Origin: a virus
Length of the DNA stretch: 64,000 nucleotides
IMG/VR virus record: IMGVR_UViG_3300044625_001067
Coordinates: 213,245 to 277,244 of that record
Reading direction: 5' to 3' (one strand)
Shown here: in pieces, positions 1-64,000 of the stretch
Numbering within the stretch: the first letter of the stretch is position 1
How the letters are laid out: each line of letters opens with the position of its first letter
Made by a program: the position numbers and the translations under genes
The notes under the pieces: model-generated
Databases searched by the model: none
Told to the model about the DNA's origin: nothing
What the model saw: the letters and a program-made list of their open reading frames with translations, nothing else

Positions 1-519
1 CGAACAACTCCGAGCAATGCGAGACACCTTGATTCTTGGTATGAGAGAGTCAAACAAAGCATCAGCAAAGCCACTCAAGGAAAAGCAAAGGGGCCGGCAT
101 TACGCCGACTACGACAAAGAATGGGTAGAAAAGCCCCGCAATGGAGCCTAACTGTGATAAAGACCAAAGACAAAATTGAGAAGCTATACCGCGTACCTTG
201 CGGTCCGATGGACATATCCGCCAACGCTATCTGTCGCCGCTCACTTCGAGACCACTTCGATAAGTTGCTTGATCGTTTAACTCTTGAGGTGAATCCGAAT
301 CCTGCTGCCCCGGCGAAGCTACAAAGCGACCTTGAAGTTACCGCAGATGGACGACTTATTGAAAAGTCTGAAGAGACCCAAGAAGAACGCAAGAGAAAGC
401 TTGTCGAGGAAGGAAAGTTCCGCGCCGATGTCCAGTCCGAGATCAAAAAATACCGAGAGAACCTCCAAGGTAACGGAAAATTGCTGCAGGATGTTTCAGG
501 CAAGTACGAATCGATCTGA
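1..519 (+). CDS. Hypothetical protein, 5'-truncated by the window edge
   Basis: The reading frame is open from base 1 to the TGA at 517-519, so the gene starts outside the window; the ATG at 121 is internal rather than the likely start. At least 172 residues are visible. The N-terminal part is basic (R/K-rich around the text ALRRLRQRMGRK), and the C-terminal half is charged and probably helical (EETQEERKRKLVEEGKFRADVQ). No family is recognised. It ends 41 bp before the next gene, which has its own GGGTAAAGT element, so the two are probably separate transcription units. A virion or assembly role is possible from the structural neighbourhood but nothing in the protein shows it. Confidence 0.7.
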   Translation, partial: RTTPSNARHLDSWYERVKQSISKATQGKAKGPALRRLRQRMGRKAPQWSLTVIKTKDKIEKLYRVPCGPMDISANAICRRSLRDHFDKLLDRLTLEVNPNPAAPAKLQSDLEVTADGRLIEKSEETQEERKRKLVEEGKFRADVQSEIKKYRENLQGNGKLLQDVSGKYESI

Positions 520-529
520 GGTAAGCGGA

Positions 530-538
530 GGGTAAAGT
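530..538 (+). promoter_or_regulatory. GGGTAAAGT element
   Basis: One copy of the recurring GGGTAAA(A/G)(T/C) element, ending 22 nt before the ATG at 561. No Shine-Dalgarno sequence is visible between the element and the start. Confidence 0.5.
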
Positions 539-560
539 TTAGCAGTCCACAAACCATACA

Positions 561-1166
561 ATGTCCAACAAAATCAACGGTGACTTCGACACTGACTCGA
601 TTGAAGCGTTCAGAGCTGCCTACGCAGCACAAATCCTCGAACCGGAAGACCAAGAGACCGACAAATACACGGGCCTTCCAACCAACTTAGTTCTGAACAC
701 ATCGCCGTGGATTCAGCACACTGGTCTGTGGAAGGCGAACGACGGGTCAAACAAAGACTTTCAGGCCAATCAAGTTCTTGTTCCAGGAATTGAAGAACCC
801 GAGAAAGAGCTCTCCGACGAAGAGCTTGAGGAGCTTATTGATCAGCTTCTTGCAGAGGGCGGCGGCGATGAGCTTTCTGAGGATTCGCTCGAAGATGACG
901 ACTACGACGATGACGCTTACTTTGACACAGGGGAAGAGGAGGAGCCGGAGCTTACCGATGACGAAGTAGAACGGTTAATCGACGAGCTCTTGAGCGAAGA
1001 ATCCGAGCTGGATGAGTTGGACGAACTGGAAGAACTGGAAGACGACTATGACGAAGAGCTATCTGACGAGGATATTGACCGCATAGTGGACGAGCTCTTG
1101 AGTGAAAGCGAAGACGAACTCTTCGAAGACGACCTTGACTCTGACCTTGACTCTGACCTTGACTAA
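561..1166 (+). CDS. Extremely acidic protein with three internal helical repeats
   Basis: A 201-residue protein that is almost entirely Asp/Glu after residue 75. Three degenerate copies of a 17-residue amphipathic unit, E-L-(S/T)-D-(E/D)-x-(L/V/I)-x-x-(L/I)-(I/V)-D-(Q/E)-L-L-(A/S)-E, lie at about residues 83-99, 130-146 and 166-182, separated by poly-acidic linkers; the protein ends in a D-L-D-S-D run. The first 30 residues contain a G-D-F-x-x-x-S-I-E-A-F-R-A-A-Y segment resembling the N-terminal motif of the tagged proteins further on. No family is recognised. Strong acidity suggests a DNA-mimic, a chaperone or scaffold, or an internal head protein; these are guesses. Confidence 0.75.
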   Translation: MSNKINGDFDTDSIEAFRAAYAAQILEPEDQETDKYTGLPTNLVLNTSPWIQHTGLWKANDGSNKDFQANQVLVPGIEEPEKELSDEELEELIDQLLAEGGGDELSEDSLEDDDYDDDAYFDTGEEEEPELTDDEVERLIDELLSEESELDELDELEELEDDYDEELSDEDIDRIVDELLSESEDELFEDDLDSDLDSDLD

Positions 1167-1178
1167 GGGGAACAATCA

Positions 1179-1859
1179 GTGGGTAACCCTAGGAAAAAAT
1201 GCACAGCAGGAAAGTCTTGCTCGGCAACTTGCATAAGCAAGGGGTTTAAATGCAAGAAAAAGTTGCCGTCACCAGTTAGCGACAGTCTCACACGTAACAG
1301 TGAGAAGTTGTTGCACCTTGGTGAGCATGTTGGGGCCAACGTGACGTCTTGGAAAGTTGGGAAAGTTGTTGGCCCCCTGGTATCAAAGTACCTGGAAACT
1401 CGCTACGGCATACCACCGGAAACCACAGAAAAGCTGTCGGAAACTATTGTTCAAGCGGTGGTTGCCACGGGACTTCACTCTCGACATTTAAGGTCGAGTG
1501 AGGACTTTGTAAGAGACCTACTCACAGAAGCTTCTGCCGCGTTCCTGGGGAAAAGTGCCCACACAGGTGTGGAAAGTTTCCTAACCCACCAGGAAAGTCG
1601 CGAGATTGTCCAACAAGCTTTGCCCCTACTTGCAGGAAAGTTCACCGGAATTGGTGCAGCTTTTGCAGGGTCAAAACTTCCCAAAGTGGCCCAAATTTCG
1701 GGCGCCATATCACGAAAGTACAACTCCGACCTTTTGAAGCTACAGAGGCTATTCAGAAGATCTGAAGCTTCATTTTCTGAGCAAACCAACCAGGTAACCT
1801 CAGCTAAGCTTCTCGGAGACCTTTCTCTTCTCTCGGTTTTACTGTCCTTGAACGGGTAA
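1179..1859 (+). CDS. Protein with N-terminal KCTxGKSCxxTCIS Cys tag
   Basis: A 226-residue protein starting at a GTG 12 bp after the preceding stop. Residues 7-27 hold a four-Cys motif, KCTAGKSCSATCISKG followed by KCKKKL, which is closely matched at the N-terminus of the kinase-like protein at 6406-7668 although the rest of the two proteins is unrelated. The remainder is helical and moderately hydrophobic (ALPLLAGKFTGIGAAFAG), without a clear membrane span. Function is unknown. The shared Cys motif implies a portable tag, perhaps for packaging, metal binding or disulfide chemistry. The stop codon lies within the next GGGTAAAAC element. Confidence 0.7.
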   Translation: MGNPRKKCTAGKSCSATCISKGFKCKKKLPSPVSDSLTRNSEKLLHLGEHVGANVTSWKVGKVVGPLVSKYLETRYGIPPETTEKLSETIVQAVVATGLHSRHLRSSEDFVRDLLTEASAAFLGKSAHTGVESFLTHQESREIVQQALPLLAGKFTGIGAAFAGSKLPKVAQISGAISRKYNSDLLKLQRLFRRSEASFSEQTNQVTSAKLLGDLSLLSVLLSLNG

Positions 1860-1862
1860 AAC
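1854..1862 (+). promoter_or_regulatory. GGGTAAAAC element
   Basis: The element overlaps the stop codon of the upstream gene and ends 20 nt before the ATG at 1883. Confidence 0.5.
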
Positions 1863-1882
1863 TGTTTACTGGCGAAATAAGC

Positions 1883-2203
1883 ATGACTCAGTTCAACGAG
1901 AGAGCTCTTCTTATTCGAGCATTAGCGGGTATATTCCTGATTCAGTTTCTAATTGTAGGGTATCAAACGTGGTCCTGCCAATCCTATGCAGAACGTGACA
2001 AAGACTCCACAAAAGTAACCCTCATCTGTAACAATGCGACCAACACATTTAACGAGACCGGGAAGCTAGCACTCACTACAATTTTAGCACTTTTGGTCCC
2101 TTCTTCAGGGCAAAATGTTTCAGAAATAATTTCAACTGTGCGAGGGGGCCGCAAGCGCAAGACTAAAGAAGATGATGGCCTGGACGGAGAAAGTAAGGTC
2201 TAA
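1883..2203 (+). CDS. Small membrane protein, possible holin-like
   Basis: A 106-residue protein with two hydrophobic stretches: residues about 8-27 (LLIRALAGIFLIQFLIVGY) and about 58-75 (GKLALTTILALLVPSS). Two Cys lie between them, and the tail is highly basic then acidic (RGGRKRKTKEDD). Two membrane spans with a charged tail fit a holin or another small phage membrane protein, but no specific family is recognised and the lysis enzyme (GH19 type, 51.3 kb) is far away. The next gene but one also encodes a small protein with an N-terminal membrane span, so the pair could act together at the envelope. Confidence 0.65.
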   Translation: MTQFNERALLIRALAGIFLIQFLIVGYQTWSCQSYAERDKDSTKVTLICNNATNTFNETGKLALTTILALLVPSSGQNVSEIISTVRGGRKRKTKEDDGLDGESKV

Positions 2204-2251
2204 CGTTCCCGTGGGGAAGTAAACCCTGGAGTCCGTTTCTGAGCGAAAAGA

Positions 2252-2260
2252 GGGTAAAGT
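2252..2260 (+). promoter_or_regulatory. GGGTAAAGT element
   Basis: Recurring element ending 22 nt before the ATG at 2283. No Shine-Dalgarno sequence is seen. Confidence 0.5.
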
Positions 2261-2282
2261 TAAGTATCAACGTAAGACCCCT

Positions 2283-3077
2283 ATGTACGGTGCTAACTTA
2301 GACTTTTCGTCTGTAACCCTGCCGGGAGTTGGCGGTTCCATAAATGCGGCTACAGCTATTTCCACAGACAAACTTGAGGAAATGAACCGCACAGGAAAAA
2401 AGTGGCGAACTGACAAAGATGGTAATATGTCTTTTCACAACGAAGCCCTCTTAGAAGCCAATAAGGCTAGCCGCCAAAAGAAAGAGAATCTGGTTAATCG
2501 TGACCGAGACGCTCACGCGGATGGAAAAGCTGCTATGAAAGAGATTTTCGGTCGCAAGCGGGCGAGAATGGAGGCATTTCGAGAAATAAAGAGAAAAGAG
2601 TATAACTTTGCCGATGACACTGAGCTAATGTCTATGCCTCAGCCCTTCTCACAAGCGACTTGCAAGGGAGTGGGCAAATGCAAATGTGACTCTTGCAAAG
2701 CAGCAGCGAAAAGCGACGCAGACTTTCGAGAGTGGTCCGCGAGTAAAAGGCAGAAGTTGCAGTCCGGAGAGGAGCGGGGAGAGTTTGCTGGGCCCGGTAT
2801 GTCCTTTCCCGTCGCAAGCGCTCAAGATGTGTCAGCAGCGTGGTCTTCCGTGGGCAGGGCAGCGAACCCTCGCAAAATTATGTCAGAGATTATTCGCATT
2901 GCTAAGAAATACGGTTGGGAGTCGGGTCTCCCCCAAACGGTGAAAGATCGAATGGGACAAGGGGAGTCAGGCTTGCCTTCCCCGGACTTCCGCGAAGGGG
3001 CACCGAATGCAAGAAAGAGTTCGAGGAAAGCAGCTAGAGCAGCGGCCGAAGTTGGCAAGTCAAGGTTGCCGGAGTAA
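2283..3077 (+). CDS. Phage protein with a DUF6582-like C-terminal segment
   Basis: A 264-residue basic protein. Residues about 120-140 contain a Cys cluster (CKGVGKCKCDSCK) that could bind a metal. Around residues 168-215 is a segment of the type G-P-x-x-S-F-P-V-A-S-x-x-D-V-x-A-A-W followed by A-N-P-x-K-I-x-x-x-I-I-R-I-A-K-K, similar to a short domain seen in many phage head-region proteins (DUF6582-like; recognition from memory, unverified). The C-terminus is Lys/Arg/Ala-rich. Function is unknown. It is followed after 2 bp by the next gene, probably in the same transcript. Confidence 0.65.
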   Translation: MYGANLDFSSVTLPGVGGSINAATAISTDKLEEMNRTGKKWRTDKDGNMSFHNEALLEANKASRQKKENLVNRDRDAHADGKAAMKEIFGRKRARMEAFREIKRKEYNFADDTELMSMPQPFSQATCKGVGKCKCDSCKAAAKSDADFREWSASKRQKLQSGEERGEFAGPGMSFPVASAQDVSAAWSSVGRAANPRKIMSEIIRIAKKYGWESGLPQTVKDRMGQGESGLPSPDFREGAPNARKSSRKAARAAAEVGKSRLPE

Positions 3078-3079
3078 AC

Positions 3080-3451
3080 ATGGGACTTTTTGAAATACCA
3101 CTCATAATCTGCGGCTGGATTTTCACAGCTGGTCTTGCGGGTGTCGGTGGCACCTTTATGATTCAAGGTAAGAACGAGAAAAGAGTTCAGTACCTGAGAA
3201 ACAACGCAGACCAAAAGATAGAACGTCTTATTGAGGAAAACGACAAAAGAATTAACGCTCTGATTGCAGCGAATACTGTCCAGAACGAGAATGTCCTTTC
3301 CCACATTAAGAATGTTGAGAAAGCTCTTAATGACATGAGAGCGGAACTTCCTGAGAAGTACACACTGAAGACAGACCACAACCGTCTTGTCGACAAGGTG
3401 GAAGAGCTTTCTATGCAGTTTTACAGGCATAGGGAGAACGCTAATAGCTAG
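3080..3451 (+). CDS. Membrane-anchored coiled-coil protein
   Basis: A 123-residue protein with one N-terminal hydrophobic segment (about residues 5-28, ending GGTFMIQ) followed by a long charged helix rich in heptad-like Leu/Ile/Asn (IERLIEENDKRINALIAA, then KNVEKALNDMRAEL and DKVEELSMQF). The topology resembles small phage envelope proteins such as inner spanins or holin accessories, but no family motif confirms this. It is probably co-transcribed with the gene 2 bp upstream. Confidence 0.65.
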   Translation: MGLFEIPLIICGWIFTAGLAGVGGTFMIQGKNEKRVQYLRNNADQKIERLIEENDKRINALIAANTVQNENVLSHIKNVEKALNDMRAELPEKYTLKTDHNRLVDKVEELSMQFYRHRENANS

Positions 3452-3452
3452 G

Positions 3453-3461
3453 GGGTAAAGT
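3453..3461 (+). promoter_or_regulatory. GGGTAAAGT element
   Basis: Recurring element starting just after the preceding stop and ending 23 nt before the ATG at 3485. Confidence 0.5.
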
Positions 3462-3484
3462 TAGGTAGTTAACCACTTACAGAA

Positions 3485-3865
3485 ATGAGTCACTGGGGAT
3501 CCTTTTCACCGGAAGCTTACAGAGCTTACAAGTACGGGGTTGAAAACCCCAGCAACTTCATGGGAGTTGCTCCAGCATTTGAGAAAGAGCCAGGGAGGGA
3601 CCCTGACACCTTCTTTATGGGTGAGGACGACGAGGATGACTACGACTCCGACTCTGAATACGAAGACGCTGCCGAAGACGACAGGGAAGTCGAACCGAAC
3701 GGCAGCATGGCCATTTCTCAGTTGCGATCTATGAGGGACAATATTGAAACTATACTGGAACTGGTTGGGCCTTACACGAATCTGAGTCCGTGGATGGCGG
3801 CAAAGTTGGCTGAGGCTGAGAACAGCATGACCTCAGTTGCCGACGCGTTGCAATACGAAGATTGA
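3485..3865 (+). CDS. Small acidic-linker protein with GSFSPEA N-terminus
   Basis: A 126-residue protein. The N-terminus (W-G-S-F-S-P-E-A-Y-R-A-Y-K) matches the start of the tagged effector proteins at 46-62 kb, suggesting the same targeting signal. An acidic, disordered linker (about residues 45-70) follows. The C-terminal ~50 residues form a helical domain with a P-W-M-A-A-K-L-x-x-A-x-x-x-(I/M)-T-x-V pattern that recurs at the ends of many phage proteins, usually of unknown function. There is no Cys module. It may be an internal head protein or assembly factor; this is inference. Confidence 0.65.
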   Translation: MSHWGSFSPEAYRAYKYGVENPSNFMGVAPAFEKEPGRDPDTFFMGEDDEDDYDSDSEYEDAAEDDREVEPNGSMAISQLRSMRDNIETILELVGPYTNLSPWMAAKLAEAENSMTSVADALQYED

Positions 3866-3869
3866 GACA

Positions 3870-4211
3870 ATGTGGGGATCCTTTGACAATTCATCCTACG
3901 CTTCTTTTCGAGAGGCTGCACTGGAAAAGTATGCAGAACAGGTAGACAAAAGCTCTCTCGACTGTAACGACCCCCGCGCCACACCGAGTCACCCAACAAA
4001 ATCTCACATTGTAAAGTCGTGCTACCCTGGCGCACCAAAAGGGGGCAAACTGATTCGATTCGGACAACAAGGCGTGAAAGGGTCGCCAAAGAAAGATGGT
4101 GAGTCAGAGTCTTATAAAGCCAGACGGCAGTCATTTAAAGCGAGGCATGCTGCTAATATTGCGAAGGGGAAGTCTTCTGGTAGTTATTGGGCCAATTTGG
4201 AAAAATGGTAA
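3870..4211 (+). CDS. Conserved small phage protein (RFG...SFKARH...YW type) with WGSF N-terminus
   Basis: A 113-residue protein; the ATG at 3870, 5 nt after the previous stop, is chosen because it gives the M-W-G-S-F start shared with neighbours. The body matches a widespread small phage protein pattern: K-S-H followed by L-I-R-F-G, R-R-Q-S-F-K-A-R-H, a short basic loop, and S-Y-W-A-N-L-x-x-W at the C-terminus. In other phages the same pattern sits in structural gene neighbourhoods with no assigned function. It may be a small nucleic-acid- or metal-binding fold. Confidence 0.65.
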   Translation: MWGSFDNSSYASFREAALEKYAEQVDKSSLDCNDPRATPSHPTKSHIVKSCYPGAPKGGKLIRFGQQGVKGSPKKDGESESYKARRQSFKARHAANIAKGKSSGSYWANLEKW

Positions 4212-4308
4212 GTTAAACTAAAGAATTCTCCCTGGACATATGGGGAATGTAACTTCTGTAGAGGTGAGACCTAATGCGACAAAATACCTCAAACCATGTG
4301 ATGTGACG

Positions 4309-4317
4309 GGGTAAAAC
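4309..4317 (+). promoter_or_regulatory. GGGTAAAAC element
   Basis: Recurring element ending 20 nt before the ATG at 4338. It closes a 126-nt gap (4212-4337) in which nothing else is recognised. Confidence 0.5.
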
Positions 4318-4337
4318 AACTTAGTTGAGCCACGGGA

Positions 4338-4838
4338 ATGATAGGAGACTTTAGCGTACCCAACGTAGATCACCTCACAGAGGGAGTGCATTACCATGTT
4401 GTAGACTGGGACTTTGCGGCATGTGAACCCGACGAGAAGATGGTATACGGTATATGTAGGAAAGTTGGGGGGACCGGGGAAAAAGATTTCGACACGTCAA
4501 AAAGAAGCAAGCAAGAAGAGCAGCTAGGCAACGAAGCCCAAAAGCAAGGTGCCGGGGCGTCAACAAAAGAGCAAGCGTCCGCAGCCAATAAAAAGGCTTT
4601 TACGGTTGAGGGGAAGAAGTTCGGGTGGGCCATCAAGGGAGGCAAGCCAGTAATCGTAGCCTGGGGATCTGTTGCAGGAGAGGCAAAGGTGGGCCCGAAG
4701 CAAAGAGTTTCACCCCAGCCGCAGTCCCCCGCAGTTCAAACGAACAGGATGGAAGGGCTTAAGAAAGCCTTAGCGAGTCAAACCACCGAGAGTGGGCGCC
4801 AGGCCATACAGAATCAAATTCGTCAGCTCGGCGGGTGA
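4338..4838 (+). CDS. Divergent tagged protein (LTEG ... WDFAAC ... CRK module)
   Basis: A 166-residue protein whose first 45 residues look like a diverged copy of the tag on the 46-62 kb effectors: G-D-F near the start, L-T-E-G at 13-16 where others have F-S-E-G, then D-W-D-F-A-A-C and Y-G-I-C-R-K where others have Y-D-F-T-R-C and C-R-K-G. The two Cys and the C-R-K ending are kept. The rest is a low-complexity linker (Ala/Gln/Lys), a compact segment (KKFGWAIKGGKPVIVAWG) and a helical tail. No enzymatic motif is recognised. Confidence 0.65.
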   Translation: MIGDFSVPNVDHLTEGVHYHVVDWDFAACEPDEKMVYGICRKVGGTGEKDFDTSKRSKQEEQLGNEAQKQGAGASTKEQASAANKKAFTVEGKKFGWAIKGGKPVIVAWGSVAGEAKVGPKQRVSPQPQSPAVQTNRMEGLKKALASQTTESGRQAIQNQIRQLGG

Positions 4839-4854
4839 GACAACAGTAGTGAAG

Positions 4855-4863
4855 GGTAAAGTT
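4855..4863 (+). promoter_or_regulatory. GGGTAAAGT element
   Basis: Recurring element with a longer than usual distance (38 nt) to the ATG at 4902. Unlike most copies, a GAAGGGAA purine stretch precedes the start and may serve as ribosome-binding site. Confidence 0.45.
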
Positions 4864-4901
4864 ATGTACAACAAGAATCTCTTTTCTCAAGAAGGGAACC
4901 C

Positions 4902-5336
4902 ATGAATCCTAACTTCCCCGAGAACGAACTTCAGCTCGAAGGTTTCTCCCACATTCCAACGGATTACTACCGGGGAACTGTGATGGAACCCTCAGCCACC
5001 TCGACTCTCCGCCCCAGCTTCGGGGAGTACGGCGCTATGGGCGAGCGGCACGAAGCGATATCGAGAGCAATTGCTGACTTGGGCTTTGCCATGAAACTCT
5101 CTCGACAGCGTGGAGCGTTTCAAGAACTTCAAAGGCAGATGGCTGCGACAAAGAAACTTGTGAAAGAGCGCGAGGAAATTGACGGCAAAATGGCAACGCT
5201 TGACCTGGCCCGAAAGAACACTGACGACCACAATATTGCTGCTGGTATGGAAACTTCCTACTCAGAGCGGATAGACTCTGTGAGCACCCGTATTAACCGT
5301 CTCCAAGAGCTGCTATCCAACTTTAGCGACTTTTAG
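4902..5336 (+). CDS. Hypothetical coiled-coil protein
   Basis: A 144-residue protein. After a disordered N-terminus, residues about 50-140 are a continuous charged helix (AISRAIADLGFAMKLSRQRG, then KKLVKEREEIDGKMATLDLA, then ISTRINRLQELL type text) predicted to form a coiled coil. It ends in aromatic N-F-S-D-F. Early L-Q-L-E-G (residues about 10-14) resembles a prohead-protease-type x-x-E-G site, as in its neighbours. No family is recognised; an internal head or assembly protein is possible. Confidence 0.6.
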   Translation: MNPNFPENELQLEGFSHIPTDYYRGTVMEPSATSTLRPSFGEYGAMGERHEAISRAIADLGFAMKLSRQRGAFQELQRQMAATKKLVKEREEIDGKMATLDLARKNTDDHNIAAGMETSYSERIDSVSTRINRLQELLSNFSDF

Positions 5337-5413
5337 TCCTTATACTCGCCCTACGGAAACCAACCGTTAAACGATAAGATGTACTCGCTTCCACAATTTT
5401 CTCACTGTCAACC

Positions 5414-5785
5414 ATGAACAAACTCGACCATTGTTACCTCGAAGCCCTTTCAGAAGCACTGAAAGGTAACTTAGGCGAAGCTTTAGAACTCCGCAACGAA
5501 GCGGATGCGTTAGCATCCGAAGGTTTCTCCTTCTCTGAGGACTACGGGAGTAAATACCCATTCATTGAAGAAGCTGTAAACACTTTACTTGATTCGTACG
5601 AATTCACTCGATGCGTCCGAGCCGACGGCTCGGCCTATGGTACACGCGGGAAGTGTAAGAAGGGCACAGAGGCTGGAGCGGCTGACCAGAGGGGTGTAGG
5701 TAAGAAGGGTTCCATTAAGGAAAGAAAGGTAGCACGACTTTACGAAGCCCTTAAAGAAAAGAAACTTACGAGTAACGCGACCTAG
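5414..5785 (+). CDS. Tagged protein, N-terminal part (FTRCVRADGSAYGT module)
   Basis: A 123-residue product made of a helical N-terminus, a candidate cleavage region (L-A-S-E-G-F-S-F-S-E), and the shared module (F-T-R-C-V-R-A-D-G-S-A-Y-G-T, then G-K-C-K-K-G-T-E). It stops at a TAG (5783-5785), but the same frame reopens at once and continues for about 200 codons as the next entry. The residues before the stop (ARLYEALKEKKLTSNAT) resemble the short helical spacer that precedes unrelated bodies in three other tagged proteins. The gene may therefore be one longer gene interrupted by, or read through, a UAG codon. Confidence 0.7.
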   Translation: MNKLDHCYLEALSEALKGNLGEALELRNEADALASEGFSFSEDYGSKYPFIEEAVNTLLDSYEFTRCVRADGSAYGTRGKCKKGTEAGAADQRGVGKKGSIKERKVARLYEALKEKKLTSNAT

Positions 5786-5791
5786 CGATTA

Positions 5792-6400
5792 ATGAGACAG
5801 ATGCTTGACACTCCAGAAGTTAAGAGCCAGTTTTCAAGTCTAGAAAAGAAAGGCGACGTGGAAGGGGCGAGAGCCCTTTACTCCAAGATTGAAGCTGAGG
5901 CTGGAAAAAGGGCGAGTGCAGGGGAAGGGAGACTGGCCAAGGGCGACAGTAGGACACCTGCCAGTGCGGACAGGGCTCGTGCGTCAGAGAAAGCAGAAAG
6001 CAGAAAGAGTCCGATGAAGTTAGGGAAAGAACAGCCACAGGCCGGGAAAGACATATCACCACGAAGAAGAAAAACTACAGCAGAGTATAAGGCAGTAGCG
6101 GTACAACTATTTGATCTTTATAAAATTGCTCAGCGAAAAGAGCGAGAAGCGGAAAAGGCACTAAAAAGCGTTGAGAAAGAAACCAAAGGCGACAATAGTC
6201 GTGAAGCGAGGCTAAAACGCTCTACTGCAGAGAAAGCTTTAATGAAGGCGTACTCAAGTGGAGAAAGAGCTATGAAGGCTGAACTCAAAGCAAACTCATC
6301 CTATATGAAATCACTCAAGAAGGACGTACGAGCTAAGATGAGTCCCCAACAAAAGGCCGCTGAAAAGGAGATTGATAAAATAATACAGGAACGAGGTTGA
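5792..6400 (+). CDS. Basic helical protein, in frame with the upstream tagged ORF
   Basis: A 202-residue, strongly basic, Lys/Ala/Glu-rich protein in the same frame as the preceding ORF and separated from it by one TAG and two sense codons. The start (RQMLDTPEVKSQF) looks like the second half of the spacer domain found in the proteins at 49.6 and 53.4 kb. Composition is like that of internal head proteins of other phages: small, basic, helical, no catalytic motif. Either it is translated separately from the ATG at 5792, or it forms one fusion with the upstream tag by UAG readthrough, or the gene is broken. Confidence 0.65.
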   Translation: MRQMLDTPEVKSQFSSLEKKGDVEGARALYSKIEAEAGKRASAGEGRLAKGDSRTPASADRARASEKAESRKSPMKLGKEQPQAGKDISPRRRKTTAEYKAVAVQLFDLYKIAQRKEREAEKALKSVEKETKGDNSREARLKRSTAEKALMKAYSSGERAMKAELKANSSYMKSLKKDVRAKMSPQQKAAEKEIDKIIQERG

Positions 6401-6405
6401 GTCTA

Positions 6406-7668
6406 GTGAAACGCTGCACCAAGGGAAAGAGCTGTGGAGGTACCTGCATTAGCCGCGAGGCTAAGTGCAGAGCCTCCTTGACCCCCAAACTATCCCACCA
6501 AGTAGAAAACTTACAGGGATCATTAGCAGGCAAAGTTGCTAAGAGTGGCGAGACAAACCCGCTGGTCAAGGACCTTATTGAGGCGTTAGCGTCCAACTCA
6601 AAGGTCAGGGTGGGTAATGACTTCCCATCGTTAAAGCGGGAGGCAGAGCGCCAGCTTGCTGAGCTGCGCAGTAAAGAGTATATGACGGACGAGGAAATAA
6701 ATAGGGCCACGAAAGTTGAAAAGGCACTCTTTGACACATGGGCCAAGCACACCAGGGCGGATCGCCCAGCTATTCAAGAACGTCAAAATGCACTCGAATT
6801 CGACTCCGAGTTTACACCAACCCTAAAGTTAGGGGGTAGCTACGACTGGAAACAGTCGTACGAATCAGGATCAAAGGGGTTAGGATCAGGTTTGTACGGA
6901 GCGGTAATTGCATCCAAACCACCCCCGTCCGTAGTCGTGAAAAGGGGGGAGGTGGGGGAAAATGAAGTGAGAATTCTTGAGAAATTAAGTGGAAAGGATA
7001 TCACCCCCAGGCTAATCTCGGCTGAGATGAATAAATCTGCTGAGTTCAACAACGCTGGGTACTACCCTGGAAGAATAGCAATGTCCCGTGTAAGGGGTAA
7101 GCCGGCTGAAGACTTTGAATCCTACGAAAGCCCAGTCGGAAGCACAACTGTGGGAGACTCTTACTACGCTCTACGAAAGAAGCTCCATGAGCAAGGTGTT
7201 GCCCATAATGACGCCCACGTAGGAAACGTAATTATCGATGACAAGGGGAAAGCACGTTTTGTTGACTTCGGTGTTTCACAGGATGACCCTCGTGCAGCTC
7301 TCTCAGAGGCCATTGGAGTTTTATCGGTGAGGTACTTACTACCCCCTGGTGCAATGCTCAGAAAGCCACTCAATGAAAACTCAGGGGATTTTCAGGCACG
7401 AGACAACAAGCAGTTTTACTTGCCACCATCCACTACAGTTACTCCTAAGGGAACTACCCCCAAAACGAACCTTGGGAAGATTATACGAAACCGAATCAAA
7501 GTTTACTCCGAGATGGAAAAGCTTGGTCTTAACAAAGACGATATTGCTGAGGTGGTGACCCACAGTTTAGACCAACCACTTAGCTCTTACAACAAAGGTG
7601 CTTGGGGTAAGATCGGCAAAGACGACGCTGCAAGGCTTATTTCCATACTTTACGAAGGGGTTAGTTAA
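6406..7668 (+). CDS. Protein kinase-like protein with KCTxGKSC Cys tag
   Basis: A 420-residue protein. The GTG at 6406 is preferred because GAGG lies 9 nt upstream; a TTG at 6397 abuts that GAGG. The N-terminus has the four-Cys tag (RCTKGKSCGGTCIS, then K-C). The kinase fold is supported by a Gly-rich loop GSGLYG (160-165), V-V-V-K with Lys179, a following E-V-R-I-L-E-K-L helix, the catalytic loop H267-N-D269-x-H-x-x-N274, and D287-F-G. It is homologous through to its C-terminus (LYEGVS) with the kinase at 46412-47794, which has a different tag. Phosphorylation of host proteins after injection is a reasonable guess; a RIO/APH-like small-molecule kinase is an alternative. Confidence 0.75.
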   Translation: MKRCTKGKSCGGTCISREAKCRASLTPKLSHQVENLQGSLAGKVAKSGETNPLVKDLIEALASNSKVRVGNDFPSLKREAERQLAELRSKEYMTDEEINRATKVEKALFDTWAKHTRADRPAIQERQNALEFDSEFTPTLKLGGSYDWKQSYESGSKGLGSGLYGAVIASKPPPSVVVKRGEVGENEVRILEKLSGKDITPRLISAEMNKSAEFNNAGYYPGRIAMSRVRGKPAEDFESYESPVGSTTVGDSYYALRKKLHEQGVAHNDAHVGNVIIDDKGKARFVDFGVSQDDPRAALSEAIGVLSVRYLLPPGAMLRKPLNENSGDFQARDNKQFYLPPSTTVTPKGTTPKTNLGKIIRNRIKVYSEMEKLGLNKDDIAEVVTHSLDQPLSSYNKGAWGKIGKDDAARLISILYEGVS

Positions 7669-7829
7669 TGGACAAAGACCAAAAGTACCTCGACCTCATG
7701 TCACTCTACAAAAGGGTAAGGAGAAACCCAAGCGAAAGAGATCGTGCTCGGGGAATTCTTAACACGGCAATAGAGCTTGGGAAACGCGGAGTGAGCTCTG
7801 AGGCGAAAGAGGCAGTGAGGTACATCTAA
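7668..7829 (+). CDS. Small partner of kinase-like gene (copy 1)
   Basis: A 53-residue ORF whose ATG overlaps the kinase stop codon (TAATG), implying translational coupling. It is homologous to the 57-residue ORF that follows the other kinase gene at 47794: both read (A/K)-x-Y-(L/I)-x-L-M-S-x-Y-K-x-x-R-(R/G), then a helix and a G-V-S-S-E/G-D-V-S-E motif. Conservation of the pair across two separated loci suggests an inhibitor, chaperone or regulator of the kinase. No known family is recognised. Confidence 0.65.
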   Translation: MDKDQKYLDLMSLYKRVRRNPSERDRARGILNTAIELGKRGVSSEAKEAVRYI

Positions 7830-7838
7830 GGGAGAGGG

Positions 7839-7848
7839 GGGTAAAAGT
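7839..7848 (+). promoter_or_regulatory. GGGTAAAAGT element
   Basis: Recurring element 10 nt after the small partner gene, with 38 nt to the ATG at 7887. It probably drives the fibre operon. Confidence 0.5.
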
Positions 7849-7886
7849 AGGAGTGCCTCTGCACACAGTCTTAAGCTCTTTAGCAA

Positions 7887-10800
7887 ATGTCAGCAAAAGC
7901 CAAACGAATAGTTCTGAAGCGTTCTTCAATCGCCGGAAAGAGGCCGAGTCCGTCGCACCTTCCGCCAGGTGAAATCGGCCTAAACACAAACAGCGAAGAA
8001 CCAGGGCTTTTCTTCTCAGTCACTGACGGTCAAGTAATTAAAGTTGGGCCCCCCTCAGTGCTACCCCTTCCTCCTACGAACCTCCCTGAAAAGGGTGAGT
8101 TGTGGTTCGACACCGAGGACGGCACACTCAATGTGGGGGACGCAACGAGTCAGTGGCGCACGGTGTCCGCTCCTTTCCTCGGTGGTGGGGGGAGCATAGT
8201 GTTTGTTGCGCCTGAGTTTAAGTACTCAACGGATTCTCTTCGAAACGACGGGCAAGCCTTGCCCTTTCAGACTTTATCCCGAGCAATACTTGAGCTTTCA
8301 AAGATATACATAAGCCGCGTTTTAGCTGGTTTCTCCACTTCGAACGAAAGCAATCGCTATACGATCCTTCTCTCCTCCTCCATCATAACAGCCAACAATG
8401 GCCCCGGTGTTAGCCTCGATGACTTCACTGTAAATTTCTCTTCTTCAGGCGACAAAGTTACAACTGCGCAACTCCAGCAGTTCAACCCCCTAAGTGGAGG
8501 GATAATTGTCCCCTTCGGTATCTCGATTATAGGGCTCGATCTAAAAAAGTGCGTTGTTTCCCCGGCATTTGTTCCGTCATATTTCAACCCGGCATTTCCT
8601 GCAGCTTACCAAGGAATTGACCAACCCTTAAGCTCAATTTTCAAATGCGTAGGAAATTCTGTAGCTGAGTCCTTCTCCGTAGTTGACAAATTGTCATCGA
8701 GAACTGTTATTTCAGTTACAGAAGAAAACGGACTAGCCGTTTTTATTTCCGAAAGACCGCACGGACACTTATTCAATGATGTCGCGTCCGTAAGTTTCGA
8801 GCCGACTGTGGATCAGAGCACAGGGACATTCACCGCAGGGAACTACTATGTTGTCCCCATTGATACTGACCGCTTTTACTTATCTTTCGGGTCTCAAACA
8901 GAGACTCCCGCTGCGGAGTACGTACCTTTCTCCTCTTTACCGGCATTCAGTGATAAGACAACGCCGAAGTTTTTAGTGGAAAACACTCTAAAGTCTGCTC
9001 ACAGGCTCAAGGTGTTCGAAAACGCAACTTTATTTGAGATTGGTGAGTACTTCACGAAAGTTCAGAAGGCATTTCCTGACTTCTTTGGCGGGAAAGTCAC
9101 AAAGGGCATGTCCCTAGTAGATAGCGGGGACTATACAATCGTAGCCCCAGTTGGGGCCTACCCTAACAACGAGGAATCAAACACCACGAGAAACTCGCCG
9201 TTTTACGCAAAAGACGTTGTTCTCAGATCCGACTATGGCATGAACTGGGGGGATTTCGACGGGGCGTCTGTTTCCGGGTTTAAGTCGGTAGTTGCAGTCT
9301 CTTGCACAGCGGTTTCTTTACAGAACGACCCGTGCGTGTACGAAATTTACACAACCCTCGTAAACCCGGCCACGAAGCTACCAGAGCAAAAGTGGTGGAA
9401 TTTGACTGAAGCGAAGTTTCTATCGACTCCAGTGGAGCTTCGCCCTTCTTCGCTGTCCGACGTTACAGTGAAGGATCAACTTTCCTTGTTAAACTCCACT
9501 CCCGTAAATAACATACGGTATTACTACAAGAGCCTCACGGAGCCAGGCGGCAAAAGCATAGGAATTGTAGACATTGAGAGGGACTTCCGGCATTTCGGGT
9601 TTCGAGTTAGGAACGGGGCCCACGGACAGTTTCAATCTGTGTACAGTATCGGCCCTGCAATTGGGGTCTGGGCGCTAAACGGCGGAACCTGCAGCCTAAC
9701 AAATAGCACGACAAACTTCGGATCGGTTGCGTTTAAGTCTGAGGGTTTCCTCGGAATCAACACAATCGGAGGTGCAAAACCGAACGGAAGGGGATTCGTT
9801 CTTGAGGGTGTTCAAAGGCCACTGGCCCTGCTTAAGTCTCAGGTAGAGAACCCAGACAATAAGAGAATACTTTCCCTTGGGGGAAAGATTAAGGCGATTT
9901 ACATTGACCCCGAGGACCCGAACACGCAAATACTAGAGCTGAGCTCAGACTTTTCCCCGTGTCACTTACTTCCTTACTCCTTAGGGCCGGGGACAGCACT
10001 CTGGGTTGAAACTGAGTCCTGCACCTACCGTGGATTTTTTGCCGCAGACGGGGGGCCAACGGTTATTACTGGCCTTGGGGACCCCGTAAACTTCGCTAAA
10101 CTCCGCTTAAGGTCCTCAGACAGTACGATACCGAATGATGAGAGTCTACTACCCATTCTTGGTGTCCCTTATATTCGAAGGTTTACGGACCCAAGACAAG
10201 ACTTTGAAAGATCGTATAGTCTGTTCATAAGAAACACCCTTCCGAACGCTATCGCCCCCCAAGTTGGATCGGTACTAAGGTTAAACCAAACCAGCCAACA
10301 ACAGGGTTCAATTTCGCTAAGACCGAATGTTCAATTTGACCCAGGAATTCTAGGGGGTTGGGGAAGACTATTCACAGTTGATGCTACGGAGACAGGTGGA
10401 CAAGGGTCTTCTCCACAGTTTAACTACGTCATTGGGGATAGTAACCAAGATCTAACTTACTATGTAGCAATCACTGCAACAGACTACAGTCGCCCATGGG
10501 GACAGGGGGCCGATTTCAATCTTCCTTCGGGTTCGTACACGACATACAGAAACAGAAACTGGTACACAGCCGAGAATAACCTGTGGACCTGCGTGTATTA
10601 CGGCGAGGCTTTAAGCTTTACGGACAGCTTCGGGCCTTTCTCTGTGGCCCCGATCGAGACCTGCTCGCCGTTCGTTGACACAAGTGTTCTGGAAAAACAA
10701 GAAAAAGTCTCAGAAACTTTTCAAGGTTCTTACGCAGTCGACTCTTACCTGAGCATAGAAGGGTATGCAGATCAGACCTACTTTAGAGGGGCTACAGAAC

Positions 10801-12659
10801 CCTACCCTACCTACTCTTCTCAGGATGTTTACGACGGAGACGACAGCACAGAGAGTATGGGACTGTGCCTAAAGAACTTAGCGGATGGCGCAGTTACCTA
10901 CACGGTCTCTACGTTGACCGAGGTGCAGCTGAAACAAGACGCCACCTTGACTCCTCTACCAAAGAGGTACCGACCCTCAATAGCGGAGTTTTCCGTATTA
11001 TCCTCAGTTGAAATCGAGAACCCGCGTCAAACTGCGTCAGTAATTCAACTGAGCTCTTCTTCAGGAGTTGAATACATTCGAGTAATAAGCTTGAACGGAA
11101 CAGTTGTTCGAGGACTACGCCTAACTTACGAGAATAGCTATTACCCCACGACACTTCCGGGAAACAACTGGCCGCAGCAAACCACAGTAACAGTGTGTAG
11201 CGCAAATCCCCTGCCTCAACCCGAGCTATACGACCCGGACTGGATCAGCACCAAGAGAGCAATTTACCGTTTTTTCGAAGTCATGGGGTACTCAAAAGGC
11301 GTTCTAAAACCACTTTTAACCCCGAAGTACTGGGGCGAACGGCTGATGTCAATTTCATCCCTTTCAGGGAATCTACCGACAAACGGCTACTCTCTTACTG
11401 TGGACAAGTGGCCTCTAGAGTTTAATCAACCTTCAGTAATAACTGCAAACACTCACACGTGGGCTTACGCAGGCTACTACAACTACTCTCGTGGACTTCC
11501 TGAGTTTCAGAGCAATGACTTCACTCGAAAGCTGGCTACCGACTACCAAGCCACAACCACCTGGAGCGGAAGACTCACTGTGATGGGTGTGAACGATAAG
11601 GGGGAAATTGTTCAGTTTGGTCCACAGCGTCAGGCACTAACAGCGAACTTCTACGAGTCTTCTACTCCGACAAATAACCCCAGCAACCAACAAATCTACG
11701 AAGAGCAACCATATGTTGAGTTTCCTTCACAAGTTGTTGTATACTCTGCCGACGATATTTCACCTGAGTTCAACGGGTCACGTTCAACCTTCGACTTAAC
11801 TCGTAGTGGCTTAGCGATACCCCCGGATCAGCTGTCCGCAGAGTCTTTATTCGTAACCCTTGGGGCTTCCGTTCAAAAACCGGGTGTAAACTACTCGCTG
11901 GTTGGAAATAGGATTCAGTTCGCAACGTCCCCTGCCGCAGGTTTGTCCTGCAATATTCGAGTTGTAACTAGTGTTGACTCAAGCCGCACTTTGACTATCG
12001 CGTCTTTGAGCTTTACTGAACCCTGTGACGGCGCAAGAACAAACTTCACGGCCACAATACCAGGCGACCCGAACTCATTGTCCTCCCTGGAAATAACTGC
12101 CAATAATACATTTGTCTTTTTGGGGGGAGTACTTCAAGTTCCTCTATCTGCTGTAAACCCTTCTTCACCTTTCTCATACTCCGTGGAAAGGATGTCTCCG
12201 ACAACTGTCCAGTTTTCCTTCACAGGGGTTCCCCCTGAGGGGAGCACCATTGATGTAAGGTCTGTCTGCTCTGGCCCATATTGGTCCCTCCGGTCCACTT
12301 TCCCGGTCGAAGTTTACTCTTTGGATGATATCAGTAGTGAGTTTAACGGGGCTAAGACTTCTTTCACGCTTAGGTACGGCGGGAAGAGAGTGGACGCGTT
12401 GACAGTGAATGACGGAAACCTTCTACTGAGCTTGGGTGGCGCGGTTCAGCTACCTCGTGTGTCATACACAATAGAAAACTCGGTCCTAACCTTCTTAGAT
12501 CCTGCTGACGCACCACAACCCGGAACCATCGTAAACCTACGAGTCATAGCTAACGCTGAGTTTATCTTCTGTCCTAGCCAAGGCAAGTACGGGAGTAGTT
12601 TCTTAAGATGGGGTCCGGGAATCGTGCTATCCGTAGCAAACGAGATCGGGGCGTTATGA
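7887..12659 (+). CDS. Giant tail fibre / virion adhesin
   Basis: A 1590-residue protein. The N-terminus (KRPSPSHLPPGEIGLNTN, then E-P-G-L-F-F and G-x-L-W-F-D-T) is an adapter-like module repeated at the start of the fibre proteins at 17380 and 19780. The next section parallels the 12697 protein: F-Q-T-L-S-R-A-I-L-E-L, then G-I-S-I-I-G-x-D-L-K-K and S-G-F-K-S-V-V, as in fibres with a beta-helical domain. The last ~350 residues carry two or three copies of a domain with V-Y-S-x-D-D-I-S-x-E-F-N-G. The role in host attachment is inferred from gene order and similarity to fibre modules; receptor and exact position on the virion are unknown. Confidence 0.75.
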   Translation: MSAKAKRIVLKRSSIAGKRPSPSHLPPGEIGLNTNSEEPGLFFSVTDGQVIKVGPPSVLPLPPTNLPEKGELWFDTEDGTLNVGDATSQWRTVSAPFLGGGGSIVFVAPEFKYSTDSLRNDGQALPFQTLSRAILELSKIYISRVLAGFSTSNESNRYTILLSSSIITANNGPGVSLDDFTVNFSSSGDKVTTAQLQQFNPLSGGIIVPFGISIIGLDLKKCVVSPAFVPSYFNPAFPAAYQGIDQPLSSIFKCVGNSVAESFSVVDKLSSRTVISVTEENGLAVFISERPHGHLFNDVASVSFEPTVDQSTGTFTAGNYYVVPIDTDRFYLSFGSQTETPAAEYVPFSSLPAFSDKTTPKFLVENTLKSAHRLKVFENATLFEIGEYFTKVQKAFPDFFGGKVTKGMSLVDSGDYTIVAPVGAYPNNEESNTTRNSPFYAKDVVLRSDYGMNWGDFDGASVSGFKSVVAVSCTAVSLQNDPCVYEIYTTLVNPATKLPEQKWWNLTEAKFLSTPVELRPSSLSDVTVKDQLSLLNSTPVNNIRYYYKSLTEPGGKSIGIVDIERDFRHFGFRVRNGAHGQFQSVYSIGPAIGVWALNGGTCSLTNSTTNFGSVAFKSEGFLGINTIGGAKPNGRGFVLEGVQRPLALLKSQVENPDNKRILSLGGKIKAIYIDPEDPNTQILELSSDFSPCHLLPYSLGPGTALWVETESCTYRGFFAADGGPTVITGLGDPVNFAKLRLRSSDSTIPNDESLLPILGVPYIRRFTDPRQDFERSYSLFIRNTLPNAIAPQVGSVLRLNQTSQQQGSISLRPNVQFDPGILGGWGRLFTVDATETGGQGSSPQFNYVIGDSNQDLTYYVAITATDYSRPWGQGADFNLPSGSYTTYRNRNWYTAENNLWTCVYYGEALSFTDSFGPFSVAPIETCSPFVDTSVLEKQEKVSETFQGSYAVDSYLSIEGYADQTYFRGATEPYPTYSSQDVYDGDDSTESMGLCLKNLADGAVTYTVSTLTEVQLKQDATLTPLPKRYRPSIAEFSVLSSVEIENPRQTASVIQLSSSSGVEYIRVISLNGTVVRGLRLTYENSYYPTTLPGNNWPQQTTVTVCSANPLPQPELYDPDWISTKRAIYRFFEVMGYSKGVLKPLLTPKYWGERLMSISSLSGNLPTNGYSLTVDKWPLEFNQPSVITANTHTWAYAGYYNYSRGLPEFQSNDFTRKLATDYQATTTWSGRLTVMGVNDKGEIVQFGPQRQALTANFYESSTPTNNPSNQQIYEEQPYVEFPSQVVVYSADDISPEFNGSRSTFDLTRSGLAIPPDQLSAESLFVTLGASVQKPGVNYSLVGNRIQFATSPAAGLSCNIRVVTSVDSSRTLTIASLSFTEPCDGARTNFTATIPGDPNSLSSLEITANNTFVFLGGVLQVPLSAVNPSSPFSYSVERMSPTTVQFSFTGVPPEGSTIDVRSVCSGPYWSLRSTFPVEVYSLDDISSEFNGAKTSFTLRYGGKRVDALTVNDGNLLLSLGGAVQLPRVSYTIENSVLTFLDPADAPQPGTIVNLRVIANAEFIFCPSQGKYGSSFLRWGPGIVLSVANEIGAL

Positions 12660-12662
12660 CTA

Positions 12663-12672
12663 GGGTAAAACT
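12663..12672 (+). promoter_or_regulatory. GGGTAAAACT element
   Basis: Recurring element, 4 nt after the preceding stop and 24 nt before the GTG start at 12697. Confidence 0.5.
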
Positions 12673-12696
12673 GCTTATATGTGTTAGTTCTGAACA

Positions 12697-15600
12697 GTGG
12701 CATTAACCCGAGCACAACTACTCATGGGGGACAGTGGAAAAGGCGCTGTTTTACCTGGACAACCTCAAGGGGTGAAGGAAGGCTCCGGCGTTACAATCGG
12801 GCTGGACGGAACTATCTCGTTCAATGCTGCGAGTGCAACAGGGGTCGTTAAGACCAACAACCCGAGCGCCTTTAACTCTTATGTTTGGCCAGCAGCCCCC
12901 GTAACCGGTGGTCAGCTTACAATTGGCGTCAACGGGGTATTATCGTGGGTTGTGAGGAATCCAGGATTTGGGCTAGACCTAGAGGGAACGGCCATAAAAG
13001 TTTCTCTTCCGTTTGGAACAGTTGGGAATGCTCCGGACATCGGTACAAACGAAGACGAAGCAACGACTGGAAGTTTGTACTGGAATAGTGAGAGTGAGCA
13101 GCTGTTTATTTGTACAGGGACATCGTGGGTCCCTGCTTCATACGGTCCCGCAGACCTTAATAATGAATTTCTCACAGGTACCTTCACGTTATACGTAAAC
13201 CCTCAAATAGGTAGCGATGTTTATGTTGCGGGCGTATACGACGGGACTGTTGTGCCCGTTATCACCAACCAAATGACAGTTGCGGGGTACACACCCCAGA
13301 AGCCTTTCAAAACCCTGCAGAGAGCCGCTCTCGAAGTTGCCCGTTTCCAGGCGGGCCTGCAACCGGACTCGTTAGCATTTGATCGCTTTGTTATCAAGTG
13401 CTCAGCGGGTGAGAACACAGTTGACGGGACACCGGGAAGCGCCACAGTTAGCCCGTGGGTTAGTGGTACGACTCCAACGGAGTCTCAGTTAAGGGCAATG
13501 AATAGCGACTCTTACGCTGGCGTTATACTCCCCAGAGGTGTGTCCGTCATTGGCGAGGACCTAAGAAAGACTATAATTCGGCCAGGCTATGTTCCAGTTA
13601 AGTCCGGAAATATTGATACGGACAGAGGATCAATTCTTCGCATCACAGGTGGAGGATTCTTCTTCAATTTCACTTTCAAGGATAAGCTCGGTTTAGCAGC
13701 TAGCCACCACTTGCTCGACTGTTTCTCGTTCGCGTCAGACGCAGACCTAACTGCTTACTACGCCAAAGTACGGACGATCTTCGGTCAAACCAACCCGAAC
13801 CTGCCTGTAAACCCCGGTGAGTCTGAGATTGTTGCGCCGAAGCCCCCTGGACTTCCTGAGGAAAACACAGATGGGGTTATAGGGTCGTCCCCCTATATAT
13901 TTAACTGTTCGGTAAGGTCCCGGTACGGCCTCTGCGGAGTTTACGCGGATGGAAACGAAGTGACCGGGTTTAAGTCCGTAGTGACTTCCCAGTTCACCGG
14001 CGTTAGCTTGCAGAGGGACTTGTACTGCTGGCAAAGATACAACTCCTCTACTAAAGTTTGGGGTAATACAATATCCAATTACGACAGCTTTATTGCGCTA
14101 AATCCCAACAATACTCGAATGGATCCCTCAAGGGTGTCCTTCCACATTAAGGCGGTTAATGGTGCGTTCATTCAGGAGGTTTCTGTTTTTGCGATTGGAC
14201 AAGGGATTCACCACTGGGTGAAGAACGGGGCTGAAATCTCGGTCACAAACTCAAACAGCTCTTTCGGGGGTTGTGCAGCTTTGGCAGAGGGCTACAAGTC
14301 TGAGGCATTCCCGCAGGACACCAACTGGAACGTGGCCACGATAAACGTGGCTACAAATATGACAGACCAAACAACGGTGGTTAACAATATTTCCCTAGGG
14401 GTGATAGCTACGGGGGTGGCTGACGACGCCACCGTGTTGATTTTGACTCAACCCCTTATTGAGTCAGAGATTCACCTAGGGGTTCCTCAAGTCTTGGCGT
14501 CCAAGAACTACACTTTAAAGAGTGGTAGTTACCTGTGGATTGAGAATCCTAACGGACCAGACTGGAGAGCACCTTTAGCCTCTTCACCGTGGGTATCAAC
14601 AACTCCTGGAAACCTTCAAGTGTCAGCTCGAATGCAAAACCAGGACGGCGACTACCCTGGGGTTGATGGAGCTAGTTTGGTTGGGAATAAAGTTTATATA
14701 CGTAGACTCGTGGATAATCGTTCCTTGAGTCAAAGACGCTACAGCCTCAACGTTACAAACACAGATAGCAATACACGAACTCCACCTCGAGACTACGTAG
14801 TTCAAACTACGGTGAGTTCCGGCGGGGGGACCGTTGATCTGCTCCCAGACTCGGGAATGGTTATCGTTAACAAATCTGGCCCCATTCCAATTGGAGCGGA
14901 CCCCGTTGTAAGAAAAGCTCAGATTGTACTTCAAAGGGCAAACCCCTCAAACGTCTGGACATCTGGAGGGTACTACCGACCTGGTGAAACTGTAAAGCAC
15001 CAAAATAAGCACTTCACATGTGTTGTGAAAAACTCAGACACTTCGTTCAATGCAGATAAGTGGAGTGAGTCTTATGTCCACATGCCGTCGGACTTTAACG
15101 CCTACGACTTTTTCACTAATGTTGCGCCGGTAGTTTACTTTGACAATGACACAGACGGGGTTCAACCTTCCGCAAATTGTGGTTATAACTTAGCAACTTG
15201 CTGGTCAACTGATAGTGCGATTTCGGCACAGTACAGAACTTCTACGGACTACAGAGGAGTCTACGAGTTTTTACGTGGAATTGGTTTTACAGAGCCACAA
15301 GCCACATCTATACTACTACCAGTGGTCAACTCTGATAGAGAGTTGAACCCAGGGTTGAGTTCCGACATGAAGGGGTTCACTCCTAATGGCGCCGCAAACT
15401 CTCTCTCAAACTGGCCCATTGATTTTAGACGTCCATCTGTTCTACGAGTGTTTGGCCATGCTTGGGAGTGGACTGGCTTCTTAAACTATACGAAAGCATT
15501 ACCCGAGTACCAAGGGGATCTCTCTCCTCAAAATCAATTCACATACTACTTCACCAACCAGCTCGGCGGAAGAGTGTATGCTACTGGTTTTAATCAGGAG

Positions 15601-16320
15601 GGTTATTTTGTAACTGCAGCAGGGTTAACTGATCTAAGCACAGGGGCAATTACCAGTATAACAGATATCGGTAACCCATTCGCCGGAATAGACATTCCCA
15701 CCTACTACCCTCAGCTTACGGTTGATAATCTTAACGTAACAACTACTCTTGAGTTCACTTCAGGGAGCTCTGTTTCGGGTGCTCCAATTTTTTCCCCAGA
15801 ATGGTACACGAACTTTAGAGCAGCGACAGAAACTTTACCAGGGTTAGTGAACCTGTCAGCCATTACGAGTGTAGGTTTTCCCGCCGGGACCCGTATAGCC
15901 TTCAATAACGCCTCACCACCTGCTGGGTGGGTGACTGTGACAAACTCCACTCATAACAACGCAACGATTCGAATTCTAAACTCGTCCGGGGGCGGGACAG
16001 GGGGGTCTACAGCATTCACTGATGTGTTCACAGGGACGCGTAGTTCAAGTATTAGCCTAAGCTCCAGCGGCTTTGTGAACAGTCACACCCTGTCAATAGC
16101 GGAACTAGCCTCCCACACCCACGGCTACACGGCTGCACTTTTGTCCGATACGTCTCTGGACGGGCCAACCGACAGAGAGTTTATCAGCCAAAGTTCTACA
16201 ACCGACGCTACAGGATCTAACGCTGGACACGGTCACGGTTTTACAAATGCCTCCTACTCAATGGGGGATATGAACTTTAACGTCAAGTACGTCGATTTTA
16301 TCGTGGCTCAAAAAAGTTAA
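12697..16320 (+). CDS. Fibre protein with gp12-like tail collar domain
   Basis: A 1207-residue protein starting at GTG. The central part is paralogous to the 7887 fibre (F-K-T-L-Q-R-A-A-L-E-V, G-V-S-V-I-G-E-D-L-R-K, T-G-F-K-S-V-V). The C-terminal ~130 residues are a phage tail-collar domain as in T4 short fibre gp12: P-A-G-T-R-I-A-F then P-P-A-G-W, followed by His pairs H-T-H-G (from 1140) and G-H-G-H-G (1177-1181), where gp12 binds zinc, and a final N-V-K-Y-V-D-F-I-V. It probably forms a trimeric receptor-binding fibre of the baseplate. Its large size compared with gp12 (about 530 residues) is notable. Confidence 0.8.
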   Translation: MALTRAQLLMGDSGKGAVLPGQPQGVKEGSGVTIGLDGTISFNAASATGVVKTNNPSAFNSYVWPAAPVTGGQLTIGVNGVLSWVVRNPGFGLDLEGTAIKVSLPFGTVGNAPDIGTNEDEATTGSLYWNSESEQLFICTGTSWVPASYGPADLNNEFLTGTFTLYVNPQIGSDVYVAGVYDGTVVPVITNQMTVAGYTPQKPFKTLQRAALEVARFQAGLQPDSLAFDRFVIKCSAGENTVDGTPGSATVSPWVSGTTPTESQLRAMNSDSYAGVILPRGVSVIGEDLRKTIIRPGYVPVKSGNIDTDRGSILRITGGGFFFNFTFKDKLGLAASHHLLDCFSFASDADLTAYYAKVRTIFGQTNPNLPVNPGESEIVAPKPPGLPEENTDGVIGSSPYIFNCSVRSRYGLCGVYADGNEVTGFKSVVTSQFTGVSLQRDLYCWQRYNSSTKVWGNTISNYDSFIALNPNNTRMDPSRVSFHIKAVNGAFIQEVSVFAIGQGIHHWVKNGAEISVTNSNSSFGGCAALAEGYKSEAFPQDTNWNVATINVATNMTDQTTVVNNISLGVIATGVADDATVLILTQPLIESEIHLGVPQVLASKNYTLKSGSYLWIENPNGPDWRAPLASSPWVSTTPGNLQVSARMQNQDGDYPGVDGASLVGNKVYIRRLVDNRSLSQRRYSLNVTNTDSNTRTPPRDYVVQTTVSSGGGTVDLLPDSGMVIVNKSGPIPIGADPVVRKAQIVLQRANPSNVWTSGGYYRPGETVKHQNKHFTCVVKNSDTSFNADKWSESYVHMPSDFNAYDFFTNVAPVVYFDNDTDGVQPSANCGYNLATCWSTDSAISAQYRTSTDYRGVYEFLRGIGFTEPQATSILLPVVNSDRELNPGLSSDMKGFTPNGAANSLSNWPIDFRRPSVLRVFGHAWEWTGFLNYTKALPEYQGDLSPQNQFTYYFTNQLGGRVYATGFNQEGYFVTAAGLTDLSTGAITSITDIGNPFAGIDIPTYYPQLTVDNLNVTTTLEFTSGSSVSGAPIFSPEWYTNFRAATETLPGLVNLSAITSVGFPAGTRIAFNNASPPAGWVTVTNSTHNNATIRILNSSGGGTGGSTAFTDVFTGTRSSSISLSSSGFVNSHTLSIAELASHTHGYTAALLSDTSLDGPTDREFISQSSTTDATGSNAGHGHGFTNASYSMGDMNFNVKYVDFIVAQKS

Positions 16321-16337
16321 TCAAATCACTTGAAATC

Positions 16338-16658
16338 ATGAAAAAAGGAAACCACTGCCCACTTATTCGAAAAGACTGCATTGAAAATAAATGTGCTTGG
16401 TACTGCCAAGCGAGAGGTGTGAACCCGAACACTGGTCTTGAGGTATCTGAGTGGCAATGTGCTGTGAACCTCCTCCCGGTTCTTTTAATCGAAAATTCGT
16501 ATCAGCAGAGGCAAACCTCCGCGTCTGTCCAAAGTTTCCGAAATGAATCAGTGGAAAGATCGGACTTACTGAATACGATTCTACTGCAAGCTTCTCAGGG
16601 GCACTCACGCAGAGACTCAATCCAGCCTGTGGACCTGAAAGAGCTTTCACCAGGGTAA
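16338..16658 (+). CDS. Conserved small Cys-rich cyanophage protein
   Basis: A 106-residue protein with an N-terminal Cys cluster: H-C-P-L-I-R-K-D-C-I-E-N-K-C-A-W-Y, then a Cys after W-Q. The text N-P-N-T-G-x-E-V-x-E-W-x-C-A-V and L-L-I-E-N-S-x-Q-Q-R-Q-T matches a small protein I remember from other cyanophage genomes, where it has no assigned function. The spaced Cys suggest a metal-binding site. It follows the collar fibre after 17 bp and probably belongs to the same transcript. Confidence 0.7.
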   Translation: MKKGNHCPLIRKDCIENKCAWYCQARGVNPNTGLEVSEWQCAVNLLPVLLIENSYQQRQTSASVQSFRNESVERSDLLNTILLQASQGHSRRDSIQPVDLKELSPG

Positions 16659-16661
16659 AGT
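16653..16661 (+). promoter_or_regulatory. GGGTAAAGT element
   Basis: Recurring element overlapping the stop of the preceding gene and ending 19 nt before the ATG at 16681. Confidence 0.5.
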
Positions 16662-16680
16662 CCCTTAGCACCTTAACGAA

Positions 16681-17376
16681 ATGTCTAAGATTACAATCGT
16701 CCCAATTGATAGAGTAGTAGTTCTCAACGGTATCGTAGCCTCGGGAGTTGACATGACTTCCGTTGACCCTGCTATACACGCTATACAGTTTGACACTGAA
16801 AGCTCGGAGGGGACCGTAGAGTACAAAGGGGACCCGACCAAAGGGGTCACACCCTACGTAGAAGTCATAGCGAGTATTGAGCCGTGGGAGATTCTAATCG
16901 CAGAAGCTGAAGAGATGAACTTCTGCAAGCGAAACCCTAAAACCTTTTACAACACCGTCCCCCCCGTGGGAAAGAAAATTGTAGTTTCTGAGAGGGGTTG
17001 GCCTCAACCGAGAAACTCAACTGAAAAACCGCCCACGGATCAGCCCTACTTAAACACATCCCTTTATTGGGATGGCTCTGACTATGTTTGGTCTGTTTTT
17101 CCACTTGACTTGTCTCTACTTGACGCACAAAACTTTGTAGCAGACGGGATAAGCGAGAAAACTTATTCCTTGTTACAACCATCCGATTGGATGGTGGTTC
17201 GTCAGACTGAAACTGGAAAGGATACTCCTGAAGATTGGGGCACGTGGAGAGAAGCTGTAAGAGAAGAGTCAAAGGTTAAGCGAAGGTTAACCTTCGAAAA
17301 AGAGGACTTGGCATCGTTAAGCGACTATTGCAATAGCACGGAATTTCACTCTTGGCCCATTTCCCCGTCCGCCTAG
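16681..17376 (+). CDS. Putative tail fibre assembly-type protein
   Basis: A 231-residue protein. The N-terminal ~70 residues are a small beta-rich domain (ITIVPIDRVVVLNG, H-A-I-Q-F-D-T). The C-terminal half contains S-D-W-M-V-V-R-Q-T-E-T-G and P-E-D-W-G-T-W-R-E-A-V-R, the pattern of fibre-assembly or DUF4376-type proteins that sit beside phage fibre genes. Position between the collar fibre and the collagen-like fibre agrees. A chaperone for fibre folding, or a fibre-attached tip protein, are the main options. Confidence 0.6.
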   Translation: MSKITIVPIDRVVVLNGIVASGVDMTSVDPAIHAIQFDTESSEGTVEYKGDPTKGVTPYVEVIASIEPWEILIAEAEEMNFCKRNPKTFYNTVPPVGKKIVVSERGWPQPRNSTEKPPTDQPYLNTSLYWDGSDYVWSVFPLDLSLLDAQNFVADGISEKTYSLLQPSDWMVVRQTETGKDTPEDWGTWREAVREESKVKRRLTFEKEDLASLSDYCNSTEFHSWPISPSA

Positions 17377-17379
17377 GCC

Positions 17380-18456
17380 ATGATCACAAAAATACAAATT
17401 TTAAGGAGTCTAGAAGAACAGAAACGCCCTAACCCTGCGGCTCTCTCCCAGGGCCAATTGGCTGTGAACATCGACCCTGCAGAGCCAGGCTTATACTTCG
17501 CAGACACTGACGGCAATCTTCGAAAGATAGGCCCGTGCCATGTTGGGCCGGAGCCTCCAAACTTTGGTGTGCCACCTTCGTATTTCAGTGGAAACTGTGT
17601 CGGAGAAATGTGGTACGACACCGCCGAGGGGTCACTCAATATATGGGACGGGTACGTATGGCTCGCCATACAGGGCGGGGGGACATCCCCAGGAACAATT
17701 GGGGCGACGGGGCCTGCGGGGGCCACTGGTGCCGCTGGTCCTACAGGTGTGGGGACTTCTGGCGCAAGTGGTGCGACGGGTGCGACGGGTCCTATCGGGG
17801 CAACGGGTGCGGGAGTTACCGGGGCGACTGGAGTGGGAACTTCTGGCGCGACGGGTGCGACGGGTCCTATCGGGGCAACGGGTGCGGGAGTTACCGGGGC
17901 GACTGGAGTGGGAACTTCTGGCGCGACGGGTGCAACTGGGGCTGTGGGTGCAACCGGTGCAGGTGTAACTGGGGCAACTGGGGCTAAAGGTGCCACCGGT
18001 GCATCTGGGGTTGGGGTGCCGGGGGCCACAGGAGCCACAGGAGCTGTCGGGGCGACAGGCCCCGTAGGATCCCTACGAGTAAATACCACTTACACAACCA
18101 GTTTGCTATCTCAGGGTGACATTGAAGACTTTACACTTGGGCTGGGTAAACTTTCAGACTTAGTTTCCATTCAAGTGTCAGAACCCGCTTGGGTTCGAAT
18201 GTACCGGTCAAGTGTACAACGGGAGGCAGACCCTCGACCTGCGCCGGGGGGTCCTTTTCAGTCTATGATAGATCTTGGAGACAACAAACCCTATTCAGAA
18301 AACGTTACAACCCTGACCCCTGAAACCATTATTCAAAACCCTGTTCCGCTTCTTCAAGGCGATTCAAACGGTCTTGTTTACGTTAGACTAGTCAAACGTG
18401 GCGTAGGATCCAGCGCGATAACCTTAACCACAACAACTCATCCTCAGGAGAACTAA
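17380..18456 (+). CDS. Collagen-like tail fibre protein
   Basis: A 358-residue protein in three parts. Residues about 1-105 are the fibre adapter module (K-R-P-N-P-A-A-L-x-x-G-Q-L-A-V-N, [22 protein letters not shown]), nearly the same as in the 19780 protein. Residues about 107-227 are uninterrupted G-A-T/G-x-x triplets forming a collagen-like triple-helical stalk. The C-terminal ~130 residues are a compact beta-rich head. The architecture indicates a trimeric fibre with an N-terminal virion anchor. It starts 3 nt after the preceding gene. Confidence 0.8.
17698..18066 (+). repeat. Collagen-like Gly-x-y repeat, 75-bp period
   Basis: Tandem Gly-Ala-Thr-type triplets. The block containing CCTATCGGGG at 17791 is repeated 75 bp later (17866), giving a 25-residue superrepeat. 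Such near-identical DNA blocks allow stalk-length change by recombination. Confidence 0.8.
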
Positions 18457-18461
18457 CAATT

Positions 18462-19445
18462 ATGGCCGTTACGAAACAAGCTTACGTCGCCAATGCACCC
18501 TGGACAATCACTCAGGTCACTGATACAGTGCGAGATGCCTTTATCGGCGCGGGGTTAATGACAGCCTGGCATGATTCTTTTACATCGGGAGGTAGAGAGC
18601 ACCGAGTTTTGGAGATTATATACAATGGTTCCAAAACCTATGGAAAAACTTATTACTGGTTCACATTCGATGGAACCGGAATTTGGGTTAGAACCAGTAC
18701 GGGGTGGAACACCACATCTAAGATTCCTAGTGGACCGGGGGTTCCAGGTACACAATATGTTGACTGGTTTGATACTACTACAGCGGGACTTGGAGCTGCG
18801 TCTCAATTATTAGCAATATCCACATCAATCAGCTTCTCTATTACTCGTTACACATCAAGTGGTAGAAGCTTTTTTGTTCTTCGGACTGGCACATCATACT
18901 TCACGTTTACAATCGACCCTCCAGGTACATCTTTTAGAGCGTTTTACGATCTAAATCTTGGTTATCATAGTGGCATCTACCAAGTCACCACACAAGGTAG
19001 AAAGGTTGTCATCAACTCCGTACATCGCAATAGAAGGGAGCTTCTTCTTGGGTCTAGTCTAAACAACTCAACTTCCGGGAGCGGAGTTCCATCTCGAGTA
19101 CCCTGCTCAGAGTATTGCATTCCAACTAATTATGGAAATAACAACCAGGCAAGTTTACCGGAAGAGGGGTTTTTATTGCCCGGTTGGACAACCGCAGCCA
19201 ACCCGAGTGCGGGATCAGATTTTAATCCGGTTTTTAACGGCATTCGGCTCACTAGTATTCATTCAGCAGACTTACCCGCAGAGTTCGGCGTATCCTCCAT
19301 TAAAAATAGCGACATCTTGGCAATACAAGACAATGCCACAGTGAGTGCTGGAGTTGAAGAGTACGAGATACTAGCATTTTTTAACACTGGAACTACAAAT
19401 TCACTAACCAGCAACCCGGTATTCCTAGCCCGTACAGTGGGATGA
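18462..19445 (+). CDS. Putative virion/fibre-tip protein
   Basis: A 327-residue beta-rich protein, abundant in Ser/Thr/Gly/Tyr (for example Y-W-F-T-F-D-G-T-G-I-W-V-R-T-S-T-G-W). The N-terminal ~30 residues (TKQAYVANAPWTITQVTDTV) look like a short domain followed by a surface-exposed beta structure. No enzyme motif is seen. Its place directly after the collagen fibre, with 5 nt spacing, suggests a fibre-associated or tip protein. The stop overlaps the next start (ATGA). Confidence 0.65.
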   Translation: MAVTKQAYVANAPWTITQVTDTVRDAFIGAGLMTAWHDSFTSGGREHRVLEIIYNGSKTYGKTYYWFTFDGTGIWVRTSTGWNTTSKIPSGPGVPGTQYVDWFDTTTAGLGAASQLLAISTSISFSITRYTSSGRSFFVLRTGTSYFTFTIDPPGTSFRAFYDLNLGYHSGIYQVTTQGRKVVINSVHRNRRELLLGSSLNNSTSGSGVPSRVPCSEYCIPTNYGNNNQASLPEEGFLLPGWTTAANPSAGSDFNPVFNGIRLTSIHSADLPAEFGVSSIKNSDILAIQDNATVSAGVEEYEILAFFNTGTTNSLTSNPVFLARTVG

Positions 19446-19717
19446 GCATAACTACGGCACAAAGTTTATCTGGAGCATTAGATGGTAGCGGTTCTATTGC
19501 GGGGTCAATTGTTACCCTAAGAGAACTTGGACCACAATCAAAAGTAGCTCCCGCTGGATTTACTATACAAATTAGCAGTGTAAACCCGGCATCTCCAATT
19601 ATTGGTAATGCCGGTGGTATAAACTTTGTATCACCGGGATTTGATCCGGTTGTTGTTTCTGCACTTCAAGTTGTACTCCGCTCAACTGGACAAATATGGC
19701 CGGTAGGGTTTAGCTAG
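19442..19717 (+). CDS. Small hypothetical protein in the fibre operon
   Basis: A 91-residue protein whose ATG overlaps the upstream TGA by 4 nt. It is rich in Ser/Gly/Val and probably a beta sandwich (GSIAGSIVTLRELG, AGGINFVSPGFDP). No family is recognised. Coupling suggests a virion component working with the preceding protein. Confidence 0.6.
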   Translation: MSITTAQSLSGALDGSGSIAGSIVTLRELGPQSKVAPAGFTIQISSVNPASPIIGNAGGINFVSPGFDPVVVSALQVVLRSTGQIWPVGFS

Positions 19718-19737
19718 CTTCGCCCCCGGCTCTTAAA

Positions 19738-19746
19738 GGGTATAAC
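19738..19746 (+). promoter_or_regulatory. GGGTATAAC, variant of the GGGTAAA element
   Basis: A one-base variant of the recurring element, 33 nt before the ATG at 19780. Its TATAA core could also act as an ordinary -10 box. Confidence 0.35.
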
Positions 19747-19779
19747 CTACAATAAGAGTCGAAAATCCCCAAGGGCCGT

Positions 19780-20469
19780 ATGTCTCAAACCACCCTGGTT
19801 TTACGAAGTACAGACGAAAAGAAAAGACCGAACCCTACTACTTTGCAGGAGGGGCAGCTAGCTGCAAATATAGGTGAATCGGAGCCAGGTTTGTACTTCG
19901 CAGACGCTAATGGAGGTCTTCGAAAAATTGGACCATGTCACGTTGGTTTTGAACCCCCAAACCTTGGTGTTCAAGCACCGTACTTCCCAGGCTTATGCTT
20001 GGGAGAGCTTTGGTACGACACTGTCGGAGAAATTTTAAAGGTTTGGAGTGGATCAAGCTGGCTCTCGTCCGACCAAAGACTAAGCCTAGCTTCGCAAGCA
20101 GACGAGATATTCAGCCTTAGCGACGAAACCTCCAGCTTAACCGTCGGGGCACGGTTAAAAATTCCATACTGGCCCAGGGCCACGGTGCTTACAAGTCTTC
20201 CAGTGTGGGCGGTCGGGACACCCCCCACGGGTGCTTCTTTGCAATTCGATATCCAGGTTAACGGCTCATCAATATATGCAGCCTTACCAACGATTACAAT
20301 TGGATCCACGAACTCTACAGCTACGCCTGGGGCATTCTCAACAGCGTTTTCTAATGGGGGCTTCACTCTAGCGGCAGGATCCCTAGTGACCTTCTCAGTA
20401 ACTCGTGTAGGGAGTACGGTTGCAGGGGCTTGTTTGAAAGTCGTGCTGTACACTCGAAAGATAGGGTAG
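19780..20469 (+). CDS. Fibre protein with shared adapter and small head domain
   Basis: A 229-residue protein. Residues about 1-100 are the adapter module shared with the 17380 protein ([33 protein letters not shown]). There is no collagen stalk. Residues about 100-229 form a small beta-rich head (A-T-V-L-T-S-L-P-V-W-A-V, then V-T-F-S-V-T-R-V-G-S) resembling C-terminal domains often attached to phage fibres. It may be a short accessory fibre or a competitor for the same virion site. It is the last gene of the fibre region and abuts a convergent minus-strand gene. Confidence 0.7.
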   Translation: MSQTTLVLRSTDEKKRPNPTTLQEGQLAANIGESEPGLYFADANGGLRKIGPCHVGFEPPNLGVQAPYFPGLCLGELWYDTVGEILKVWSGSSWLSSDQRLSLASQADEIFSLSDETSSLTVGARLKIPYWPRATVLTSLPVWAVGTPPTGASLQFDIQVNGSSIYAALPTITIGSTNSTATPGAFSTAFSNGGFTLAAGSLVTFSVTRVGSTVAGACLKVVLYTRKIG

Positions 20470-20521
20470 TCTTTGTTGCTCTTCTACGTGGGACTCCAGG
20501 GTGCCAAGTGCGCTGTCACCG

Positions 20522-21280
20522 TTAAAAGTCAAGTGAAAGATCCTCTGTGTCACACTTGGAGAAAGACCCAAGAATATCCTCAGAAGTCTCATAGCCCTCG
20601 CACCCCTTTGACCGATTAGCTGAGGAGCATACCAGAGAGAAATTAGCCTTTGCAAGGTGATATCTCTTCCATTCTTCCCACAGGGCTTTATCCTTGAACT
20701 CCTTTGCCGTAGGTGGGCCCACCAGAAAAATGTCTACGTAAGTTAACGAGTTTAGTTTAACGAACGAATCGGCAATTTCAGCAAAAGACAGACCTACATG
20801 GTCTACGTCAGTCCTCATTCCCCGTCTTAGGTTCTTTCCCGTCAGATAGCAAGTTGCCGGAAGACACACAGAGTCCCGAAAGTCCTTCAGCTGTTGAGAA
20901 ACCCCGCTCCTCATGGCCGCCTTCACAGAATTAAAGTGTTTCTCCTCTGAGCTTGCGCTTGTCGCGATTTTCTTCGGAGGGTACAAAAAGTCTATAAGTT
21001 TCTTCTTGGGCACGGGTTGTTGAGAGCCACCTCTTTCGAGGCTTAGCATTTTCACTCTCATGCCGCCAGCGATATCAACATTCCTAAGGTAGAGCTTAAC
21101 TTCAGGGTCTGTAGACAACTTTCCCCAAGTAGGTGTGACTCGGCACGACCTTAAAACAAACTCCTTCGGTTCACCAATAAGCTGGGAGTTTACTCGGTGG
21201 TTCTCTATAATTCTACTTAGTTTGTCTGTGTAGTCTTTTTTGGTTAGTCCGAATGTTTGTTTGCCGAGAGTGTTGCTCAT
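20522..21280 (-). CDS. HNH-like putative endonuclease (possible DUF3223-type)
   Basis: A 252-residue minus-strand protein, one of only two in the window. The C-terminal half has an HNH-like arrangement: C-Y-L-T-G-K, T-D-V-D-H-V-G, and a later L-V-C-S-S-A-N-R-S-K-G-C, as in HNH or DUF3223-type proteins. Opposite orientation and insertion between the fibre and replication blocks fit a selfish homing gene. The C-terminus is D-L-S-L-D-F, closely matching the C-termini of the DnaQ-like exonuclease (I-S-L-D-F) and the 32497 protein (F-A-L-D-F). It has its own GGGTAAAGT element. Function is inferred with moderate certainty. Confidence 0.55.
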   Translation of the reverse strand: MSNTLGKQTFGLTKKDYTDKLSRIIENHRVNSQLIGEPKEFVLRSCRVTPTWGKLSTDPEVKLYLRNVDIAGGMRVKMLSLERGGSQQPVPKKKLIDFLYPPKKIATSASSEEKHFNSVKAAMRSGVSQQLKDFRDSVCLPATCYLTGKNLRRGMRTDVDHVGLSFAEIADSFVKLNSLTYVDIFLVGPPTAKEFKDKALWEEWKRYHLAKANFSLVCSSANRSKGCEGYETSEDILGSFSKCDTEDLSLDF

Positions 21281-21300
21281 TGAGTAGGTTCGTATGAGAA

Positions 21301-21309
21301 ACTTTACCC
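21301..21309 (-). promoter_or_regulatory. GGGTAAAGT element on the minus strand
   Basis: The reverse complement of the recurring element, ending 20 nt before the minus-strand start codon at 21280. Its correct orientation and spacing on the opposite strand support a promoter role. Confidence 0.55.
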
Positions 21310-21354
21310 TTGCTTAAACGGCGCTAAACTCCAGGTAGAAACAACTAGCTAAAT

Positions 21355-21729
21355 GTGACCGAGGATACCTCAGTAATACGACAGCGAGGCGATCTAAAGT
21401 ACCTAGTAGGAACTGAGGTTGAGTGCTCAGGTAGAGTGAAAGAGTTTCGACCCCATGTGAAGAGAAAAGATCTTGATTCTCTGTGCCTTGTCAACGTTTT
21501 TGTAACCCCTTTGCCCCTGGGGGAGTCTGTATACCTTGATCACTTATGGGTATTGAAAAAGCAGTTTAAAGTAGTGGGAAGTGTACCACAGAAAAACGAG
21601 CGTATACACTTCATCGGCAAAGTTTACTCCTACAAGAGGGTAGGAGGGAAGTCAATTGACAGGGGCTTATTTGGACTCGAAGATTTTGGAATCCTACCAT
21701 TAACTCTCTCTGAAGATTATGAAAATTGA
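21355..21729 (+). CDS. Hypothetical beta-rich (OB-fold-like) protein
   Basis: A 124-residue protein from a GTG start (an overlapping ATG at 21353 is out of frame). It alternates short beta strands (YLVGTEVECSGRVKEF, LCLVNVFVTPL, F-I-G-K-V-Y-S-Y-K-R) in an order that could form an OB fold, and the next genes are a small protein and a DnaQ-like exonuclease, so single-stranded nucleic acid binding is possible. No family is recognised. The end overlaps the next start by 11 nt. Confidence 0.6.
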   Translation: MTEDTSVIRQRGDLKYLVGTEVECSGRVKEFRPHVKRKDLDSLCLVNVFVTPLPLGESVYLDHLWVLKKQFKVVGSVPQKNERIHFIGKVYSYKRVGGKSIDRGLFGLEDFGILPLTLSEDYEN

Positions 21730-21973
21730 AGTCGAAAGCCACGACCACGACGGACGGACTTACTTTGAGTTTGTTCTGCAAGACGGGCCGGGAAACCGAG
21801 AACGGGTTCGGGGCTACGCAACAGACCTAATCGTTGCTTTCACGAAGGTGATAGAATGGCACGAAAGGATTGAAAGAGAGTACCGTGACGCCCATGGTTT
21901 ACTACCCTTGGAGGCAACCTACAATAAAGCTGAAGCGGACGACCCCGCCTTAGAAAACTTACCTAAACAGTGA
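21719..21973 (+). CDS. Small hypothetical protein
   Basis: An 84-residue acidic protein (KIEVESHDHDGRTYFEFVLQ, then a helix AFTKVIEWHERIEREYRD). It overlaps both neighbours (11 nt upstream, 4 nt downstream as ATG within the stop region), so it is translated as part of the exonuclease operon. No family is recognised. Confidence 0.6.
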   Translation: MKIEVESHDHDGRTYFEFVLQDGPGNRERVRGYATDLIVAFTKVIEWHERIEREYRDAHGLLPLEATYNKAEADDPALENLPKQ

Positions 21974-22590
21974 AACCAACAGAGTTAGAGTTTAAAGAGC
22001 TCAAGCGAAAATCGTCAGAGTGGGCGAAAGAGCGCCTTGCTGATACAAAAACGGTAGTCATCGACTGCGAAACCACAGGGATACTAAGAAACGACCCTAC
22101 GACGGAAATTGTTCAGCTTACTGTAACAAACACCGCTATGCGACCGTTGTTTTCCATGCTGATAAAACCCGCTCAGCCAATGAGCGACCAGCTTGTTGGA
22201 ATACACGGCATATCCAACGACATGGTTAGTGAGAGCCCTGTCTTCCCTCAAGTTGCAAAGCTAATATCTTTCATCCTAGATGGTAAGCACGTTGTTGCGT
22301 ACAACGCGGATTTTGACATCGCCCTCTTAGTACATTTGTACAAGAAATACAACATGGCGGTTCCCAAATTTTCGGGGGTGAGTTGCTGCATGGACAGATA
22401 CTCAGAGTGGAAGGGTGAGTGGAACGAAAGCAAGGGCAGTGTACGCTGGCAGAAACTTCCGAACCTGTCGGGAATGCCCGCACACGATGCCCTTGCAGAT
22501 TGCATATCTACCGTCCGTATCATGGACCTCATGGCGAAGGGTTTGGACCTTGCCGCTTTAAGCTCCGACGAAATTTCTCTCGACTTTTGA
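21970..22590 (+). CDS. DnaQ-like DEDDh 3'-5' exonuclease
   Basis: A 206-residue protein that starts with GTG overlapping the preceding stop. It has the exonuclease motifs in order: V-I-D-C-E-T-T-G (Exo I, D and E), I-H-G-I-S-N-D-M, V-A-Y-N-A-D-F-D (Exo II) and A-H-D-A-L-A-D (Exo III, DEDDh type). It probably hydrolyses single-stranded 3' ends for proofreading or recombination. The C-terminus, D-E-I-S-L-D-F, is shared in form with two other proteins in the window and may be a sliding-clamp-binding tail; that is inference. Confidence 0.8.
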   Translation: MKPTELEFKELKRKSSEWAKERLADTKTVVIDCETTGILRNDPTTEIVQLTVTNTAMRPLFSMLIKPAQPMSDQLVGIHGISNDMVSESPVFPQVAKLISFILDGKHVVAYNADFDIALLVHLYKKYNMAVPKFSGVSCCMDRYSEWKGEWNESKGSVRWQKLPNLSGMPAHDALADCISTVRIMDLMAKGLDLAALSSDEISLDF

Positions 22591-22595
22591 ACACC

Positions 22596-22970
22596 ATGTT
22601 GTTTGGTACAATTACCTTTCTCTACGAGCCTTCCACCGAGGGGTTCCCAGCTTTCATTGACGCCGAAGATCCATCCGACCCACGAGTATCTATACAGTTT
22701 TCGTCTGAGGCGGACCTTAGCGAAATGATTGAGAATTTTGAGCGGTTCTTGAGAGCAATAGGCTACCCGTTAGACTACGACGAGTTTCTTGCATTGTCCT
22801 CGGGTGAAGAGTCACAAAGGGGGAATGAGCCCGTGGAACACCCTGTTTTCAGTGTTCAAGACCCTGTTATTAAGATCAATGACTCCACTGCCGTAGCCAC
22901 TATGGCTGAGATTGTCGCGGGGATTGCTGATAGACTCGAAGCCCGTCTAACCTCACAGGGAGCTTCTTGA
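22596..22970 (+). CDS. Hypothetical acidic protein
   Basis: A 124-residue protein; the ATG at 22596, 5 nt after the upstream stop, is chosen. The first half is a compact alpha/beta domain (FGTITFLYEPSTEGFPAF, then L-S-E-M-I-E-N-F-E-R-F-L-R-A-I-G-Y), followed by a linker and a C-terminal helix (MAEIVAGIADRLEARL). No family is recognised. It is located between the exonuclease and thyX, probably in one transcript. Confidence 0.6.
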   Translation: MLFGTITFLYEPSTEGFPAFIDAEDPSDPRVSIQFSSEADLSEMIENFERFLRAIGYPLDYDEFLALSSGEESQRGNEPVEHPVFSVQDPVIKINDSTAVATMAEIVAGIADRLEARLTSQGAS

Positions 22971-22971
22971 C

Positions 22972-23775
22972 ATGGAGAATAACAATCCGTGGTTCATCGA
23001 AGGCTCTAGCAAATCTCGCCTTGTAAGCACCACTCCCCAAGGGGAAGAGCTGATAGCCTACATCGCACGAGTAACAAGCAAAGACCAGAGCAACCCTAAA
23101 ATTGAGAATCTGCTCAAGTACTGTGCGAAAGAGGGTCACTGGAGCGTGTTTGACCAGGCCGACCTCACTGTGGAAGTTGTAACACCGCTTGCAATTTCTG
23201 TCCAGGTACTTAGACATAGTTCGTTCAAGTTTCAGCAGTTTTCGGGGCGGTACGAAAACCAAGAAATGATGCGTAAGCACACGGAAGACTTACCGACATT
23301 CAAGGATCTCTTCTACATGCCTGAACAGGCGCGGTTGCAAGACACCAAGAACCGGCAAAACAGCTTTGTAGCCGAGGACCCCAGCCTCACAGACTTTATG
23401 TTGGCTGAGTTTGAGTTTGCGTATAAAGCAGCGCTCCAGTCCTACACAAACCTTCTGGACAAGGGCATCGCAAAAGAGATGGCCCGATTTGTGCTACCTG
23501 AAGGAGTATACACTCGCATGTACCTTAAGGGAAGCGTTCGCTCCTTCATTCACTACATCGGAGTGAGAGACGATGAGGGTGTGGCGCAGTGGGAGCACGT
23601 TGAGTTAGCAAGGGCGGTTCGAACAATCTTTTCAACACAGTTTCCTACCATCTATCGCTCCCTGTTCGATGAGAAGACACAAAAGCCCTTATACGCTGAA
23701 GACGAGAAAGCTCGTGAGATCCTAAAGCTGAAGGCCACAATCGAGCTCTTAAGAGAACAATTACCCACGACATGA
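22972..23775 (+). CDS. thyX: Flavin-dependent thymidylate synthase ThyX
   Basis: A 267-residue protein, normal for the family. It converts dUMP to dTMP using methylene-THF, NADPH and FAD. The ThyX signature is present as R-H-S-S-F-K-F-Q-Q-F-S-G-R-Y at about residues 81-94, together with the early G-H-W-S-V-F-D-Q-A (usual G-H-x-S-x-x-E/D-H region) and R-x-V-L-P-E-G-V-Y-T near 170. It supplies thymidylate for phage DNA replication alongside dCMP deaminase, MazG and ribonucleotide reductase encoded further on. It starts 1 nt after the previous gene and overlaps the next by 4 nt. Confidence 0.92.
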   Translation: MENNNPWFIEGSSKSRLVSTTPQGEELIAYIARVTSKDQSNPKIENLLKYCAKEGHWSVFDQADLTVEVVTPLAISVQVLRHSSFKFQQFSGRYENQEMMRKHTEDLPTFKDLFYMPEQARLQDTKNRQNSFVAEDPSLTDFMLAEFEFAYKAALQSYTNLLDKGIAKEMARFVLPEGVYTRMYLKGSVRSFIHYIGVRDDEGVAQWEHVELARAVRTIFSTQFPTIYRSLFDEKTQKPLYAEDEKAREILKLKATIELLREQLPTT

Positions 23776-24005
23776 ACAATCAACTCGCAAAAGGATTCTG
23801 GAAGATTGCGGAGGATTCCCCCCCGGTCGACAAAGAATACTGGGTCGCATTCTCTGATAGGAGTGGGGACTTTCAAGTGTCAAATTGTGACGTGTGGCTC
23901 TTCAAATCAGGTGAATGGCACAGTTTATCTGACTCGCGATTTTCCGAGGAAGAAGTTGGCCTTCCGGCATACTATATAGACTTACCTATGCCGAAAACAA
24001 TATAG
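23772..24005 (+). CDS. Small hypothetical protein downstream of thyX
   Basis: A 77-residue protein overlapping thyX by 4 nt. It begins with a F-W-K-I-A-E-D-S-P-P-V-D-K-E-Y-W-V-A-F pattern and has a W-H-S-L and a C-terminal Y-Y-I-D-L-P-M-P, reminiscent of small DUF551-type phage proteins; this is a weak match. No function is known. Confidence 0.55.
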   Translation: MNNQLAKGFWKIAEDSPPVDKEYWVAFSDRSGDFQVSNCDVWLFKSGEWHSLSDSRFSEEEVGLPAYYIDLPMPKTI

Positions 24006-24014
24006 TTTACGAAT

Positions 24015-24047
24015 AGCGGTAGACCCTAGAATAAGGGTGCTACCGCT
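24015..24047 (+). terminator. Strong hairpin between thyX operon and nuclease gene
   Basis: AGCGGTAG plus ACCCT (24015-24027) pairs with AGGGT, a bulged G and CTACCGCT (24034-24047) around an AGAATA loop, giving about 13 bp. No U-tract follows and the next ATG is 8 nt downstream, so it could be a terminator, an RNase processing site or a translational control hairpin. Confidence 0.5.
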
Positions 24048-24054
24048 GAACTAT

Positions 24055-25038
24055 ATGAGTGAAAATGAAACGCCAAGACCAAAATTAGAGTCCTACTTTA
24101 AGCTCGATAGTAACCCTGCCCCACTCGTAGTTGTTGATTTCCACGTTTATTTACACGACGTGAAACGGTGGTTCGAAGATAAAGTCGAGGGATCTGTAAA
24201 TAAGGATGTAGAGGACAAACTGATAAAAGGGTGTTGGGCCCTAAAAATTAACCGGGGGCCAGATATGCTCCCGAGGCACCCCTACCGTATAGTCGTGGTT
24301 GCGGATAGTCGGTTCAAAGACACAGGGAACTACTGGCGCGACCGGGTCATGATAGAGTCCACAGAAGTTCAGACCGCCTGGGTAGAATATGCCGAGAAGA
24401 AAGGAAAAGACATATCAGAGATTCCAACTAATTACAAAGGTACTCGGGGGGACAAGACAGATACGTTTTGGCGCATCTTTGACATAGGGTGGGAATACGT
24501 CAACAAGTACTATCCGGTGTTCTCTCAGGAAGGTTTTGAGGCCGATGATATTGCCGGGGCCGTTTATCGGCTTTCTCGAGATAGCGAACCAGGGTCTGTT
24601 GTAAGAGACCGGCAAATTTTGCTATCCACCCTAGACAGAGATTGGTCTCAACTTGTAGATGAAGACATTGGAGTGTATTTCGCAAACACTCGTGTCCCCT
24701 TCCCAAAAGAGAAAATTCAAGCAAGACTTGTAGATAATGCAGGTGTAATTGAGCATACTAAATGGAGGATGGGTTTTGACTTAGACCACCCCAAAAATCT
24801 TGCCGACTGGAAAGTTAAATTTGGTGACATGGGAGATAATTTGCCACCAGGCAGCCCAAAATCCTTATTCGATTTGACAGAACCCAACCTTGACTACAAC
24901 ATAGAAAAGGACGCCCCATGGTATGAAAACCTTGTAGAATGCTTAAATGAACCCGGAGTTAACCTTCGGAGTGACCACTTTGATCAAACCCTAGTTCAGT
25001 TTGCTAAGGTGGGTTTAGATTCACCAACGAGACTTTAG
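24055..25038 (+). CDS. FEN-family 5'-3' exonuclease (T4 RNase H-like)
   Basis: A 327-residue protein; the ATG at 24055, just past the hairpin, is preferred to a GTG at 24037 within it. Family motifs are V-V-V-D-F-H near the N-terminus, F-E-A-D-D-I-A in the middle, S-T-L-D-R-D-W-S-Q-L-V, and G-D-M-G-D-N-L-P-P-G-S-P, matching the acidic metal-binding clusters and helix-three-turn region of FEN/5' nucleases such as T4 rnh product. It probably removes RNA primers from Okazaki fragments. A PIN-like nuclease is the alternative. Confidence 0.7.
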   Translation: MSENETPRPKLESYFKLDSNPAPLVVVDFHVYLHDVKRWFEDKVEGSVNKDVEDKLIKGCWALKINRGPDMLPRHPYRIVVVADSRFKDTGNYWRDRVMIESTEVQTAWVEYAEKKGKDISEIPTNYKGTRGDKTDTFWRIFDIGWEYVNKYYPVFSQEGFEADDIAGAVYRLSRDSEPGSVVRDRQILLSTLDRDWSQLVDEDIGVYFANTRVPFPKEKIQARLVDNAGVIEHTKWRMGFDLDHPKNLADWKVKFGDMGDNLPPGSPKSLFDLTEPNLDYNIEKDAPWYENLVECLNEPGVNLRSDHFDQTLVQFAKVGLDSPTRL

Positions 25039-25049
25039 GGTGGTAAAAC

Positions 25050-25059
25050 GGGTAAAACT
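25050..25059 (+). promoter_or_regulatory. GGGTAAAACT element, preceded by TGGTAAAAC
   Basis: Recurring element ending 21 nt before the ATG at 25081. A second near-copy, TGGTAAAAC, lies directly upstream at 25041-25049. It marks the start of the tail/baseplate block. Confidence 0.5.
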
Positions 25060-25080
25060 AGGGAGAATGATTGTGCCGGG

Positions 25081-25752
25081 ATGCAGTCCGACTTATCCTA
25101 CTTTGCCCATTGTAACTCAATGGCGCACCTTCTTCTCGAAGCGTGCGAAGGAAATGCTGCGAGCATTCCCCAGGGTTACCTAGACAACTTTGCCCACGAC
25201 TTCGCTGATGGGGATGTTTCACTAGTCTCTGCACTCTCTAAGGTTGAGGGGGTGGAAGACCTGAGTACTGAAGAAGTTGATGAGACCTTAGAGTTGCTAC
25301 AAAAGGTAAACCCCGATCACTGGCCGTCTGCAGAGTCCATAGAGAGTATATTCCCCGAAAAGCTCTGGAATAGCGCAAGCGACCCTCAAAGTATTTCCGA
25401 CGACTTCGTTGAGGATAACCTGGGAACTGCGGAAAAAGTTGAGAGGGTACTTACAAGCGTTATTGAGAGTGTTTTCGGGGACTCGGTAAACAGCATTCGT
25501 GATGCTAAGGGCAAGTACCCATCAAGTTCGAACGACTTTTTGCAAGTAGACGACGGAACGTTCGCAGGAACTTTTCAGTACGACAGTCATCGTTTCAACT
25601 TTGAGATTGCACCAACTGAGCGAGGGTGGATTTGCACATACCGCCTAGATGAGTCATCGCTCGACGCAATTCCACAAATTGTGAAAGATGTGAAGAGGGA
25701 CGATAAGAAGAACACTAGCGTGAAGAAAACCCGTAGCCAGGGATGGAAATAA
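25081..25752 (+). CDS. Hypothetical protein upstream of tail genes
   Basis: A 223-residue acidic protein with a helical N-terminal part (MAHLLLEACEG, L-S-T-E-E-V-D-E-T-L-E-L-L) and a beta-rich C-terminal domain (GTFAGTFQYDSHRFNFEIAP, G-W-I-C-T-Y-R-L-D-E). The tail is basic. No family is recognised. The stop overlaps the following ATG by one base (TAATG), so it belongs with the tail proteins and could be an assembly factor or a virion protein. Confidence 0.6.
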   Translation: MQSDLSYFAHCNSMAHLLLEACEGNAASIPQGYLDNFAHDFADGDVSLVSALSKVEGVEDLSTEEVDETLELLQKVNPDHWPSAESIESIFPEKLWNSASDPQSISDDFVEDNLGTAEKVERVLTSVIESVFGDSVNSIRDAKGKYPSSSNDFLQVDDGTFAGTFQYDSHRFNFEIAPTERGWICTYRLDESSLDAIPQIVKDVKRDDKKNTSVKKTRSQGWK

Positions 25753-27272
25753 TGGCCTTTTCCGGAGTCATTCCTACAATCTCAGTAAGCTCAAACTCCC
25801 TTGTGAACAGTGTTGCAGGGGGTCTAATAAATAATGTCGCATCCTCAGCAGTCAAGGTAGCATTAAGCCCCAAACTGTCAAACCAATGGGCAAGCTCCTC
25901 AGGATTAAGCCCGCAGTCAATTACTTCGCTGTTGAGTTCGGCAGTAACACCTGGGCTAATTTCAACCGGTAGTCAAGCCATATCCCAGTCCTTGACGGCT
26001 TCAATTGTAAACTCTAAAGCCCTTGGCCCCCTGGGTCCGTTGGTTCAAGACTTTGCGGGAAACGCTGTCAGTAACTTGTCGAGAGACCTGCTGGGTACAT
26101 TATTCCCGGCAACAGTAAGTAGCCCAACCAAGTTCTTTCCAGGGGCAGGAAACGAGCCAGACGCGGATTACCAAGGGTACGCTTACAACCCTGGATCAAA
26201 CGGTGCTGACGTGGTGTTTTCAATTAAGCCCGCAGTATCCGGAGCTCAAGCAGAAGTTACGGATCAGGTGTCAGGCAAGGGTGGAAGTGGCGTTCAAACA
26301 TCCATCCCGGCAGGGCAAAGTGTGCCGTCTTCCGGGGGCTTAGCTCCAACACCAAAAGCAGACTACTCAGCGGCATTCCAGAGCGCATCTGGAGCTGTCC
26401 TAGGAGACTTGACAAAACAAGCCAGTTTAGCAGGATCCTTTCGTGGTGTTCCGTTTGGGAGCCCTGACGCATTTAAGGCAATATCAACAGTCCCGCAGAT
26501 TCTCACAAGCTCCACAGTAGGACAACCCTTCTCTCAAGACTCACAACAGTCCTCAGTGTGGAACTTTATCTGCGCACCTGAAGAAATTTCCTGGTCAACC
26601 GCCGTTCAGGTGGATAGAGTTCCAATTTTCGGCACAAACCTGCCACCCGTGATATCGGGCAGCCGGGGAATGAGGGAACTAAGCATGTCAAACGCTCTTG
26701 TGGAGGGTTTCACAAGGGGGAAGACCATTGAAGGGAAGGTTTCTGACTTGGAAAAACTCCTGAGTTTCACACTGGACACGCAAAACGGCTACGTTAAGGT
26801 GCCCGTGTATTGGGTCTATGCAAATAATAAGAGATACGGTGATGTTGACGGTGGGTGCTTTCTCATTAAAGAAGTGAAAGTGAAGGAGGAAATGAGGGAC
26901 TTGACTGGCCTTGCAACACGTGCCAAGGTTGACATTTCCTTTTCACAAGTTCCCTCGTACCAAGTTGATGATGGGAGAGACATAGCAAGCAAAACAGTTT
27001 CCGGGACCACATCAAATTTGGGTGCCGTAGCGAGTGTTCTGTCGACTCGTCCAGTAGTTGTAAATCAGCAGCAGACCAACTCGTCTCGTGGGGGTGGCGT
27101 GGCTGGACAAACAAGTCAAAATGTTTCGCCGACAACAAAAATTCCCGGTGTACCCTCCGGAGCAACAAATGTGAGAGTCAATGTGAATAAAAAGGGAGAG
27201 AGTACCGTGAGTTATACTAACAATGGGGTTGAGGTTAGAAAGACATTGCCTCGGGGTCAAGGGCAGTTTTAG
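25752..27272 (+). CDS. Baseplate/tail structural protein
   Basis: A 506-residue protein from the ATG overlapping the upstream stop. The N-terminal ~130 residues are Ser/Leu/Val/Asn-rich and low in charge. Residues about 275-415 have a pattern seen in tail and baseplate proteins: P-E-E-I-S-W-S-T-A, I-F-G-T-N-x-P-P-V-I-S-G-S-R-G-M-R-E-L, S-N-A-L-V-E-G-F-T, V-P-V-Y-W-V-Y and C-F-L-I-K-E-V-K-V-K-E. The C-terminus is a disordered Gly/Ser/Thr/Asn tail. It precedes the tape measure gene, the usual place for baseplate hub or wedge proteins. The exact part is not determined. Confidence 0.65.
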   Translation: MAFSGVIPTISVSSNSLVNSVAGGLINNVASSAVKVALSPKLSNQWASSSGLSPQSITSLLSSAVTPGLISTGSQAISQSLTASIVNSKALGPLGPLVQDFAGNAVSNLSRDLLGTLFPATVSSPTKFFPGAGNEPDADYQGYAYNPGSNGADVVFSIKPAVSGAQAEVTDQVSGKGGSGVQTSIPAGQSVPSSGGLAPTPKADYSAAFQSASGAVLGDLTKQASLAGSFRGVPFGSPDAFKAISTVPQILTSSTVGQPFSQDSQQSSVWNFICAPEEISWSTAVQVDRVPIFGTNLPPVISGSRGMRELSMSNALVEGFTRGKTIEGKVSDLEKLLSFTLDTQNGYVKVPVYWVYANNKRYGDVDGGCFLIKEVKVKEEMRDLTGLATRAKVDISFSQVPSYQVDDGRDIASKTVSGTTSNLGAVASVLSTRPVVVNQQQTNSSRGGGVAGQTSQNVSPTTKIPGVPSGATNVRVNVNKKGESTVSYTNNGVEVRKTLPRGQGQF

Positions 27273-27279
27273 TGCTACG

Positions 27280-27288
27280 GGGTAAAGT
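27280..27288 (+). promoter_or_regulatory. GGGTAAAGT element
   Basis: Recurring element with a 37-nt distance to the ATG at 27326, ahead of the tape measure gene. Confidence 0.45.
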
Positions 27289-27325
27289 CTATTAACACCC
27301 GGCTATTACCGCACGAGACACGAGA

Positions 27326-30300
27326 ATGGCGGAGAATAAGACCTTTACACTGATTGGTAAGTTTGACGACCAAATTACCAAGAAGCTAAAGGATCTAAAT
27401 AAAGAGTTTCAGAAGCTGAGCAAACCCCTCAGCAAGGATAATGCTGCGGCATCTTTGCGAGACGGATTTAAGGCGGCTAACTCAGAGCTGAAGACTCTTC
27501 AGAATGAAATGAAGACTCTGAACAAGCTTCAGTTTAAGTTCGACAAATCCGGTATTCAAGCAGCTCGCGAAGAAGTACAGATGCTTGGCAAAGACCTTGA
27601 ATCGGTGTCGAAGAAAGGGCTTCCCATCGATAAGTCTGGGTTAAAGGCGGCGCAGGAAGATGCAAAGATTCTGGGAAAAATTCTCGAGGCAAACGCACTT
27701 ATAAAAGTAGGAGAAGGGTTTGCGAATGCTTTAACAGCGGGGGCCTCTTCCGCAGTAAACATCCTTCAGCAGGGTATAGGGTTCATAGGAAAGAGATACT
27801 CTGAGGCAGTTCAAGACCAACTCGGGGATGTCATGGCTCGTGGTTCCCTGTTTGGGTCCCTAAATAAAGAGGGAATGTTCAAACAGGGGCTGGCCGGCAA
27901 AGAGGGTCAGGCATTGAAGGACGCTTCGAACGACATGTACCTGCAGACGAAAAACATTAGTCGCTCCATGGATAGCGCGATTAACGAGATTATTCGTACA
28001 AGTACAGTAAGCTCCCAAACCATTCAAGTACTATCGAGACAGCTCGGCGACAACTTACTTCCCGTAATGTTGAAGGAGAAGGGCATCACAGACCTTTCGA
28101 TTGTAAGTAGGGAGAAACTAAATGAAGTGATGGGGGGAGAAAACGGCGTCGGCAAGAAACTCGCTATCTTGTACTCCCAAATCGGCTCTGTAGTCACTAG
28201 TCCGGCGTACGCACCCCAGGCTGCTATGGGAGTCACACAGTTCCTTGGATCGGGGACAATCAACAGACAATTATCCGTCTTTGAAAATAACCCGATCCTC
28301 GTCTCATCCCTCAAAGAGGGTCTTAAAAAGTTCGGTAACACCGTCGAAGGAAGAATTAAGGCGGCCAGTTACGGTTTCTCGATCGCAATGCCTGAGGCTG
28401 CTCTTGAAGAAGCTAAGAATACGATTGCAGGTGGTATGCAGTCCGTAAACGACACCTTTCTCGGTCCGTCCGGTATTCTCACATTAACAGCAGACATTAA
28501 CAAACAGGGGGAGAAGACCCTAGCAATGATGGCCTCAAGTGGGGCGAGAGATAAACAAATAGCGAAATATGATAGGCGAAACAAGGAAGTTTTAGACGCT
28601 CTTGCGAAACAAGGCAAGAAAGAGTCTGAGATACAGAAGATTGAGGAACAACAGAAGAACAACAGAGTCCGATTCATAAAAAACCTCGATGACTTCTACA
28701 AGTCGGCAGACTCTCCGATCGAAGTAATAGCGACTCAATTCGGGCCCCTGTTGCAAAGTTTTGCTAACATGATGAACTCGGCGGGGAACCTTTTGATAGG
28801 ACCCGTTAACTCAATTATTGGCGCACTTGCGAGACCTTTAACGGAACTGCAAGACAACTTTGAGAACTTAGGGTCTGAAATTTCTGCAGGAAAAAAGAGC
28901 CTAGCTGAAGCACTCGGACGGGGCTTAGCCGAGACTTTTAAGGCACTTGCGAGTTATTTCAACCCAGAACAGGCAGGGAAAGATGTTGGAACGGGTATAC
29001 AAAAGTTCCTGTCGGACTTCATGAAGGGCTTTAAGGGTGGGGAAGTGAACGGTGAGCGGTACATGAAAATTGTACTCGACACCTTTAAGGACATTGTTCT
29101 CAAGATGTTGTTCAACGATGGCAACGCACTCCAAGGTGTTACACCGCTCGGCAACGCCCTAGGAAAGGTTTTTCTGTTGTTGGCTGCCCCAGCTTTCATC
29201 AGTGCTGTAATAGCGGGGGTGGTTCCCCTCGCAATTATGGGATTCGGCAACATGCTCATGGGTGTTTTTGCTGGCTTGGCAGGAGGTGCTCTGGCGGGTG
29301 TGGCAGGATTTGCTCTACCCATTGTGGCGATCGTAGCGGGTTTTGTAATTTTCGAAGGTCCGTTGCGAATGCTAGCGGATTGGCTGAAGGACACGGGGGC
29401 CAAACTATCCGAGAGCACAAACTGGGTCGCTTCGGCAGCCGGACTGTTCTTGGGGGGCCTGGGTGACATACTTCAGGGACTTACGAATTTCTTCACAGGA
29501 ATTTGGGATTTACTCGTGGGCATATTCACGGGAAATCAGCAATTGATAGTTCAGGGCGTTAAAAAAATCTTTAGCGGAATAATTGAAACTCTCATCGGAG
29601 CTGCGGAAAGCGTCGTGGGCTTGGGGGGCATAATCATCGGGGCAGTCGGAAATCTTTTTACGGCCATTGGACGTAAGATTAATGATATTGCAATTAGTGT
29701 TGGGGGTTGGATCAGTGACCGTGTGCCTGGGAGTAGCAAAGCGTCTCCGAGACCTGCTGCCGGTGCGTCTTCTGCAAGAGCTCCGAAGGCAAAGGCATCC
29801 GCGTTTGGGAGCGCAAACCCTTTCTCCGGGAGCTTGAGCCAAGCCATAGACTTTGAAATGGCAAACAAACCACCGAGTTCCAGTCTTGTAATAGCGAACA
29901 GCAGTGAAACGGTTATACCTGCTGCGGGTGGTCTTGGAGTGGGCTCTTTCATGGAAACTCTCAAAGAGGGATTCGGTCAGCTCACAACCACAATGAACGA
30001 GAACAACCAAGTGTACACCGAAAACGGTAAGAGATTCACAGAGGGATTGTTCAAAGTTTCCGGCCAAGTTATTGAGTCCCAAACTCAAATAAACAGTCTT
30101 GGATCGGCCCTATCTAAAGCGCAGGAGCACAATAATAACATGTTCTCTAAGGTCCAAGAACAACTGAATAGCAACCAAAACCAAACAGCATCAATGTTCT
30201 CAGCAATAGGAAAGCAAATCTCTCAAATTGCATCCTCCGCTGGGGGAATGTTTGGGGGAGCACTCGGAATGATGTCCGGGAGTTTGGGGGCGGCAAGTTC

Positions 30301-30805
30301 GCTGGCACAAAATCTAGGACTCACGATAACCTCAACAACGGGAGGGAAACACGCCCCTGGGTCGTATCATTACGCCGGACGAGCTATTGACGTAGCGGGC
30401 TCACCTGGCGCGATGCTCGCCTATGCTCAGCGACTGGCCTCTACTTCGGGGGGCAGAATGGCAGAGCTTTACTACACGCCCCTGGGATTCAGCATAAAAA
30501 ACGGTGTGAAGGTTCCATGGACAATTCCAAACCACATGGATCATGTTCACGTAGCGTACGCTCTCGGGAAGGGGACCCCTGCGTTCTTCTCCAACCAAAA
30601 GGAAGCCGAGTCTTGGGAGAGAAAAATGATGCCACCGTCGGCGAAAGTCACTTCGATCACCTCAAACACGTCTGAAGGATTCGGTAGCTCAACGATTCAC
30701 GCCCCAATAACAATTTATCAACAGCCGAATCAAGACCCAGAGGAACTCGCTTCCTTAGTCGCTATGCGAATTGGAATGGTTGTGGACGAACTTAGGAACC
30801 ACTAG
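27326..30805 (+). CDS. Tail tape measure protein with M15-type peptidase domain
   Basis: A 1159-residue protein. It begins with long coiled-coil helices (about 1-130), continues as Ala/Gly/Lys-rich helices, and has a strongly hydrophobic block at about 610-680 with several membrane-like spans, typical of tape measure proteins. Near the C-terminus is a VanY/M15-like Zn-peptidase signature: G-S-Y-H1015-Y-A-G-R-A-I-D1022-V and N-H-M-D-H-V-H1075-V. The enzyme domain would cut peptidoglycan cross-links during DNA injection. Gene order (baseplate protein before, hub-like protein after) agrees. Length sets tail length in this family. Confidence 0.75.
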   Translation: MAENKTFTLIGKFDDQITKKLKDLNKEFQKLSKPLSKDNAAASLRDGFKAANSELKTLQNEMKTLNKLQFKFDKSGIQAAREEVQMLGKDLESVSKKGLPIDKSGLKAAQEDAKILGKILEANALIKVGEGFANALTAGASSAVNILQQGIGFIGKRYSEAVQDQLGDVMARGSLFGSLNKEGMFKQGLAGKEGQALKDASNDMYLQTKNISRSMDSAINEIIRTSTVSSQTIQVLSRQLGDNLLPVMLKEKGITDLSIVSREKLNEVMGGENGVGKKLAILYSQIGSVVTSPAYAPQAAMGVTQFLGSGTINRQLSVFENNPILVSSLKEGLKKFGNTVEGRIKAASYGFSIAMPEAALEEAKNTIAGGMQSVNDTFLGPSGILTLTADINKQGEKTLAMMASSGARDKQIAKYDRRNKEVLDALAKQGKKESEIQKIEEQQKNNRVRFIKNLDDFYKSADSPIEVIATQFGPLLQSFANMMNSAGNLLIGPVNSIIGALARPLTELQDNFENLGSEISAGKKSLAEALGRGLAETFKALASYFNPEQAGKDVGTGIQKFLSDFMKGFKGGEVNGERYMKIVLDTFKDIVLKMLFNDGNALQGVTPLGNALGKVFLLLAAPAFISAVIAGVVPLAIMGFGNMLMGVFAGLAGGALAGVAGFALPIVAIVAGFVIFEGPLRMLADWLKDTGAKLSESTNWVASAAGLFLGGLGDILQGLTNFFTGIWDLLVGIFTGNQQLIVQGVKKIFSGIIETLIGAAESVVGLGGIIIGAVGNLFTAIGRKINDIAISVGGWISDRVPGSSKASPRPAAGASSARAPKAKASAFGSANPFSGSLSQAIDFEMANKPPSSSLVIANSSETVIPAAGGLGVGSFMETLKEGFGQLTTTMNENNQVYTENGKRFTEGLFKVSGQVIESQTQINSLGSALSKAQEHNNNMFSKVQEQLNSNQNQTASMFSAIGKQISQIASSAGGMFGGALGMMSGSLGAASSLAQNLGLTITSTTGGKHAPGSYHYAGRAIDVAGSPGAMLAYAQRLASTSGGRMAELYYTPLGFSIKNGVKVPWTIPNHMDHVHVAYALGKGTPAFFSNQKEAESWERKMMPPSAKVTSITSNTSEGFGSSTIHAPITIYQQPNQDPEELASLVAMRIGMVVDELRNH

Positions 30806-30806
30806 T

Positions 30807-32396
30807 ATGGCAAACAGTTTGATAATCCCCCGCTGCGAGGTTGTTTGGGGGGACGTGAACCTGATGAACCACAACTTCGACGGTAGCACAACGGGGCTGA
30901 CGAATCAGCCACTGGTGTACAATGTGAGGGTGTCTTTACAAGACTCAGGGCAGACCCCGACTGGCTCAATGAGATGGAATCCGACTGGCGCCGCGTTCAG
31001 CGTCTACGAAAAACTGCTGGAAACTGCGCTCAACCGCACAATTACAGTCCGGTACTACTACTTGAATGGACGTTCCATCACCTTTTCGTTCGTTTGGTCT
31101 GGACAGACAGAGGTATACGGGAAGGAAATGTCGCTGGAAGTGAAACTCGCGTCTGAACTCGACGGGCTCGTGAATGCGAATATAAAGAGTACGGCGCAAG
31201 CTAGCGACCAGGGAACGTCGCCTCTAGCAAATTTATCGCAGCTTGACTACACGTTCGGGGTCGAAAAGTATGATCTTGTGAAAGTCACGAAGCAGATGCA
31301 AGAAAGTCTGAAAACAACGAAAGTTCTGTCAAACTATTCCGAGGGGTCCAACTACCTTGACAGCGTGAAAAACCTAGTTGAGCAAACTGGTGGGCTCGTT
31401 ATGGCGACGAACATTGTTTCTCCGGGAACTTCTCAAAAACTTTCTGCAAGTTGCGTGGTGCTGGGGCCGTACTTGTCAGATAAGACCACAGTGGAGGAGC
31501 TCGCACCACAGAGTCAGTTCCCCGACCCCACTATTCGGTACGGGTACTTCCTTGGGCCAGGGATTATAAACACAATCACAAAAACGTCTGAATGGCAGCC
31601 CCCTCAAAAGACTCAGACGAGCTTGGAGAGCACGCAAGAAAAGGTTCAGCCTGCGCAACCGGGAACACAGGGGCAACCTGCGACGTCAACTCCACAGAGC
31701 CAGCAAGCAGTGGCGGCTCAACAGTCCCAGAGCAAGAGCGGAGCTGGAAACACGGCCAACTCTCGTGCTAGGCCCGGAGTGCGCCTAAAGGAAAATCAAG
31801 ACGGAGAGAAGCGAAAACTTGAGATACAGCAAGAGCGCAGTTCCAAGCTAAGCGCCTCAGTTTTTATGTGTCCTGCCCTTACCGGTGTGAAGCCGAACGA
31901 TGTCTTATTTATACCAAACTTCAGTGGAACTTTCATAGAAGACTGGATTGTTAATGGTATTGAGTACACTCAGACGGATGGTGGAGTGGAAGTTTCCATT
32001 CAAGCTAGCCGTCAGTACGGCCTCGGGAATCTCATGAATAAGGCACTCGGCGAGACTTGGCTCGGAAAAGCCAAAGAGAAAAACTTGGTCGGAAGCACAG
32101 GAACTCTGGAGAGTTGGCACAACTACGCCTGGGGTTCACTAGGGTTTAACACTCCTGCGCAAACCTACCCCGAGCCATCGAGTGGACAAGTTGCACAAAA
32201 AGAGTCGGAGGCTGCAGACTCCTTCCATCTTTTAGCAAAACTTTTTGGAACTTCTCAGACTTTGGTGACCGACCGGGGCTTGTACGATTATTTGACAAAG
32301 GAGCTGGGCATCAAGTTTGTGAACGGAAGCGGTGTTGTTGATCTACCGTTCGAGAAGGTCAGGCAGTTGAATCTTCGTCGCATTGGCAAAACGTAG
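30807..32396 (+). CDS. Putative baseplate hub/tail protein
   Basis: A 529-residue protein; the ATG at 30807, one base after the tape measure stop, is chosen. The N-terminal ~230 residues are beta-rich (IPRCEVVWGDVNLMN, V-R-V-S-L-Q-D-S-G), the middle has a Gln/Ser/Pro-rich linker (about 275-335), and another beta domain follows (VFMCPALTGVKPNDVLFIPN, F-I-E-D-W-I-V-N-G). Position right after the tape measure suggests a hub component comparable to gp27/gpD-type proteins, but no signature proves it. Confidence 0.6.
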   Translation: MANSLIIPRCEVVWGDVNLMNHNFDGSTTGLTNQPLVYNVRVSLQDSGQTPTGSMRWNPTGAAFSVYEKLLETALNRTITVRYYYLNGRSITFSFVWSGQTEVYGKEMSLEVKLASELDGLVNANIKSTAQASDQGTSPLANLSQLDYTFGVEKYDLVKVTKQMQESLKTTKVLSNYSEGSNYLDSVKNLVEQTGGLVMATNIVSPGTSQKLSASCVVLGPYLSDKTTVEELAPQSQFPDPTIRYGYFLGPGIINTITKTSEWQPPQKTQTSLESTQEKVQPAQPGTQGQPATSTPQSQQAVAAQQSQSKSGAGNTANSRARPGVRLKENQDGEKRKLEIQQERSSKLSASVFMCPALTGVKPNDVLFIPNFSGTFIEDWIVNGIEYTQTDGGVEVSIQASRQYGLGNLMNKALGETWLGKAKEKNLVGSTGTLESWHNYAWGSLGFNTPAQTYPEPSSGQVAQKESEAADSFHLLAKLFGTSQTLVTDRGLYDYLTKELGIKFVNGSGVVDLPFEKVRQLNLRRIGKT

Positions 32397-32496
32397 GGGG
32401 CAACACGGGAGTTTACTAGTCCGGGGCAAGCCTATACTTGTGTTGAACGTGCTGGGCAATAGGGCTCAGTTTATCGCGTTCTTCACAAGTAACACA

Positions 32497-33468
32497 ATGG
32501 CTGTAACTACATTCAAAATTCTGCCCCAACTCGACGACAAAAACCGCGCAAGGTTGGAGTCAAAGAGCTACTCACGGGCATACACCGACATTCCAAACAA
32601 GGCTCTACCCGAGTCTTACCGCAATGGGTTGTCAACCATCTTTCGTGCGCTAACTGGCGAGGATTTCGATCTTGAGGCGTCTACCTTCACTGTGAAGGCT
32701 GACCCGAATGGGACCTTTCAACGTCTTTACTCTCCCACAATCTTCTCTACTGAAGTAGGTGGCCTTGTAATTCGTTGGGGTGATAGGGATATTCCCCTTC
32801 TGTTGGCTCCTGGCAAGGTCGGAGTGGCTAACGCCCCGAAAGGACTAAAGTTCGCCTTTAAGGATGAGCAGATCGGTAAATACACCGAGCCCGTTCTTTC
32901 TGTGTCCGTACAAGGAGACGGCACTCTTTACACTCTTCCTATCACAATTCGGAAGAAGGAAATTAAGGAGGAACTTCCCGCAGATCTTCTCGAACTCTTG
33001 CTCGATGAAAATCCCGAAGCGATTGCTGAAAAGGTTTATGCCGCACCGGATCTTTCCAAGCGTGGTGAAAACACAGGGGGAGAGCGTCTTGTGGGTCCTT
33101 TCGTCAAAGTCGCGAGTCTACCCTTAGGCGAATACACAATCACTTCTTATAGGGTTAAGGAAGGTGGTGCTTTCGGTACTGACTACTTTCTGCAAGCGAA
33201 AGTGACTGAGCCATTTGTGGCACCAGTTCGCGTTCAAGTCGAGGGAGAGTGGATAGACCAAGAAACCGAAGTCTCCGACTGGGTGATTGTCAAGCCGAAC
33301 TCCGCAATGAAGAAGATTCTTGCTGCTGAGCCCTTGATTACTCCTGACGCTCCCGCAACTCTAAAGGTTCTTGAGCACTTCGAGTATAACGGCAACGCTG
33401 CAGCAAAAGTGACACTGAAGTGTCCGAACTTTGTTCAGAACCCTGAGAGCTTTGCTCTGGATTTTTGA
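32497..33468 (+). CDS. Putative replication-associated protein with C-terminal FALDF tail
   Basis: A 323-residue protein; the ATG at 32497 is preferred to an upstream GTG because the intervening ~100 nt look non-coding. It contains several beta-strand-rich segments (Y-S-P-T-I-F-S-T-E-V-G-G-L-V-I-R-W, L-S-V-S-V-Q-G-D-G-T-L-Y, G-E-Y-T-I-T-S-Y-R-V-K) and ends P-E-S-F-A-L-D-F, similar to the clamp-binding-like tails of the exonuclease and the HNH-like protein. It is followed by a terminator and the helicase gene. A single-strand-binding or accessory replication role is a guess. Confidence 0.6.
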   Translation: MAVTTFKILPQLDDKNRARLESKSYSRAYTDIPNKALPESYRNGLSTIFRALTGEDFDLEASTFTVKADPNGTFQRLYSPTIFSTEVGGLVIRWGDRDIPLLLAPGKVGVANAPKGLKFAFKDEQIGKYTEPVLSVSVQGDGTLYTLPITIRKKEIKEELPADLLELLLDENPEAIAEKVYAAPDLSKRGENTGGERLVGPFVKVASLPLGEYTITSYRVKEGGAFGTDYFLQAKVTEPFVAPVRVQVEGEWIDQETEVSDWVIVKPNSAMKKILAAEPLITPDAPATLKVLEHFEYNGNAAAKVTLKCPNFVQNPESFALDF

Positions 33469-33508
33469 TCAACAATTTAAGTCTCTGAGTTAAACTCTTG
33501 GGACAACA

Positions 33509-33536
33509 AGACCCTGGCTTACCGCTGGGGTCTTTT
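33509..33536 (+). terminator. Rho-independent terminator
   Basis: AGACCC (33509-33514) pairs with GGGTCT (33528-33533), followed by a short T run, 40 nt after the preceding stop. A TATACT box at 33539-33544 follows at once and may be the -10 of the helicase gene. Confidence 0.6.
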
Positions 33537-33575
33537 GCTATACTACACCGTCAAACCTAAACAACAAGAGGATAC

Positions 33576-34678
33576 ATGGCAGATCCCTTTTCCGGGGGAC
33601 TCGGAAGTACGAAACAAGAGATTGGAATACTAACCGAAGCGAAAGAGAGAAACAAGGCAGCGTCCTTCCGGTCGAAGAAAGACGGAGAGGAAAAACAAGA
33701 GAAGAAAAAGAGAGCACCCACAAAAGTGTCCGAGCTTTACAACTCAGGCGTCACTCTGCTGAAGGCGAAGGGGTTCGTTATTGAGATCGACGAGTCCGGT
33801 GACCACTGTAAGCACCGTATTCTGAAGCCCACGCCACCGGTAATGGTAAGGGGAATTCAGTACCCGGCAGACTTCAACCCCTTGCAGGATATCTCAGTTT
33901 ACGACGACTTTGAAAAAGTCGAGTCATGCTTCCATCCTGACTTGTGTCCAGACGACGTAAGAACTTTCTGGGAACCTTTATTCAAACCGAAAGCCGGTGA
34001 CTCAGATCTCGTCTCTTTCACAGAGCGGCTGCTGAAGATGAAGAGAATAAACATGAGCAAGAGCATTCATGAAACGCTAAGTTACGGCCATACATTTGAC
34101 CCTGCGGCTCGGTGGGGTGGAGTTCCTGTCTCTAATCCAAGGTCGTGGGTACCAGACAGAGACTGGTTCAACCCTGTTCTGCAACTGGTTACCCTAGCTG
34201 ACGTTTTCTCTATCTTTCCTGAGGCAGAGCGGGAAATGCTCAGGTTGATTATTGGGCGAATCGGGGTAGGCAGGTCAAATCACTTGCCACCGGGAAAGGA
34301 CCAGCCTGTAGATCACACTGCTCGTATGGCGGGGGTGATTGTGGGTAAGGATGCTGGATTAGGAAAGTCGACTCTCTTCAATGGAATGACCGCAGCTTTT
34401 TCCAAGTGCGGTTTTGTAACCCACACGTTTAAATCGACTGAGGATCGCTTCGGCCTTAAAGCTGCTGCTCTTAGTGACATAGCATACAAGGATGATACCT
34501 CCTTGGCTTCTCTCAAGAAGTTCCTTGCTTCTGAGGAGACCAAGATTTTGATCACGAATGGGCTTTTCCAAGTAGAAGAAAAGTTCGAGAAGGCCGAGCA
34601 AATTTGGCCAAAGACAGTCATATTGGTTAACTCCAATGACTGGAACAGTAAGTTTGCCTACGACTTAGATCCGGGGAT
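33576..34678 (+). CDS. D5/SF3-type helicase-like replication protein, exon 1
   Basis: First exon of a gene interrupted by a group I intron; join of 33576-34678 and 35608-36529 gives 2025 nt and 674 residues in one frame. This exon has a basic N-terminus, then a P-loop G257-K-D-A-G-L-G-K264-S-T, T-H-T-F-K-S-T-E-D-R-F, Y-K-D-D-T-S, I-L-I-T-N-G-L-F-Q-V-E-E-K-F and T-V-I-L-V-N-S-N-D-W. The N-S-N pattern resembles SF3 motif C, and the order fits phage D5-type replicative ATPases rather than DnaB-like gp41. It probably unwinds DNA at the phage origin or fork. Unspliced reading stops at 34715. Confidence 0.7.
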
Positions 34679-35607
34679 TGACGCACTAGTCCCCCTGCCC
34701 GGTAACGGACAGTAAAAAACGCATTCTAAACGGGGGAACCCCTTGGCGGGTAAAATCTGTAAAACAAGGGCAATCCCGTGCTAAGTGGAATTTATCGAAT
34801 CTTTTGTACGTCAAATGGTAAGTCATACACTGGATCCTCAATAAACATTGACTCTCGGTGGGGTAAGCACATATACTTACTTCGCAAAGACTGTCATTCT
34901 AATGTTCACCTTCAAAACTGCTTCAACAAGTACGGTAGAGAATCTCTAGAGTTCAGCTTGCTTGAAGACCTTAGCGGTCTACCCCTGGACGAGATCCGGG
35001 AGGTTGAGCAGAAATACTTGGACTCCCTGGACTGGAGTGAAGCACTAAACATATGCAAAGACTCCAGGGGTGGGCAGATAACAGAGGAAGCTAATGAGAG
35101 ACGAAGGGAGTCTCTAAGGGACTATTACAAAACTAACCCCGATGCTTTGCGGGGGGGAGAATAATCCCTTCTATGGCAAAAAACACAGTCAAAGTACAAA
35201 AGACAGCATATCCAGAGCTAATAGCGGCAAGATGAGGTCAGACGAGTTTAAGAGACAGAAATCTGAGTTTATGTCTAACCGCAAGGGCGTACACCATAGC
35301 GAAGAACACAAAAGTAAACTAAAGGACAAGTTTACCGGCGGCGGTAATCCTAATGCCATAGAGACCGTCATCAACGGTGTAGTGTACCCTACAAAACGTG
35401 AAGCCCTGAGAGCTTTGGGCCTGAGATATGACTATCAACTTGATAAACACCTAAAAGCCGAACGACTATCCCGAGAGGGAGTAGAGTCAAGTGACTCGAA
35501 ACGAATGCCCCCTGTGTAAGCAGGGAGAAGATATAGTCTGCTCTGAATGGTAACATTCAGCTGGGTTAGTCCCGGAAAAAGTCTAACGATCTTTTTTGAA
35601 CATTTGG
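34679..35607 (+). ncRNA. Group I intron in the helicase gene
   Basis: A 929-nt intron predicted from the interrupted frame and RNA structure. P1: exon GGGGATT (34673/34674-34679) pairs with the internal guide AGTCCCC (34688-34694), placing the U-G wobble at T34678. The core has GGGCAATCCCGTGCTAAG (from about 34769), like the P4-P5 region of other group I introns. P3: GCATTC (34721-34726) with GAATGC (35503-35508). P8: CCCTG/CAGGG hairpin just after. P7 3' strand is AAGATATAGTC at 35528-35538. P9: CTGAATG/CATTCAG with a GTAA tetraloop (35543-35560). The intron ends at G35607. Splicing gives D-P-G-I-I-D-R-I-K-L across the junction. Confidence 0.85.
34778..35519 (+). pseudogene. Intron-encoded GIY-YIG homing endonuclease, frameshifted
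   Basis: The 5' part (34778-35164) encodes a GIY-YIG nuclease start (S-G-I-Y-R-I-F-C-T-S-N-G-K-S-Y-T-G-S-S, later N-K-Y-G-R-E-S-L-E-F and E-Q-K-Y-L-D-S-L). The 3' part (to 35519) in another frame encodes NUMOD3-type text (E-N-N-P-F-Y-G-K-K-H-S) and a DNA-binding tail. Removing one G from the G run at about 35151-35157 fuses them into D-A-L-R-G-E-N-N-P-F-Y-G-K-K-H, the expected NUMOD3 join. The gene is therefore inactive, slippage-dependent or miscalled by one base in this sequence. The GTG start lies inside the ribozyme core. Confidence 0.8.
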
Positions 35608-36529
35608 TATTGATCGCATTAAGCTCATTAGTACATATAGGGAGTATGAGGTAACAAAAAACATCGAGAACACGAAAGGGACAGTGTCAGAGGGGTCTCC
35701 CGACCTTCGCCCACGAGCACACATTCCTTACCTCTCTAATAAGCTAGGTGTGAGTGCTGATGCGTTGTATCTTTGGTGTCTCCGCCTCGCTACCGATAGG
35801 TTCTGGGAAATCATTAACGATGTAGCTGATCCCCGCATCAATCGCCTTCAGGTTGAAGTGCGCTATTGGACCACACGACAAAGGATCCGATTCAAAGCCG
35901 ATGTCACACAGGCACTCGTTAATGCCATGGCGTTCGCTCACTCGGTTCGAACGGGGTCAGACCTTAGCTTCATGCCCGAGCTGACGCCGGATGTTCTCTA
36001 CGAGTATCTCAGTTCTCTTTACTTTGTGGGAGTGGACCCGTCGTGCCAACACTTAACTGCGAGCATGAAAAAAGAGTGGGAGAACGCAGGGCGTCCGTCG
36101 ACACATTACTACCAAGGTTTCCGAGAGCTAAGGTGGGAATCTGTGAGAAAGGCAATTTCCCTCGCACGAGAGTTTCTGTTCGACGAAACGACGGGTCAGC
36201 GGCAAGAGACCAAGGACAAAACAGCTCTGACGCTAATTCGAGAGATAATGGAAAAGCTGGTGATGAGGGATGGTTTTAAGATTGGTGGCGAGGCGAACTA
36301 CGTCATTGAAAACTGGAACAATTGTCGTCACGCTCAAGAGGAACTTGTTTTGGAAGGGGAAAAGCTAGTTGAATCCATGGAAGACATGGACAAACAAAGA
36401 CTACTCAACCCTAAGACAAATTGCTGTGACGATTGGCTTCTTGACAAGAACTACTCACCCGATGTTGCTGAAAGGTTCCGAGAATCCGCACGTAAAAAAC
36501 TCTACGAGGTTAAAGGGGTAAAAGTATGA
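35608..36529 (+). CDS. D5/SF3-type helicase-like replication protein, exon 2
   Basis: Second exon of the intron-split gene. From T35608 the frame reads I-D-R-I-K-L-I-S-T-Y-R-E-Y-E-V and continues to the TGA at 36527-36529. It holds the C-terminal domain (H-I-P-Y-L-S-N-K-L-G-V-S-A-D-A-L-Y-L-W-C-L-R-L), rich in helices, with no second nucleotide-binding motif. A GTG at 35684 could be mistaken for an independent start, but the frame is open upstream to the intron boundary. The stop overlaps the next start (ATGA). Confidence 0.7.
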
Positions 36530-36906
36530 ACATACAAAACTCTGAACAAACCCTTGTGGATTCTTTTACATACGAATGCCAAAAGCAACTTAGGCTCAAG
36601 GATCAATTGGAATCCGAGGGTTTTGTCTTAGCAGATGATCCCGCAGGGTTGTACGACAAGATTGGAACGGTTCAGGAACTGAGTTGTCTCTGTGAGTTGT
36701 ACACTCCTCGCCTCCTTGTGAAGACCTTTATAGAGGGGACAGAGCATCTTGCTTACGCTTTTCACCTGGTGTCACTGTGGCAAATTGTGAAATTCGGGTA
36801 CTTGGTGCCTGAGCCTGGGCAGTACTTCACGACTCGATATATTATTGGAGTTCGCAAGGTGAGCGAGAACTCTTTCGTACCTTCCTTGCGCTTACCTCTG
36901 AACTAA
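36526..36906 (+). CDS. Hypothetical protein downstream of helicase
   Basis: A 126-residue protein overlapping the helicase stop by 4 nt. It is alpha/beta with a hydrophobic middle (AYAFHLVSLWQIVKFGYLV) and two Cys (L-S-C-L-C-E-L-Y). No family is recognised; translational coupling suggests a replication accessory role. It overlaps the following gene start by one base. Confidence 0.6.
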   Translation: MNIQNSEQTLVDSFTYECQKQLRLKDQLESEGFVLADDPAGLYDKIGTVQELSCLCELYTPRLLVKTFIEGTEHLAYAFHLVSLWQIVKFGYLVPEPGQYFTTRYIIGVRKVSENSFVPSLRLPLN

Positions 36907-37358
36907 TGGACGAACTTTTTCAAAATCCGGAAGAGTCTCAACCCGACCTACCCACTCCGATAAACTCTCAGGGCGGGTACGGTAACGGGTCGGGTGCTTT
37001 CGGTTTGAAGAGATCTTTGAGTCGTAAAGTGAAGTCGCGAGACGACCTCTCTCAGCCCCGAGAGAAAACGTTTTCAGAAGCTAACCCCCTGAGAACAACA
37101 TCAGGGTCTGAAAACAACGCTGTTGACCGCTACTTTGGGTCTTTCAGCATTGAGTCAAAGCGACACGTCTGGGACCTGCTCGGAAAGCACCCTCAGTTCG
37201 GCGATGAAGGGAGTTTACGAAAGAACCGCATTCGCAATAATACAGCGGAAGTGCTCCCAAACGACCCTTTCCGAAACGTCACAAACGGTGGCTACGTAGT
37301 TTACGAACATCCTGAACCAAATGGCACAAACTTACAAGGACCCTCACAGCTACCTTAA
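36906..37358 (+). CDS. Hypothetical protein
   Basis: A 150-residue, mostly hydrophilic protein with a disordered N-terminal half (Pro/Ser/Asn/Gly rich) and a more ordered part (V-D-R-Y-F-G-S-F-S-I-E-S-K-R-H-V-W-D-L-L). Its 3' end overlaps the next gene by 38 nt in another frame, so the last residues could be non-conserved. No family is recognised. Confidence 0.55.
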   Translation: MDELFQNPEESQPDLPTPINSQGGYGNGSGAFGLKRSLSRKVKSRDDLSQPREKTFSEANPLRTTSGSENNAVDRYFGSFSIESKRHVWDLLGKHPQFGDEGSLRKNRIRNNTAEVLPNDPFRNVTNGGYVVYEHPEPNGTNLQGPSQLP

Positions 37359-37821
37359 CGAAAGCCTCGTTAAAAGAGGGAAGTCCGGTCACTACGGCGT
37401 TCACCTAAGCCACGTTACAGTGGTGGCGGAGTCTGAGGCTGACTACGGCTACCGAGTTTCACCTTCGAACTTCGACCTTCTATCTCCGTTTGAGGGGAAC
37501 TATAATAATGTTGAGTGGATGGTACTGCTGGTAACCTTGCGCTCCCAGCTGAACGATAACCAAGGGGCTATAGTTGTCGGACAGACCACTTACCAGTTTC
37601 TTCCTGAGGGTGGCCACTTGAGCCTTAATGTCTTTATCCCTGAGACTAGCGTTGAGACGTTCGACTACGAAATTCTTTCAGCGCAGAGCATACTTAAGGG
37701 TGTGGCCAAGTTTGTGGGGAAAATCCCTACAACAATTCGCTTTAACCTAGGGCTCGTTTTCAAATCCTACGGAACAATGGCTGAGCAAGGAGAGGTTGAG
37801 GAAGTTGAGTTTAGTTACTGA
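37321..37821 (+). CDS. Hypothetical beta-rich protein
   Basis: A 166-residue protein with an alternating hydrophobic/charged pattern (Y-G-V-H-L-S-H-V-T-V-V-A-E-S, V-E-W-M-V-L-L-V-T-L-R, L-S-L-N-V-F-I-P-E-T) suggesting a beta sandwich. No family is recognised. It starts inside the preceding gene and ends before the mazG leader. Confidence 0.6.
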   Translation: MAQTYKDPHSYLNESLVKRGKSGHYGVHLSHVTVVAESEADYGYRVSPSNFDLLSPFEGNYNNVEWMVLLVTLRSQLNDNQGAIVVGQTTYQFLPEGGHLSLNVFIPETSVETFDYEILSAQSILKGVAKFVGKIPTTIRFNLGLVFKSYGTMAEQGEVEEVEFSY

Positions 37822-37862
37822 CCCTGCCTAAAATCAAACACATTTCAACAAGCTGAAACAAA

Positions 37863-38192
37863 ATGGATCTAAACACTTACCAAGAAAAATCACGAGCCAC
37901 CGCAGTTTACCCAAATTTAGGGTCAAATTTCGTGTACCCGACTCTGGGATTGAGTGGGGAAACTGGAGAGATAGCGGAGAAAGTTAAGAAGATTATTCGA
38001 GACGACCAGGGAGTTATCACGGATGAAAAAAGAGACCAAATTGCGAAAGAAGCTGGAGACGTGCTTTGGTACTTGTCACAACTCGCAACAGAAATCGACT
38101 ATTCTCTCGAAGATATCGCACAAATGAACTTGGACAAGTTAGCCTCTCGAGCCGCACGTGGTGTTCTTTCAGGAAGCGGTGACAATCGCTGA
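37863..38192 (+). CDS. mazG: MazG-family nucleotide pyrophosphohydrolase
   Basis: A 109-residue all-alpha NTP-PPase. It has the characteristic Y-P-T-L-G-L-S-G-E-T-G-E-I-A-E-K-V-K-K and later E-A-G-D-V-L-W-Y-L-S-Q-L-A helices, whose E-x-x-E and E-x-x-D residues bind Mg. Cyanophage MazG was first proposed to act on ppGpp and later shown to prefer dGTP/dCTP-type nucleotides, recycling host GC-rich DNA. It clusters with dCMP deaminase, ThyX and ribonucleotide reductase genes. It overlaps the next gene by up to 35 nt. Confidence 0.9.
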   Translation: MDLNTYQEKSRATAVYPNLGSNFVYPTLGLSGETGEIAEKVKKIIRDDQGVITDEKRDQIAKEAGDVLWYLSQLATEIDYSLEDIAQMNLDKLASRAARGVLSGSGDNR

Positions 38193-38667
38193 TTTCACAC
38201 CAGACACTAACCCCTTTTTGTCTGAGTGGGACCGAAGATTTATTCACCGGGCCCAAGAAATTTCATCCTGGAGTAAAGACCCGAAGCGAAAAGTTGGGTG
38301 TGTAATGGTTAAGGACAAAAGGGCAATCTGCGAGGGATTCAACGGTTTTCCTGAAGGACTGTCTGATGATCTCCACCGCCTAAAAGACTCGGATTACAAG
38401 AACAAGGTGATTATTCATGCCGAACGGAATGCGATAATCGACGCCACACGCAGAGGGTCCACTCTGCTCGGCGCTACAGCCTACATAACTCGCCATCCGT
38501 GTTCGCCTTGCGCAAGCATGCTCGCTCAGGCAGGGGTTAAGAAGATTATTTGCCCAGCACCAGTTCTGTCCGGGACCAAGTGGTCCGACAGTTTCAAAAT
38601 TGCAAGCGACCTTCTTTGTGAGGTCCGTATTCAAGTTATTTACTTCGACGAAAACCATGAGTTCTGA
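38158..38667 (+). CDS. dCMP/cytidine deaminase family protein
   Basis: About 169 residues from the GTG at 38158; a GTG at 38179 would give 162 residues, and neither has a clear ribosome-binding site. It deaminates dCMP to dUMP, feeding ThyX. The zinc site is visible as H-A-E-R-N-A-I (His ligand and catalytic Glu) and P-C-S-P-C-A-S-M-L (two Cys ligands). The family signature S-x-x-P-K-R-K-V-G-C-V-M-V is also present. It overlaps mazG upstream and the next small gene downstream. Confidence 0.88.
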   Translation: MVFFQEAVTIADFTPDTNPFLSEWDRRFIHRAQEISSWSKDPKRKVGCVMVKDKRAICEGFNGFPEGLSDDLHRLKDSDYKNKVIIHAERNAIIDATRRGSTLLGATAYITRHPCSPCASMLAQAGVKKIICPAPVLSGTKWSDSFKIASDLLCEVRIQVIYFDENHEF

Positions 38668-38884
38668 TGCCATCTCCCTGACTTTAACTCAAACATTTGA
38701 GATGGAGAGGTTTCACAGGGACATTGATTCTTGTACCAACCTTGAAGAGCTAAAAGCTCTATCGAAACAACTCTACACAGCGTGGGTCACTCAGAAAGCA
38801 GCTTGCGTTTGGATAATGCGGCAAAACCACGAAAGATTGCCTTCCAAAGACCTTTTGGAAGAATATCACAATTCACAAGCGTGA
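38657..38884 (+). CDS. Small helical protein
   Basis: A 75-residue protein; the ATG at 38657 overlapping the deaminase end is chosen. It contains one helical hairpin (F-H-R-D-I-D-S-C-T-N-L-E-E-L-K, then K-Q-L-Y-T-A-W-V-T-Q-K-A-A-C-V-W-I-M-R-Q-N). Similar small proteins are common next to nucleotide metabolism genes in cyanophages as I remember them; function is unknown. Confidence 0.6.
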   Translation: MSSDAISLTLTQTFEMERFHRDIDSCTNLEELKALSKQLYTAWVTQKAACVWIMRQNHERLPSKDLLEEYHNSQA

Positions 38885-38889
38885 GGGAT

Positions 38890-38930
38890 GGCGGATACCC
38901 GCCTAAAAACGCCGGGATACCGGCTTTGCC
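38890..38930 (+). terminator. Tandem hairpin terminator
   Basis: Two consecutive hairpins: GGCGG-ATAC-CCGCC (38890-38903) and GCCGG-GATA-CCGGC (38911-38924), followed by the T-rich TTTGCCTTTCCCC. It ends the mazG/deaminase transcript directly ahead of the sigma-like gene promoter. Confidence 0.65.
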
Positions 38931-38953
38931 TTTCCCCTCAGAGGCGCTATACT
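38925..38953 (+). promoter_or_regulatory. Sigma70-type promoter of sigma-like gene
   Basis: TTTGCC (38925-38930), a 17-nt spacer and TATACT (38948-38953), 20 nt before the ATG at 38974. It differs clearly from the GGGTAAA elements and resembles a host-type early promoter. Confidence 0.55.
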
Positions 38954-38973
38954 TATTGTAGTTGAAAAACACC

Positions 38974-39576
38974 ATGTACACAGACGAAACCTTTTACAAC
39001 GCAGTTCGAGGAGATTCTCTAGCGGTCACAGAGACTCTGAAGCAGTTCACCCCACTTGTTCATAAGTTTGCCCACAAGTACAAATTTATGGGTCACGATT
39101 ATATCTACGACGATCTTGTTCAAGAGGGTTTACTTGGCATCGTAAAAGCTATCAAAACGTTTGACCTTAACTACCGGGTCAACGGGCGGGGCATCCGCCC
39201 AATGACGTGGATCTACCCGAACGTTCGTGGTGCGGTTCAGGGTGCTGCAAGAAAAGAGAAAAAGAACCCCAAGTTTGCGCTGTCCTTAGAGCAGTCAGAC
39301 TGGTCGAACAACCTTGAAGACCCGAACGCTTACGAACTGAAGGAAGAGTTTGCTCGCATGGACATTGCAGACATTATAAAGAAGGGTTGTGGTTCTCTCG
39401 ACAGCAAGAGAGCACAAATCGTCTGCGACCGATTCGGACTACTCGGCAGAAAGGCAATGCGACAAGGGGAAGTTGCTCAAAAGTATGGGCTTACGAAACA
39501 GGCTACAAACGGTCACATTTCACGTTTCACCAAAAAAGTGCGTGAGGTTAGCCCGGAACTCCGGAACTTTATCTGA
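38974..39576 (+). CDS. Sigma-70-like transcription factor 1
   Basis: A 200-residue protein; the ATG at 38974 is preferred to a TTG at 38962. Region 2-like text is clear: H-D-Y-I-Y-D-D-L-V-Q-E-G-L-L-G-I-V-K-A-I-K-T-F-D, then M-T-W-I-Y-P-N-V-R-G-A-V-Q-G-A-A-R-K, matching the core-binding and -10-recognition helices of sigma70 family proteins. The C-terminal half (G-E-V-A-Q-K-Y-G-L-T-K-Q-A-T-N-G-H-I-S-R-F) is a region 4-like helix-turn-helix. It could direct host RNA polymerase to phage middle or late promoters, possibly the GGGTAAA elements. A second sigma-like gene lies at 45521. Confidence 0.75.
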   Translation: MYTDETFYNAVRGDSLAVTETLKQFTPLVHKFAHKYKFMGHDYIYDDLVQEGLLGIVKAIKTFDLNYRVNGRGIRPMTWIYPNVRGAVQGAARKEKKNPKFALSLEQSDWSNNLEDPNAYELKEEFARMDIADIIKKGCGSLDSKRAQIVCDRFGLLGRKAMRQGEVAQKYGLTKQATNGHISRFTKKVREVSPELRNFI

Positions 39577-39585
39577 AGCAGTGTC

Positions 39586-39942
39586 ATGACAGAAAACAAG
39601 TCCAACACAACGGTTGTTGTGACCAAGGTGTTCGACCTTGGATGTCCAGTCTGTGACACGATGTCCCGGTTCGACAAGTCCATGTTTGAGGGGTTTCCCG
39701 AAGTTTCTTTTCAAGAGATACCCTTTGACACCCTTCGAGACTTTAATGGGAACGCAACACGGACTCGAATCTACCAGTGTCTCGAACGCTACGCAGTCTC
39801 AGAAACCTACGAGATAAACTTCCCTACCTACCTCTTCCTGAGTTCAACGGGAAAGTACCTGGGATTCTTGCAAGGTGCCCTGTCTCTAAGGGAACTAAGA
39901 GAGGGGGTAAAACAAATTTTAGAACAACACACTTCTGAATAA
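39586..39942 (+). CDS. Thioredoxin-like protein with CPVC active site
   Basis: A 118-residue protein starting 10 bp after the sigma-like gene. It has V-T-K-V-F-D-L-G-C-P-V-C (Cys20 and Cys23), a thioredoxin-type redox site, and the cis-Pro region as I-N-F-P-T-Y-L-F-L, followed by a G-x-L-x-G-A-L-S loop and a final helix. It is likely to reduce disulfides, possibly for ribonucleotide reductase. NrdA in this phage also carries its own glutaredoxin domain, so partners may differ. Confidence 0.8.
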   Translation: MTENKSNTTVVVTKVFDLGCPVCDTMSRFDKSMFEGFPEVSFQEIPFDTLRDFNGNATRTRIYQCLERYAVSETYEINFPTYLFLSSTGKYLGFLQGALSLRELREGVKQILEQHTSE

Positions 39943-39958
39943 TTGAGGTATTTATGAA

Positions 39959-40297
39959 TTGGAAAGTCTTGGAACTCATGCTCTAGTTCGCATTTTCGAC
40001 GCTGACTTCGACAAGCTAAACTGCATCGATCGGCTTCGAGAGGCGTTCAGACTCACAGTGCTCCAACACGAGTTGGTGGCCCTTAGCGAGCCGATCCTTC
40101 ACCAGTTTGACCCGCAAGGTTTGACAGGCATTATCTTGCTTGCGGAGAGTCATATTTCGATTCACACGTGGCCTGAGAAAGGCCAGGCAGCTGTAGACGT
40201 GTTTACCTGCGGCGGGCGGTCCTCGTCGGAAATTGCACAAACCTTTTGCATGCACCTCGGGTGCACTTTCTTCACTGTTCAGGAGATTAAACGATGA
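39959..40297 (+). CDS. speD: S-adenosylmethionine decarboxylase (SpeD)
   Basis: A 112-residue proenzyme for polyamine synthesis. The self-cleavage site is L-A-E63-S64-H65-I-S-I-H-T-W-P-E; Ser64 becomes the pyruvoyl group, and Cys84 in V-F-T-C-G-G is the usual catalytic Cys. The frame begins at a TTG (39959) 10 nt after GAGG; the ATG at 39954 is in another frame and quickly stops, so a rare TTG start is inferred. speD is a frequent cyanophage metabolic gene. It overlaps the next gene by 4 nt. Confidence 0.88.
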   Translation: MESLGTHALVRIFDADFDKLNCIDRLREAFRLTVLQHELVALSEPILHQFDPQGLTGIILLAESHISIHTWPEKGQAAVDVFTCGGRSSSEIAQTFCMHLGCTFFTVQEIKR

Positions 40298-40545
40298 CAA
40301 AAGCGAAAAAGCTTGTAAAGGAAGCTCTGAGGCACCCTGAGCTTCACACTCCCGGTGACCTTGCGTACATGCAACTGTGGCTGAACGAGCGTAAGCGACT
40401 CAAAGCTGAGAGAAAAGGTCAGAGTGTGGGTGAAGACTACGAAGATCTCACCACGGGCCTAGCTGCTTTGGGCCAGCACCAGCAGTCCGGCGAGGTGACC
40501 CTTCCTTTGGAGCAAGTTGTCTCGAATTCGGGGTCCACTCTGTGA
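40294..40545 (+). CDS. Small hypothetical protein
   Basis: An 83-residue hydrophilic protein coupled to speD by an ATGA overlap. The first half is a basic helical segment (KKLVKEALRHPELHTPGDLA, then M-Q-L-W-L-N-E-R-K-R-L-K-A-E-R-K), and the rest is disordered. A similar short protein follows speD in other cyanophages as far as I recall; no function is known. Confidence 0.6.
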   Translation: MTKAKKLVKEALRHPELHTPGDLAYMQLWLNERKRLKAERKGQSVGEDYEDLTTGLAALGQHQQSGEVTLPLEQVVSNSGSTL

Positions 40546-40608
40546 CCGTACGACAAAGCTGTTTTACCTCTTCTAGCAATCACTAAACTTAAACACGGAA
40601 CAAACAAA

Positions 40609-40812
40609 ATGACAGTCACTTCTGATGAAAAGGGTCGGCTCAATAACTTTGCAATTGAGCCCCCGATGACTCCCGTAGACTCAAACTACCGGCCTATGAT
40701 AGACTGGGACTCTTTAGGAGAAAGGATGAATGGGAGAGCGGCGATGATAGGAATAGTCGCTGCACTCGGGTCTTACGCAGTCACTGGGCAAATTATACCA
40801 GGAATTTGGTGA
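40609..40812 (+). CDS. hli: High-light-inducible protein (Hli)
   Basis: A 67-residue one-helix member of the chlorophyll a/b-binding superfamily. The signature L-G-E38-R-M-N-G-R43-A-A-M-I-G is the E-x-x-N/H-x-R chlorophyll-binding helix, followed by I-V-A-A-L-G-S-Y-A-V-T-G. Such proteins go to the thylakoid membrane, dissipate energy and protect photosystem II, and cyanophages carry them next to psbA or metabolic genes to keep photosynthesis running during infection. It is followed by a terminator. Confidence 0.9.
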   Translation: MTVTSDEKGRLNNFAIEPPMTPVDSNYRPMIDWDSLGERMNGRAAMIGIVAALGSYAVTGQIIPGIW

Positions 40813-40834
40813 GATCTTTACAAGAGATCGAGTG

Positions 40835-40866
40835 ACCGCCTTCGGGATAACCGGGGGTGGTTTTTC
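40835..40866 (+). terminator. Rho-independent terminator after hli
   Basis: ACCGCC (40835-40840) pairs with GGTGGT (40856-40861, one G-U pair) with inner CGG/CCG pairing, then TTTTTC. It ends the sigma-trx-speD-hli transcript. Confidence 0.7.
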
Positions 40867-40934
40867 TTTGGTTGAAACAAATTCGGAAGAGTTTACCTTT
40901 TTCACGCTAAACTAAACTACTTCGTTCGAAACAA

Positions 40935-41573
40935 ATGAACATCTTTGCAGTGCATGAAGACCCGCAAATCGCGGGAGCATCCCTGCCTGACAAGCTCGTC
41001 GTAAAAATGACGACTGAGAGCTTGCAGTTACTGGCACCTTGGGCGTTTAACACCTTTGAGGCGAAAATCGAGAAGCCCGGACTCAATAGGCAACTGGCTC
41101 TCCTGGAGTCTGAAAAGTTGTTCTACGGGACGAAAGGTTTCGCTCACCACCCTTGTTCAAAGTGGCTGTACGAAACGCCAGCCAACGTTCACTGGGTCGT
41201 GGAGCACGCTTTCGGTATGGCTCAGGAGTACTGGGAACGATACAACAAATACCACGGTGCTTTGTTCGGCTTAGATGAAGTTCGGACCTTGCTCTACAAA
41301 AACTTCAACGCGGCGAGTTCGAGAGACCACTCACCGTTCGTTCAAGCTATGCCAGACCAGTACAAAGATCCAGCAAACCCGGTTCAAGCGTACCGAAATT
41401 ACCTAATGGGTGAGAAAGGGTACGCTGTTTGGAAACACGGGAATCAACCCGAGTGGTGGAGCCATGAAAAACACAAACCTGCGCGAGACAGATATCTCGC
41501 AGAAAAAGAACGCAAACGCTTAGAACGACTAAATGCCAAGCATCACACAGTATCGAGAAGCCTACAAACTTAA
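40935..41573 (+). CDS. Conserved phage protein, pyrimidine-dimer glycosylase-like
   Basis: A 212-residue protein. It begins M-N-I-F-A-V-H-E-D-P-Q-I-A-G-A-S-L-P-D-K-L-V-V-K-M, then T-E-S-L-Q-L-L, H-P-C-S-K-W-L and Q-A-M-P-D-Q-Y-K, a combination found in a widespread phage protein family often compared with the Pyr_excise/DenV fold. Catalytic activity is not proven. It could repair UV damage, which would suit a marine phage. The end overlaps nrdB by 41 nt. Confidence 0.65.
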   Translation: MNIFAVHEDPQIAGASLPDKLVVKMTTESLQLLAPWAFNTFEAKIEKPGLNRQLALLESEKLFYGTKGFAHHPCSKWLYETPANVHWVVEHAFGMAQEYWERYNKYHGALFGLDEVRTLLYKNFNAASSRDHSPFVQAMPDQYKDPANPVQAYRNYLMGEKGYAVWKHGNQPEWWSHEKHKPARDRYLAEKERKRLERLNAKHHTVSRSLQT

Positions 41574-42513
41574 CGGGGAATTTGAATACCCTGAGTTTTT
41601 CAAAACTTACCAGAAAGCTCGCCTTTCTCTTTGGGGTCCTGAAGAAGCACAATTTGAAAGTGATGTTCGAGATTGGCAAAGTGCAACTCAGAGCGAACGT
41701 GAGATTGTGGGGGGCATTTTGCGTGGTTTCACCATTCTTGAGACACACATTGGGGACTACTGGTCAAAGATTCCGGAGTGGTTTCCTAAACATGAGATTG
41801 CGGCAGTGGCTCGAACCTTTGCTTTCTCTGAAGTTGTTCACGCCGAAGCATATAATCTCTTATCGGACACCCTGGGTCTAGACGAATTTGAGGCTTTCCT
41901 TGGTGACCCCATAGCCCGTCAAAAGATTGGGTACTTTCTAGGAAAGAAAAACATTAAGGAGTCCCTCGCGGTATTCAGTGGCGCTGCCGAGGGTGTCTCG
42001 CTGTTTTCTTCCTTCGCAGTCCTTCTTTCCTTAAATCTCAACGGAAGGTATAGAGGGCTATCGCAAATTATATCATGGTCAATTCAAGACGAGCAACAGC
42101 ACAGCGATACCGGAATACAACTCTTTCGTGAGCTGATTAAGGAAGACCCTTTAACCCTGATTGAAGCAGAAGCGATTTTCCAAGGGTTTGACGCGGTACT
42201 CCGAAATGAGGACGCGTTCCTTAACCAGATCTTTGAAGGACGTACTCTCGACACCATTACTCTGCATGACACGAAGCATTATCTTCGCTGGCGAGCAAAC
42301 GACAGGTTAACTAAGCTAGGAATATCTGTACCTGTGTTCCACGTCGACATGGAGTCTGCGAACAGGATTAAACAGTGGTTCGACCCTATTGCTGCAGGCG
42401 CGACAAGTACAGACGTTTTCGCTCAAGCAAAGTCGGGGGACGCCTACGTTGCAAAACCGACTCAGGACTTTTTGAGAGTTAACTTAAAGGATCTGGTTCT
42501 AGACTTGGTGTAA
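41533..42513 (+). CDS. nrdB: Ribonucleotide reductase class I, small subunit
   Basis: A 326-residue R2 subunit that generates the radical used by NrdA to make deoxynucleotides. Metal ligands in order appear to be E70 (in F-T-I-L-E-T), E100 and H103 (S-E-V-V-H), E153 (A-A-E-G-V-S-L-F), E187 and H190 (D-E-Q-Q-H). Tyr107 lies four residues after H103, as for the radical Tyr in E. coli NrdB. The first ligand is Glu where E. coli has Asp84, which may affect metal choice. nrdA follows 36 nt downstream. Confidence 0.88.
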   Translation: MPSITQYREAYKLNGEFEYPEFFKTYQKARLSLWGPEEAQFESDVRDWQSATQSEREIVGGILRGFTILETHIGDYWSKIPEWFPKHEIAAVARTFAFSEVVHAEAYNLLSDTLGLDEFEAFLGDPIARQKIGYFLGKKNIKESLAVFSGAAEGVSLFSSFAVLLSLNLNGRYRGLSQIISWSIQDEQQHSDTGIQLFRELIKEDPLTLIEAEAIFQGFDAVLRNEDAFLNQIFEGRTLDTITLHDTKHYLRWRANDRLTKLGISVPVFHVDMESANRIKQWFDPIAAGATSTDVFAQAKSGDAYVAKPTQDFLRVNLKDLVLDLV

Positions 42514-42549
42514 TACGCTATAACCACATTCTTAACTCTTGAAATCACT

Positions 42550-45519
42550 ATGAATACAGAACTTACTCACCCACATTGGATGAATGAAGAGGCCCTTCAT
42601 ACTCTCTCTAATGGCTACTTATTAGTAGGTGAGACTCCGAAGGATATGTTTAGCCGTCTCGCAAAAACGGCGTCAAAGATAAACGAAGATCCGACACTAG
42701 ACGAAGACTTGTTCCACTGCCTTTGGTCCGGCTGGATTGGCGCAGCGAGTCCGGTGGCGTCCAATTTCGGTACAAACCGTGGTCAACCTATATCCTGCTT
42801 TTCTGTTCACCCTTCAGACAGCATTTCCTCTATCTACTCACACTTAAAAGAAGTAGCTCAACTGAGCAAAAGTGGGGGAGGAGTGGGCAACTACTTCGGG
42901 GAAATTCGTCCTGCAGGGTCGCCTATAACCGGAGGTGGAAAATCAATTGGCGCTGTACCCTGGATGCAGCAATACGATATTTGTGCGAGAGTCGTGAGCC
43001 AAGGGGGCGTTCGAAGGGGCTCGTTTGCATTTTACCTCCCAATCGACCACCCCGATGTGCCTGAGCTTCTGCGTGCTAAAGATCACACAAAAGGAGACCC
43101 ACGGACCTGGGTAGACTCAAATATAGCACTCACCATATCTGACGAGTGGATAGAGTCTATGATTAAGGGTGATAAACAAAAGCATGAGTTGTTCGCAGAG
43201 GTTTTGAGAACAAGAATGATTTCTGGTACTCCTTACCTGATTTTCATTGACAATGCTAACAACCAGAACCCGGATTGCTACAAAGAAAGGGGACTGACTG
43301 TAAAGACCAGTAATTTATGCTTCACAGCAGACACTCTTGTAGCCGTTGCTGACGGCAGGAATTCGGTTCCAATTGGTGACCTGGTTAACACTTCGTTCCC
43401 TGTGTATTCAGCTCGTCAGCGCAGGTACCGAGGCACAGCCTTAGGGAACCAGTGGGTGACAGAGATTAAGAATGCCATAGCATTTAAGACCGGAACCCGT
43501 GAAGTCATTGAAGTAGAGCTCGAAGACGGGAGCACGTTTAAGTGCACTCCTGACCACCTATTAGCTAAAATGGATTGCTCTTACGTAGAAGCGGAACACT
43601 CGGTCGGAGAAACTCTTGAGCCATTTTCCTCTTTCGTGAATGAATTTGGGCATCGAATGATCAATACCGTGACGAATGGCCATAGTCGTCAAAGTCGACT
43701 CATTTGGACGAATGTTAACGGTCAGCCTCCTAAGGGTTATAACGTTGACCACCTTATTTCGGGGGGCGGGGACAACATAGAAAACCTACAAATTCTCAGA
43801 AAAGAAGCACACCATGAGAAAACTTCAACAGAAAGGAAAGGGTTGGGTAACCCTATTCACAAGGTAGATCCTGGTTTCCACTCTAAATATGCTTCTGCAG
43901 CAGTAACAGGAAAGAAAAATCCCCGCTTTAGCGGAATTGACAATTACAAGTTAATTGAGCTTGGTCAAGAGATTTACAAAGAAACGGGCAGTTTCACCAA
44001 ACAAGATTACCTCACTTTAAGGGAGAGGGGTTACAATGTGCCTTACTCCTTCTCTAACTACCGGTTTGGAGGCTCTTTCAGCGATTATCGCAACTATGTT
44101 TTAGGAGAAGACACGTACGGGGGCGAGTATGAAGTCGGGCCAGAAGCTCCTGTTAATATTCGCAAGGAAGAGAAGGAGCGTACAAAGTCAAAAGTGTCAG
44201 ACATTCGACGAAATGGACTTCGCGTTACTAGCGTCCGAAGTATAGGAATAGAAGATGTTTACGACCTACGCGTTGAAGACAATCACAACTTCTACATCAT
44301 TACAAAAACTGGAGACATTAACTCAGGAGTTCTTGTCCATAACTGTTCGGAAATCTTCCTACACACTGACGAGAACCACTCATTCGTGTGCGTCCTCAGT
44401 AGCTTAAACCTGAGTCGCTACGACGAGTATAAGGATTGGAAGTCTCCTACTTCAGGCCGTACTGTTCCTCAAATCGGGATTCACTTCCTTGAGGCAGTCG
44501 TTAGCGAGTTTATACGCAAAGCCAAAGACAAGGTTGGCATGGGTAGATCCGTTCGTTTCGCAGAGAAGAGCCGTGCTCTTGGCTTGGGAGTCATGGGACT
44601 TCACTCCCTCTATCAACTGCACGGTTTACCTGTGAAGTCACAAGGGGCGCGAGAGTTAAACGTCGAAACAACTCGATGGATGAAGGAAGAAGCGGTTAAG
44701 GCTTCGAAAGAGCTGGCTGAAAGATTTGGAGAACCGGAATGGTGCAAGGGCACCGGAATGCGTCACACGCATTTAATCGCGATCGCACCAACCAAAACAA
44801 ATAGTGTGATTTGCGGGGCAGGAACCGAAGGCATAGAGCCACGAGATCGAAACTACTACGTCGCCAAACAAGCCAAGGGCACTTATGTTCGAAAAAACCA
44901 GTACCTTAAAAAAATCTTCTGCGATCGAGGAGTAGGTCCGGAAGTTTGGGATCAAATTCTAGTGGCCAAGGGGAGTGTTCAGGGTGTTGAATGCTTAACT
45001 GAGCACGAGAAAGAGGTGTTCAGGACTGCACGAGAGGTGGACCAGTTTGAGCTTATCAAGCAGGCTGCAGACCGGCAACCTTACGTGTGTCAGGGTCAAT
45101 CGCTAAATCTGTTTCCAGACCCAAAGTCGGATGCGTCGTATATTACTCGTCTGCACCTTGCTGCATGGAAAATGGGGCTGAAGTCGCTTTATTACCTGAA
45201 GTCAAGCAGCCTTCTTACGAATAAAGAAGTTGTCCCTGCTTTGATTGTGACCCGCGAGGGTTGTCCGTGGTGTGTGAAACTTAAGAACGAGCTGTCTATG
45301 GACGGAGTTCGGTACGAAGAAATTACTAAAGTGGAAGCGGAGGAGAAAGGCTTCTGGAACCCTGAGTGGACAACTGTACCCCAACTGTGGCTTTTCAAGA
45401 AACACATTGGGGGTTACACCGACTACATAGAATACAAACAATCGAATAACACCGAGACGGTCAGCGCCCATGACGATTCAGACGGCGCTTACAACGAATG
45501 CAAAAGCTGCGAGGCTTAA
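42550..45519 (+). CDS. nrdA: Ribonucleotide reductase large subunit with intein and fused glutaredoxin
   Basis: A 989-residue precursor; removal of the intein (residues 257-598) leaves 647. No N-terminal ATP cone is present. Catalytic parts are Cys83 (P-I-S-C-F, like E. coli C225), S-N-L joined to Cys599-S-E601 (thiyl radical C439 and E441), Cys614 (V-C-V-L-S-S-L-N, like C462) and Tyr881-Tyr882 (L-K-S-L-Y-Y). After the core comes a glutaredoxin domain (active site C905-P-W-C908, later T-V-P-Q-L-W-L-F) and the C-terminal redox tail C984-K-S-C987. It makes dNDPs or dNTPs with NrdB. The glutaredoxin between core and tail may reduce its own tail. Confidence 0.88.
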   Translation: MNTELTHPHWMNEEALHTLSNGYLLVGETPKDMFSRLAKTASKINEDPTLDEDLFHCLWSGWIGAASPVASNFGTNRGQPISCFSVHPSDSISSIYSHLKEVAQLSKSGGGVGNYFGEIRPAGSPITGGGKSIGAVPWMQQYDICARVVSQGGVRRGSFAFYLPIDHPDVPELLRAKDHTKGDPRTWVDSNIALTISDEWIESMIKGDKQKHELFAEVLRTRMISGTPYLIFIDNANNQNPDCYKERGLTVKTSNLCFTADTLVAVADGRNSVPIGDLVNTSFPVYSARQRRYRGTALGNQWVTEIKNAIAFKTGTREVIEVELEDGSTFKCTPDHLLAKMDCSYVEAEHSVGETLEPFSSFVNEFGHRMINTVTNGHSRQSRLIWTNVNGQPPKGYNVDHLISGGGDNIENLQILRKEAHHEKTSTERKGLGNPIHKVDPGFHSKYASAAVTGKKNPRFSGIDNYKLIELGQEIYKETGSFTKQDYLTLRERGYNVPYSFSNYRFGGSFSDYRNYVLGEDTYGGEYEVGPEAPVNIRKEEKERTKSKVSDIRRNGLRVTSVRSIGIEDVYDLRVEDNHNFYIITKTGDINSGVLVHNCSEIFLHTDENHSFVCVLSSLNLSRYDEYKDWKSPTSGRTVPQIGIHFLEAVVSEFIRKAKDKVGMGRSVRFAEKSRALGLGVMGLHSLYQLHGLPVKSQGARELNVETTRWMKEEAVKASKELAERFGEPEWCKGTGMRHTHLIAIAPTKTNSVICGAGTEGIEPRDRNYYVAKQAKGTYVRKNQYLKKIFCDRGVGPEVWDQILVAKGSVQGVECLTEHEKEVFRTAREVDQFELIKQAADRQPYVCQGQSLNLFPDPKSDASYITRLHLAAWKMGLKSLYYLKSSSLLTNKEVVPALIVTREGCPWCVKLKNELSMDGVRYEEITKVEAEEKGFWNPEWTTVPQLWLFKKHIGGYTDYIEYKQSNNTETVSAHDDSDGAYNECKSCEA
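43318..44343 (+). mobile_element. Intein with HNH endonuclease inserted in nrdA
   Basis: A 342-residue in-frame intein. It begins with Cys257 (C-F-T-A-D-T-L-V-A-V-A-D-G, block A), has block B with T-P-D-H, and ends with V-Y-D-L-R-V-E-D-N-H-N-F-Y-I (block F) and G-V-L-V-H-N598 (block G), followed by Cys599. The middle contains an HNH-type homing endonuclease (N-V-D-H-L-I, then N-I-E-N-L-Q-I-L and E-A-H-H-E-K). Insertion lies between the Leu and the catalytic Cys of the S-N-L-C motif, so the +1 splicing nucleophile is also the radical-site Cys. Confidence 0.92.
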
Positions 45520-45520
45520 T

Positions 45521-46198
45521 ATGGCAAAAAGACGCTACAGGCGCTACCCTGAGCTCACAAAAGAGCAACAGTGTTTGGTAAGAGACCACAAATGGATCGC
45601 TGGACGACTCGCCTACGGTGCTAAGTGCTCAACGGGCGGGTACACCGGCTCTCTCACAAGAGAGGACCTTGAGTCAATAGCGAATTTCGCACTCTGCGTT
45701 GCTGCTACACGGTATGACCCCGACAAAAAAGTTCAGTTTAGCACCTTTGCTTGGAGAACCGCCAGAGGCTATATCCAGCACGCTTTGCGGGACTACTCTC
45801 GAATGGTGAAAACCCCGCGATGGGTTGCGACGTATAAGACCAAGGTAGACGAGCTACTGAAGCAAAAGAAGACTTACACCGAAATTGCGACAGAGTTGGG
45901 ATTACCTGAATCGAAAGTAATTATGGTTGATATGACAACTCATAACTACCATGTTTCCTACGACTCTAACCCTGAAGATTGGACCACACGAGAGTTTATT
46001 TTTAACGACGACGATGTTAAGCCTTACGTGGCTTCTCCCGAACTCGTAAGGTCCATGAAAGAACTTTCAGAGTCCGAACTCAATACTGTTGTTAAGTATG
46101 CTGAGGAAAAAGACTTGTCGCCTGAAGAGAGAGAGTGGGCCGCAGATAAATTCTACAAATTGCAGGCAATTGCACATGGATTCACCGAGGACATTTAG
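45521..46198 (+). CDS. Sigma-70-like transcription factor 2
   Basis: A 225-residue protein; the ATG at 45521, one base after the nrdA stop with GAGG upstream, is chosen over an in-frame ATG inside nrdA. Region 2-like sequence: E-D-L-E-S-I-A-N-F-A-L-C-V-A-A-T-R-Y-D, K-V-Q-F-S-T-F-A-W-R-T-A-R-G-Y-I-Q-H-A-L-R-D-Y, then P-R-W (start of region 3). A following helix-turn-helix (T-Y-T-E-I-A-T-E-L-G-L-P-E-S-K-V) is region 3-like. The C-terminal part is acidic. With the 38974 gene this makes two sigma-like factors; which one acts like gp55 is unclear. Confidence 0.75.
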   Translation: MAKRRYRRYPELTKEQQCLVRDHKWIAGRLAYGAKCSTGGYTGSLTREDLESIANFALCVAATRYDPDKKVQFSTFAWRTARGYIQHALRDYSRMVKTPRWVATYKTKVDELLKQKKTYTEIATELGLPESKVIMVDMTTHNYHVSYDSNPEDWTTREFIFNDDDVKPYVASPELVRSMKELSESELNTVVKYAEEKDLSPEEREWAADKFYKLQAIAHGFTEDI

Positions 46199-46385
46199 CG
46201 TAACACCGCTTCCCCTGGAGATTGAGTTCCGCGCCCAATCTGTGCGAAAGAGACTCAAGGAGTTGTCTAGGAGTGAGCTTGAAGAGTTCCTGGCTGACTC
46301 CATTTTGCTTCTTTCACGGTTGTCTCACCAGACGCGGCAGCTTCGGGACTTTCTGGAAGAGCTAGAGGTTGATGTCGAAGGGTAA
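46176..46385 (+). CDS. Small helical protein, NblA-like pattern
   Basis: A 69-residue protein overlapping the sigma-like gene end by 23 nt. The text L-P-L-E-I-E-F-R-A-Q-S-V-R-K-R-L-K-E-L-S-R-S-E-L-E-E-F-L, then a second helix with S-H-Q-T, resembles the two-helix pattern of NblA phycobilisome-degradation proteins (L-x-E-Q-x-F, L-S-R-E-Q, E-F-L). NblA occurs in some freshwater cyanophages. The match is by eye and could be chance between short helical proteins. Confidence 0.55.
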   Translation: MDSPRTFSVTPLPLEIEFRAQSVRKRLKELSRSELEEFLADSILLLSRLSHQTRQLRDFLEELEVDVEG

Positions 46386-46389
46386 AAGT
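46380..46389 (+). promoter_or_regulatory. GGGTAAAAGT element
   Basis: Recurring element overlapping the end of the preceding ORF and ending 22 nt before the GTG at 46412. This spacing supports GTG 46412 as the kinase gene start. Confidence 0.55.
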
Positions 46390-46411
46390 GTGTAGGTATA
46401 GATTCTGCACA

Positions 46412-47794
46412 GTGCAAGGTTCCTTCTCATCCGATGCCCTTCAGGCGTACAAAACTCTGATCGCCGAGCAGCACCCTTCGGACTTTTCTGAGGGGGGAAC
46501 GTACGACTTTACACGTTGTGTGAGGAAAGATGGCACTGTGTATGGAACGGCGGGACAGTGTAGGAAGGGTACAGAAGAGGCCAAGGAAAGTGTTTCAAGG
46601 GAGAAAGTAAAGGGTAAAGGGACGAAGAAAACAGTAAAGTCAACGCCACCCGGGAAACCCCTCCCTCCAGAGCTCCATTCGTCAATCTCAAAACTCTCAG
46701 AAAAGCTGTCGGATAAGAAAATGTTGGCTACGCCACAACAAAGAGCGTCTGCGTCAGGGTTAGAACCCGGTGAGGGTAAAAGCGGCGAAGCGAAAGCGAC
46801 GAAGAAAGAGGTTTTGGAAGACATTAAGAGCATTCTTGAAGAGAATCGGGGTCCAAGAGAGGTGAGCAAGAAAGTTAACTCAGCTGGTCTAACCCACGAA
46901 GAAGAAATAGCCGTGATGGTAGACACTGAGCTCGCAAGGGACGGCTATATAAGACAAGGAGACCCGAAGTACGACGGTTGGAGTCGCGCCTTCGATAAAG
47001 AGGCCAAGATACTAGGGTCGGGTATATACGGCACTGCGATTCTAAGTCCGGACGGCGAAGTTGTTAAAAGAGGTCTAATTAGCCGCACAGAGGCTGCTGT
47101 CATGGATAAAGTTGGTAAAGCGGACTTGGGGCCGAGGTTAATAGCTGCGGACATTACCAACAAGCCTTTCTTCCCGACCCGTAAGGTAACGGGGTTAGAC
47201 CTAAGAAACGGTCGTATCGCTATGACTAAAGTTGAGGGGACACCCCTTGGTGAAATCCAAAATAGAGATTCCAGTAGAGCAAATACAGATTCCTATTGGA
47301 AGGCTCGTGCAGATTTACACAGAATGGGTGTTGCCCACAATGATATGCACGAATACAATGTTCTAGTTGATGACAAAGGTAAGGGACGATTCGTTGACAT
47401 GGGATCGGCGCAAGACAACCCGAAAGCAGCCCTCGTGGAGGCACTGGGTGCTTTCCCAGGACCCAAGGGCAAAAGCGCAGACGCTGCCTTTTCAAATTGG
47501 GGTCCAGGCGGAAACCTAATTTCAGACGTAGAAAGAAAGAAAATCACTCCGAAACAAAGAGCAAACTACTTGGCATTTCTCAAAGAGGATGCCCCGCTAG
47601 CCTACAAAGCGTACACAAACAAAGAGAGAGCTATCGAGAAACTCCGAAGTTTTGGGATTGACGGTGAAGACATGACTAAAGTTCTTACCACTAAAACTAG
47701 CACTCGCGACGAGAAGTATAAGGTGGGGCCTTGGGCTAAACTAAGCGACAAGCAAGCGATGGAAGTGATCAACACGCTCTACGAGGGTATCTAA
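46412..47794 (+). CDS. Tagged protein kinase-like effector
   Basis: A 460-residue protein. GTG 46412 is chosen because it gives M-Q-G-S-F-S as in sister genes. Tag: M-Q-G-S-F-S-S-D-A-L-Q-A-Y, D-F-S-E-G at 24-28, then Y-D-F-T-R-C-V-R-K-D-G-T-V-Y-G-T and C-R-K-G-T-E. A low-complexity linker follows. The kinase domain has GSGIYG (202-207), V-V-K with Lys219, catalytic loop H309-N-D311-M-H-x-x-N316, and D329-M-G in place of D-F-G. It is homologous over kinase and C-terminus (L-Y-E-G-I) with the 6406 protein. It may be packaged in the capsid and phosphorylate host targets after injection; this is inference. A small partner gene overlaps the stop. Confidence 0.78.
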   Translation: MQGSFSSDALQAYKTLIAEQHPSDFSEGGTYDFTRCVRKDGTVYGTAGQCRKGTEEAKESVSREKVKGKGTKKTVKSTPPGKPLPPELHSSISKLSEKLSDKKMLATPQQRASASGLEPGEGKSGEAKATKKEVLEDIKSILEENRGPREVSKKVNSAGLTHEEEIAVMVDTELARDGYIRQGDPKYDGWSRAFDKEAKILGSGIYGTAILSPDGEVVKRGLISRTEAAVMDKVGKADLGPRLIAADITNKPFFPTRKVTGLDLRNGRIAMTKVEGTPLGEIQNRDSSRANTDSYWKARADLHRMGVAHNDMHEYNVLVDDKGKGRFVDMGSAQDNPKAALVEALGAFPGPKGKSADAAFSNWGPGGNLISDVERKKITPKQRANYLAFLKEDAPLAYKAYTNKERAIEKLRSFGIDGEDMTKVLTTKTSTRDEKYKVGPWAKLSDKQAMEVINTLYEGI

Positions 47795-47967
47795 TGAAAA
47801 GGACCACAGGAAAAAACGACGCGCAGTACATTGCGCTCATGTCTCGTTACAAGGAAAGACGCGGCGAGCTTGGTGACGGCGCAAATCCGTACCTTGAAGC
47901 TGCGATGAAGCTGCGAGAGAAGGGGGACGTAAGTGAGGATGCGCTCTTAGGTGGGGCTTACCTTTAA
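47794..47967 (+). CDS. Small partner of kinase-like gene (copy 2)
   Basis: A 57-residue ORF with ATG overlapping the kinase stop (TAATG). It is homologous to the 7668-7829 ORF: Q-Y-I-A-L-M-S-R-Y-K-E-R-R-G versus K-Y-L-D-L-M-S-L-Y-K-R-V-R-R, and L-E-A-A-M-K-L-R-E-K-G-D-V-S-E versus L-N-T-A-I-E-L-G-K-R-G-V-S-S-E. Two kinases kept with two partners at 40 kb distance implies a functional pair, such as a kinase and its inhibitor or export chaperone. Confidence 0.65.
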   Translation: MKRTTGKNDAQYIALMSRYKERRGELGDGANPYLEAAMKLREKGDVSEDALLGGAYL

Positions 47968-48027
47968 CCCAAGGGTTGGGCTCCCTGTTCATACGGACAA
48001 GTACTCGTATAACAAAGAGAGTAAGCA

Positions 48028-48037
48028 GGGTAAAACC
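48028..48037 (+). promoter_or_regulatory. GGGTAAAACC element
   Basis: Recurring element ending 22 nt before the ATG at 48060. No Shine-Dalgarno sequence is seen. Confidence 0.5.
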
Positions 48038-48059
48038 TTTTTAGTTCCACTCTTCCTAA

Positions 48060-48377
48060 ATGTCGAAGCTTCCTAACGACCACTCGATGTCGGCCCACAA
48101 GGACGAAGTTGGGCAAGTGATGCACCGGTGGAAGCATCACGACCCGAAACCACTGCACTCTGGCCGGGGAAAGAAAGGGAAAGAAGGTAAGGTTGTTAAG
48201 TCTCAAGACCAGGCTATTGCCATAGCACTTTCAATGGCAGGTAAGTCGAAGGATCATGCAGAGCGGCTAACTTCTATAGGTTATTCCGAAGAGGTTGCTC
48301 AAGAGGTTGCTTCGATGCTTGGCGGTGCCTTGGATTTCGCAACTTGTGGACGTCCCGACGGTTCTTGCCAGGGGTAA
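48060..48377 (+). CDS. Small basic phage protein (DUF6496-like text)
   Basis: A 105-residue protein. The middle contains H-S-G-R-G-K-K-G-K-E-G-K-V-V and K-S-Q-D-Q-A-I-A-I-A-L-S-M-A-G-K-S-K, a pattern seen in many small phage proteins of unknown role. The C-terminus L-D-F-A-T-C-G-R-P-D-G-S-C echoes the Y-D-F-T-R-C-V-R-P-D-G part of the effector tag, but at the other end of the protein. It sits inside the effector island. Confidence 0.65.
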   Translation: MSKLPNDHSMSAHKDEVGQVMHRWKHHDPKPLHSGRGKKGKEGKVVKSQDQAIAIALSMAGKSKDHAERLTSIGYSEEVAQEVASMLGGALDFATCGRPDGSCQG

Positions 48378-48412
48378 GGTTGGACGGCTATTGGCCTTGT
48401 TGAAAGGAAGTG

Positions 48413-48421
48413 GGGTAAAAT
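48413..48421 (+). promoter_or_regulatory. GGGTAAAAT element
   Basis: Recurring element ending 20 nt before the ATG at 48442. The leader between them (ending in a C run) contains no Shine-Dalgarno sequence. Confidence 0.55.
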
Positions 48422-48441
48422 AAGTTTAAAGCAGACCCCCC

Positions 48442-49008
48442 ATGGCAAACGGTTCCTTTTCCTGTGAAGCCCTCTCAGCTTACGAAGCACTTGTTTCTCA
48501 AAGATACCCCCAGAACTTCTCTGAGGGAGAATCGTACGACTACACTCGATGTGTAAAACCTGATGGTAGCGCATATGGGACGGCGGGACAATGCCGCAAG
48601 GGAATAGAGGTGGCCATAACAAAAAGCCATGGGTTCGGCCCAATGACGCCGGAACAACTGGAGCTAGCGAGAGAGGACGCTAAACGAAATATAAGCTGGA
48701 ATAGTGACGCGGACGAGACCTTTAACAAGATTTACGCAAAGGCAGAGTCAGTGAAGCACTTGGGGGCAATTCATAAGGCGGTGATTAAAGCCATAGACAA
48801 CGATGAAACCGATGTGAAAGAGGGCCACGCCTTAGCCATAAAGAAGGCTATGGCAGAAAGGCTTAAACTTGAGGGTAGAAGCGAGGCTGGGACCAAGGAA
48901 GCGAAAGAGCGTGAGGCTATGACCCCGGAAGAGAGAAAGAGAGACTCTTTCCGTAAAAGAGTAGAGTCGGGTATTAAGGGTGGAGTAGTTAGTGGAAGAA
49001 TGCGATGA
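48442..49008 (+). CDS. Tagged effector-family protein, unknown body
   Basis: A 188-residue protein. Tag: N-G-S-F-S-C-E-A-L-S-A-Y-E-A-L-V, N-F-S-E-G, then Y-D-Y-T-R-C-V-K-P-D-G-S-A-Y-G-T-A-G-Q-C-R-K-G. The body is short and helical (PEQLELAREDAKRNISWNSD, K-H-L-G-A-I-H-K-A-V-I-K-A-I-D-N-D-E-T, K-K-A-M-A-E-R-L-K-L) with a basic tail. No catalytic motif is seen. It may be an internal protein whose DNA or protein target is unknown. Confidence 0.72.
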   Translation: MANGSFSCEALSAYEALVSQRYPQNFSEGESYDYTRCVKPDGSAYGTAGQCRKGIEVAITKSHGFGPMTPEQLELAREDAKRNISWNSDADETFNKIYAKAESVKHLGAIHKAVIKAIDNDETDVKEGHALAIKKAMAERLKLEGRSEAGTKEAKEREAMTPEERKRDSFRKRVESGIKGGVVSGRMR

Positions 49009-49088
49009 GTAGAACTCACCGCAAGAGCGGGAGTACCTTGGAGCACGGAACGCTAACCTCCACTCAGATCCAATCGAAAAAGAACTAG
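49005..49088 (+). CDS. Possible 27-residue ORF after the tagged gene
   Basis: A very short ORF whose ATG overlaps the upstream TGA (ATGA), encoding a Ser/Thr/Lys/Gln-rich peptide. Its position copies that of the small partner genes behind the kinase and transferase genes, but there is no homologue in the window to support it. Confidence 0.3.
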   Translation: MSRTHRKSGSTLEHGTLTSTQIQSKKN

Positions 49089-49093
49089 TAAGA

Positions 49094-49630
49094 ATGAACG
49101 TCCCCGGATTTACAACCGAGTCTTTAGCTGCAGTACAAGAAATGCTATACGGGGAGTCTCCGTGGGAACAGCAGTTTTTGACGGGCAAGACCACAGAGAA
49201 GCTTCCGAGAGAGAACAAAACTACGCACGCCCAAAGTTTACAAGGCATGGACATTGATAGTCGTCCGGGGAAACAAAAAGGAAGTGAGGGTAAGCAAAAA
49301 GAGCAAAGTTCAGAGTCAATCTTCCCTGTTTCTCTCCCGAAAGGAAACCCGCAGCAAGGCCCAAGATCGCGTAGCGATCTTAAAGGACTCGCAATGTTTG
49401 ATGAGTTGGGGCAAAAGGGCAAGGAACTCTCGGCAAGCTATGAGGAAAACTGCCGTCCGAGGCCCCAGCCTCGAAGCACAGAGCAACGCCAGGCCACCCA
49501 GCAAGCGCAGCAAGCGGCACAGCAGCAAGGCCAAACTTTCGACCAGCAGCCTCAGCAACAAGTACAAGACTTAGGTAGGCAAGGCGGCCAAGCTGAAAGG
49601 AAGCCAACATTGCCGGTTTGCAACGAATAA
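49094..49630 (+). CDS. Gln-rich protein with effector-like N-terminus
   Basis: A 178-residue, largely disordered protein. Residues 1-20 (V-P-G-F-T-T-E-S-L-A-A-V-Q-E-M-L) follow the same G-x-F-x-x-E-(A/S)-L-x-A pattern as the tagged proteins, but the Cys module is absent. The C-terminal ~60 residues are Gln/Ala/Arg-rich (E-Q-R-Q-A-T-Q-Q-A-Q-Q-A-A-Q-Q-Q-G). It could be another internal head protein. No family is recognised. Confidence 0.6.
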   Translation: MNVPGFTTESLAAVQEMLYGESPWEQQFLTGKTTEKLPRENKTTHAQSLQGMDIDSRPGKQKGSEGKQKEQSSESIFPVSLPKGNPQQGPRSRSDLKGLAMFDELGQKGKELSASYEENCRPRPQPRSTEQRQATQQAQQAAQQQGQTFDQQPQQQVQDLGRQGGQAERKPTLPVCNE

Positions 49631-49647
49631 CTTCACCTATTACAAAC

Positions 49648-51027
49648 ATGGCACACGGTTCTTTTTCTTTTGAAGCTCTCCAAGCGTACGAAGCTCTCGT
49701 CGCCGAGACGCACCCTTTGAACTTCTCCGAGGGGGAAACGTACGACTTTACACGTTGTGTGAGGAAGGACGGTACTATATACGGTAGCCGAGGAAAGTGT
49801 AAGCAGGGTACAGAAATTGGGGCGAAAGAGGAGAGTCAAGTAAAAGGAAAGCGTGGCCCTAAGGCAGGGGGAATGAGGCTCACCGAAAAAATAAAAGGGT
49901 TGGGAGCTGAAGACCTTAAGAAGGTTCTCCAGGACCCTCGCGTAACCCCAAAGCAAAGGGCAGTTTTAGAAGGTTTGCTCAAGAGCAAAGGGGGAGTGAA
50001 AGCTCCTGAGGGCCAGATGTCCAAGAAGGGTAGCGGGCCAGATAGGAAAACCAGCAGGGAAGAGCTGAGGAAAGCAGTCTCAGAAAACAACCCTAAGGTG
50101 CAGGATGAATACGATTGGGTTGGGTCAGGCCCCAAAGCAGTGGCGGAAATAAAAAGAAGTTACAGGATGATGCAAACCCTGGTCAAGTCGCCGGAGTTGG
50201 ACACGGTTGCAAATAAGGCTCGATTGATTAATCTTCGACTGTTGATTTATCAGAAGGAAAGAGAGCTGAAGGAAAGGAAGAAGCCAGGCAGAGACCCGAA
50301 GACGTACGAAGCGGATCTAAAGAATTCCCCTAAGTATGACAAGACTCCGGGAAGTAGCTCCCCGATTCCTAAACGAGTCCCGAAAGATTCCGGTGAAACA
50401 GAATTACCGTGGTCGCCAAGTTTAAAGTCCCTTTACGAGAAGCAGGGATTCAACGCCAAGCCCGAACTTGTTGCAACGGTCGACGATTTACGAAAACGAA
50501 AGGACATTGTAACAAACTCTGACGGATCCCCCCGAATCTTCTATCGTGGTGTTGGGGACGAGAAATTCGCGGATCAATTTAAGGGGTTGGGGAGCGAGGG
50601 GGGTAGTCACTACCCTGGTAAAGGAATATTCGGCAATGGGTCCTACGCCGCAGCACCTTCCTACCACGACCCAAGCGAAGCGTCTACCCGTGAAGCCATT
50701 AAGACAGCAAAAGCGTATGCAGGGGAGAGGAATAATCTTTCTTCAAAAGTTACGGCTTTTGCACTCAGAAAAGACGCAAATATAGTACAATTCAGTGGTA
50801 AAACAGCGCAAGAGGGAATGGAACAGCTCATGGGGTGGAGGGAAATAACCCTGAACGAAGCTCAGAATAAGACCGGGTACCGCTTCAAGGACTTGGGGGA
50901 AGCTGCAGCGGCAGTGGGAATCCACGCCTTCACTTTCCCCTCACTTGGGAAAGACTATTTGGTTCTCCTTAACCGTGGAGCAATCATTGCCGCCATGGAC
51001 TCACAAATCCCCGACGAAAACGAATGA
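49648..51027 (+). CDS. Tagged ADP-ribosyltransferase-like effector (copy 1)
   Basis: A 459-residue protein from ATG 49648. Tag: H-G-S-F-S-F-E-A-L-Q-A-Y-E-A-L-V, N-F-S-E-G, Y-D-F-T-R-C-V-R-K-D-G-T-I-Y-G-S, C-K-Q-G-T-E. Then a spacer domain (M-R-L-T-E-K-I-K-G-L-G-A-E-D-L-K-K-V-L) and a basic helical part. The C-terminal ~180 residues look like an ART fold: F-Y-R300-G-V, H-Y-P-G-K-G-I-F-G-N-G-S332-Y-A-A, A-K-A-Y-A, and a final L-N-R-G-A. T4 Alt is a packaged, injected ADP-ribosyltransferase, so a similar role is proposed. The family assignment is by motif only. A partner ORF overlaps the stop. Confidence 0.7.
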   Translation: MAHGSFSFEALQAYEALVAETHPLNFSEGETYDFTRCVRKDGTIYGSRGKCKQGTEIGAKEESQVKGKRGPKAGGMRLTEKIKGLGAEDLKKVLQDPRVTPKQRAVLEGLLKSKGGVKAPEGQMSKKGSGPDRKTSREELRKAVSENNPKVQDEYDWVGSGPKAVAEIKRSYRMMQTLVKSPELDTVANKARLINLRLLIYQKERELKERKKPGRDPKTYEADLKNSPKYDKTPGSSSPIPKRVPKDSGETELPWSPSLKSLYEKQGFNAKPELVATVDDLRKRKDIVTNSDGSPRIFYRGVGDEKFADQFKGLGSEGGSHYPGKGIFGNGSYAAAPSYHDPSEASTREAIKTAKAYAGERNNLSSKVTAFALRKDANIVQFSGKTAQEGMEQLMGWREITLNEAQNKTGYRFKDLGEAAAAVGIHAFTFPSLGKDYLVLLNRGAIIAAMDSQIPDENE

Positions 51028-51188
51028 ACATCAACGACCCCACAATCAGCCGCATTCTCGCTGTTCTTATTCAACCGGTCCTTTTCGAGGATAGGCGCAA
51101 GTTCATCGAAGATGCCGAGAAAGCAACCAACATGGACTCCTTCATCAGGGGCATTAACAGGTACAAGACGGATACTACTGAGACATAG
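51024..51188 (+). CDS. Small partner of ART-like gene (copy 1)
   Basis: A 54-residue ORF whose ATG overlaps the upstream stop (ATGA). It is clearly homologous to the 56-residue ORF after the second ART-like gene (58502): M-N-I-(N/K)-D-P, (R/S)-I-L-x-x-L-I-Q, D-R-x-x-F-I-E-D-A-(E/K) and M-(D/K)-S-F-(I/M). A conserved pair suggests an immunity protein, an assembly chaperone or an activator of the transferase. Confidence 0.7.
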   Translation: MNINDPTISRILAVLIQPVLFEDRRKFIEDAEKATNMDSFIRGINRYKTDTTET

Positions 51189-51238
51189 GCCGGGGGAACC
51201 TTTCCTTGTGCTCTCAGGGACTCCTCTTACGGGGCCGA

Positions 51239-51248
51239 GGGTAAAACC
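51239..51248 (+). promoter_or_regulatory. GGGTAAAACC element
   Basis: Recurring element with 33 nt to the ATG at 51282; a short direct repeat of TAACCAAG lies in the leader, ending AAGGAACA before the start. Confidence 0.45.
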
Positions 51249-51281
51249 TTAGTAACCAAGTAACTAAGTAACCAAGGAACA

Positions 51282-52010
51282 ATGCCACAATTCACACCAG
51301 AAAAATTCCTAGACTTTGTTCGCTACCGTAGAAGCGATAATCCTAACCAAGAAGCTGCTTTCCTCGACTTTGCTAAGCAAGTTTTTGCAAAGCAACCCGA
51401 GCTACTCACTGACGAAGCAACGTGGGTGCGAAAGTACCGCACACCTTACACTCCGCCCACACAACCTTTGGCCCCCTCACCGAAGCAGTATGTTTCCAAG
51501 GAAACTCTAGCATACGTGTGGCAATGCGCTCCTACCCTAATCACTGACTCCGAAGTGTCCGAGCTAAACAAGTGCCTCGGGGACTTCGGAATAACAACAC
51601 CGCCCCGAATTCGCCATTTTCTCAGTCAAACAGCTCACGAGTCCGGCGGTGGCCGCTGGAAGAAAGAACTTGCTTCGGGGTGGGACTACGAAGGTAGGAG
51701 AGACCTGGGAAATACGCAACCGGGCGATGGCCCCCGCTTCAAAGGTGCGGGCTACATACAATTGACAGGGCGAGCGAACTACCAAGACTTTGCTAATTTT
51801 ACTAAAGACCCTCAGGTGATGCAAGGTGTGAACTACGTTGCGGACAATTACCCTTTCTCTTCGGCAGGGTTCTGGTGGTTTAACAACGGAATGAATGCTC
51901 TTTGTGATAAGAACCCCTCGGTGGAGCAGGTTACCAGGAGAGTTAACGGCGGCTACAACGGTCTTGAAGACCGCAAAATGTACTACAGTCGCACACTCCA
52001 AGTTGTTTGA
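51282..52010 (+). CDS. GH19 chitinase-like endolysin
   Basis: A 242-residue protein. The N-terminal ~70 residues are a helical domain and Pro-rich linker. From about residue 70 it is a GH19/lysozyme-like domain: [11 protein letters not shown]120-S-G-G-G-R-W with the catalytic Glu, Q-P-G-D-G[17 protein letters not shown], and [12 protein letters not shown]. It would cleave the peptidoglycan glycan strand at lysis. No signal peptide is present, so a holin is required. It is an ordinary lysis gene embedded in the effector island. Confidence 0.85.
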
Positions 52011-52187
52011 TTTTGCTTGCGGTAGAAGAACCCGGCTCTTTGCGCTCCCACTCCTTATTTGTGTACGAATTCTGGCAAATGACGGACTATTTGTGACTGT
52101 TCGGAGCCCGAAACCAAAGGTCGCACCCTTGGAAATTTGCTGCTTCACGAAACGGATTCCCACACTAAGTACGTAGTTAACACGGCA

Positions 52188-52430
52188 ATGGAGAACTTTG
52201 ACGAGACGAAAAGAACATACAACACGAAAGTCAGGGAACCGTGGAACCCTGTCATCAAAACATGCCTAGATGCAATAGACCGACACATGTCCTTGCATCT
52301 TAGAACGGGGTGCCCCCAGAACTTGCAACAAGCTGAGCTGCTAAGGGCGTACGTTAGGGGGTTGAAGGAGTGGGTGCGGTCCGAGGAGATTAAGAGTGGT
52401 TGCGGAGGGAGGAATCAAGGTGAGGGGTAA
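52188..52430 (+). CDS. Small hypothetical protein
   Basis: An 80-residue helical protein; the ATG at 52188 is preferred over an upstream in-frame start. Text such as W-N-P-V-I-K-T-C-L-D-A-I-D-R-H and A-E-L-L-R-A-Y-V-R-G-L-K-E-W is seen, with no known family. The 177-nt gap upstream (52011-52187) holds no clear element. Its stop codon lies within the repeated cassette boundary described next. Confidence 0.55.
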   Translation: MENFDETKRTYNTKVREPWNPVIKTCLDAIDRHMSLHLRTGCPQNLQQAELLRAYVRGLKEWVRSEEIKSGCGGRNQGEG

Positions 52431-52469
52431 ACCGCCCCTTTACGCCTGCGAAGCAAACAGGGTAAAATA
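52424..52469 (+). repeat. Cassette-boundary repeat, copy 1 (terminator-like plus GGGTAAAAT)
   Basis: A 46-nt sequence nearly the same as 53379-53423 (one base length difference). It contains G-run TAAACCG C-run with TTTA, a terminator-like hairpin, then a conserved 17-nt stretch and GGGTAAAAT (52460-52468), 20 nt before the ATG at 52489. Confidence 0.75.
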
Positions 52470-52488
52470 GAGCATACATGCAAGTCTT

Positions 52489-53171
52489 ATGCAAGGATCC
52501 TTCTCTGACGAAGCACTCTCTACTTACGTTCAGGTCCTTAAAGATACTCTCGGGGTTTCCTTCTCTGAAGGGAGCTATGACTTCGTTCGCTGTGTGAAAC
52601 CTAACGGCGACGCGTACGGAACAGCAGGGCAATGCAGGAAAGGGGTCCAAGAAGATAAGGGTAGTGAAGAAAGTGGAAGCACTTCAAAGGGGGAAGGGGG
52701 GGGGGGGGGTATTTGTCGGGGAGCAGAGTGGATCTATCTCAGCTTGAAGGAAAAGCTGAGCAATGGAGAAAAGAGGCAGGTTTAAAACCACCGGGAGACC
52801 TTTTGTTAAAACACGATCGTGTTCACGTGCTGCTTCACGAGTATTTAGGTGGGAAAGATACGATAGCAAGTCTGGTCGGGGTCAAGGGAAAAAGCCCAAC
52901 TGTGGCGGAAGAATATTTGGTTACTATGTTGCACAGGGACGCAACGGCTAGGTCTGAGAATGGAGGGAAACCAGAGTCGAAGTCTGACATAAAGAAACAC
53001 TTCGTAATGTTTCACACAATGCTCAAGTCTTTCGGTCAAATCCCTGACGACGAGGCTTCTGTCTATAGAGACTATGACAAGTTCACCGACATATACGAGA
53101 ATATGAGAAAGAGGTCGGACTTCAACAAGTTAATAGAAGCAGTTCAAACTGTTACAACTCCCCCTAAATAA
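52489..53171 (+). CDS. Tagged effector-family protein split by a G14 frameshift
   Basis: The 5' ORF (52489-52785) has the full tag: M-Q-G-S-F-S-D-E-A-L-S-T-Y, F-S-E-G, Y-D-F-V-R-C-V-K-P-N-G-D-A-Y-G-T, C-R-K-G. It runs out of frame after the G14 tract at 52696-52709. The body continues to 53171 in another frame (S-G-S-R-V-D-L-S-Q-L-E-G-K-A-E, H-D-R-V-H-V-L-L-H-E-Y-L-G). With 12 or 15 G the two parts form one ORF of about 226 residues. The tract may slip (on/off switching), or its length may be a sequencing artefact. No catalytic motif is recognised in the body. A small ORF follows. Confidence 0.75.
52696..52709 (+). repeat. G14 homopolymer tract inside a tagged gene
   Basis: Fourteen consecutive G, the longest homopolymer in the window, located at the linker between tag and body and responsible for the frame change. 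Confidence 0.9.
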
Positions 53172-53180
53172 GTTATTACC

Positions 53181-53354
53181 ATGTACAAAGAAACAATTAA
53201 AGAGTTTCTCTCAAACCCTGGCGTAAAAGACGCCCTGAAGGAGGGGGATTTAGAGCTAGTAGCACTCTTGGCGTCGTCAGTTGGGAATCTCAGACGAGAC
53301 CCCGACCTTCGGACGCTAAGTAATTTTCTTATGGGGAAGTTAAAAGAAAGGTGA
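53181..53354 (+). CDS. Small ORF following a tagged gene (possible partner)
   Basis: A 57-residue ORF 9 nt after the frameshifted tagged gene: M-Y-K-E-T-I-K-E-F-L, then G-D-L-E-L-V-A-L-L-A-S-S-V-G-N-L and L-M-G-K-L-K-E-R. It is too short for firm assignment, but its size and position match the partner ORFs behind the kinase-like and ART-like genes. There is no homologue elsewhere in the window. Confidence 0.5.
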   Translation: MYKETIKEFLSNPGVKDALKEGDLELVALLASSVGNLRRDPDLRTLSNFLMGKLKER

Positions 53355-53378
53355 GGCCCACCCCTAAGCAGAGAAGGG

Positions 53379-53423
53379 GGGGTAAACCGCCCTTTACGCC
53401 TGCGAAGCAAACAGGGTAAAATA
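53379..53423 (+). repeat. Cassette-boundary repeat, copy 2 (terminator-like plus GGGTAAAAT)
   Basis: A 45-nt near-copy of 52424-52469, again with a terminator-like G-TAAACCG-C hairpin followed by GGGTAAAAT (53414-53422), 21 nt before the ATG at 53444. The identity continues partly into the leader (GCATAC) and the first codons. Confidence 0.75.
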
Positions 53424-53443
53424 AGGCATACTCGGTAAATCGT

Positions 53444-55048
53444 ATGCAAGGCTCATTCACCCCTGACTCCGCCGAAAAGTTTCTCGCGCTGATGCGTGAG
53501 GCAGGTTACGAAGCGTCCGCCATCTCAAGTGCAGGGGGACTTCAAGATTTCTCTGAAGGGGCTAGGAGTCGCGGAGAGCAGCAATTTGTCGCAAACTCCG
53601 GTGAAGCTCGCGGAGAATACATTGAGAACTACGACTACACTCGCTGCGTCCGCCCCAATGGCACTGCATACGGCACTGGAGGGACCTGCCGCAAGGGCAC
53701 CTCTGAAGAGAAGGGAGAGAACGATGCAATAAGCCAACTTGCGGGAATGCTCCCGAAAGGGTCGAAGATTGTTGGAAGTTCTGGGCGGACTCAAACAGTG
53801 GGTGCAAAGGGCAAGGTCAAAGCGGGGCTAACCGGTGAGCACTGGGCTGTAATTAACGAGAAAATGAAAGAGGTGGGAGAGAAGCTAAGCCGCCAGGAGG
53901 GGTTGCTGAAGCGCATGTCGGACTCACCGAAGTTTGATGACTTAAGGAAAACCACACAGGATAAGATTGAAAAGTTGAGTAGTGCCTATAAAAAGCTCAA
54001 TCAGACGAAGATGCAAATTCGGGACTCCCTGGACAAAGGGAGAATTGAGACCGGTGTGATGGTTCCCCTTGTACCAGAGAACCTGACTCCGAGCGGGGTC
54101 ACGAGGTTTCCGAGCAAGGCCCGAATTTCTCAGGCTGCGGACCCCACTCCGAGCAAAGAGGTGGCACCGGATAAGAAGAAGAGGGGGGCGAAGCCGGGTG
54201 GAATGCGGGTTACTGAGAAGATTAAGGCTTTGGGGGCTGAGGACCTTAAGAAAGTTCTGAGTGACCCGAGACTGAACGACAGGCAAAGGGGGCAGCTGAA
54301 TAAGTTGTTGAAGGAGAAGCAGGGTGAGGGGTTAAAGGGACCTCAAGCGGCAACTTCCAAGGGGGGTACACTACCACACTCAGTTGCAATGGCAAGAAGA
54401 ACTGAAGCTATGTTTAAGAAGGGCGAACAGATAGGCACTAAAGCACAAGACTACCTTAGAGACCGTGGTGCGCTTCAGGCACCTTGGGGGAGCAGGTTAT
54501 CCAATGCAGTAGGGCGTGCAGGGCGTGTTGTGTTCGCTAACAGAATTCGACTGGCCCAATTACGGATGCGACGTGTTAACGATGCATTGGACGATCGGAG
54601 CCCTGGAGGGGCGAAGAAAGACACGATGGTCGGGGACCTTTCTCCCGCCAAGATAGCGGCGATGGAAAACAAAGCTAACCGAATGGCTAGAAAAAACCGT
54701 CAAGCAGATCGAGCAGCACTAGCTAGAAAATTAGCGAAAGAAATGGGCGGGGATGATAGAGACCCTTCCAAGAACAAAACAGCTTTAAGGTTGGTTCAAG
54801 AGAAAGTCGCGAAAGAAGGTCAAAGGAGCCAGGAACCCGCACCGAAGAGGGAGTTAAGGGGGCAGGAGCTTGGAAACGCAATGGTGCTCCATGCTAACAT
54901 TGCCGAGCGTGTACGGGCAAATTACGGGGGCAGTCTGGCGACGAAAAAAGCCAGAGCTGAGCTGCAAGCGGAACTCGACAAAGAAGGAGCACTCAACCGT
55001 GATGAAATTTCAAGGATGCTTAAGGCAGATAGGGCGGAGAGACGCTGA
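53444..55048 (+). CDS. Tagged large basic effector-family protein
   Basis: A 534-residue protein. Its tag is extended: M-Q-G-S-F-T, a longer helix, Q-D-F-S-E-G at 35-40, about 25 extra residues, then Y-D-Y-T-R-C-V-R-P-N-G-T-A-Y-G-T and C-R-K-G-T. After a coiled-coil part comes the spacer domain (M-R-V-T-E-K-I-K-A-L-G-A-E-D-L-K-K-V-L, then R-Q-R-G-Q-L-N-K-L-L-K) shared with the two ART-like genes, but no ART motifs follow. The C-terminal ~200 residues are highly basic (Arg/Lys/Ala). DNA- or RNA-binding or a condensed internal protein is possible. Function unknown. Confidence 0.72.
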   Translation: MQGSFTPDSAEKFLALMREAGYEASAISSAGGLQDFSEGARSRGEQQFVANSGEARGEYIENYDYTRCVRPNGTAYGTGGTCRKGTSEEKGENDAISQLAGMLPKGSKIVGSSGRTQTVGAKGKVKAGLTGEHWAVINEKMKEVGEKLSRQEGLLKRMSDSPKFDDLRKTTQDKIEKLSSAYKKLNQTKMQIRDSLDKGRIETGVMVPLVPENLTPSGVTRFPSKARISQAADPTPSKEVAPDKKKRGAKPGGMRVTEKIKALGAEDLKKVLSDPRLNDRQRGQLNKLLKEKQGEGLKGPQAATSKGGTLPHSVAMARRTEAMFKKGEQIGTKAQDYLRDRGALQAPWGSRLSNAVGRAGRVVFANRIRLAQLRMRRVNDALDDRSPGGAKKDTMVGDLSPAKIAAMENKANRMARKNRQADRAALARKLAKEMGGDDRDPSKNKTALRLVQEKVAKEGQRSQEPAPKRELRGQELGNAMVLHANIAERVRANYGGSLATKKARAELQAELDKEGALNRDEISRMLKADRAERR

Positions 55049-55068
55049 GTAGTACCACCCCAAAAGGG

Positions 55069-55090
55069 AAAGGGCGGTAAACCGCCTTTC
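55069..55090 (+). terminator. Rho-independent terminator
   Basis: AAAGGGCGG (55069-55077), TAAA loop, CCGCC (55082-55086) and TTT, 20 nt after the stop of the basic effector gene. It shares the GGTAAACCGCC core with the cassette-boundary repeats. Confidence 0.7.
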
Positions 55091-55131
55091 CTTGGCCGGT
55101 TCTCCGGCCTGTTTCTGCGGGGTAGAAACGG

Positions 55132-55137
55132 TATAAT
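55132..55137 (+). promoter_or_regulatory. TATAAT -10 box before helicase gene
   Basis: A perfect TATAAT 20 nt before the GTG at 55158. No good -35 box is seen. A GGGGTAGAAA variant of the common element lies just upstream (55119-55128). Confidence 0.4.
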
Positions 55138-55157
55138 TAATTCATTGAAGCCCATTC

Positions 55158-56642
55158 GTGAAAACCACCCTTTCCCTGTCCCCTCAGCAGCAAGCCGCCA
55201 AGGGGTGGGTTCGAACCGGATCCGGAAACCTCATCGTAAGGTCCGTAGCAGGCTCCGGAAAGACTACCCTGCTGGTGGAAATGCTCCCTGAGACAGAGGG
55301 GGAAGTGGCGTTCTGTGCGTACAACAAGGCAATTTCTGAGGAGATTGCTCAGCGTGTAGCACCTTTGGGACTGCAGAGCCGAGTGCGGACCGGGACGTGT
55401 CACTCGTTCGGTTTCGCTGCGCTGCGTGCTGCATACAAAAACATTAAGGTTGACGGGAAGAAACTAGGAAACATTGCGGAGGATACGATAGAAAACTGGG
55501 GAATTCGCCGGTTTTGCGTCGCCACAGCGGCAATGGCAAAGCAACTCGGCTACCAAATTGACCCTGCGTTCAGTTGGGACGCGATGGTAAGCCACTTTTC
55601 TCTCGGAGACCTCCTTCCTGAAGATGCTTCTTACGACGAAGCAATTCGAGAAACTGCGAAGTTAGTGCGCAAAAGCAACTCCATGCTGAGCAAAGTCGTG
55701 GACTTTGACGACATGATTTATGGACCTCTGGTAAAGAACCTTCCATTTCGTCAGTACGAATGGTGCTTTCTAGACGAGGCGCAAGACGCGAACTTCGTCC
55801 GTCGAGCAATGATGAAGAAAATGCTGAAGCCGACTGGGCGTTTTGTCGCCGTGGGTGACGAACACCAGGCGATCTACGGATTCACCGGGGCTGACCATGC
55901 CTCCCTAGAGAACATTGCAACGGAGTTTCAAGCCACGGAGTTGCCTCTCACGGTTACTTATCGCTGCCCCAAGAAGATTGTTGCAAAGGCGCAGGAGTGG
56001 GTCAGCCACATTGAGGCACACGAAAGTGCTCCAGAGGGCATTGTGGATAGCGCCACGGTTAAGAAAGCCATGGGCAAAGGGGAATTTGGTGCGTCGGACG
56101 CCATCCTGTGCCGCACCACAAAGCCACTTATCGAACTCGCCTACAAACTGCTGCGTGAGGGTACAGCGTGCAGAGTCGAAGGGCGGGCCATCGGGGAGGG
56201 CCTAATCAAGCTGGCAAAGCGATGGAAAAAAGTAACTACTGTGGCACAACTCGAAGAGAGACTGGAGCAGTACGAAGGTGCCGAAATGACCAAAGCCCAG
56301 GCAAAGGGCAACAACGACCGGTGCTCCACGGTAGAAGACCAGGTGGGGACGCTTCGTGTTCTGATTGAAAACTGCGACCCTAGCGACTCCATTGAGGTTC
56401 TTGTGAGCAACATTCGAGAGCTTTTCTCGGACAGCGAAGGAAACCAGAGGAGGGTCCTCACACTGTCTACCATTCACCGAGCCAAGGGGCGAGAGTGGGA
56501 CCGCGTGTTTGCACTGGATATGGACCGCCTGAGCCCGAGTCGCTGGGCGAAGAAGCCGTGGGAGCTTGCTCAGGAAAGCAATCTGTGCTATGTACAGGTT
56601 ACTCGGGCGAAGAAGCATCTAACACTGCTTTCATCCGTCTGA
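55158..56642 (+). CDS. UvrD/Rep-like superfamily 1 DNA helicase
   Basis: A 494-residue protein from GTG. SF1 motifs in order: Q-motif L-S-P-Q-Q-Q-A-A; Walker A A-G-S-G-K-T-T (about 31-37); Ia region F-C-A-Y-N-K-A-I; Ic T-C-H-S-F-G; Walker B F-L-D-E-A-Q-D; motif III V-G-D-E-H-Q-A-I-Y-G-F; motif IV T-Y-R-C-P; motif V T-I-H-R-A-K-G-R-E-W; motif VI Y-V-Q-V-T-R-A-K. It is a 3'-5' translocase of UvrD type, useful for recombination or replication restart. It stands in the middle of the effector island without an obvious partner. Confidence 0.9.
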   Translation: MKTTLSLSPQQQAAKGWVRTGSGNLIVRSVAGSGKTTLLVEMLPETEGEVAFCAYNKAISEEIAQRVAPLGLQSRVRTGTCHSFGFAALRAAYKNIKVDGKKLGNIAEDTIENWGIRRFCVATAAMAKQLGYQIDPAFSWDAMVSHFSLGDLLPEDASYDEAIRETAKLVRKSNSMLSKVVDFDDMIYGPLVKNLPFRQYEWCFLDEAQDANFVRRAMMKKMLKPTGRFVAVGDEHQAIYGFTGADHASLENIATEFQATELPLTVTYRCPKKIVAKAQEWVSHIEAHESAPEGIVDSATVKKAMGKGEFGASDAILCRTTKPLIELAYKLLREGTACRVEGRAIGEGLIKLAKRWKKVTTVAQLEERLEQYEGAEMTKAQAKGNNDRCSTVEDQVGTLRVLIENCDPSDSIEVLVSNIRELFSDSEGNQRRVLTLSTIHRAKGREWDRVFALDMDRLSPSRWAKKPWELAQESNLCYVQVTRAKKHLTLLSSV

Positions 56643-56649
56643 CTGCCGA

Positions 56650-56658
56650 GGGTGAAAT
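56650..56658 (+). promoter_or_regulatory. GGGTGAAAT, variant GGGTAAA element
   Basis: One-base variant of the recurring element at the standard distance (21 nt) from the ATG at 56680, supporting that start. Confidence 0.4.
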
Positions 56659-56679
56659 TTGGTAGATGTTTTTGTACAG

Positions 56680-57000
56680 ATGGGCGGTTACTTCTCAGAC
56701 ATGGCACTGGATTCGTACCGGAGTCTTGTGATTGAACTGCAAGGTGCGGATTTCGCTGAGGGGGAAACCTATGACTTTACACGCTGCGTAAAACCGTCCG
56801 GTGAAGCGTACGGAACGGCGGGGCAGTGTAGGAAGGGTACGGAGGAGGCTAAGGTGGAAGCCCCACCTAATGGAGGAATAAGAGAGGTCAAACAGGGTGC
56901 CCCAAAGGTCCGGGGAATGCGCGTGGGGAAGACGGTTAAGAGCCTTTCCGTCGGGGACCAGGAAAAGCTTCTAGGTGATCCGAGAGTAAAGCCTCACTAG
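56680..57000 (+). CDS. Tag and spacer segment upstream of the second ART-like gene
   Basis: A 106-residue ORF with the tag (G-G-Y-F-S-D-M-A-L-D-S-Y, F-A-E-G, Y-D-F-T-R-C-V-K-P-S-G-E-A-Y-G-T, C-R-K-G-T-E) and the spacer domain (M-R-V-G-K-T-V-K-S-L-S, D-P-R-V-K-P-H). It ends at TAG 56998-57000. The same frame goes on with A-A-K-I-Q-K-L-I-D-D-K, a second stop (TAA 57034-57036), then the ART-like ORF. By alignment with the 49648 protein the TAG replaces a Gln. The gene is therefore broken, read through, or expressed as two parts. Confidence 0.7.
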   Translation: MGGYFSDMALDSYRSLVIELQGADFAEGETYDFTRCVKPSGEAYGTAGQCRKGTEEAKVEAPPNGGIREVKQGAPKVRGMRVGKTVKSLSVGDQEKLLGDPRVKPH

Positions 57001-57081
57001 GCCGCCAAGATTCAAAAGCTAATAGACGATAAGTAAGGCTCAGAGACTACCCCCAAGCCCAAAGCCGAAACCAAGCCCAAG

Positions 57082-58500
57082 GTGGCGGAGAAGCCAAAGG
57101 CTGAGGCTAAGAAGGCAAGCGACCCGGTGAAAGACGCAGATCGGGAGCAGTACAATGTCCTTTTAGAAAAGTCAAGGAAGGCAGCCGACATTTCGTCAAG
57201 GATTAAGAGTGACATTGAAAAGGAGACCGGGAAGGCAGTTTCCCCTACAAGTCCCAACTGGAAGGAGTACACAACTCGGCTCAAGGCAGAGAAGTTGACT
57301 CCGAAGAAAGTATCTGACCTTAGTGTCGCTGTCCGAAACTTCAGAAAAGCGGAGGGAAGGGGTTGGCTAGACAAGGAACTTCAGGCTGCGGATGTTGCAA
57401 AGAATAACGCTGCTTGGAAGTCTATACCCCGAGACGAAAGGAAGGCAGCTATTCAAGCTCGGGTCGAGAGAAGTGCGAAAAGGGAGAAGTCCCTGTTTGA
57501 GTTGTCAATCGAGATCAAAGATTGGGGAAGGTTTATTAAGTCTACACCTGAACTTAACACACCCGAAAACAGAACGGCAATGGTAGCCATGAGGGCTCTT
57601 CGGGCCAAACTTTTCATGGGTGAAAAGTCCGAAAGAGAGGCGAAAGCAAAAGCCTACCAAAAGTTCGTTGAGGGGTCTCCGAAATACAAAGAAGTACCAG
57701 GGAGTACAAAGCCGATTCGGAAAATGAGCACCGAGGAAATTGTGAAAGAACTCCGAAAGGCGGAAAATGACTATTTGACCAGGGCTCAGGACTTTGATAA
57801 AAGGGGGAAGACCTTTGAAGCAAACTTAGAGAGAGGGAAGGCAAACGACGCAGACTACTTCGCAGGCAAATACTTGCGTGGACTTTCCAGAAACCCTCCT
57901 TTAGACTTCATATATAGGCTGCAAGGTTACGATGCACGCCCCGAAGTTGTGTCCAGCCGGAAAGACCTGGAGAGTCGAGACGACTTAGTGAAAGGGAGAG
58001 ATGGTAAAGCTCTCGTTCTCTGGAGAGGCGTCACTTCGGTGGAATTTGCAGATCAGTTTAAGGGTGCAGGTCCGAGGGGCGATGTTCACTACCCTGGAAG
58101 CGGAATATACGGGAACGGAACCTACGCAGCATCTGAGTCCCCCGGAACTCCTAATAGGCGATCCGCCTTAAAAGAAGCCGAGTCCTATACTGGATGGGGA
58201 GATGAGAACAAGGATAGAAGAATTACGGCTTTTGGTATACGAAAAGACGCCAACATCGTTCAGTTTGAAGGCAAGGACTGGATGGAAAGGGGGGGGGGCA
58301 AGTTTAATGATTGGAAGAAAGGGATAATAAAGAAAGCGGAAGATGAGACGGGCAGGGTATTTCACGACATCGGGGAGGCTGCCGCTGCCTTGGGTGTACA
58401 CGCTTACAGAGTGCCACAAGGTCGGGACGAAGACTTCTGGGTCATCCTTAACCGAGGTGCTCTCGTAGTCGCTGCCGATCCACAAATGGAAGATTACTAA
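57082..58500 (+). CDS. ADP-ribosyltransferase-like effector body (copy 2)
   Basis: A 472-residue ORF starting at GTG, in the same frame as the upstream tag ORF. The N-terminal part is Lys/Ala/Pro-rich, then helical. The C-terminal ~190 residues match the ART-like domain of the 49648 protein: L-V-L-W-R315-G-V, H-Y-P-G-S-G-I-Y-G-N-G-T347-Y-A-A, R-K-D-A-N-I-V-Q-F-x-G-K, H-D-I-G-E-A-A-A-A-L-G-V-H-A and L-N-R-G-A. It is probably a mono-ADP-ribosyltransferase fold; which residue is the catalytic Glu is not clear to me. The long intact frame despite the upstream stops suggests it is still expressed. Confidence 0.68.
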   Translation: MAEKPKAEAKKASDPVKDADREQYNVLLEKSRKAADISSRIKSDIEKETGKAVSPTSPNWKEYTTRLKAEKLTPKKVSDLSVAVRNFRKAEGRGWLDKELQAADVAKNNAAWKSIPRDERKAAIQARVERSAKREKSLFELSIEIKDWGRFIKSTPELNTPENRTAMVAMRALRAKLFMGEKSEREAKAKAYQKFVEGSPKYKEVPGSTKPIRKMSTEEIVKELRKAENDYLTRAQDFDKRGKTFEANLERGKANDADYFAGKYLRGLSRNPPLDFIYRLQGYDARPEVVSSRKDLESRDDLVKGRDGKALVLWRGVTSVEFADQFKGAGPRGDVHYPGSGIYGNGTYAASESPGTPNRRSALKEAESYTGWGDENKDRRITAFGIRKDANIVQFEGKDWMERGGGKFNDWKKGIIKKAEDETGRVFHDIGEAAAALGVHAYRVPQGRDEDFWVILNRGALVVAADPQMEDY

Positions 58501-58501
58501 A

Positions 58502-58672
58502 ATGAACATCAAAGACCCAATGAATTGCCGAGTCCTTTCTATCCTAATCCAGGATGTTTCCGGGGATGACAGAGACCAGTTTATTGAAGACGCGAAAAGT
58601 GCCACAGACATGAAAAGCTTTATGAACGGGATGCCAAAGTACAGGAGGATTTCTTCTCAAGTCTCCCCTTAA
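58502..58672 (+). CDS. Small partner of ART-like gene (copy 2)
   Basis: A 56-residue ORF one base after the ART-like stop. It shares M-N-I-K-D-P, V-L-S-I-L-I-Q, D-R-D-Q-F-I-E-D-A-K and M-K-S-F-M with the ORF at 51024-51188. The pair is conserved in order, spacing and sequence, which supports it being a real gene and a dedicated partner. Confidence 0.7.
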   Translation: MNIKDPMNCRVLSILIQDVSGDDRDQFIEDAKSATDMKSFMNGMPKYRRISSQVSP

Positions 58673-58715
58673 CTCTGCAGTAAAGTTTTTCGCCAGCAAA
58701 GTTTTGAAACCAACG

Positions 58716-58742
58716 TTTACCGTTCTTTACGTGTCCTATAAT
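58716..58742 (+). promoter_or_regulatory. psbA promoter
   Basis: A perfect TATAAT (58737-58742) with TTTACC (58716-58721) 15 nt upstream. It is a host-type sigma70 promoter, as usual for cyanophage psbA. Confidence 0.65.
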
Positions 58743-58772
58743 ACCTGTGTCGCGGTTGATTCTTTCATCCGC

Positions 58773-58842
58773 CTTGCCGCACCGGGACTAGGCAAGTCAA
58801 TCCGTCTCTCATCCTGCCTCACCTTAGGGTAGTGAGGGTTTT
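58773..58842 (+). promoter_or_regulatory. psbA leader with two hairpins, the second terminator-like
   Basis: In the ~130-nt leader, CTTGCC (58773-58778) pairs with GGCAAG (58791-58796), and CCTCAC (58817-58822) with GTGAGG (58832-58837) followed by GTTTT. The second could attenuate transcription or end a short leader RNA; it may alternatively stabilise the psbA message. Confidence 0.45.
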
Positions 58843-58884
58843 GTAACAGATCTTTCCCTAAGATCACTTACTTAATCATGCTAA

Positions 58885-59964
58885 ATGGCTAGTTCAGTTT
58901 TACAACGTCCTCAGAGTAATCTTTGGGAGCGTTTCAATGGTTGGGTCACATCGACTAACAACCGTATTTTCATCGGCAACTTTGGAGTCTTAATGATTCC
59001 GTGTCTCTCTGTCGCTGCAATCGTTTTTGTTCTTGCCATCATCGCGGCCCCGCCAGTCGATCTGGATGGTATTAGGGAGCCCCTCTCAGGGTCGCTAATG
59101 TACGGGAATAATATAATTTCCGCTGCAGTGGTTCCAAGTTCTAATGCGATTGGATTGCACTTTTACCCGCTATATGAAGCCCAGTCTCTTGAAGAATGGT
59201 TATACAATGGGGGCGAATACCAGATGATTGTGTTTCACTTTCTGATCGGTATAGCTTGCTATGCTGGCCGTCAGTGGGAACTTTCATACTACCTGGGTAT
59301 GCGCCCCTGGATTTTTGTGGCTTACCTGGCCCCTGTGTCAGCCGCTTTCGCAGTGTTTCTGATCTACCCCGTGGGACAGGGTAGTTTCTCTGATGCAATG
59401 CCTTTGGGCATAAGTGGAACTTTTAACTACCAAATTGTGTTCCAAGCGGAACATAATATACTAATGAACCCCCTGCATATGCTAGGAGTCGCTGGCGTGT
59501 TTGGTGGTGCTTTGTTTAGCGCAATGCATGGGAGTTTAGTAACCAGCTCTCTCGTTCGGGAGACCACTGAAAACGAGTCCCATAACAATGGGTACAAGTT
59601 TGGTCAAGACCAGGAGACGTACAATATTGTTGCAGCTCACTCCTACTTCGGACGACTCATCTTCCAGTACGCATCCTTCAACAACAGCCGCAGCCTGCAC
59701 TTTCTTCTGGCGGCGTTCCCTGTGGTTGGAATTTGGTGTGCCTCGATGGGTATTGCGATCTCCGCAACCAACTTAAACGGCCTGAACTTTAACCAATCTG
59801 TCCTCGATCACACAGGAAAAGTTATTCCCACTTGGGCAGACATCCTTAACAGGGCGGACCTCGGGTTGGAAGTGATTCACGAAAAAAACAGTCACCAGTT
59901 CCCCCTAGATCTGGCCTCTGCCTCTTCAACACCTGTCGCTCTAACCGCCCCTTTAGTCGGTTGA
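58885..59964 (+). CDS. psbA: Photosystem II reaction centre protein D1
   Basis: A 359-residue D1 protein, normal length with five membrane helices. All key residues are in register: Gln130, Tyr161 (Tyr-Z), Asp170, Glu189, His190, His198 (P680 ligand), His215, Ser264 (QB), His272, His332, Glu333, His337, Asp342 and Ala344, followed by a short cleavable tail (V-A-L-T-A-P). It replaces damaged host D1 during infection. Several positions normally constant in D1 differ: Asn32 (usually Trp), Tyr136 (usually Arg), Asn195 (usually His) and Ser253 (usually Gly), so this copy looks unusually divergent. There is no intron. Gln130 is typical of the low-light D1 form. Confidence 0.95.
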
Positions 59965-59982
59965 GTTGCGGTTAATTCTCGA

Positions 59983-60015
59983 CCTCTAAGGTATAGCACC
60001 CTTAGGGGACTTTTT
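59983..60015 (+). terminator. Rho-independent terminator after psbA
   Basis: CCTCTAAGG (59983-59991) pairs with CCTTAGGGG (60000-60008, one G-U) around a TATAGCAC-type loop, then ACTTTTT. It separates psbA from the endonuclease gene, whose ATG is 3 nt after the T run. Confidence 0.8.
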
Positions 60016-60017
60016 GT

Positions 60018-60632
60018 ATGACATACCCCGTTGGTAAACCTGCTCACAATCGCTTAACCGAAGAGCGAATGAGGGAGGAGTGTGCCAGCAGGAACCACAC
60101 CTTGTTAGAACTAAAGCACCCGCTCATAAAAGTTCGCTGTTACTGCGGCAACGAGTACGAGCAGAAAATACACTCGTACAGGGCAGCTAAGAACTCATGT
60201 AAAAAATGCGATAGTCAACGTAAGTCTAAACCTCGCCCTGAGCACTCTCGATTGATGAGAGAGAACAACCCGTTCAAGGGGAAAACGCACAAACCCGGAA
60301 TATTTGCCGATCGTATAAACTCGTGGAAACCAACCCCCGAGCAAAGAAAATGGCCAGGAGAGTTGTACTTAGTCAGGTACCTCGACGAATCCGGAACGCA
60401 CTTCAAACTTGGCATAACTTACCGAGGAGTTCAAGAGAGACTCGGCAATAAACTCATATACATAATCCACATCCACCACGCCACCCTCGGAGAATGCTTC
60501 GACCTTGAACAGTCCCTACTCAAGTGGGCTCGCTCCCATGGCTATCGCTATTCCTCTCCAACCACAACCGAACTACTCCACCCTGCTAGCATAGACCACA
60601 TTCTCAGCAAATTGCGAAGCAATTTCGGGTAA
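60018..60632 (+). CDS. Free-standing homing endonuclease-like protein next to psbA
   Basis: A 204-residue protein. It has a Cys4 zinc-ribbon-like part (V-R-C-Y-C-G, then S-C-K-K-C), a NUMOD3-type N-N-P-F-K-G-K-T-H, and a GIY-YIG-like nuclease core (G-E-L-Y-L-V-R-Y, F-K-L-G-I-T-Y-R-G-V-Q-E-R-L). Homing endonucleases beside psbA are known in marine cyanophages, such as F-CphI of S-PM2, but that enzyme has a different fold. Here psbA is uninterrupted. It may drive psbA-region exchange between coinfecting phages. Confidence 0.68.
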   Translation: MTYPVGKPAHNRLTEERMREECASRNHTLLELKHPLIKVRCYCGNEYEQKIHSYRAAKNSCKKCDSQRKSKPRPEHSRLMRENNPFKGKTHKPGIFADRINSWKPTPEQRKWPGELYLVRYLDESGTHFKLGITYRGVQERLGNKLIYIIHIHHATLGECFDLEQSLLKWARSHGYRYSSPTTTELLHPASIDHILSKLRSNFG

Positions 60633-60634
60633 GT
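60627..60634 (+). promoter_or_regulatory. GGGTAAGT, variant GGGTAAA element
   Basis: A one-base-shorter variant overlapping the stop of the endonuclease gene and ending 21 nt before the ATG at 60656. A GAGG lies 14 nt before that start. Confidence 0.35.
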
Positions 60635-60655
60635 TACTTAGAGGACGGCATTTAT

Positions 60656-62305
60656 ATGCAAGGCAACTTCTCAAACACAGCTCTTGAACACTACCAAGAA
60701 GTGGCGAAAGAAAAACTTGTAGATTCCCTTTACGGGTCAAGCTATGATTTCACTCGCTGTGTTCGCCCCAACGGCACGGCCTACGGCACAGCGGGAACTT
60801 GCCGAAAGGGTTTAGAAGCTGCTCTCGAAGCCGAGCCCGCACGCGAAGTTACCAAGAAGCCGAGATCCAAAGCACCAAGTAAAGCACTCTTGAAGAGTTT
60901 GCCTGCGGAGCTAAGGGCCAGGGCCGAGAAGTTGGTTGCTGCGTACGAAGAACTGGCCGAGCTAAAGGGACAGAATTTGCCTTCGGGTGAGAACTGGCGC
61001 ATAGACGAAGCAAATAAGAAAGTTGGAAACGCACTCAAGGATGCCTTTGAGATGGCCGACACCATGAGACTAAGGCCCAAAATGGAAGCCATTGAGTGGT
61101 TGGGATTTGCCAGCTCACGCTCACAAACTGAGCTGAGGGAGACAATCAATAGGAACTCCTACGACATGAGAACACTTAGGGAGTATAGCCCTGAGAAGAA
61201 AGAAGAGCTGAAGGCACTCGAAAGAAAGACACTTACGCTTATTGAAAACATAAAAGACCCGGTAACCAAGGCTCAACTTCTCTTCGAGACGAGTAAAGCA
61301 TCCGGAAAGCTAAAGGTCAGCAAAGCAGGGAGCCTAACGGACACAATCAGGAAAGGAAACACTTTCCTTAAGGAGTACGACGAAGGGTTACGATCAACTG
61401 TAAGCATCCTTCGCAAAGCAAACGCCCTTGAAGAGCAACTACGTGTGCTGAGTAAGAAACTTGAGGTCGACCGAGAGCCAGGCTGGATAAAGAAAAAGCT
61501 GAGGGTGTCCGGAGCCATCATGAAGGTCGCACGACACAGGGGAAACGCAGAAGCACGTTTACAGGCCAAAATGCAGGGTATCCGTGAGCAGCTCCTGAAG
61601 ACTTCCTTGTCTGAGGATAAGATTCAACTGCTTGTCAGCAGAGTGGCCTTAGTGCCTCCCAAGGGCTCGATCACGCTCGACCAGGAAACTGTGGCGCAAA
61701 CACGTAAGAACCTTGAGGAATTTACGCGTATGTTCAACGGCAGGGGGATGCTTGAGGTTCTCGAAAAGAAAGAGGAGAGGAAGCAGCTTTCACAACTTGT
61801 GATAGATCCCGCTCAGCGTGCTTTTGCCATGGTTAATACCGGCTTCGTAACATCGAACGGTGGAAAACAAACTCTGTTTCACGAGATCGGTCACATTGTA
61901 GAGGGACAAAGAGACTGGCTCCTTAACTACTCTAATCGGTGGAGAGACTCTCGGGCCTTCTCCGTACAAAAAGCGTACGACCACCCAGAGACTCAAAAAC
62001 TGGTCGGTGACGGAAAGACTACGAAAGTTCCCTACACTCTAGAGACGCTAAGTACCACGAGGAAGACAGTGCCCGTTGTAAAACTCAACGAGATGCTTCC
62101 ACTGAAGGGTATGGACTACAAACCAGAGGAAATCGCTGTTTTAGACACTTTCCTCTCCCCCTACTTAGGAAAGCGATACAAGGACAATTTTACGGAAATT
62201 GTGTCATCCACGCTAGAGCACTTTGCCGAGCCTCATTTAATGGCTCACTTATACAAGAAGCATCCTGACCTGTTCACCTTAGGAGTCGGTCTCGCTACGG
62301 ACTAA
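60656..62305 (+). CDS. Tagged zincin metalloprotease-like effector
   Basis: A 549-residue protein. Tag: M-Q-G-N-F-S-N-T-A-L-E-H-Y, then Y-D-F-T-R-C-V-R-P-N-G-T-A-Y-G-T-A-G-T-C-R-K-G; the F-S-E-G site is missing. A long helical region follows (about 60-370). The C-terminal domain has a zinc peptidase motif T-L-F-H409-E410-I-G-H413-I-V-E-G, and a further F-T-E-I-V-S-S-T-L-E-H-F that may supply the third ligand. It may cut a host protein after injection or act in the virion. Substrate is unknown. No partner ORF follows; the next gene is convergent. Confidence 0.75.
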   Translation: MQGNFSNTALEHYQEVAKEKLVDSLYGSSYDFTRCVRPNGTAYGTAGTCRKGLEAALEAEPAREVTKKPRSKAPSKALLKSLPAELRARAEKLVAAYEELAELKGQNLPSGENWRIDEANKKVGNALKDAFEMADTMRLRPKMEAIEWLGFASSRSQTELRETINRNSYDMRTLREYSPEKKEELKALERKTLTLIENIKDPVTKAQLLFETSKASGKLKVSKAGSLTDTIRKGNTFLKEYDEGLRSTVSILRKANALEEQLRVLSKKLEVDREPGWIKKKLRVSGAIMKVARHRGNAEARLQAKMQGIREQLLKTSLSEDKIQLLVSRVALVPPKGSITLDQETVAQTRKNLEEFTRMFNGRGMLEVLEKKEERKQLSQLVIDPAQRAFAMVNTGFVTSNGGKQTLFHEIGHIVEGQRDWLLNYSNRWRDSRAFSVQKAYDHPETQKLVGDGKTTKVPYTLETLSTTRKTVPVVKLNEMLPLKGMDYKPEEIAVLDTFLSPYLGKRYKDNFTEIVSSTLEHFAEPHLMAHLYKKHPDLFTLGVGLATD

Positions 62306-62616
62306 GACGCTGCACCGTCAGGGATTGGGTTCATACCCTCTTGAAACTTTTCTCTTTTCCATTGTTGCCACCCATCTGAGTCTACAGTCAGGTTGTCTAT
62401 GCCAACTAGCACCGATAGCGCAATTACCAAGTCCGTAAACAAGCAGTCTTTTAGGTCGAGGGTGTGGCCGTACTTGCCGTAGAGACCCTTGGAAACCAGG
62501 TAGCTCCACTCCGCTTTCTCTTCCGGAGTTGTCAATGCGGGTTCTACAACCCCTTTGTTCCATTTTATGGTGATACCACCGTTGACTAGCTGACTGGACA
62601 CGGTAATTCTCGCCAC
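62302..62616 (-). CDS. Hypothetical minus-strand protein
   Basis: A 104-residue protein from a GTG start at 62616. The frame is open further to an ATG at 62862, but that extension lies antisense to a better-supported plus-strand gene and to its GGGTAAA element, so the shorter form is preferred. The C-terminal half (E-E-K-A-E-W-S-Y-L-V-S-K-G-L, L-F-T-D-L-V-I-A-L-S-V-L-V-G-I-D) is ordered; no family is recognised. Its end overlaps the metalloprotease stop by 4 nt, tail to tail. Confidence 0.45.
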   Translation of the reverse strand: MARITVSSQLVNGGITIKWNKGVVEPALTTPEEKAEWSYLVSKGLYGKYGHTLDLKDCLFTDLVIALSVLVGIDNLTVDSDGWQQWKREKFQEGMNPIPDGAAS

Positions 62617-62683
62617 GCAAAACTCTCTGAGTATTTCCTTAGTAATACTAGCTGCCCGAACGGACCGTAAACTCGGAAAATAA

Positions 62684-62693
62684 GGGTAAAAGT
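62684..62693 (+). promoter_or_regulatory. GGGTAAAAGT element
   Basis: Recurring element ending 23 nt before the ATG at 62717, at the start of the second fibre block. Confidence 0.5.
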
Positions 62694-62716
62694 AGGCAGC
62701 GCCCAAGTCAGAGTAA

Positions 62717-62953
62717 ATGTCGCAGGTTAAAGTCGTTGCCGAAAACGTCGAGCTCTCAGAGATCGACCCGAGACGACTCACCTCAGATTGCCACACTGTT
62801 ACACGAGAAGACGGTGTTGTAGACGTAGTTAAGTCCACGAAAAGGGTAAGTATATTTGACATTTACCACGACCTTGGAATTCGCATTCGAAATATTGAAC
62901 TGAGTGGGGGGGTCTTAAACCCTAAGTACCATAAGTTGGGAGACACCCTTTAA
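62717..62953 (+). CDS. Small hypothetical protein upstream of collagen-like fibre
   Basis: A 78-residue protein (V-K-V-V-A-E-N-V-E-L-S-E-I-D-P-R-R-L, R-V-S-I-F-D-I-Y-H-D-L-G-I, S-G-G-V-L-N-P-K-Y-H). No family is recognised. Its own promoter element and a gap of only 6 nt to the following fibre gene suggest a joint transcript and a possible fibre-related role. Confidence 0.6.
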   Translation: MSQVKVVAENVELSEIDPRRLTSDCHTVTREDGVVDVVKSTKRVSIFDIYHDLGIRIRNIELSGGVLNPKYHKLGDTL

Positions 62954-62959
62954 GCGAAA

Positions 62960-64000
62960 ATGATAGAGAATTTCCCCTTAAATCCAACGCCGGGTCAGAT
63001 TTTCCTTTGGCAAGGCAATAGTTATCGCTGGACAGGTAGGCAGTGGATTACTCTGAGCGACTCGTGTACGCAAATTACCTACGCGAATGCGTTCGTATCC
63101 TCTTCTCCACCACCGAGTCCGGTAAGTGGTGCTCTCTGGTACAACCCTACGGATTTCACATTGAAGATATGGGTGGTTACTCTTGAGGGGGGTCAATGGG
63201 ATGAGGTGGCGAGTGAGCCACCCTGCTCTTCAAATAACTCTCCTGTAACGGTATCCGCTTCACCTCCACCAGACCCGAATGAAGGCGACTTGTGGTTTGA
63301 CACCCTTTCGTCTTACTTGTCGATATGGTACGTTGACTTAGACGGTGGGCAGTGGATATCGAGTTTCAGGGGAGACGCAGGTCCTGCAGGGGCCTCTGGG
63401 CCGATTGGTGCTACTGGGGCAAGTGGTCCTGCAGGTTCTCCGGGTGGGGCCACTGGAGCAACCGGCGTTGGAGTATCAGGGGCTGTTGGGGCAACAGGGG
63501 CTGTTGGGGCAACTGGGGCTGGAATAACAGGGGCGACGGGGGCAACCGGCGTTGGAGTATCAGGGGCCACTGGAGCAACTGGGGCGGGAATAACAGGGGC
63601 GACGGGGGCAACCGGCGTTGGAGTATCAGGGGCTGTTGGGGCAACAGGGGCTGTTGGGGCAACTGGGGCTGGAATAACAGGGGCGACGGGGGCAACCGGC
63701 GTTGGAGTATCAGGGGCTGTTGGGGCAACAGGGGCTGTTGGGGCAACTGGGGCTGGAATAACTGGGGCGACGGGGGCAACCGGCGTTGGAGTAGCTGGGG
63801 CCACTGGGGCAACCGGGGCTGGAATAACTGGGGCGACGGGGGCAACCGGCGTTGGAGTAGCTGGGGCCACTGGGGCAACCGGGGCTGGAATAACAGGGGC
63901 GACGGGAGCAACCGGCGTTGGAGTAGCTGGGGCCACTGGGGCAACCGGGGCTGGAACAACAGGGGCGACGGGAGCAACCGGCGTTGGAGTGTCAGGGGCT
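62960..64000 (+). CDS. Collagen-like fibre protein, 3'-truncated by the window edge
   Basis: Open from ATG 62960 to the window end without a stop (347 residues visible). The N-terminal ~135 residues contain three related short modules ending in aromatic motifs: [13 protein letters not shown], then G-A-L-W-Y-N-P (after S-S-S-P-P-P-S-P), then G-D-L-W-F-D-T (after S-A-S-P-P-P-D-P) with G-G-Q-W. From about residue 138 onwards it is Gly-x-y collagen-like (G-A-T, G-A-V, G-V-G-V-S). It is a trimeric stalk fibre with an N-terminal adapter different from that of the 17380 fibre. The head domain lies outside the window. Confidence 0.85.
63461..64000 (+). repeat. Collagen-like tandem repeat, 66- and 84-bp units
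   Basis: The 9-mer ACCGGCGTT recurs at 63461, 63545, 63611, 63695, 63779, 63845, 63911 and 63977, giving spacings of 84, 66, 84, 84, 66, 66 and 66 bp (28 or 22 residues). The longer unit has one extra 18-bp G-A-V-G-A-T block. Confidence 0.9.

Follow-up and report, generated by a model that had tools for sequence, protein, structure and literature searches.

A group IA2 intron with a frameshifted endonuclease in the primase-helicase gene of a probable cyanophage and its intron-rich relatives

Host gene and intron fold

The window, i.e., the whole 64,000-nucleotide stretch analysed here, is the final 64 kb of a virus record of 277,244 bases. It carries a primase-helicase gene (33576–36529) which is interrupted after position 34678 and continues at 35608 (Table 1). 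When these two positions are joined, a single open frame of 2025 nt results, which encodes 674 aa and reads DPGI/IDRIKL across the exon junction. The breakpoints, the length of the joined frame, and the sensible junction had been given correctly in a preliminary description of the sequence. The family matched by the encoded protein is phrog_25243 “DNA primase” (E 1e-125); a DUF5906 domain is also present, with a match just at the cut-off. A PDB search with the primase sequence gave no hit. The primase was also searched in bacterial genome contigs and was not found, so there is no evidence of a prophage from this search.

A full-length psbA gene is located at 58885–59964. Because of this gene and the kinship with Synechococcus phage S-CBWM1, the virus is assigned as a probable cyanophage, and its host would be a cyanobacterium. 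Two other plus-strand genes of the window were noted. The large subunit of ribonucleotide reductase (42550–45519) has an in-frame insert at approximately residues 207–598. This insert resembles an intein that contains an endonuclease of the HNH type; its Intein_splicing match, at 31.8 bits, is under the cut-off. The gene at 46388–47794 encodes a protein with a weak kinase/RIO-like match; a PknB-like kinase is also present in S-CBWM1.

Table 1 Features at the primase-helicase locus (window positions; all on the plus strand)
Feature	Position	Details
Primase-helicase exon 1	33576–34678	Codons 1–367 and two bases of codon 368; unbroken alignment to intron-less homologues
Site A	34358/34359	Empty in the window; after codon 261, in Walker A between GKDAG and LGKST; filled in L027, L037
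Site B	34485/34486	Empty in the window; codon 304; filled in L031–L033, L035–L037
Site C	34563/34564	Empty in the window; codon 330; filled in L025, L026, L028, L031–L033, L035–L037
Co-conversion tract (allele comparison)	34665–35620	Exon bases −14 to −1 (34665–34678) and +1 to +13 (35608–35620), flanking the intron
P1	34673–34694	Exon GGGGAU (34673–34678) with guide GUCCCC (34689–34694); U·G at the splice site, invariant in 13/13
Group IA2 intron, site D	34679–35607	929 nt; preceded by U (34678), final base G (35607); site empty in L020, L021, L025, L026
P2	34695–34712	One C·A mismatch in the window copy; among relatives, each of the six pairs has changes on both sides
P3, 5′ strand	34721–34726	GCAUUC with GAAUGC (35503–35508); 4/6 pairs change on both sides, every cell paired
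P4 and P5	34730–34779	P4 34730–34733 with 34776–34779; P5 34740–34745 with 34765–34770; RF00028 and covariation model
GIY-YIG half of intron ORF	34778–35164	GTG start; PF01541 35 bits; overlaps P4/P6; stop after the frameshift
NUMOD3 half of intron ORF	35142–35519	Other frame; PF07460 42.3 bits; 3′ end overlaps P7–P8
G7 run	35151–35157	Point of frame change; shared by L023, absent from L027
P7, P7.1, P7.2, P3 3′ strand, P8	35464–35538	P7 35464–35468 with 35534–35538; P7.2 35484–35497; P3 3′ strand 35503–35508; P8 35510–35525; RF00028 and covariation model
P9, P9.1, P9.2	35543–35596	P9 with GUAA loop (35543–35560); all six P9.2 pairs change on both sides
Primase-helicase exon 2	35608–36529	Frame restored on joining

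The insertion between the exons is confirmed as a group I intron of subgroup IA2, and it is predicted to be self-splicing. It is assigned to IA2 because P7.1 and P7.2 are present; both lie between P7 and the 3′ strand of P3 and are 100% paired, with covariation. A whole-window Rfam search at the gathering threshold gave no match. RF00028 aligned with the 3′ core (35398–35560) at 29.8 bits (E 2.4e-5; gathering score 50) and with a second piece, P4–P6 (34730–34823), at 12.3 bits. The window intron remains under the threshold because its ORF splits the two halves of the core. In relatives, introns which occupy this site but have no ORF scored 64.7 and 58.9 bits. The RF00028 check proposed in the preliminary description therefore failed the threshold for the window copy and passed it for these siblings.

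For the covariation test, 13 introns from sites C and D were stripped of their ORFs and aligned, with P1–P9 as a fixed structure. In this model, 95.7% of 860 cells are paired. Changes on both sides occur in 29 of the 67 pairs, a value which none of 500 shuffles reached, and shifting the partner columns by one lowers the pairing to 50–54%. The elements that had been picked out by eye, namely P1 with its U–G pair, P3, P4–P5, P7, P8, and a GTAA-capped P9, are all supported by the covariation model.

Primase alleles, intron sites, and endonuclease

We compared the gene with 36 primase relatives from IMG/VR. No intron gap is present at any of the four sites in 24 of these, some of which are partial contigs; extra “introns” listed near the gene ends of some intron-less relatives are artefacts of the splice aligner. 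Two intron-less relatives, L020 and L021, share approximately 99% protein identity with the window and 96–97% DNA identity over 12 kb. A 99.8% identical contig, L023, carries the identical 929-nt insertion. The group I intron proposed earlier at this position is hence borne out by the frame-restoring junction, the covarying P1–P9, and the empty alleles, and the proposed alignment with intron-less homologues confirmed the last point.

A stretch of 107 codons in the ATPase core contains all four sites, with site D at codon 368 being occupied in the window. L037 is filled at all four sites, L031–L033 and L035–L036 at B, C, and D, and L027 at A and D. Only C is filled in L025, L026, and L028, and only D in L023 and L034. 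Windows of 11 residues at the sites have a mean identity of 95% among homologues, compared with 71% gene-wide (permutation P 6e-4). Group I introns are known to favour conserved sites (PMC2814812), and this result fits that pattern.

A tree was built from 77 introns. In it, primase introns from sites A–D fall into a single group (100/99), each site on its own branch, and the capsid and psbA introns described below are in separate groups of their own. Trees built from only the 3′ or 5′ parts still grouped strongly by gene, with 3 and 6 label changes compared with 29 in shuffles, and the primase group was not strictly one clade in them. Strict one-clade-per-gene families, which hold for whole introns and not for either part alone, were thus rejected in favour of strong clustering. 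The primase introns at the four sites probably share one ancestor.

The exon bases next to the intron differ from the empty alleles in an uneven way. Between −14 and +13, borders which were picked after inspection, 7–8 silent differences fall within 27 bases when the window is compared with L020, L021, L025, and L026, all empty at site D. Across the remaining 1995 bases of the gene, 58–70 differences from these four alleles were counted, with 1–5 in the 172 bases adjoining the tract. From −10 to +12, the window is identical to the carriers L027 and L037, though approximately 20% of their gene differs from that of the window. This flank pattern is what co-conversion during homing leaves, with a predicted cut of the empty allele.

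The intron ORF encodes a GIY-YIG/NUMOD3 endonuclease in two frames, and the Pfam matches of both halves exceed the cut-off. The ORF is continuous in L027, L031, and L034, and the intact L027 homologue matches the I-TevI structures 1mk0 (E 2.3e-12) and 1ln0. A one-base frameshift in the G7 run leaves the window copy without a complete endonuclease frame. Because, in each half, most of the differences from L027 are at third codon positions, the break may be recent, an error, or tolerated. In L032, L033, and L037, most of the ORF is deleted. L035 and L036 have the site D intron of L031 and L032, but their GIY-YIG ORF is swapped for an unrelated, HNH-like ORF (HNH as judged by eye). Loss or exchange of the endonuclease thus appears to have occurred on several occasions among related introns.

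The preliminary description had overlooked the GIY-YIG endonuclease, the homing footprint, the three other primase sites, and the intron density of the genome.

Capsid and psbA introns

A cluster of RF00028 matches approximately 20 kb upstream of the window coincides with the major capsid gene. In the window virus, this gene has six exons (9, 32, 240, 22, 53, and 697 nt) and five introns. The locus (L046, 3800–7484; G000:C1, about 191800–195484) includes two introns with large ORFs. In the contig of L033 (G003; L145 reverse complement, 1651–7428), the capsid gene is split by 13 introns, and some of its exons measure only 5, 8, and 10 nt; the intron at site 93 is without a clear 3′ splice site. 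A separate contig (G033; L154 reverse complement, 569–7529) has 11 capsid introns at sites matching those of G003, and the very short exons occur in the same positions. Each of these 11 is overlapped by an RF00028 match, and splicing in silico restores the full protein of 351 aa. The score for G033 was approximately 1550, versus approximately 200 for shuffled or reversed DNA. As a negative control, most of the 80 capsid loci closest to that of the window have zero introns.

Introns also interrupt psbA: the contig of L037 has seven, the contig of L028 has four, and S-CBWM1 has two, which are annotated in GenBank. The genes with seven and four introns are L146 and L147, both reverse complements (G006 and G009). 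The splice aligner forces a U before each intron and a G at its end, and neither base counts as support for the introns of capsid and psbA. Aligner introns at weakly matching gene ends (L010, L030, and the N-terminus of S-CBWM1 psbA) were ignored as false.

A frame-restoring insertion of 215 nt was noted at capsid nt 75 (L148, 1149–1363) and at the corresponding position in L149, L050, and L053. It may represent a group I intron in reduced form or some other element. These insertions do not contain the J8/7-P7 motif and were kept out of the trees.

Interpretation and comparison with known systems

We are highly confident that the window contains a mobile, self-splicing group IA2 intron of the T4 td/I-TevI type, with relatives at four primase sites and an endonuclease which is frameshifted in this copy. 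Judging from the anatomy, the exon sequence GGGGAU would pair with the guide GUCCCC in the primase pre-mRNA. The ribozyme core would bind guanosine in P7, cut after the U·G pair, and join the exons, which would yield an intact primase-helicase. An intact I-TevI-like endonuclease is predicted to cut the intron-less alleles of co-infecting relatives, and repair from the intron-bearing copy would spread the intron along with short exon flanks. Because its endonuclease is frameshifted, the window intron probably still splices but no longer homes by itself.

As the frame changes through one G in a homopolymer, the endonuclease could still be made if the G7 run is slippery in transcription or translation, or if that G was introduced by assembly; full mobility of the intron would follow. 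Third-position differences in both halves, as in a maintained gene, are in line with this. However, G7 is also found in the second assembly, L023, which matches the window in intron and primase but differs from it in 26 columns farther downstream (the two samples may be related), and endonuclease decay is common at site D. On balance, we consider a still-functional endonuclease possible but doubtful. The opposite view, that the locus consists of two separate genes or of a pseudogene broken by a free-standing endonuclease, with no splicing, takes its support from the separate frames reported by ORF callers. It is hardly credible given the covarying group I fold, the exact frame-restoring junction, the intact exons, and the empty-site alleles.

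The flank differences could also reflect selection for good P1 and P10 pairing instead of co-conversion, as some of the changed bases are located in P1 and P10 or close to them, beside the splice sites (CTGGGAT in an empty allele, CGGGGAT in carriers). Since the differences at −14, −13, −11, −8, +10, and +13 fall outside both helices, we regard this as quite improbable. A benefit to the phage, through an endonuclease directed against co-infecting competitors or through late gene timing, is a further explanation for why such introns are kept. An intron endonuclease aids interference competition in the jumbo phage PhiPA3 (PMC11620839), and the introns recur here at conserved sites of important genes. 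Near-identical alleles without a primase intron nevertheless coexist (L020 and L021), and endonucleases decay repeatedly as the selfish cycle predicts, which makes such a benefit unlikely as the main reason.

The window intron has a close counterpart in the T4-like phages. Their td introns share the IA2 fold with P7.1/P7.2, they harbour, as here, an I-TevI-type GIY-YIG/NUMOD3 endonuclease in the region of P6, and they are 78% identical to the last 155 nt of the window intron (E 1e-25). The td host gene is thymidylate synthase, whereas here it is a primase-helicase, the endonuclease is frameshifted, and in relatives, nearby sites of this gene carry three sister introns. The closest cultured relative, the cyanophage S-CBWM1 (NC_048106), has no such introns in its primase and capsid genes; one of its two psbA introns has an endonuclease, and both belong to a different tree group.

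That cyanophage introns are known mainly from psbA, as stated in the preliminary description, was too strong. Cyanophage Pf-WMP3 has a DNA polymerase intron with I-PfoP3I (PMC3428280), which likewise is an IA2 intron with an endonuclease in a replication gene, but with an HNH endonuclease, a polymerase host gene, and a single intron. Helicase introns are known from staphylococcal phages (PMC5526547), and crAss-like phages of the Delta and Zeta groups have group I introns in MCP and primase, with up to 14 introns per genome (PMC7886860). The window intron itself is conventional; what is unusual is the intron density in the primase gene and in the phage lineage. The crAss-like phages are other phages with other hosts, and their example MCP has approximately four introns versus 11–13 in the relatives here. 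Mycobacteriophage LittleE has a single capsid intron (PMC3706429). Three introns in one gene are reported for Twort (PMC5526547), and several, at most three, for Bastillevirinae (PMC11878797), compared with four primase sites, up to seven introns in psbA, and up to 13 in MCP here. We found no report of more than approximately four introns in one phage gene in the openly accessible literature; priority is uncertain, as subscription papers were mostly beyond reach.

We think it likely that this phage lineage is saturated with introns. Most of the spread of its group I introns would have taken place inside individual genes, with four sites in primase, up to seven introns in psbA, and up to 13 in MCP with exons of 5–10 nt. 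Essential and highly expressed genes would depend on many successive ribozyme reactions, on which exons of 5 nt could impose a fixed order, and would be the most intron-dense phage genes in the accessible literature.

The close primase alleles show most stages of the intron life cycle, namely the empty site and intact, broken, deleted, and swapped endonucleases, together with a co-conversion footprint. As four seemingly co-descended introns are present in one gene, the movement of introns to new sites becomes testable on close relatives. If the capsid genes with 11–13 introns splice, the most abundant protein of these phages would be produced via a dozen ribozyme reactions, with exons down to 5 nt, from genes of a kind that annotation pipelines would overlook.

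Follow-up and report, generated by a model that had tools for sequence, protein, structure and literature searches.

We found that a portable N-terminal tag is carried by otherwise unrelated proteins in a lineage of large cyanophages. As judged from sequence, the tag is a module that is selected as a protein, has different bodies swapped in behind it and has a motif in common with the phage's prohead protease-scaffold. It probably targets proteins to the prohead, often with trimming by the prohead protease, and loads effectors that are injected into the host. The tag family is previously undescribed: no Pfam, PHROGs or NCBIfam model covered the tag region, and no family was common to a large share of the tagged proteins.

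A portable N-terminal module on unrelated bodies

The window is the whole 64,000-nucleotide stretch that was analysed. Tag 1 consists of a helix, often followed by F-S/A-E-G, and then YDFTRCVRPDGxxYGTxGxCRKG, with unrelated bodies behind it. The first-pass annotation had listed eight such genes and a diverged one at 4338, and each was recovered at the start given there. The features of the window are as follows.

1179..1859, + strand: tag 2, KCTAGKSCSATCISKGFKC
4338..4466, + strand: diverged tag variant, GDFS...WDFAACEPDEKMVYGICRK
5414..5665, + strand: long-form tag 1 of gene 5414, 84 aa, with an in-frame TAG downstream
6397..7668, + strand: tag 2 on a kinase of the same family as the 46412 kinase, RCTKGKSCGGTCISREAKC
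46412..46570, + strand: tag 1 of gene 46412, 53 aa, GSFSSDAL...DFSEG...YDFTRCVRKDGTVYGTAGQCRKG
46412..47794, + strand: tagged kinase-fold protein, RIO/Bud32-like signals
48060..48377, + strand: DUF6496 protein, C-terminal end LDFATCGRPDGSCQG
48442..48603, + strand: tag 1 of gene 48442, 54 aa, NFSEGESYDYTRC; the gene runs to 49008 (+ strand) with a basic body, no function assigned
49648..49809, + strand: tag 1 of gene 49648, 54 aa, NFSEGETYDFTRC
49648..51027, + strand: tagged ART-like protein, similar over residues 250-449 to the C-terminal domain of the MuF minor head protein of PSS2
52489..52644, + strand: tag 1 of gene 52489, 52 aa, SFSEGSYDFVRC
52695..53171, + strand: 14 consecutive G where tag and body meet, with an out-of-frame body (ORF 52713) behind it
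53444..53695, + strand: long-form tag 1 of gene 53444, FSEG, spacer, YDYTRCVRPNG...CRKG; the gene runs to 55048 (+ strand) with a body without assigned function
56680..56838, + strand: tag 1 of gene 56680, 53 aa, DFAEGETYDFTRC
57082..58500, + strand: ART-like body in frame with the 56680 tag, TAG and TAA between them
60656..60811, + strand: tag 1 of gene 60656, 52 aa, without an FSE site
60656..62305, + strand: tagged zincin-like protein, HEIGH motif

When the eight window tags were aligned, 10 columns were invariant (Y, R-C-V, G, Y-G, G, C, G). The motifs proposed at first pass are looser than they had been drawn. G-S-F-S is exact in 46412, 48442, 49648 and 52489, but not in the remaining four. 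The second motif stands as F-S/A-E-G in six genes (46412, 48442, 49648, 52489, 53444 and 56680), but reads FSED in 5414 and is missing from 60656. The C-R-K-G ending is likewise exact in six, with CKKG in 5414 and CKQG in 49648. The reading frame is disrupted in three of the eight genes: by a TAG in 5414, by a frameshift at the G run in 52489, and by the TAG and TAA in 56680. As a result of the last of these, the second ART-like body (ORF 57082) is disconnected in this sequence from the 56680 tag, whose frame it shares. In relatives, the 5414 tag is about 79-91% identical and stands ahead of several unrelated bodies; the counterparts of the 4338 tag read CPPGTKMVFGMCRR or CEPGERVVFGRCAKG. A structure model of tag 1 had modest confidence (pLDDT 73, pTM 0.38), and a sequence search of the tag against solved structures returned nothing convincing.

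Tagged genes are spread over the entire genome, beyond the group in the window. A profile search of the whole 277-kb record found 14 tag 1 sites on both strands (E 7e-34 to 5e-14), and the related viral contigs contain ~88 non-redundant tag-1 proteins. Isolate S-CBWM1 has two tag 1 sites (gp39 and gp165) and carries tag 2 on gp113, gp161, gp162 and gp174; it was the only one of 50,697 phage records, T4 relatives included, in which tag 1 was found. A cellular origin was rejected, as the scan of 84,980 cellular genomes found no relative of the tag. The bodies behind tag 1 fall into ~60 clusters, most of them without a known domain, which rules out that the tag belongs to a single enzyme family.

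The tag is maintained as a peptide. Module 2 is represented by 105 distinct DNAs and 67 distinct encoded proteins; mean pS is 0.82 and pN/pS is 0.22. Since some of the fixed positions belonged to the search pattern, it is the pN/pS ratio that serves as the independent measure. Synonymous sites are close to saturated although the protein is conserved, so selection acts on the peptide. Within the window, the tag DNAs are 53-79% identical (pS 0.47-0.98) and the protein is held. Near-saturated synonymous sites also led us to reject recent gene duplication or a DNA-level repeat as the origin of the tag.

Comparison of close relatives shows that bodies are exchanged exactly at the tag end. Window positions 51282-52659 are 94% identical in DNA to relative L008; similarity is then absent up to 53377 and resumes at 90.6% identity. 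The boundary is at codon 57, immediately past the 52489 tag, and in L008 the body is replaced by an Alt-like ART. Taken together, the alignment, profile search, body clusters, swap and pN/pS strongly support the original claim that a single portable N-terminal module stands in front of unrelated effector-like bodies.

The F[SA]EG motif, the prohead protease and the leader

The phage's prohead protease-scaffold was recognized by its match to Mu-like_Pro (28.3 bits, cut-off 25.2). It contains seven F[SAGTD]E sites where 1.4 are expected, and three of them are conserved to S-CBWM1, where the protease is gp170. One conserved site, DFAEGET, is the identical string found in tag 56680. Reading ~34,000 aa of this genome located F[SA]EG in tags, in the protease and in a single further ORF; in S-CBWM1 it occurs in the protease only. 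Cleavage after Glu is known for the prohead proteases of T4, phiKZ and SPN3US (PMC5694885). For the present protease, F-[SA]-E is a candidate site from motif enrichment.

Among 48 dissimilar sequences upstream of module 2, 25 have F[SA]E within 30 aa, compared with a mean of 2.4 and a maximum of 8 in 2000 shuffles. About one third of the upstream sequences have no FxE site, including 60656 and S-CBWM1 gp39. In the same set, [FY]xE stands no more than 30 aa ahead of all seven module-2 copies located more than 90 residues into the frame; one of these copies belongs to a chain of the form tag-NMNAT-FSE-module 2-coiled coil.

A GGGTAAA leader precedes 53 of 88 tag-1 genes, ~30 nt upstream in most, counting exact GGGTAAA at a fixed distance. 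The same leader stands ahead of tail, portal and MCP genes, and ahead of 21% of other ORFs, some of them metabolic. With two mismatches allowed, the motif was not above chance in L122. Against a place in the virion, the two tag-1 genes of S-CBWM1 both lack a structural annotation, and no virion proteomics of this phage was found in the papers searched.

The bodies and a second tag

Tagged bodies include Alt-like ARTs (one was found behind the tag), kinases, a zincin, NMNAT-like enzymes and basic proteins. Convincing family matches of window proteins to Pfam, PHROGs and NCBIfam lie in the bodies, and kinase signals were all that NCBIfam gave for the window genes. The kinase fold that had been claimed for 46412 is borne out by a RIO1 match (22.7 bits, cut-off 22), PHROG kinases and Bud32-like signals; the HExxH zincin is present as HEIGH in the 60656 protein. 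The two ART-like folds fared less evenly. The 49648 body does match the PSS2 MuF C-terminal domain, but ART assignment of 49648 and 57082 is weak, and 57082 is separated from the 56680 tag. Neither body matched Pfam. In the viral library both were strongly similar to PSS2 proteins only, with ART-named proteins at E 0.05-0.4. The best PDB hit of the ART-like body with Foldseek was also weak (RES toxin, E 0.36), and a sequence search against solved structures gave nothing convincing. Clear ARTs occur among tagged bodies outside the window.

A second Cys tag, KGKSCGxxCI, which the first pass had missed, co-occurs with tag 1. One kinase family carries either tag: the bodies of 46412 (tag 1) and ORF 6397 (tag 2) are 32% identical over 295 aa. 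The homologue of 1179..1859 at 380-1054 of contig L044 has a tag-1-like N-terminus (GDFSEAAL) in place of tag 2. In relatives, a full module 2 comes after the DUF6496-type part. Nearly all tagged proteins have one body; the exceptions are two-tag chains such as L022:6143-7708 and L035:7035-8606. An FxE-type site was found in 2 of 20 regions upstream of tag 2. This suggests that cleavage is not general to the scheme, and we do not claim a cleavage site ahead of tag 2. A tblastn search of phage records with tag 2 returned no matches and also missed the known carrier S-CBWM1, which makes this negative uninformative.

A model for effector loading and its alternatives

We propose that the tag is a prohead-targeting module of one large-cyanophage lineage (S-CBWM1 and its relatives). 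The N-terminal amphipathic helix and a small Cys-containing beta-hairpin would steer the tagged protein into the assembling head. In many tagged proteins the helix is probably cut off by the Mu-like prohead protease at F-[SA]-E|G, and the hairpin would then become the new N-terminus. Kinases, ADP-ribosyltransferases, the zincin, NMNAT-like and basic proteins packaged in this way would be injected together with the DNA and would then act on the host. The first-pass annotation had already reasoned from one signal on many enzymatic domains to a delivery system. That idea gains independent circumstantial support from the F[SA]EG motif in common with the protease-scaffold, the MuF effector domains and the virion-gene leader, while location in the virion head, like cleavage, injection and host targets, is something that we infer.

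The tag could instead be an address or docking peptide used inside the cell late in infection (e.g. for thylakoids, the assembly site or a phage compartment), the enzymes acting unpackaged in the producing cell. Enzyme bodies are plausible there as well, and the leader in common with virion genes indicates only possible lateness. We think this unlikely, because it leaves unexplained why F[SA]EG is almost exclusive to tags and the protease-scaffold, and why effector domains are common with a MuF head protein. It is improbable, too, that the tagged proteins are virion parts associated with the inner core or scaffold, which stay in the head with inactive enzyme folds. Several are indeed small, basic and without recognisable domains, and DUF6496-type partners are present. 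However, the kinase family has numerous members that match catalytic-domain models, the zincin HEIGH and clear ART domains are kept, and body turnover in close relatives fits effectors, unlike a core structure.

An autoinhibitory or folding pro-region, silencing toxic bodies in the producing cell until released by a protease, would account for toxin-like bodies and for the FxE-type site ahead of many tags. We give this little credence: the same tag on so many unrelated clusters and on small basic proteins is unlike a specific inhibitor, and cleavage would leave the conserved hairpin attached to the body. Exchange at the tag end and the repetition of leader DNA inside the genome might point to a recombination landing pad, that is, DNA conserved for body exchange with no peptide function. 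The divergence of the window tag DNAs with their protein held, and the overall pN/pS, make this extremely improbable.

Prohead targeting of injected effectors may be part of a general loading system, which we put forward tentatively. Here, two or three interchangeable small Cys-rich tags would act as address labels read by the prohead, with effector bodies rapidly swapped behind them, a phage analogue of the way in which secretion systems pair a signal with variable effectors. If our model is true, the tag would be a sequence handle for injected cyanophage host-takeover proteins that are otherwise unrecognisable, and the question of which phage proteins enter the host first would become one of profile searching. 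Outside T4 it would also offer a targeting signal that is compact and modular by nature, and the isolate S-CBWM1 carries it.

Known systems resemble parts of this scheme. In T4, a 10-residue CTS is enough for packaging (PMC9026906). Like the CTS of IPI-III and Alt with gp21 processing, the cyanophage tag is a short N-terminal helix-like module common to otherwise unrelated proteins, with a likely protease site ending in Glu (predicted here) and an Alt-type ART among the cargo. Recognisable homology to the T4 CTS, in contrast, is missing, as no sequence relationship was found. At about 52-90 aa the tag also exceeds the CTS in length, a conserved Cys hairpin follows its site, it carries many more cargo types, and the protease is Mu-like (PF10123). 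Head-protein propeptides of SPN3US and phiKZ are cut after A-X-E or S/A/G-X-E, and the giant-phage propeptides of gp53 and gp54 have identical N-termini on diverged proteins (PMC5694885). The cyanophage motif is F-[SA]-E instead, with cleavage predicted from sequence, and the module sits on unrelated enzymes.

Among the polyvalent proteins of phages and conjugative elements, which are believed to enter along with the DNA, are ARTs, kinases and zincin metallopeptidases (PMC5512222). The tagged bodies have this repertoire, but nearly always as one body with a common N-terminal tag rather than as large multidomain chains. In the P1-like internal head operon of Xanthomonas phage Rb1, a relative of the 60656 zincin adjoins a DarA_N internal head protein, although it is without a tag. 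Effector domains are also common to MuF polymorphic toxins: the ART-like domain of the PSS2 MuF-Zeta minor head protein (ACT65592) occurs behind tag 1 and its Zeta domain behind tag 2. No match to the MuF domain PF04233 was found among 85 tag-1 and 43 tag-2 proteins (E 0.001); in place of that domain they have the small tag, and each effector is a separate gene.

Tag 1 and the phage that carries it

All nine tagged genes of the first-pass annotation were found in the window, and alignment of the eight said to share a tag gave ten invariant columns. A profile search of the record returned 14 tag sites, spread over both strands; six lie beyond the list in that annotation. Tag 1 is bipartite: a short helix (module 1, GSFSxEALxxY) and module 2, which reads YDFTRCVRPDGxxYGTxGxCRKG. 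Module 2 was also found with a different upstream sequence and in mid-protein. An AlphaFold model of modest confidence (pLDDT 73, pTM 0.38) shows a helix at 8-21 and a small beta-hairpin plus a third strand, with FSEG in an uncertain linker. Gene 4338, previously listed as diverged, can be assigned to a third tag variant, GSFSEELL...CEPGERVVFGRCAKG.

At least 86 stretches in IMG/VR match tag 1. Among 50,697 phage records it occurs only in Synechococcus phage S-CBWM1, in gp165, whose gene lies close to that for the tail sheath, and in gp39, an NMNAT-like enzyme; no relatives were found in 84,980 bacterial and archaeal species, searched at one genome per species. Thus, within these collections, tag 1 is restricted to one phage lineage.

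The virus record is 277,244 bases long, and its terminal 64 kb form the window. Because the window has a gene for a D1 photosystem protein (ORF 58885), and because head genes at 186-196 kb of the record are related to those of S-CBWM1 (capsid protein, 64-76% identity in two main pieces; protease, 46-47%), we place the virus among large cyanophages of the S-CBWM1 kind. The major capsid gene lies in pieces in stretch L122 (~9532-11987; G000 193.0-195.5 kb), and ORFs resembling endonucleases lie between the pieces or close to them, a pattern as expected for group I introns; the introns annotated in S-CBWM1 are in psbA instead of the major capsid gene. At L113:6029-9245 (G000 208.5-211.7 kb), two adjacent terminase-like ORFs and a third fragment appear as if the large terminase gene had been duplicated or split.

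Selection on the tag and exchange of bodies

Codon comparison shows tag 1 to be maintained as a peptide, under protein-level selection: between window tags, synonymous differences are near saturation and amino acids are conserved, and pN/pS was 0.22 over 5,460 pairs. Alignments further show that the tag moves as a unit and that the bodies behind it are exchangeable. In gene 52489, the window and related contig L008 share 94% DNA identity across lysin gene and tag, then no similarity for ~720 bases, after which 91% identity resumes. The break falls at codon 57, directly after CRKG, and the L008 body is an Alt-like ADP-ribosyltransferase (ART; phrog_802, E 6e-9). The long-form tag of gene 5414 (pairwise identity minimum 79%, median 91%) precedes several bodies without detectable mutual similarity. 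Tag 1 is a portable peptide module, specific to one lineage and covered by no curated family.

The ~88 non-redundant tag-1 proteins form dozens of clusters, with recognisable bodies being kinases, ARTs of more than one kind, cytidylyltransferase/NMNAT-like enzymes, a zincin and DUF6496. The ART-like bodies of 49648 and 57082 matched none of the Pfam ART models. Their match is in cyanophage PSS2, whose 1,499-aa minor head protein resembles them in its C-terminal domain and also contains Phage_Mu_F and Zeta-toxin domains. The ART nature of these two bodies is suggestive only. Since tag 1 sits on NMNAT-like nucleotidyltransferases (L114:1694-2353, which is S-CBWM1 gp39, and contigs L021, L022, L040 and L064), delivered cargo may perhaps include enzymes of NAD metabolism.

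The tag-body junction of 52489 holds a run of 14 Gs in the window (52695-52708) and of 10 in the near-identical contig L005 (near 12254); tag and body are out of common frame at both lengths. The run may be phase-variable, or it may be an artefact of sequencing. In-frame stops interrupt tagged frames 5414-6400 (TAG) and 56680-58500 (TAG and TAA), which look like decaying or suppressed genes because L072:7824-8810, on a related contig, holds an uninterrupted relative of the former.

A candidate cleavage motif and a second tag

The phage prohead protease-scaffold is Mu-like (PF10123) and contains seven F[SAGTD]E strings against 1.4 expected. Three of these positions (PFSFSE, NQQFSEM, LDFAEGET) are also F-x-E in S-CBWM1; PFSFSE lies at the end of the protease domain, and LDFAEGET shares the string DFAEGET with the tag of gene 56680 (ADFAEGETYDFTRC). 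Among ORFs read from the record (34,212 aa), F[SA]EG occurred in tags, the protease-scaffold and one other ORF, a count that excluded tagged genes 48442 and 52489 by a non-overlap rule, both of which also have FSEG; in 40,913 aa of S-CBWM1 it occurred only in the protease. Of 48 dissimilar sequences upstream of module 2, 25 contain F[SA]E (2.4 by shuffling). Modules deep in frame in this set have [FY]xE upstream in 7/7 cases, one being L022:6143-7708, a chain of tag, NMNAT, FSE, module 2 and coiled coil. Such a site is absent from a third of tag-1 upstream sequences and before most tag-2 modules. Because the motif is enriched and shared with the protease-scaffold, and because prohead proteases of T4, phiKZ and SPN3US cleave after Glu (PMC5694885), F[SA]E|G is a credible candidate maturation site.

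Tag 2 (KCxKGKSCGxxCIxxxxxC) lies at or near the protein start in window ORFs 1179 and 6397, two S-CBWM1 kinases and S-CBWM1 gp174, annotated 'virion structural protein'. By contig name, eleven viral contigs with tag 2 also hold tag 1; no protein carrying both was found. Family comparisons show this co-occurring module on the same families as tag 1. One kinase family has 8 members with tag 1 and 15 with tag 2, and 46412 (tag 1) and 6397 (tag 2), from the same genome, are 32% identical over 295 residues. The 1179 family carries tag 2 in the window and a tag-1-like helix in contig L044 (39% identity, E 2e-57). Domains of the PSS2 head protein are also divided, Zeta standing behind tag 2 and the ART-like domain behind tag 1. 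Because families and domains are split in this way, we read the tags as two labels of like function. Near their C-termini, members of the 1179-1859 family keep F-S/A-E or Y-A-E ahead of a hydrophobic helix, and this string is perhaps a maturation site.

Delivery and expression

We propose that tagged proteins would enter the prohead, be trimmed and be injected. The T4 capsid targeting sequence (CTS) shows that this logic can work (PMC9026906), and we somewhat favour a system that works like it. The likeness is in delivery logic. Because no homology of the tag to the T4 CTS was found, and because the virion location of tagged proteins is inferred, we do not file the system as a member of the T4 CTS class.

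GGGTAAA lies within 120 nt, mostly ~30 nt, upstream of the start in 53 of 88 tag-1 genes; it leads 11 of 42 tag-2 genes versus 115 of 546 other ORFs; those 115 include many tail, portal, capsid or lysis genes. This leader looks like a phage-specific promoter, perhaps a late one; late expression of tagged genes would be compatible with it and is unproven by it. Across the loci (window, L122, S-CBWM1), the plus strand carries the motif at ~9 times the density of the reverse strand. Four conserved small genes adjoining tail genes (561-1166, 2283-3077, 3485-3865 and 4902-5336) all have the leader, and two have a tag-like N-terminal helix without the Cys hairpin (GDFDTDSIEAF, GSFSPEAYRAY). These four likely encode further virion proteins.
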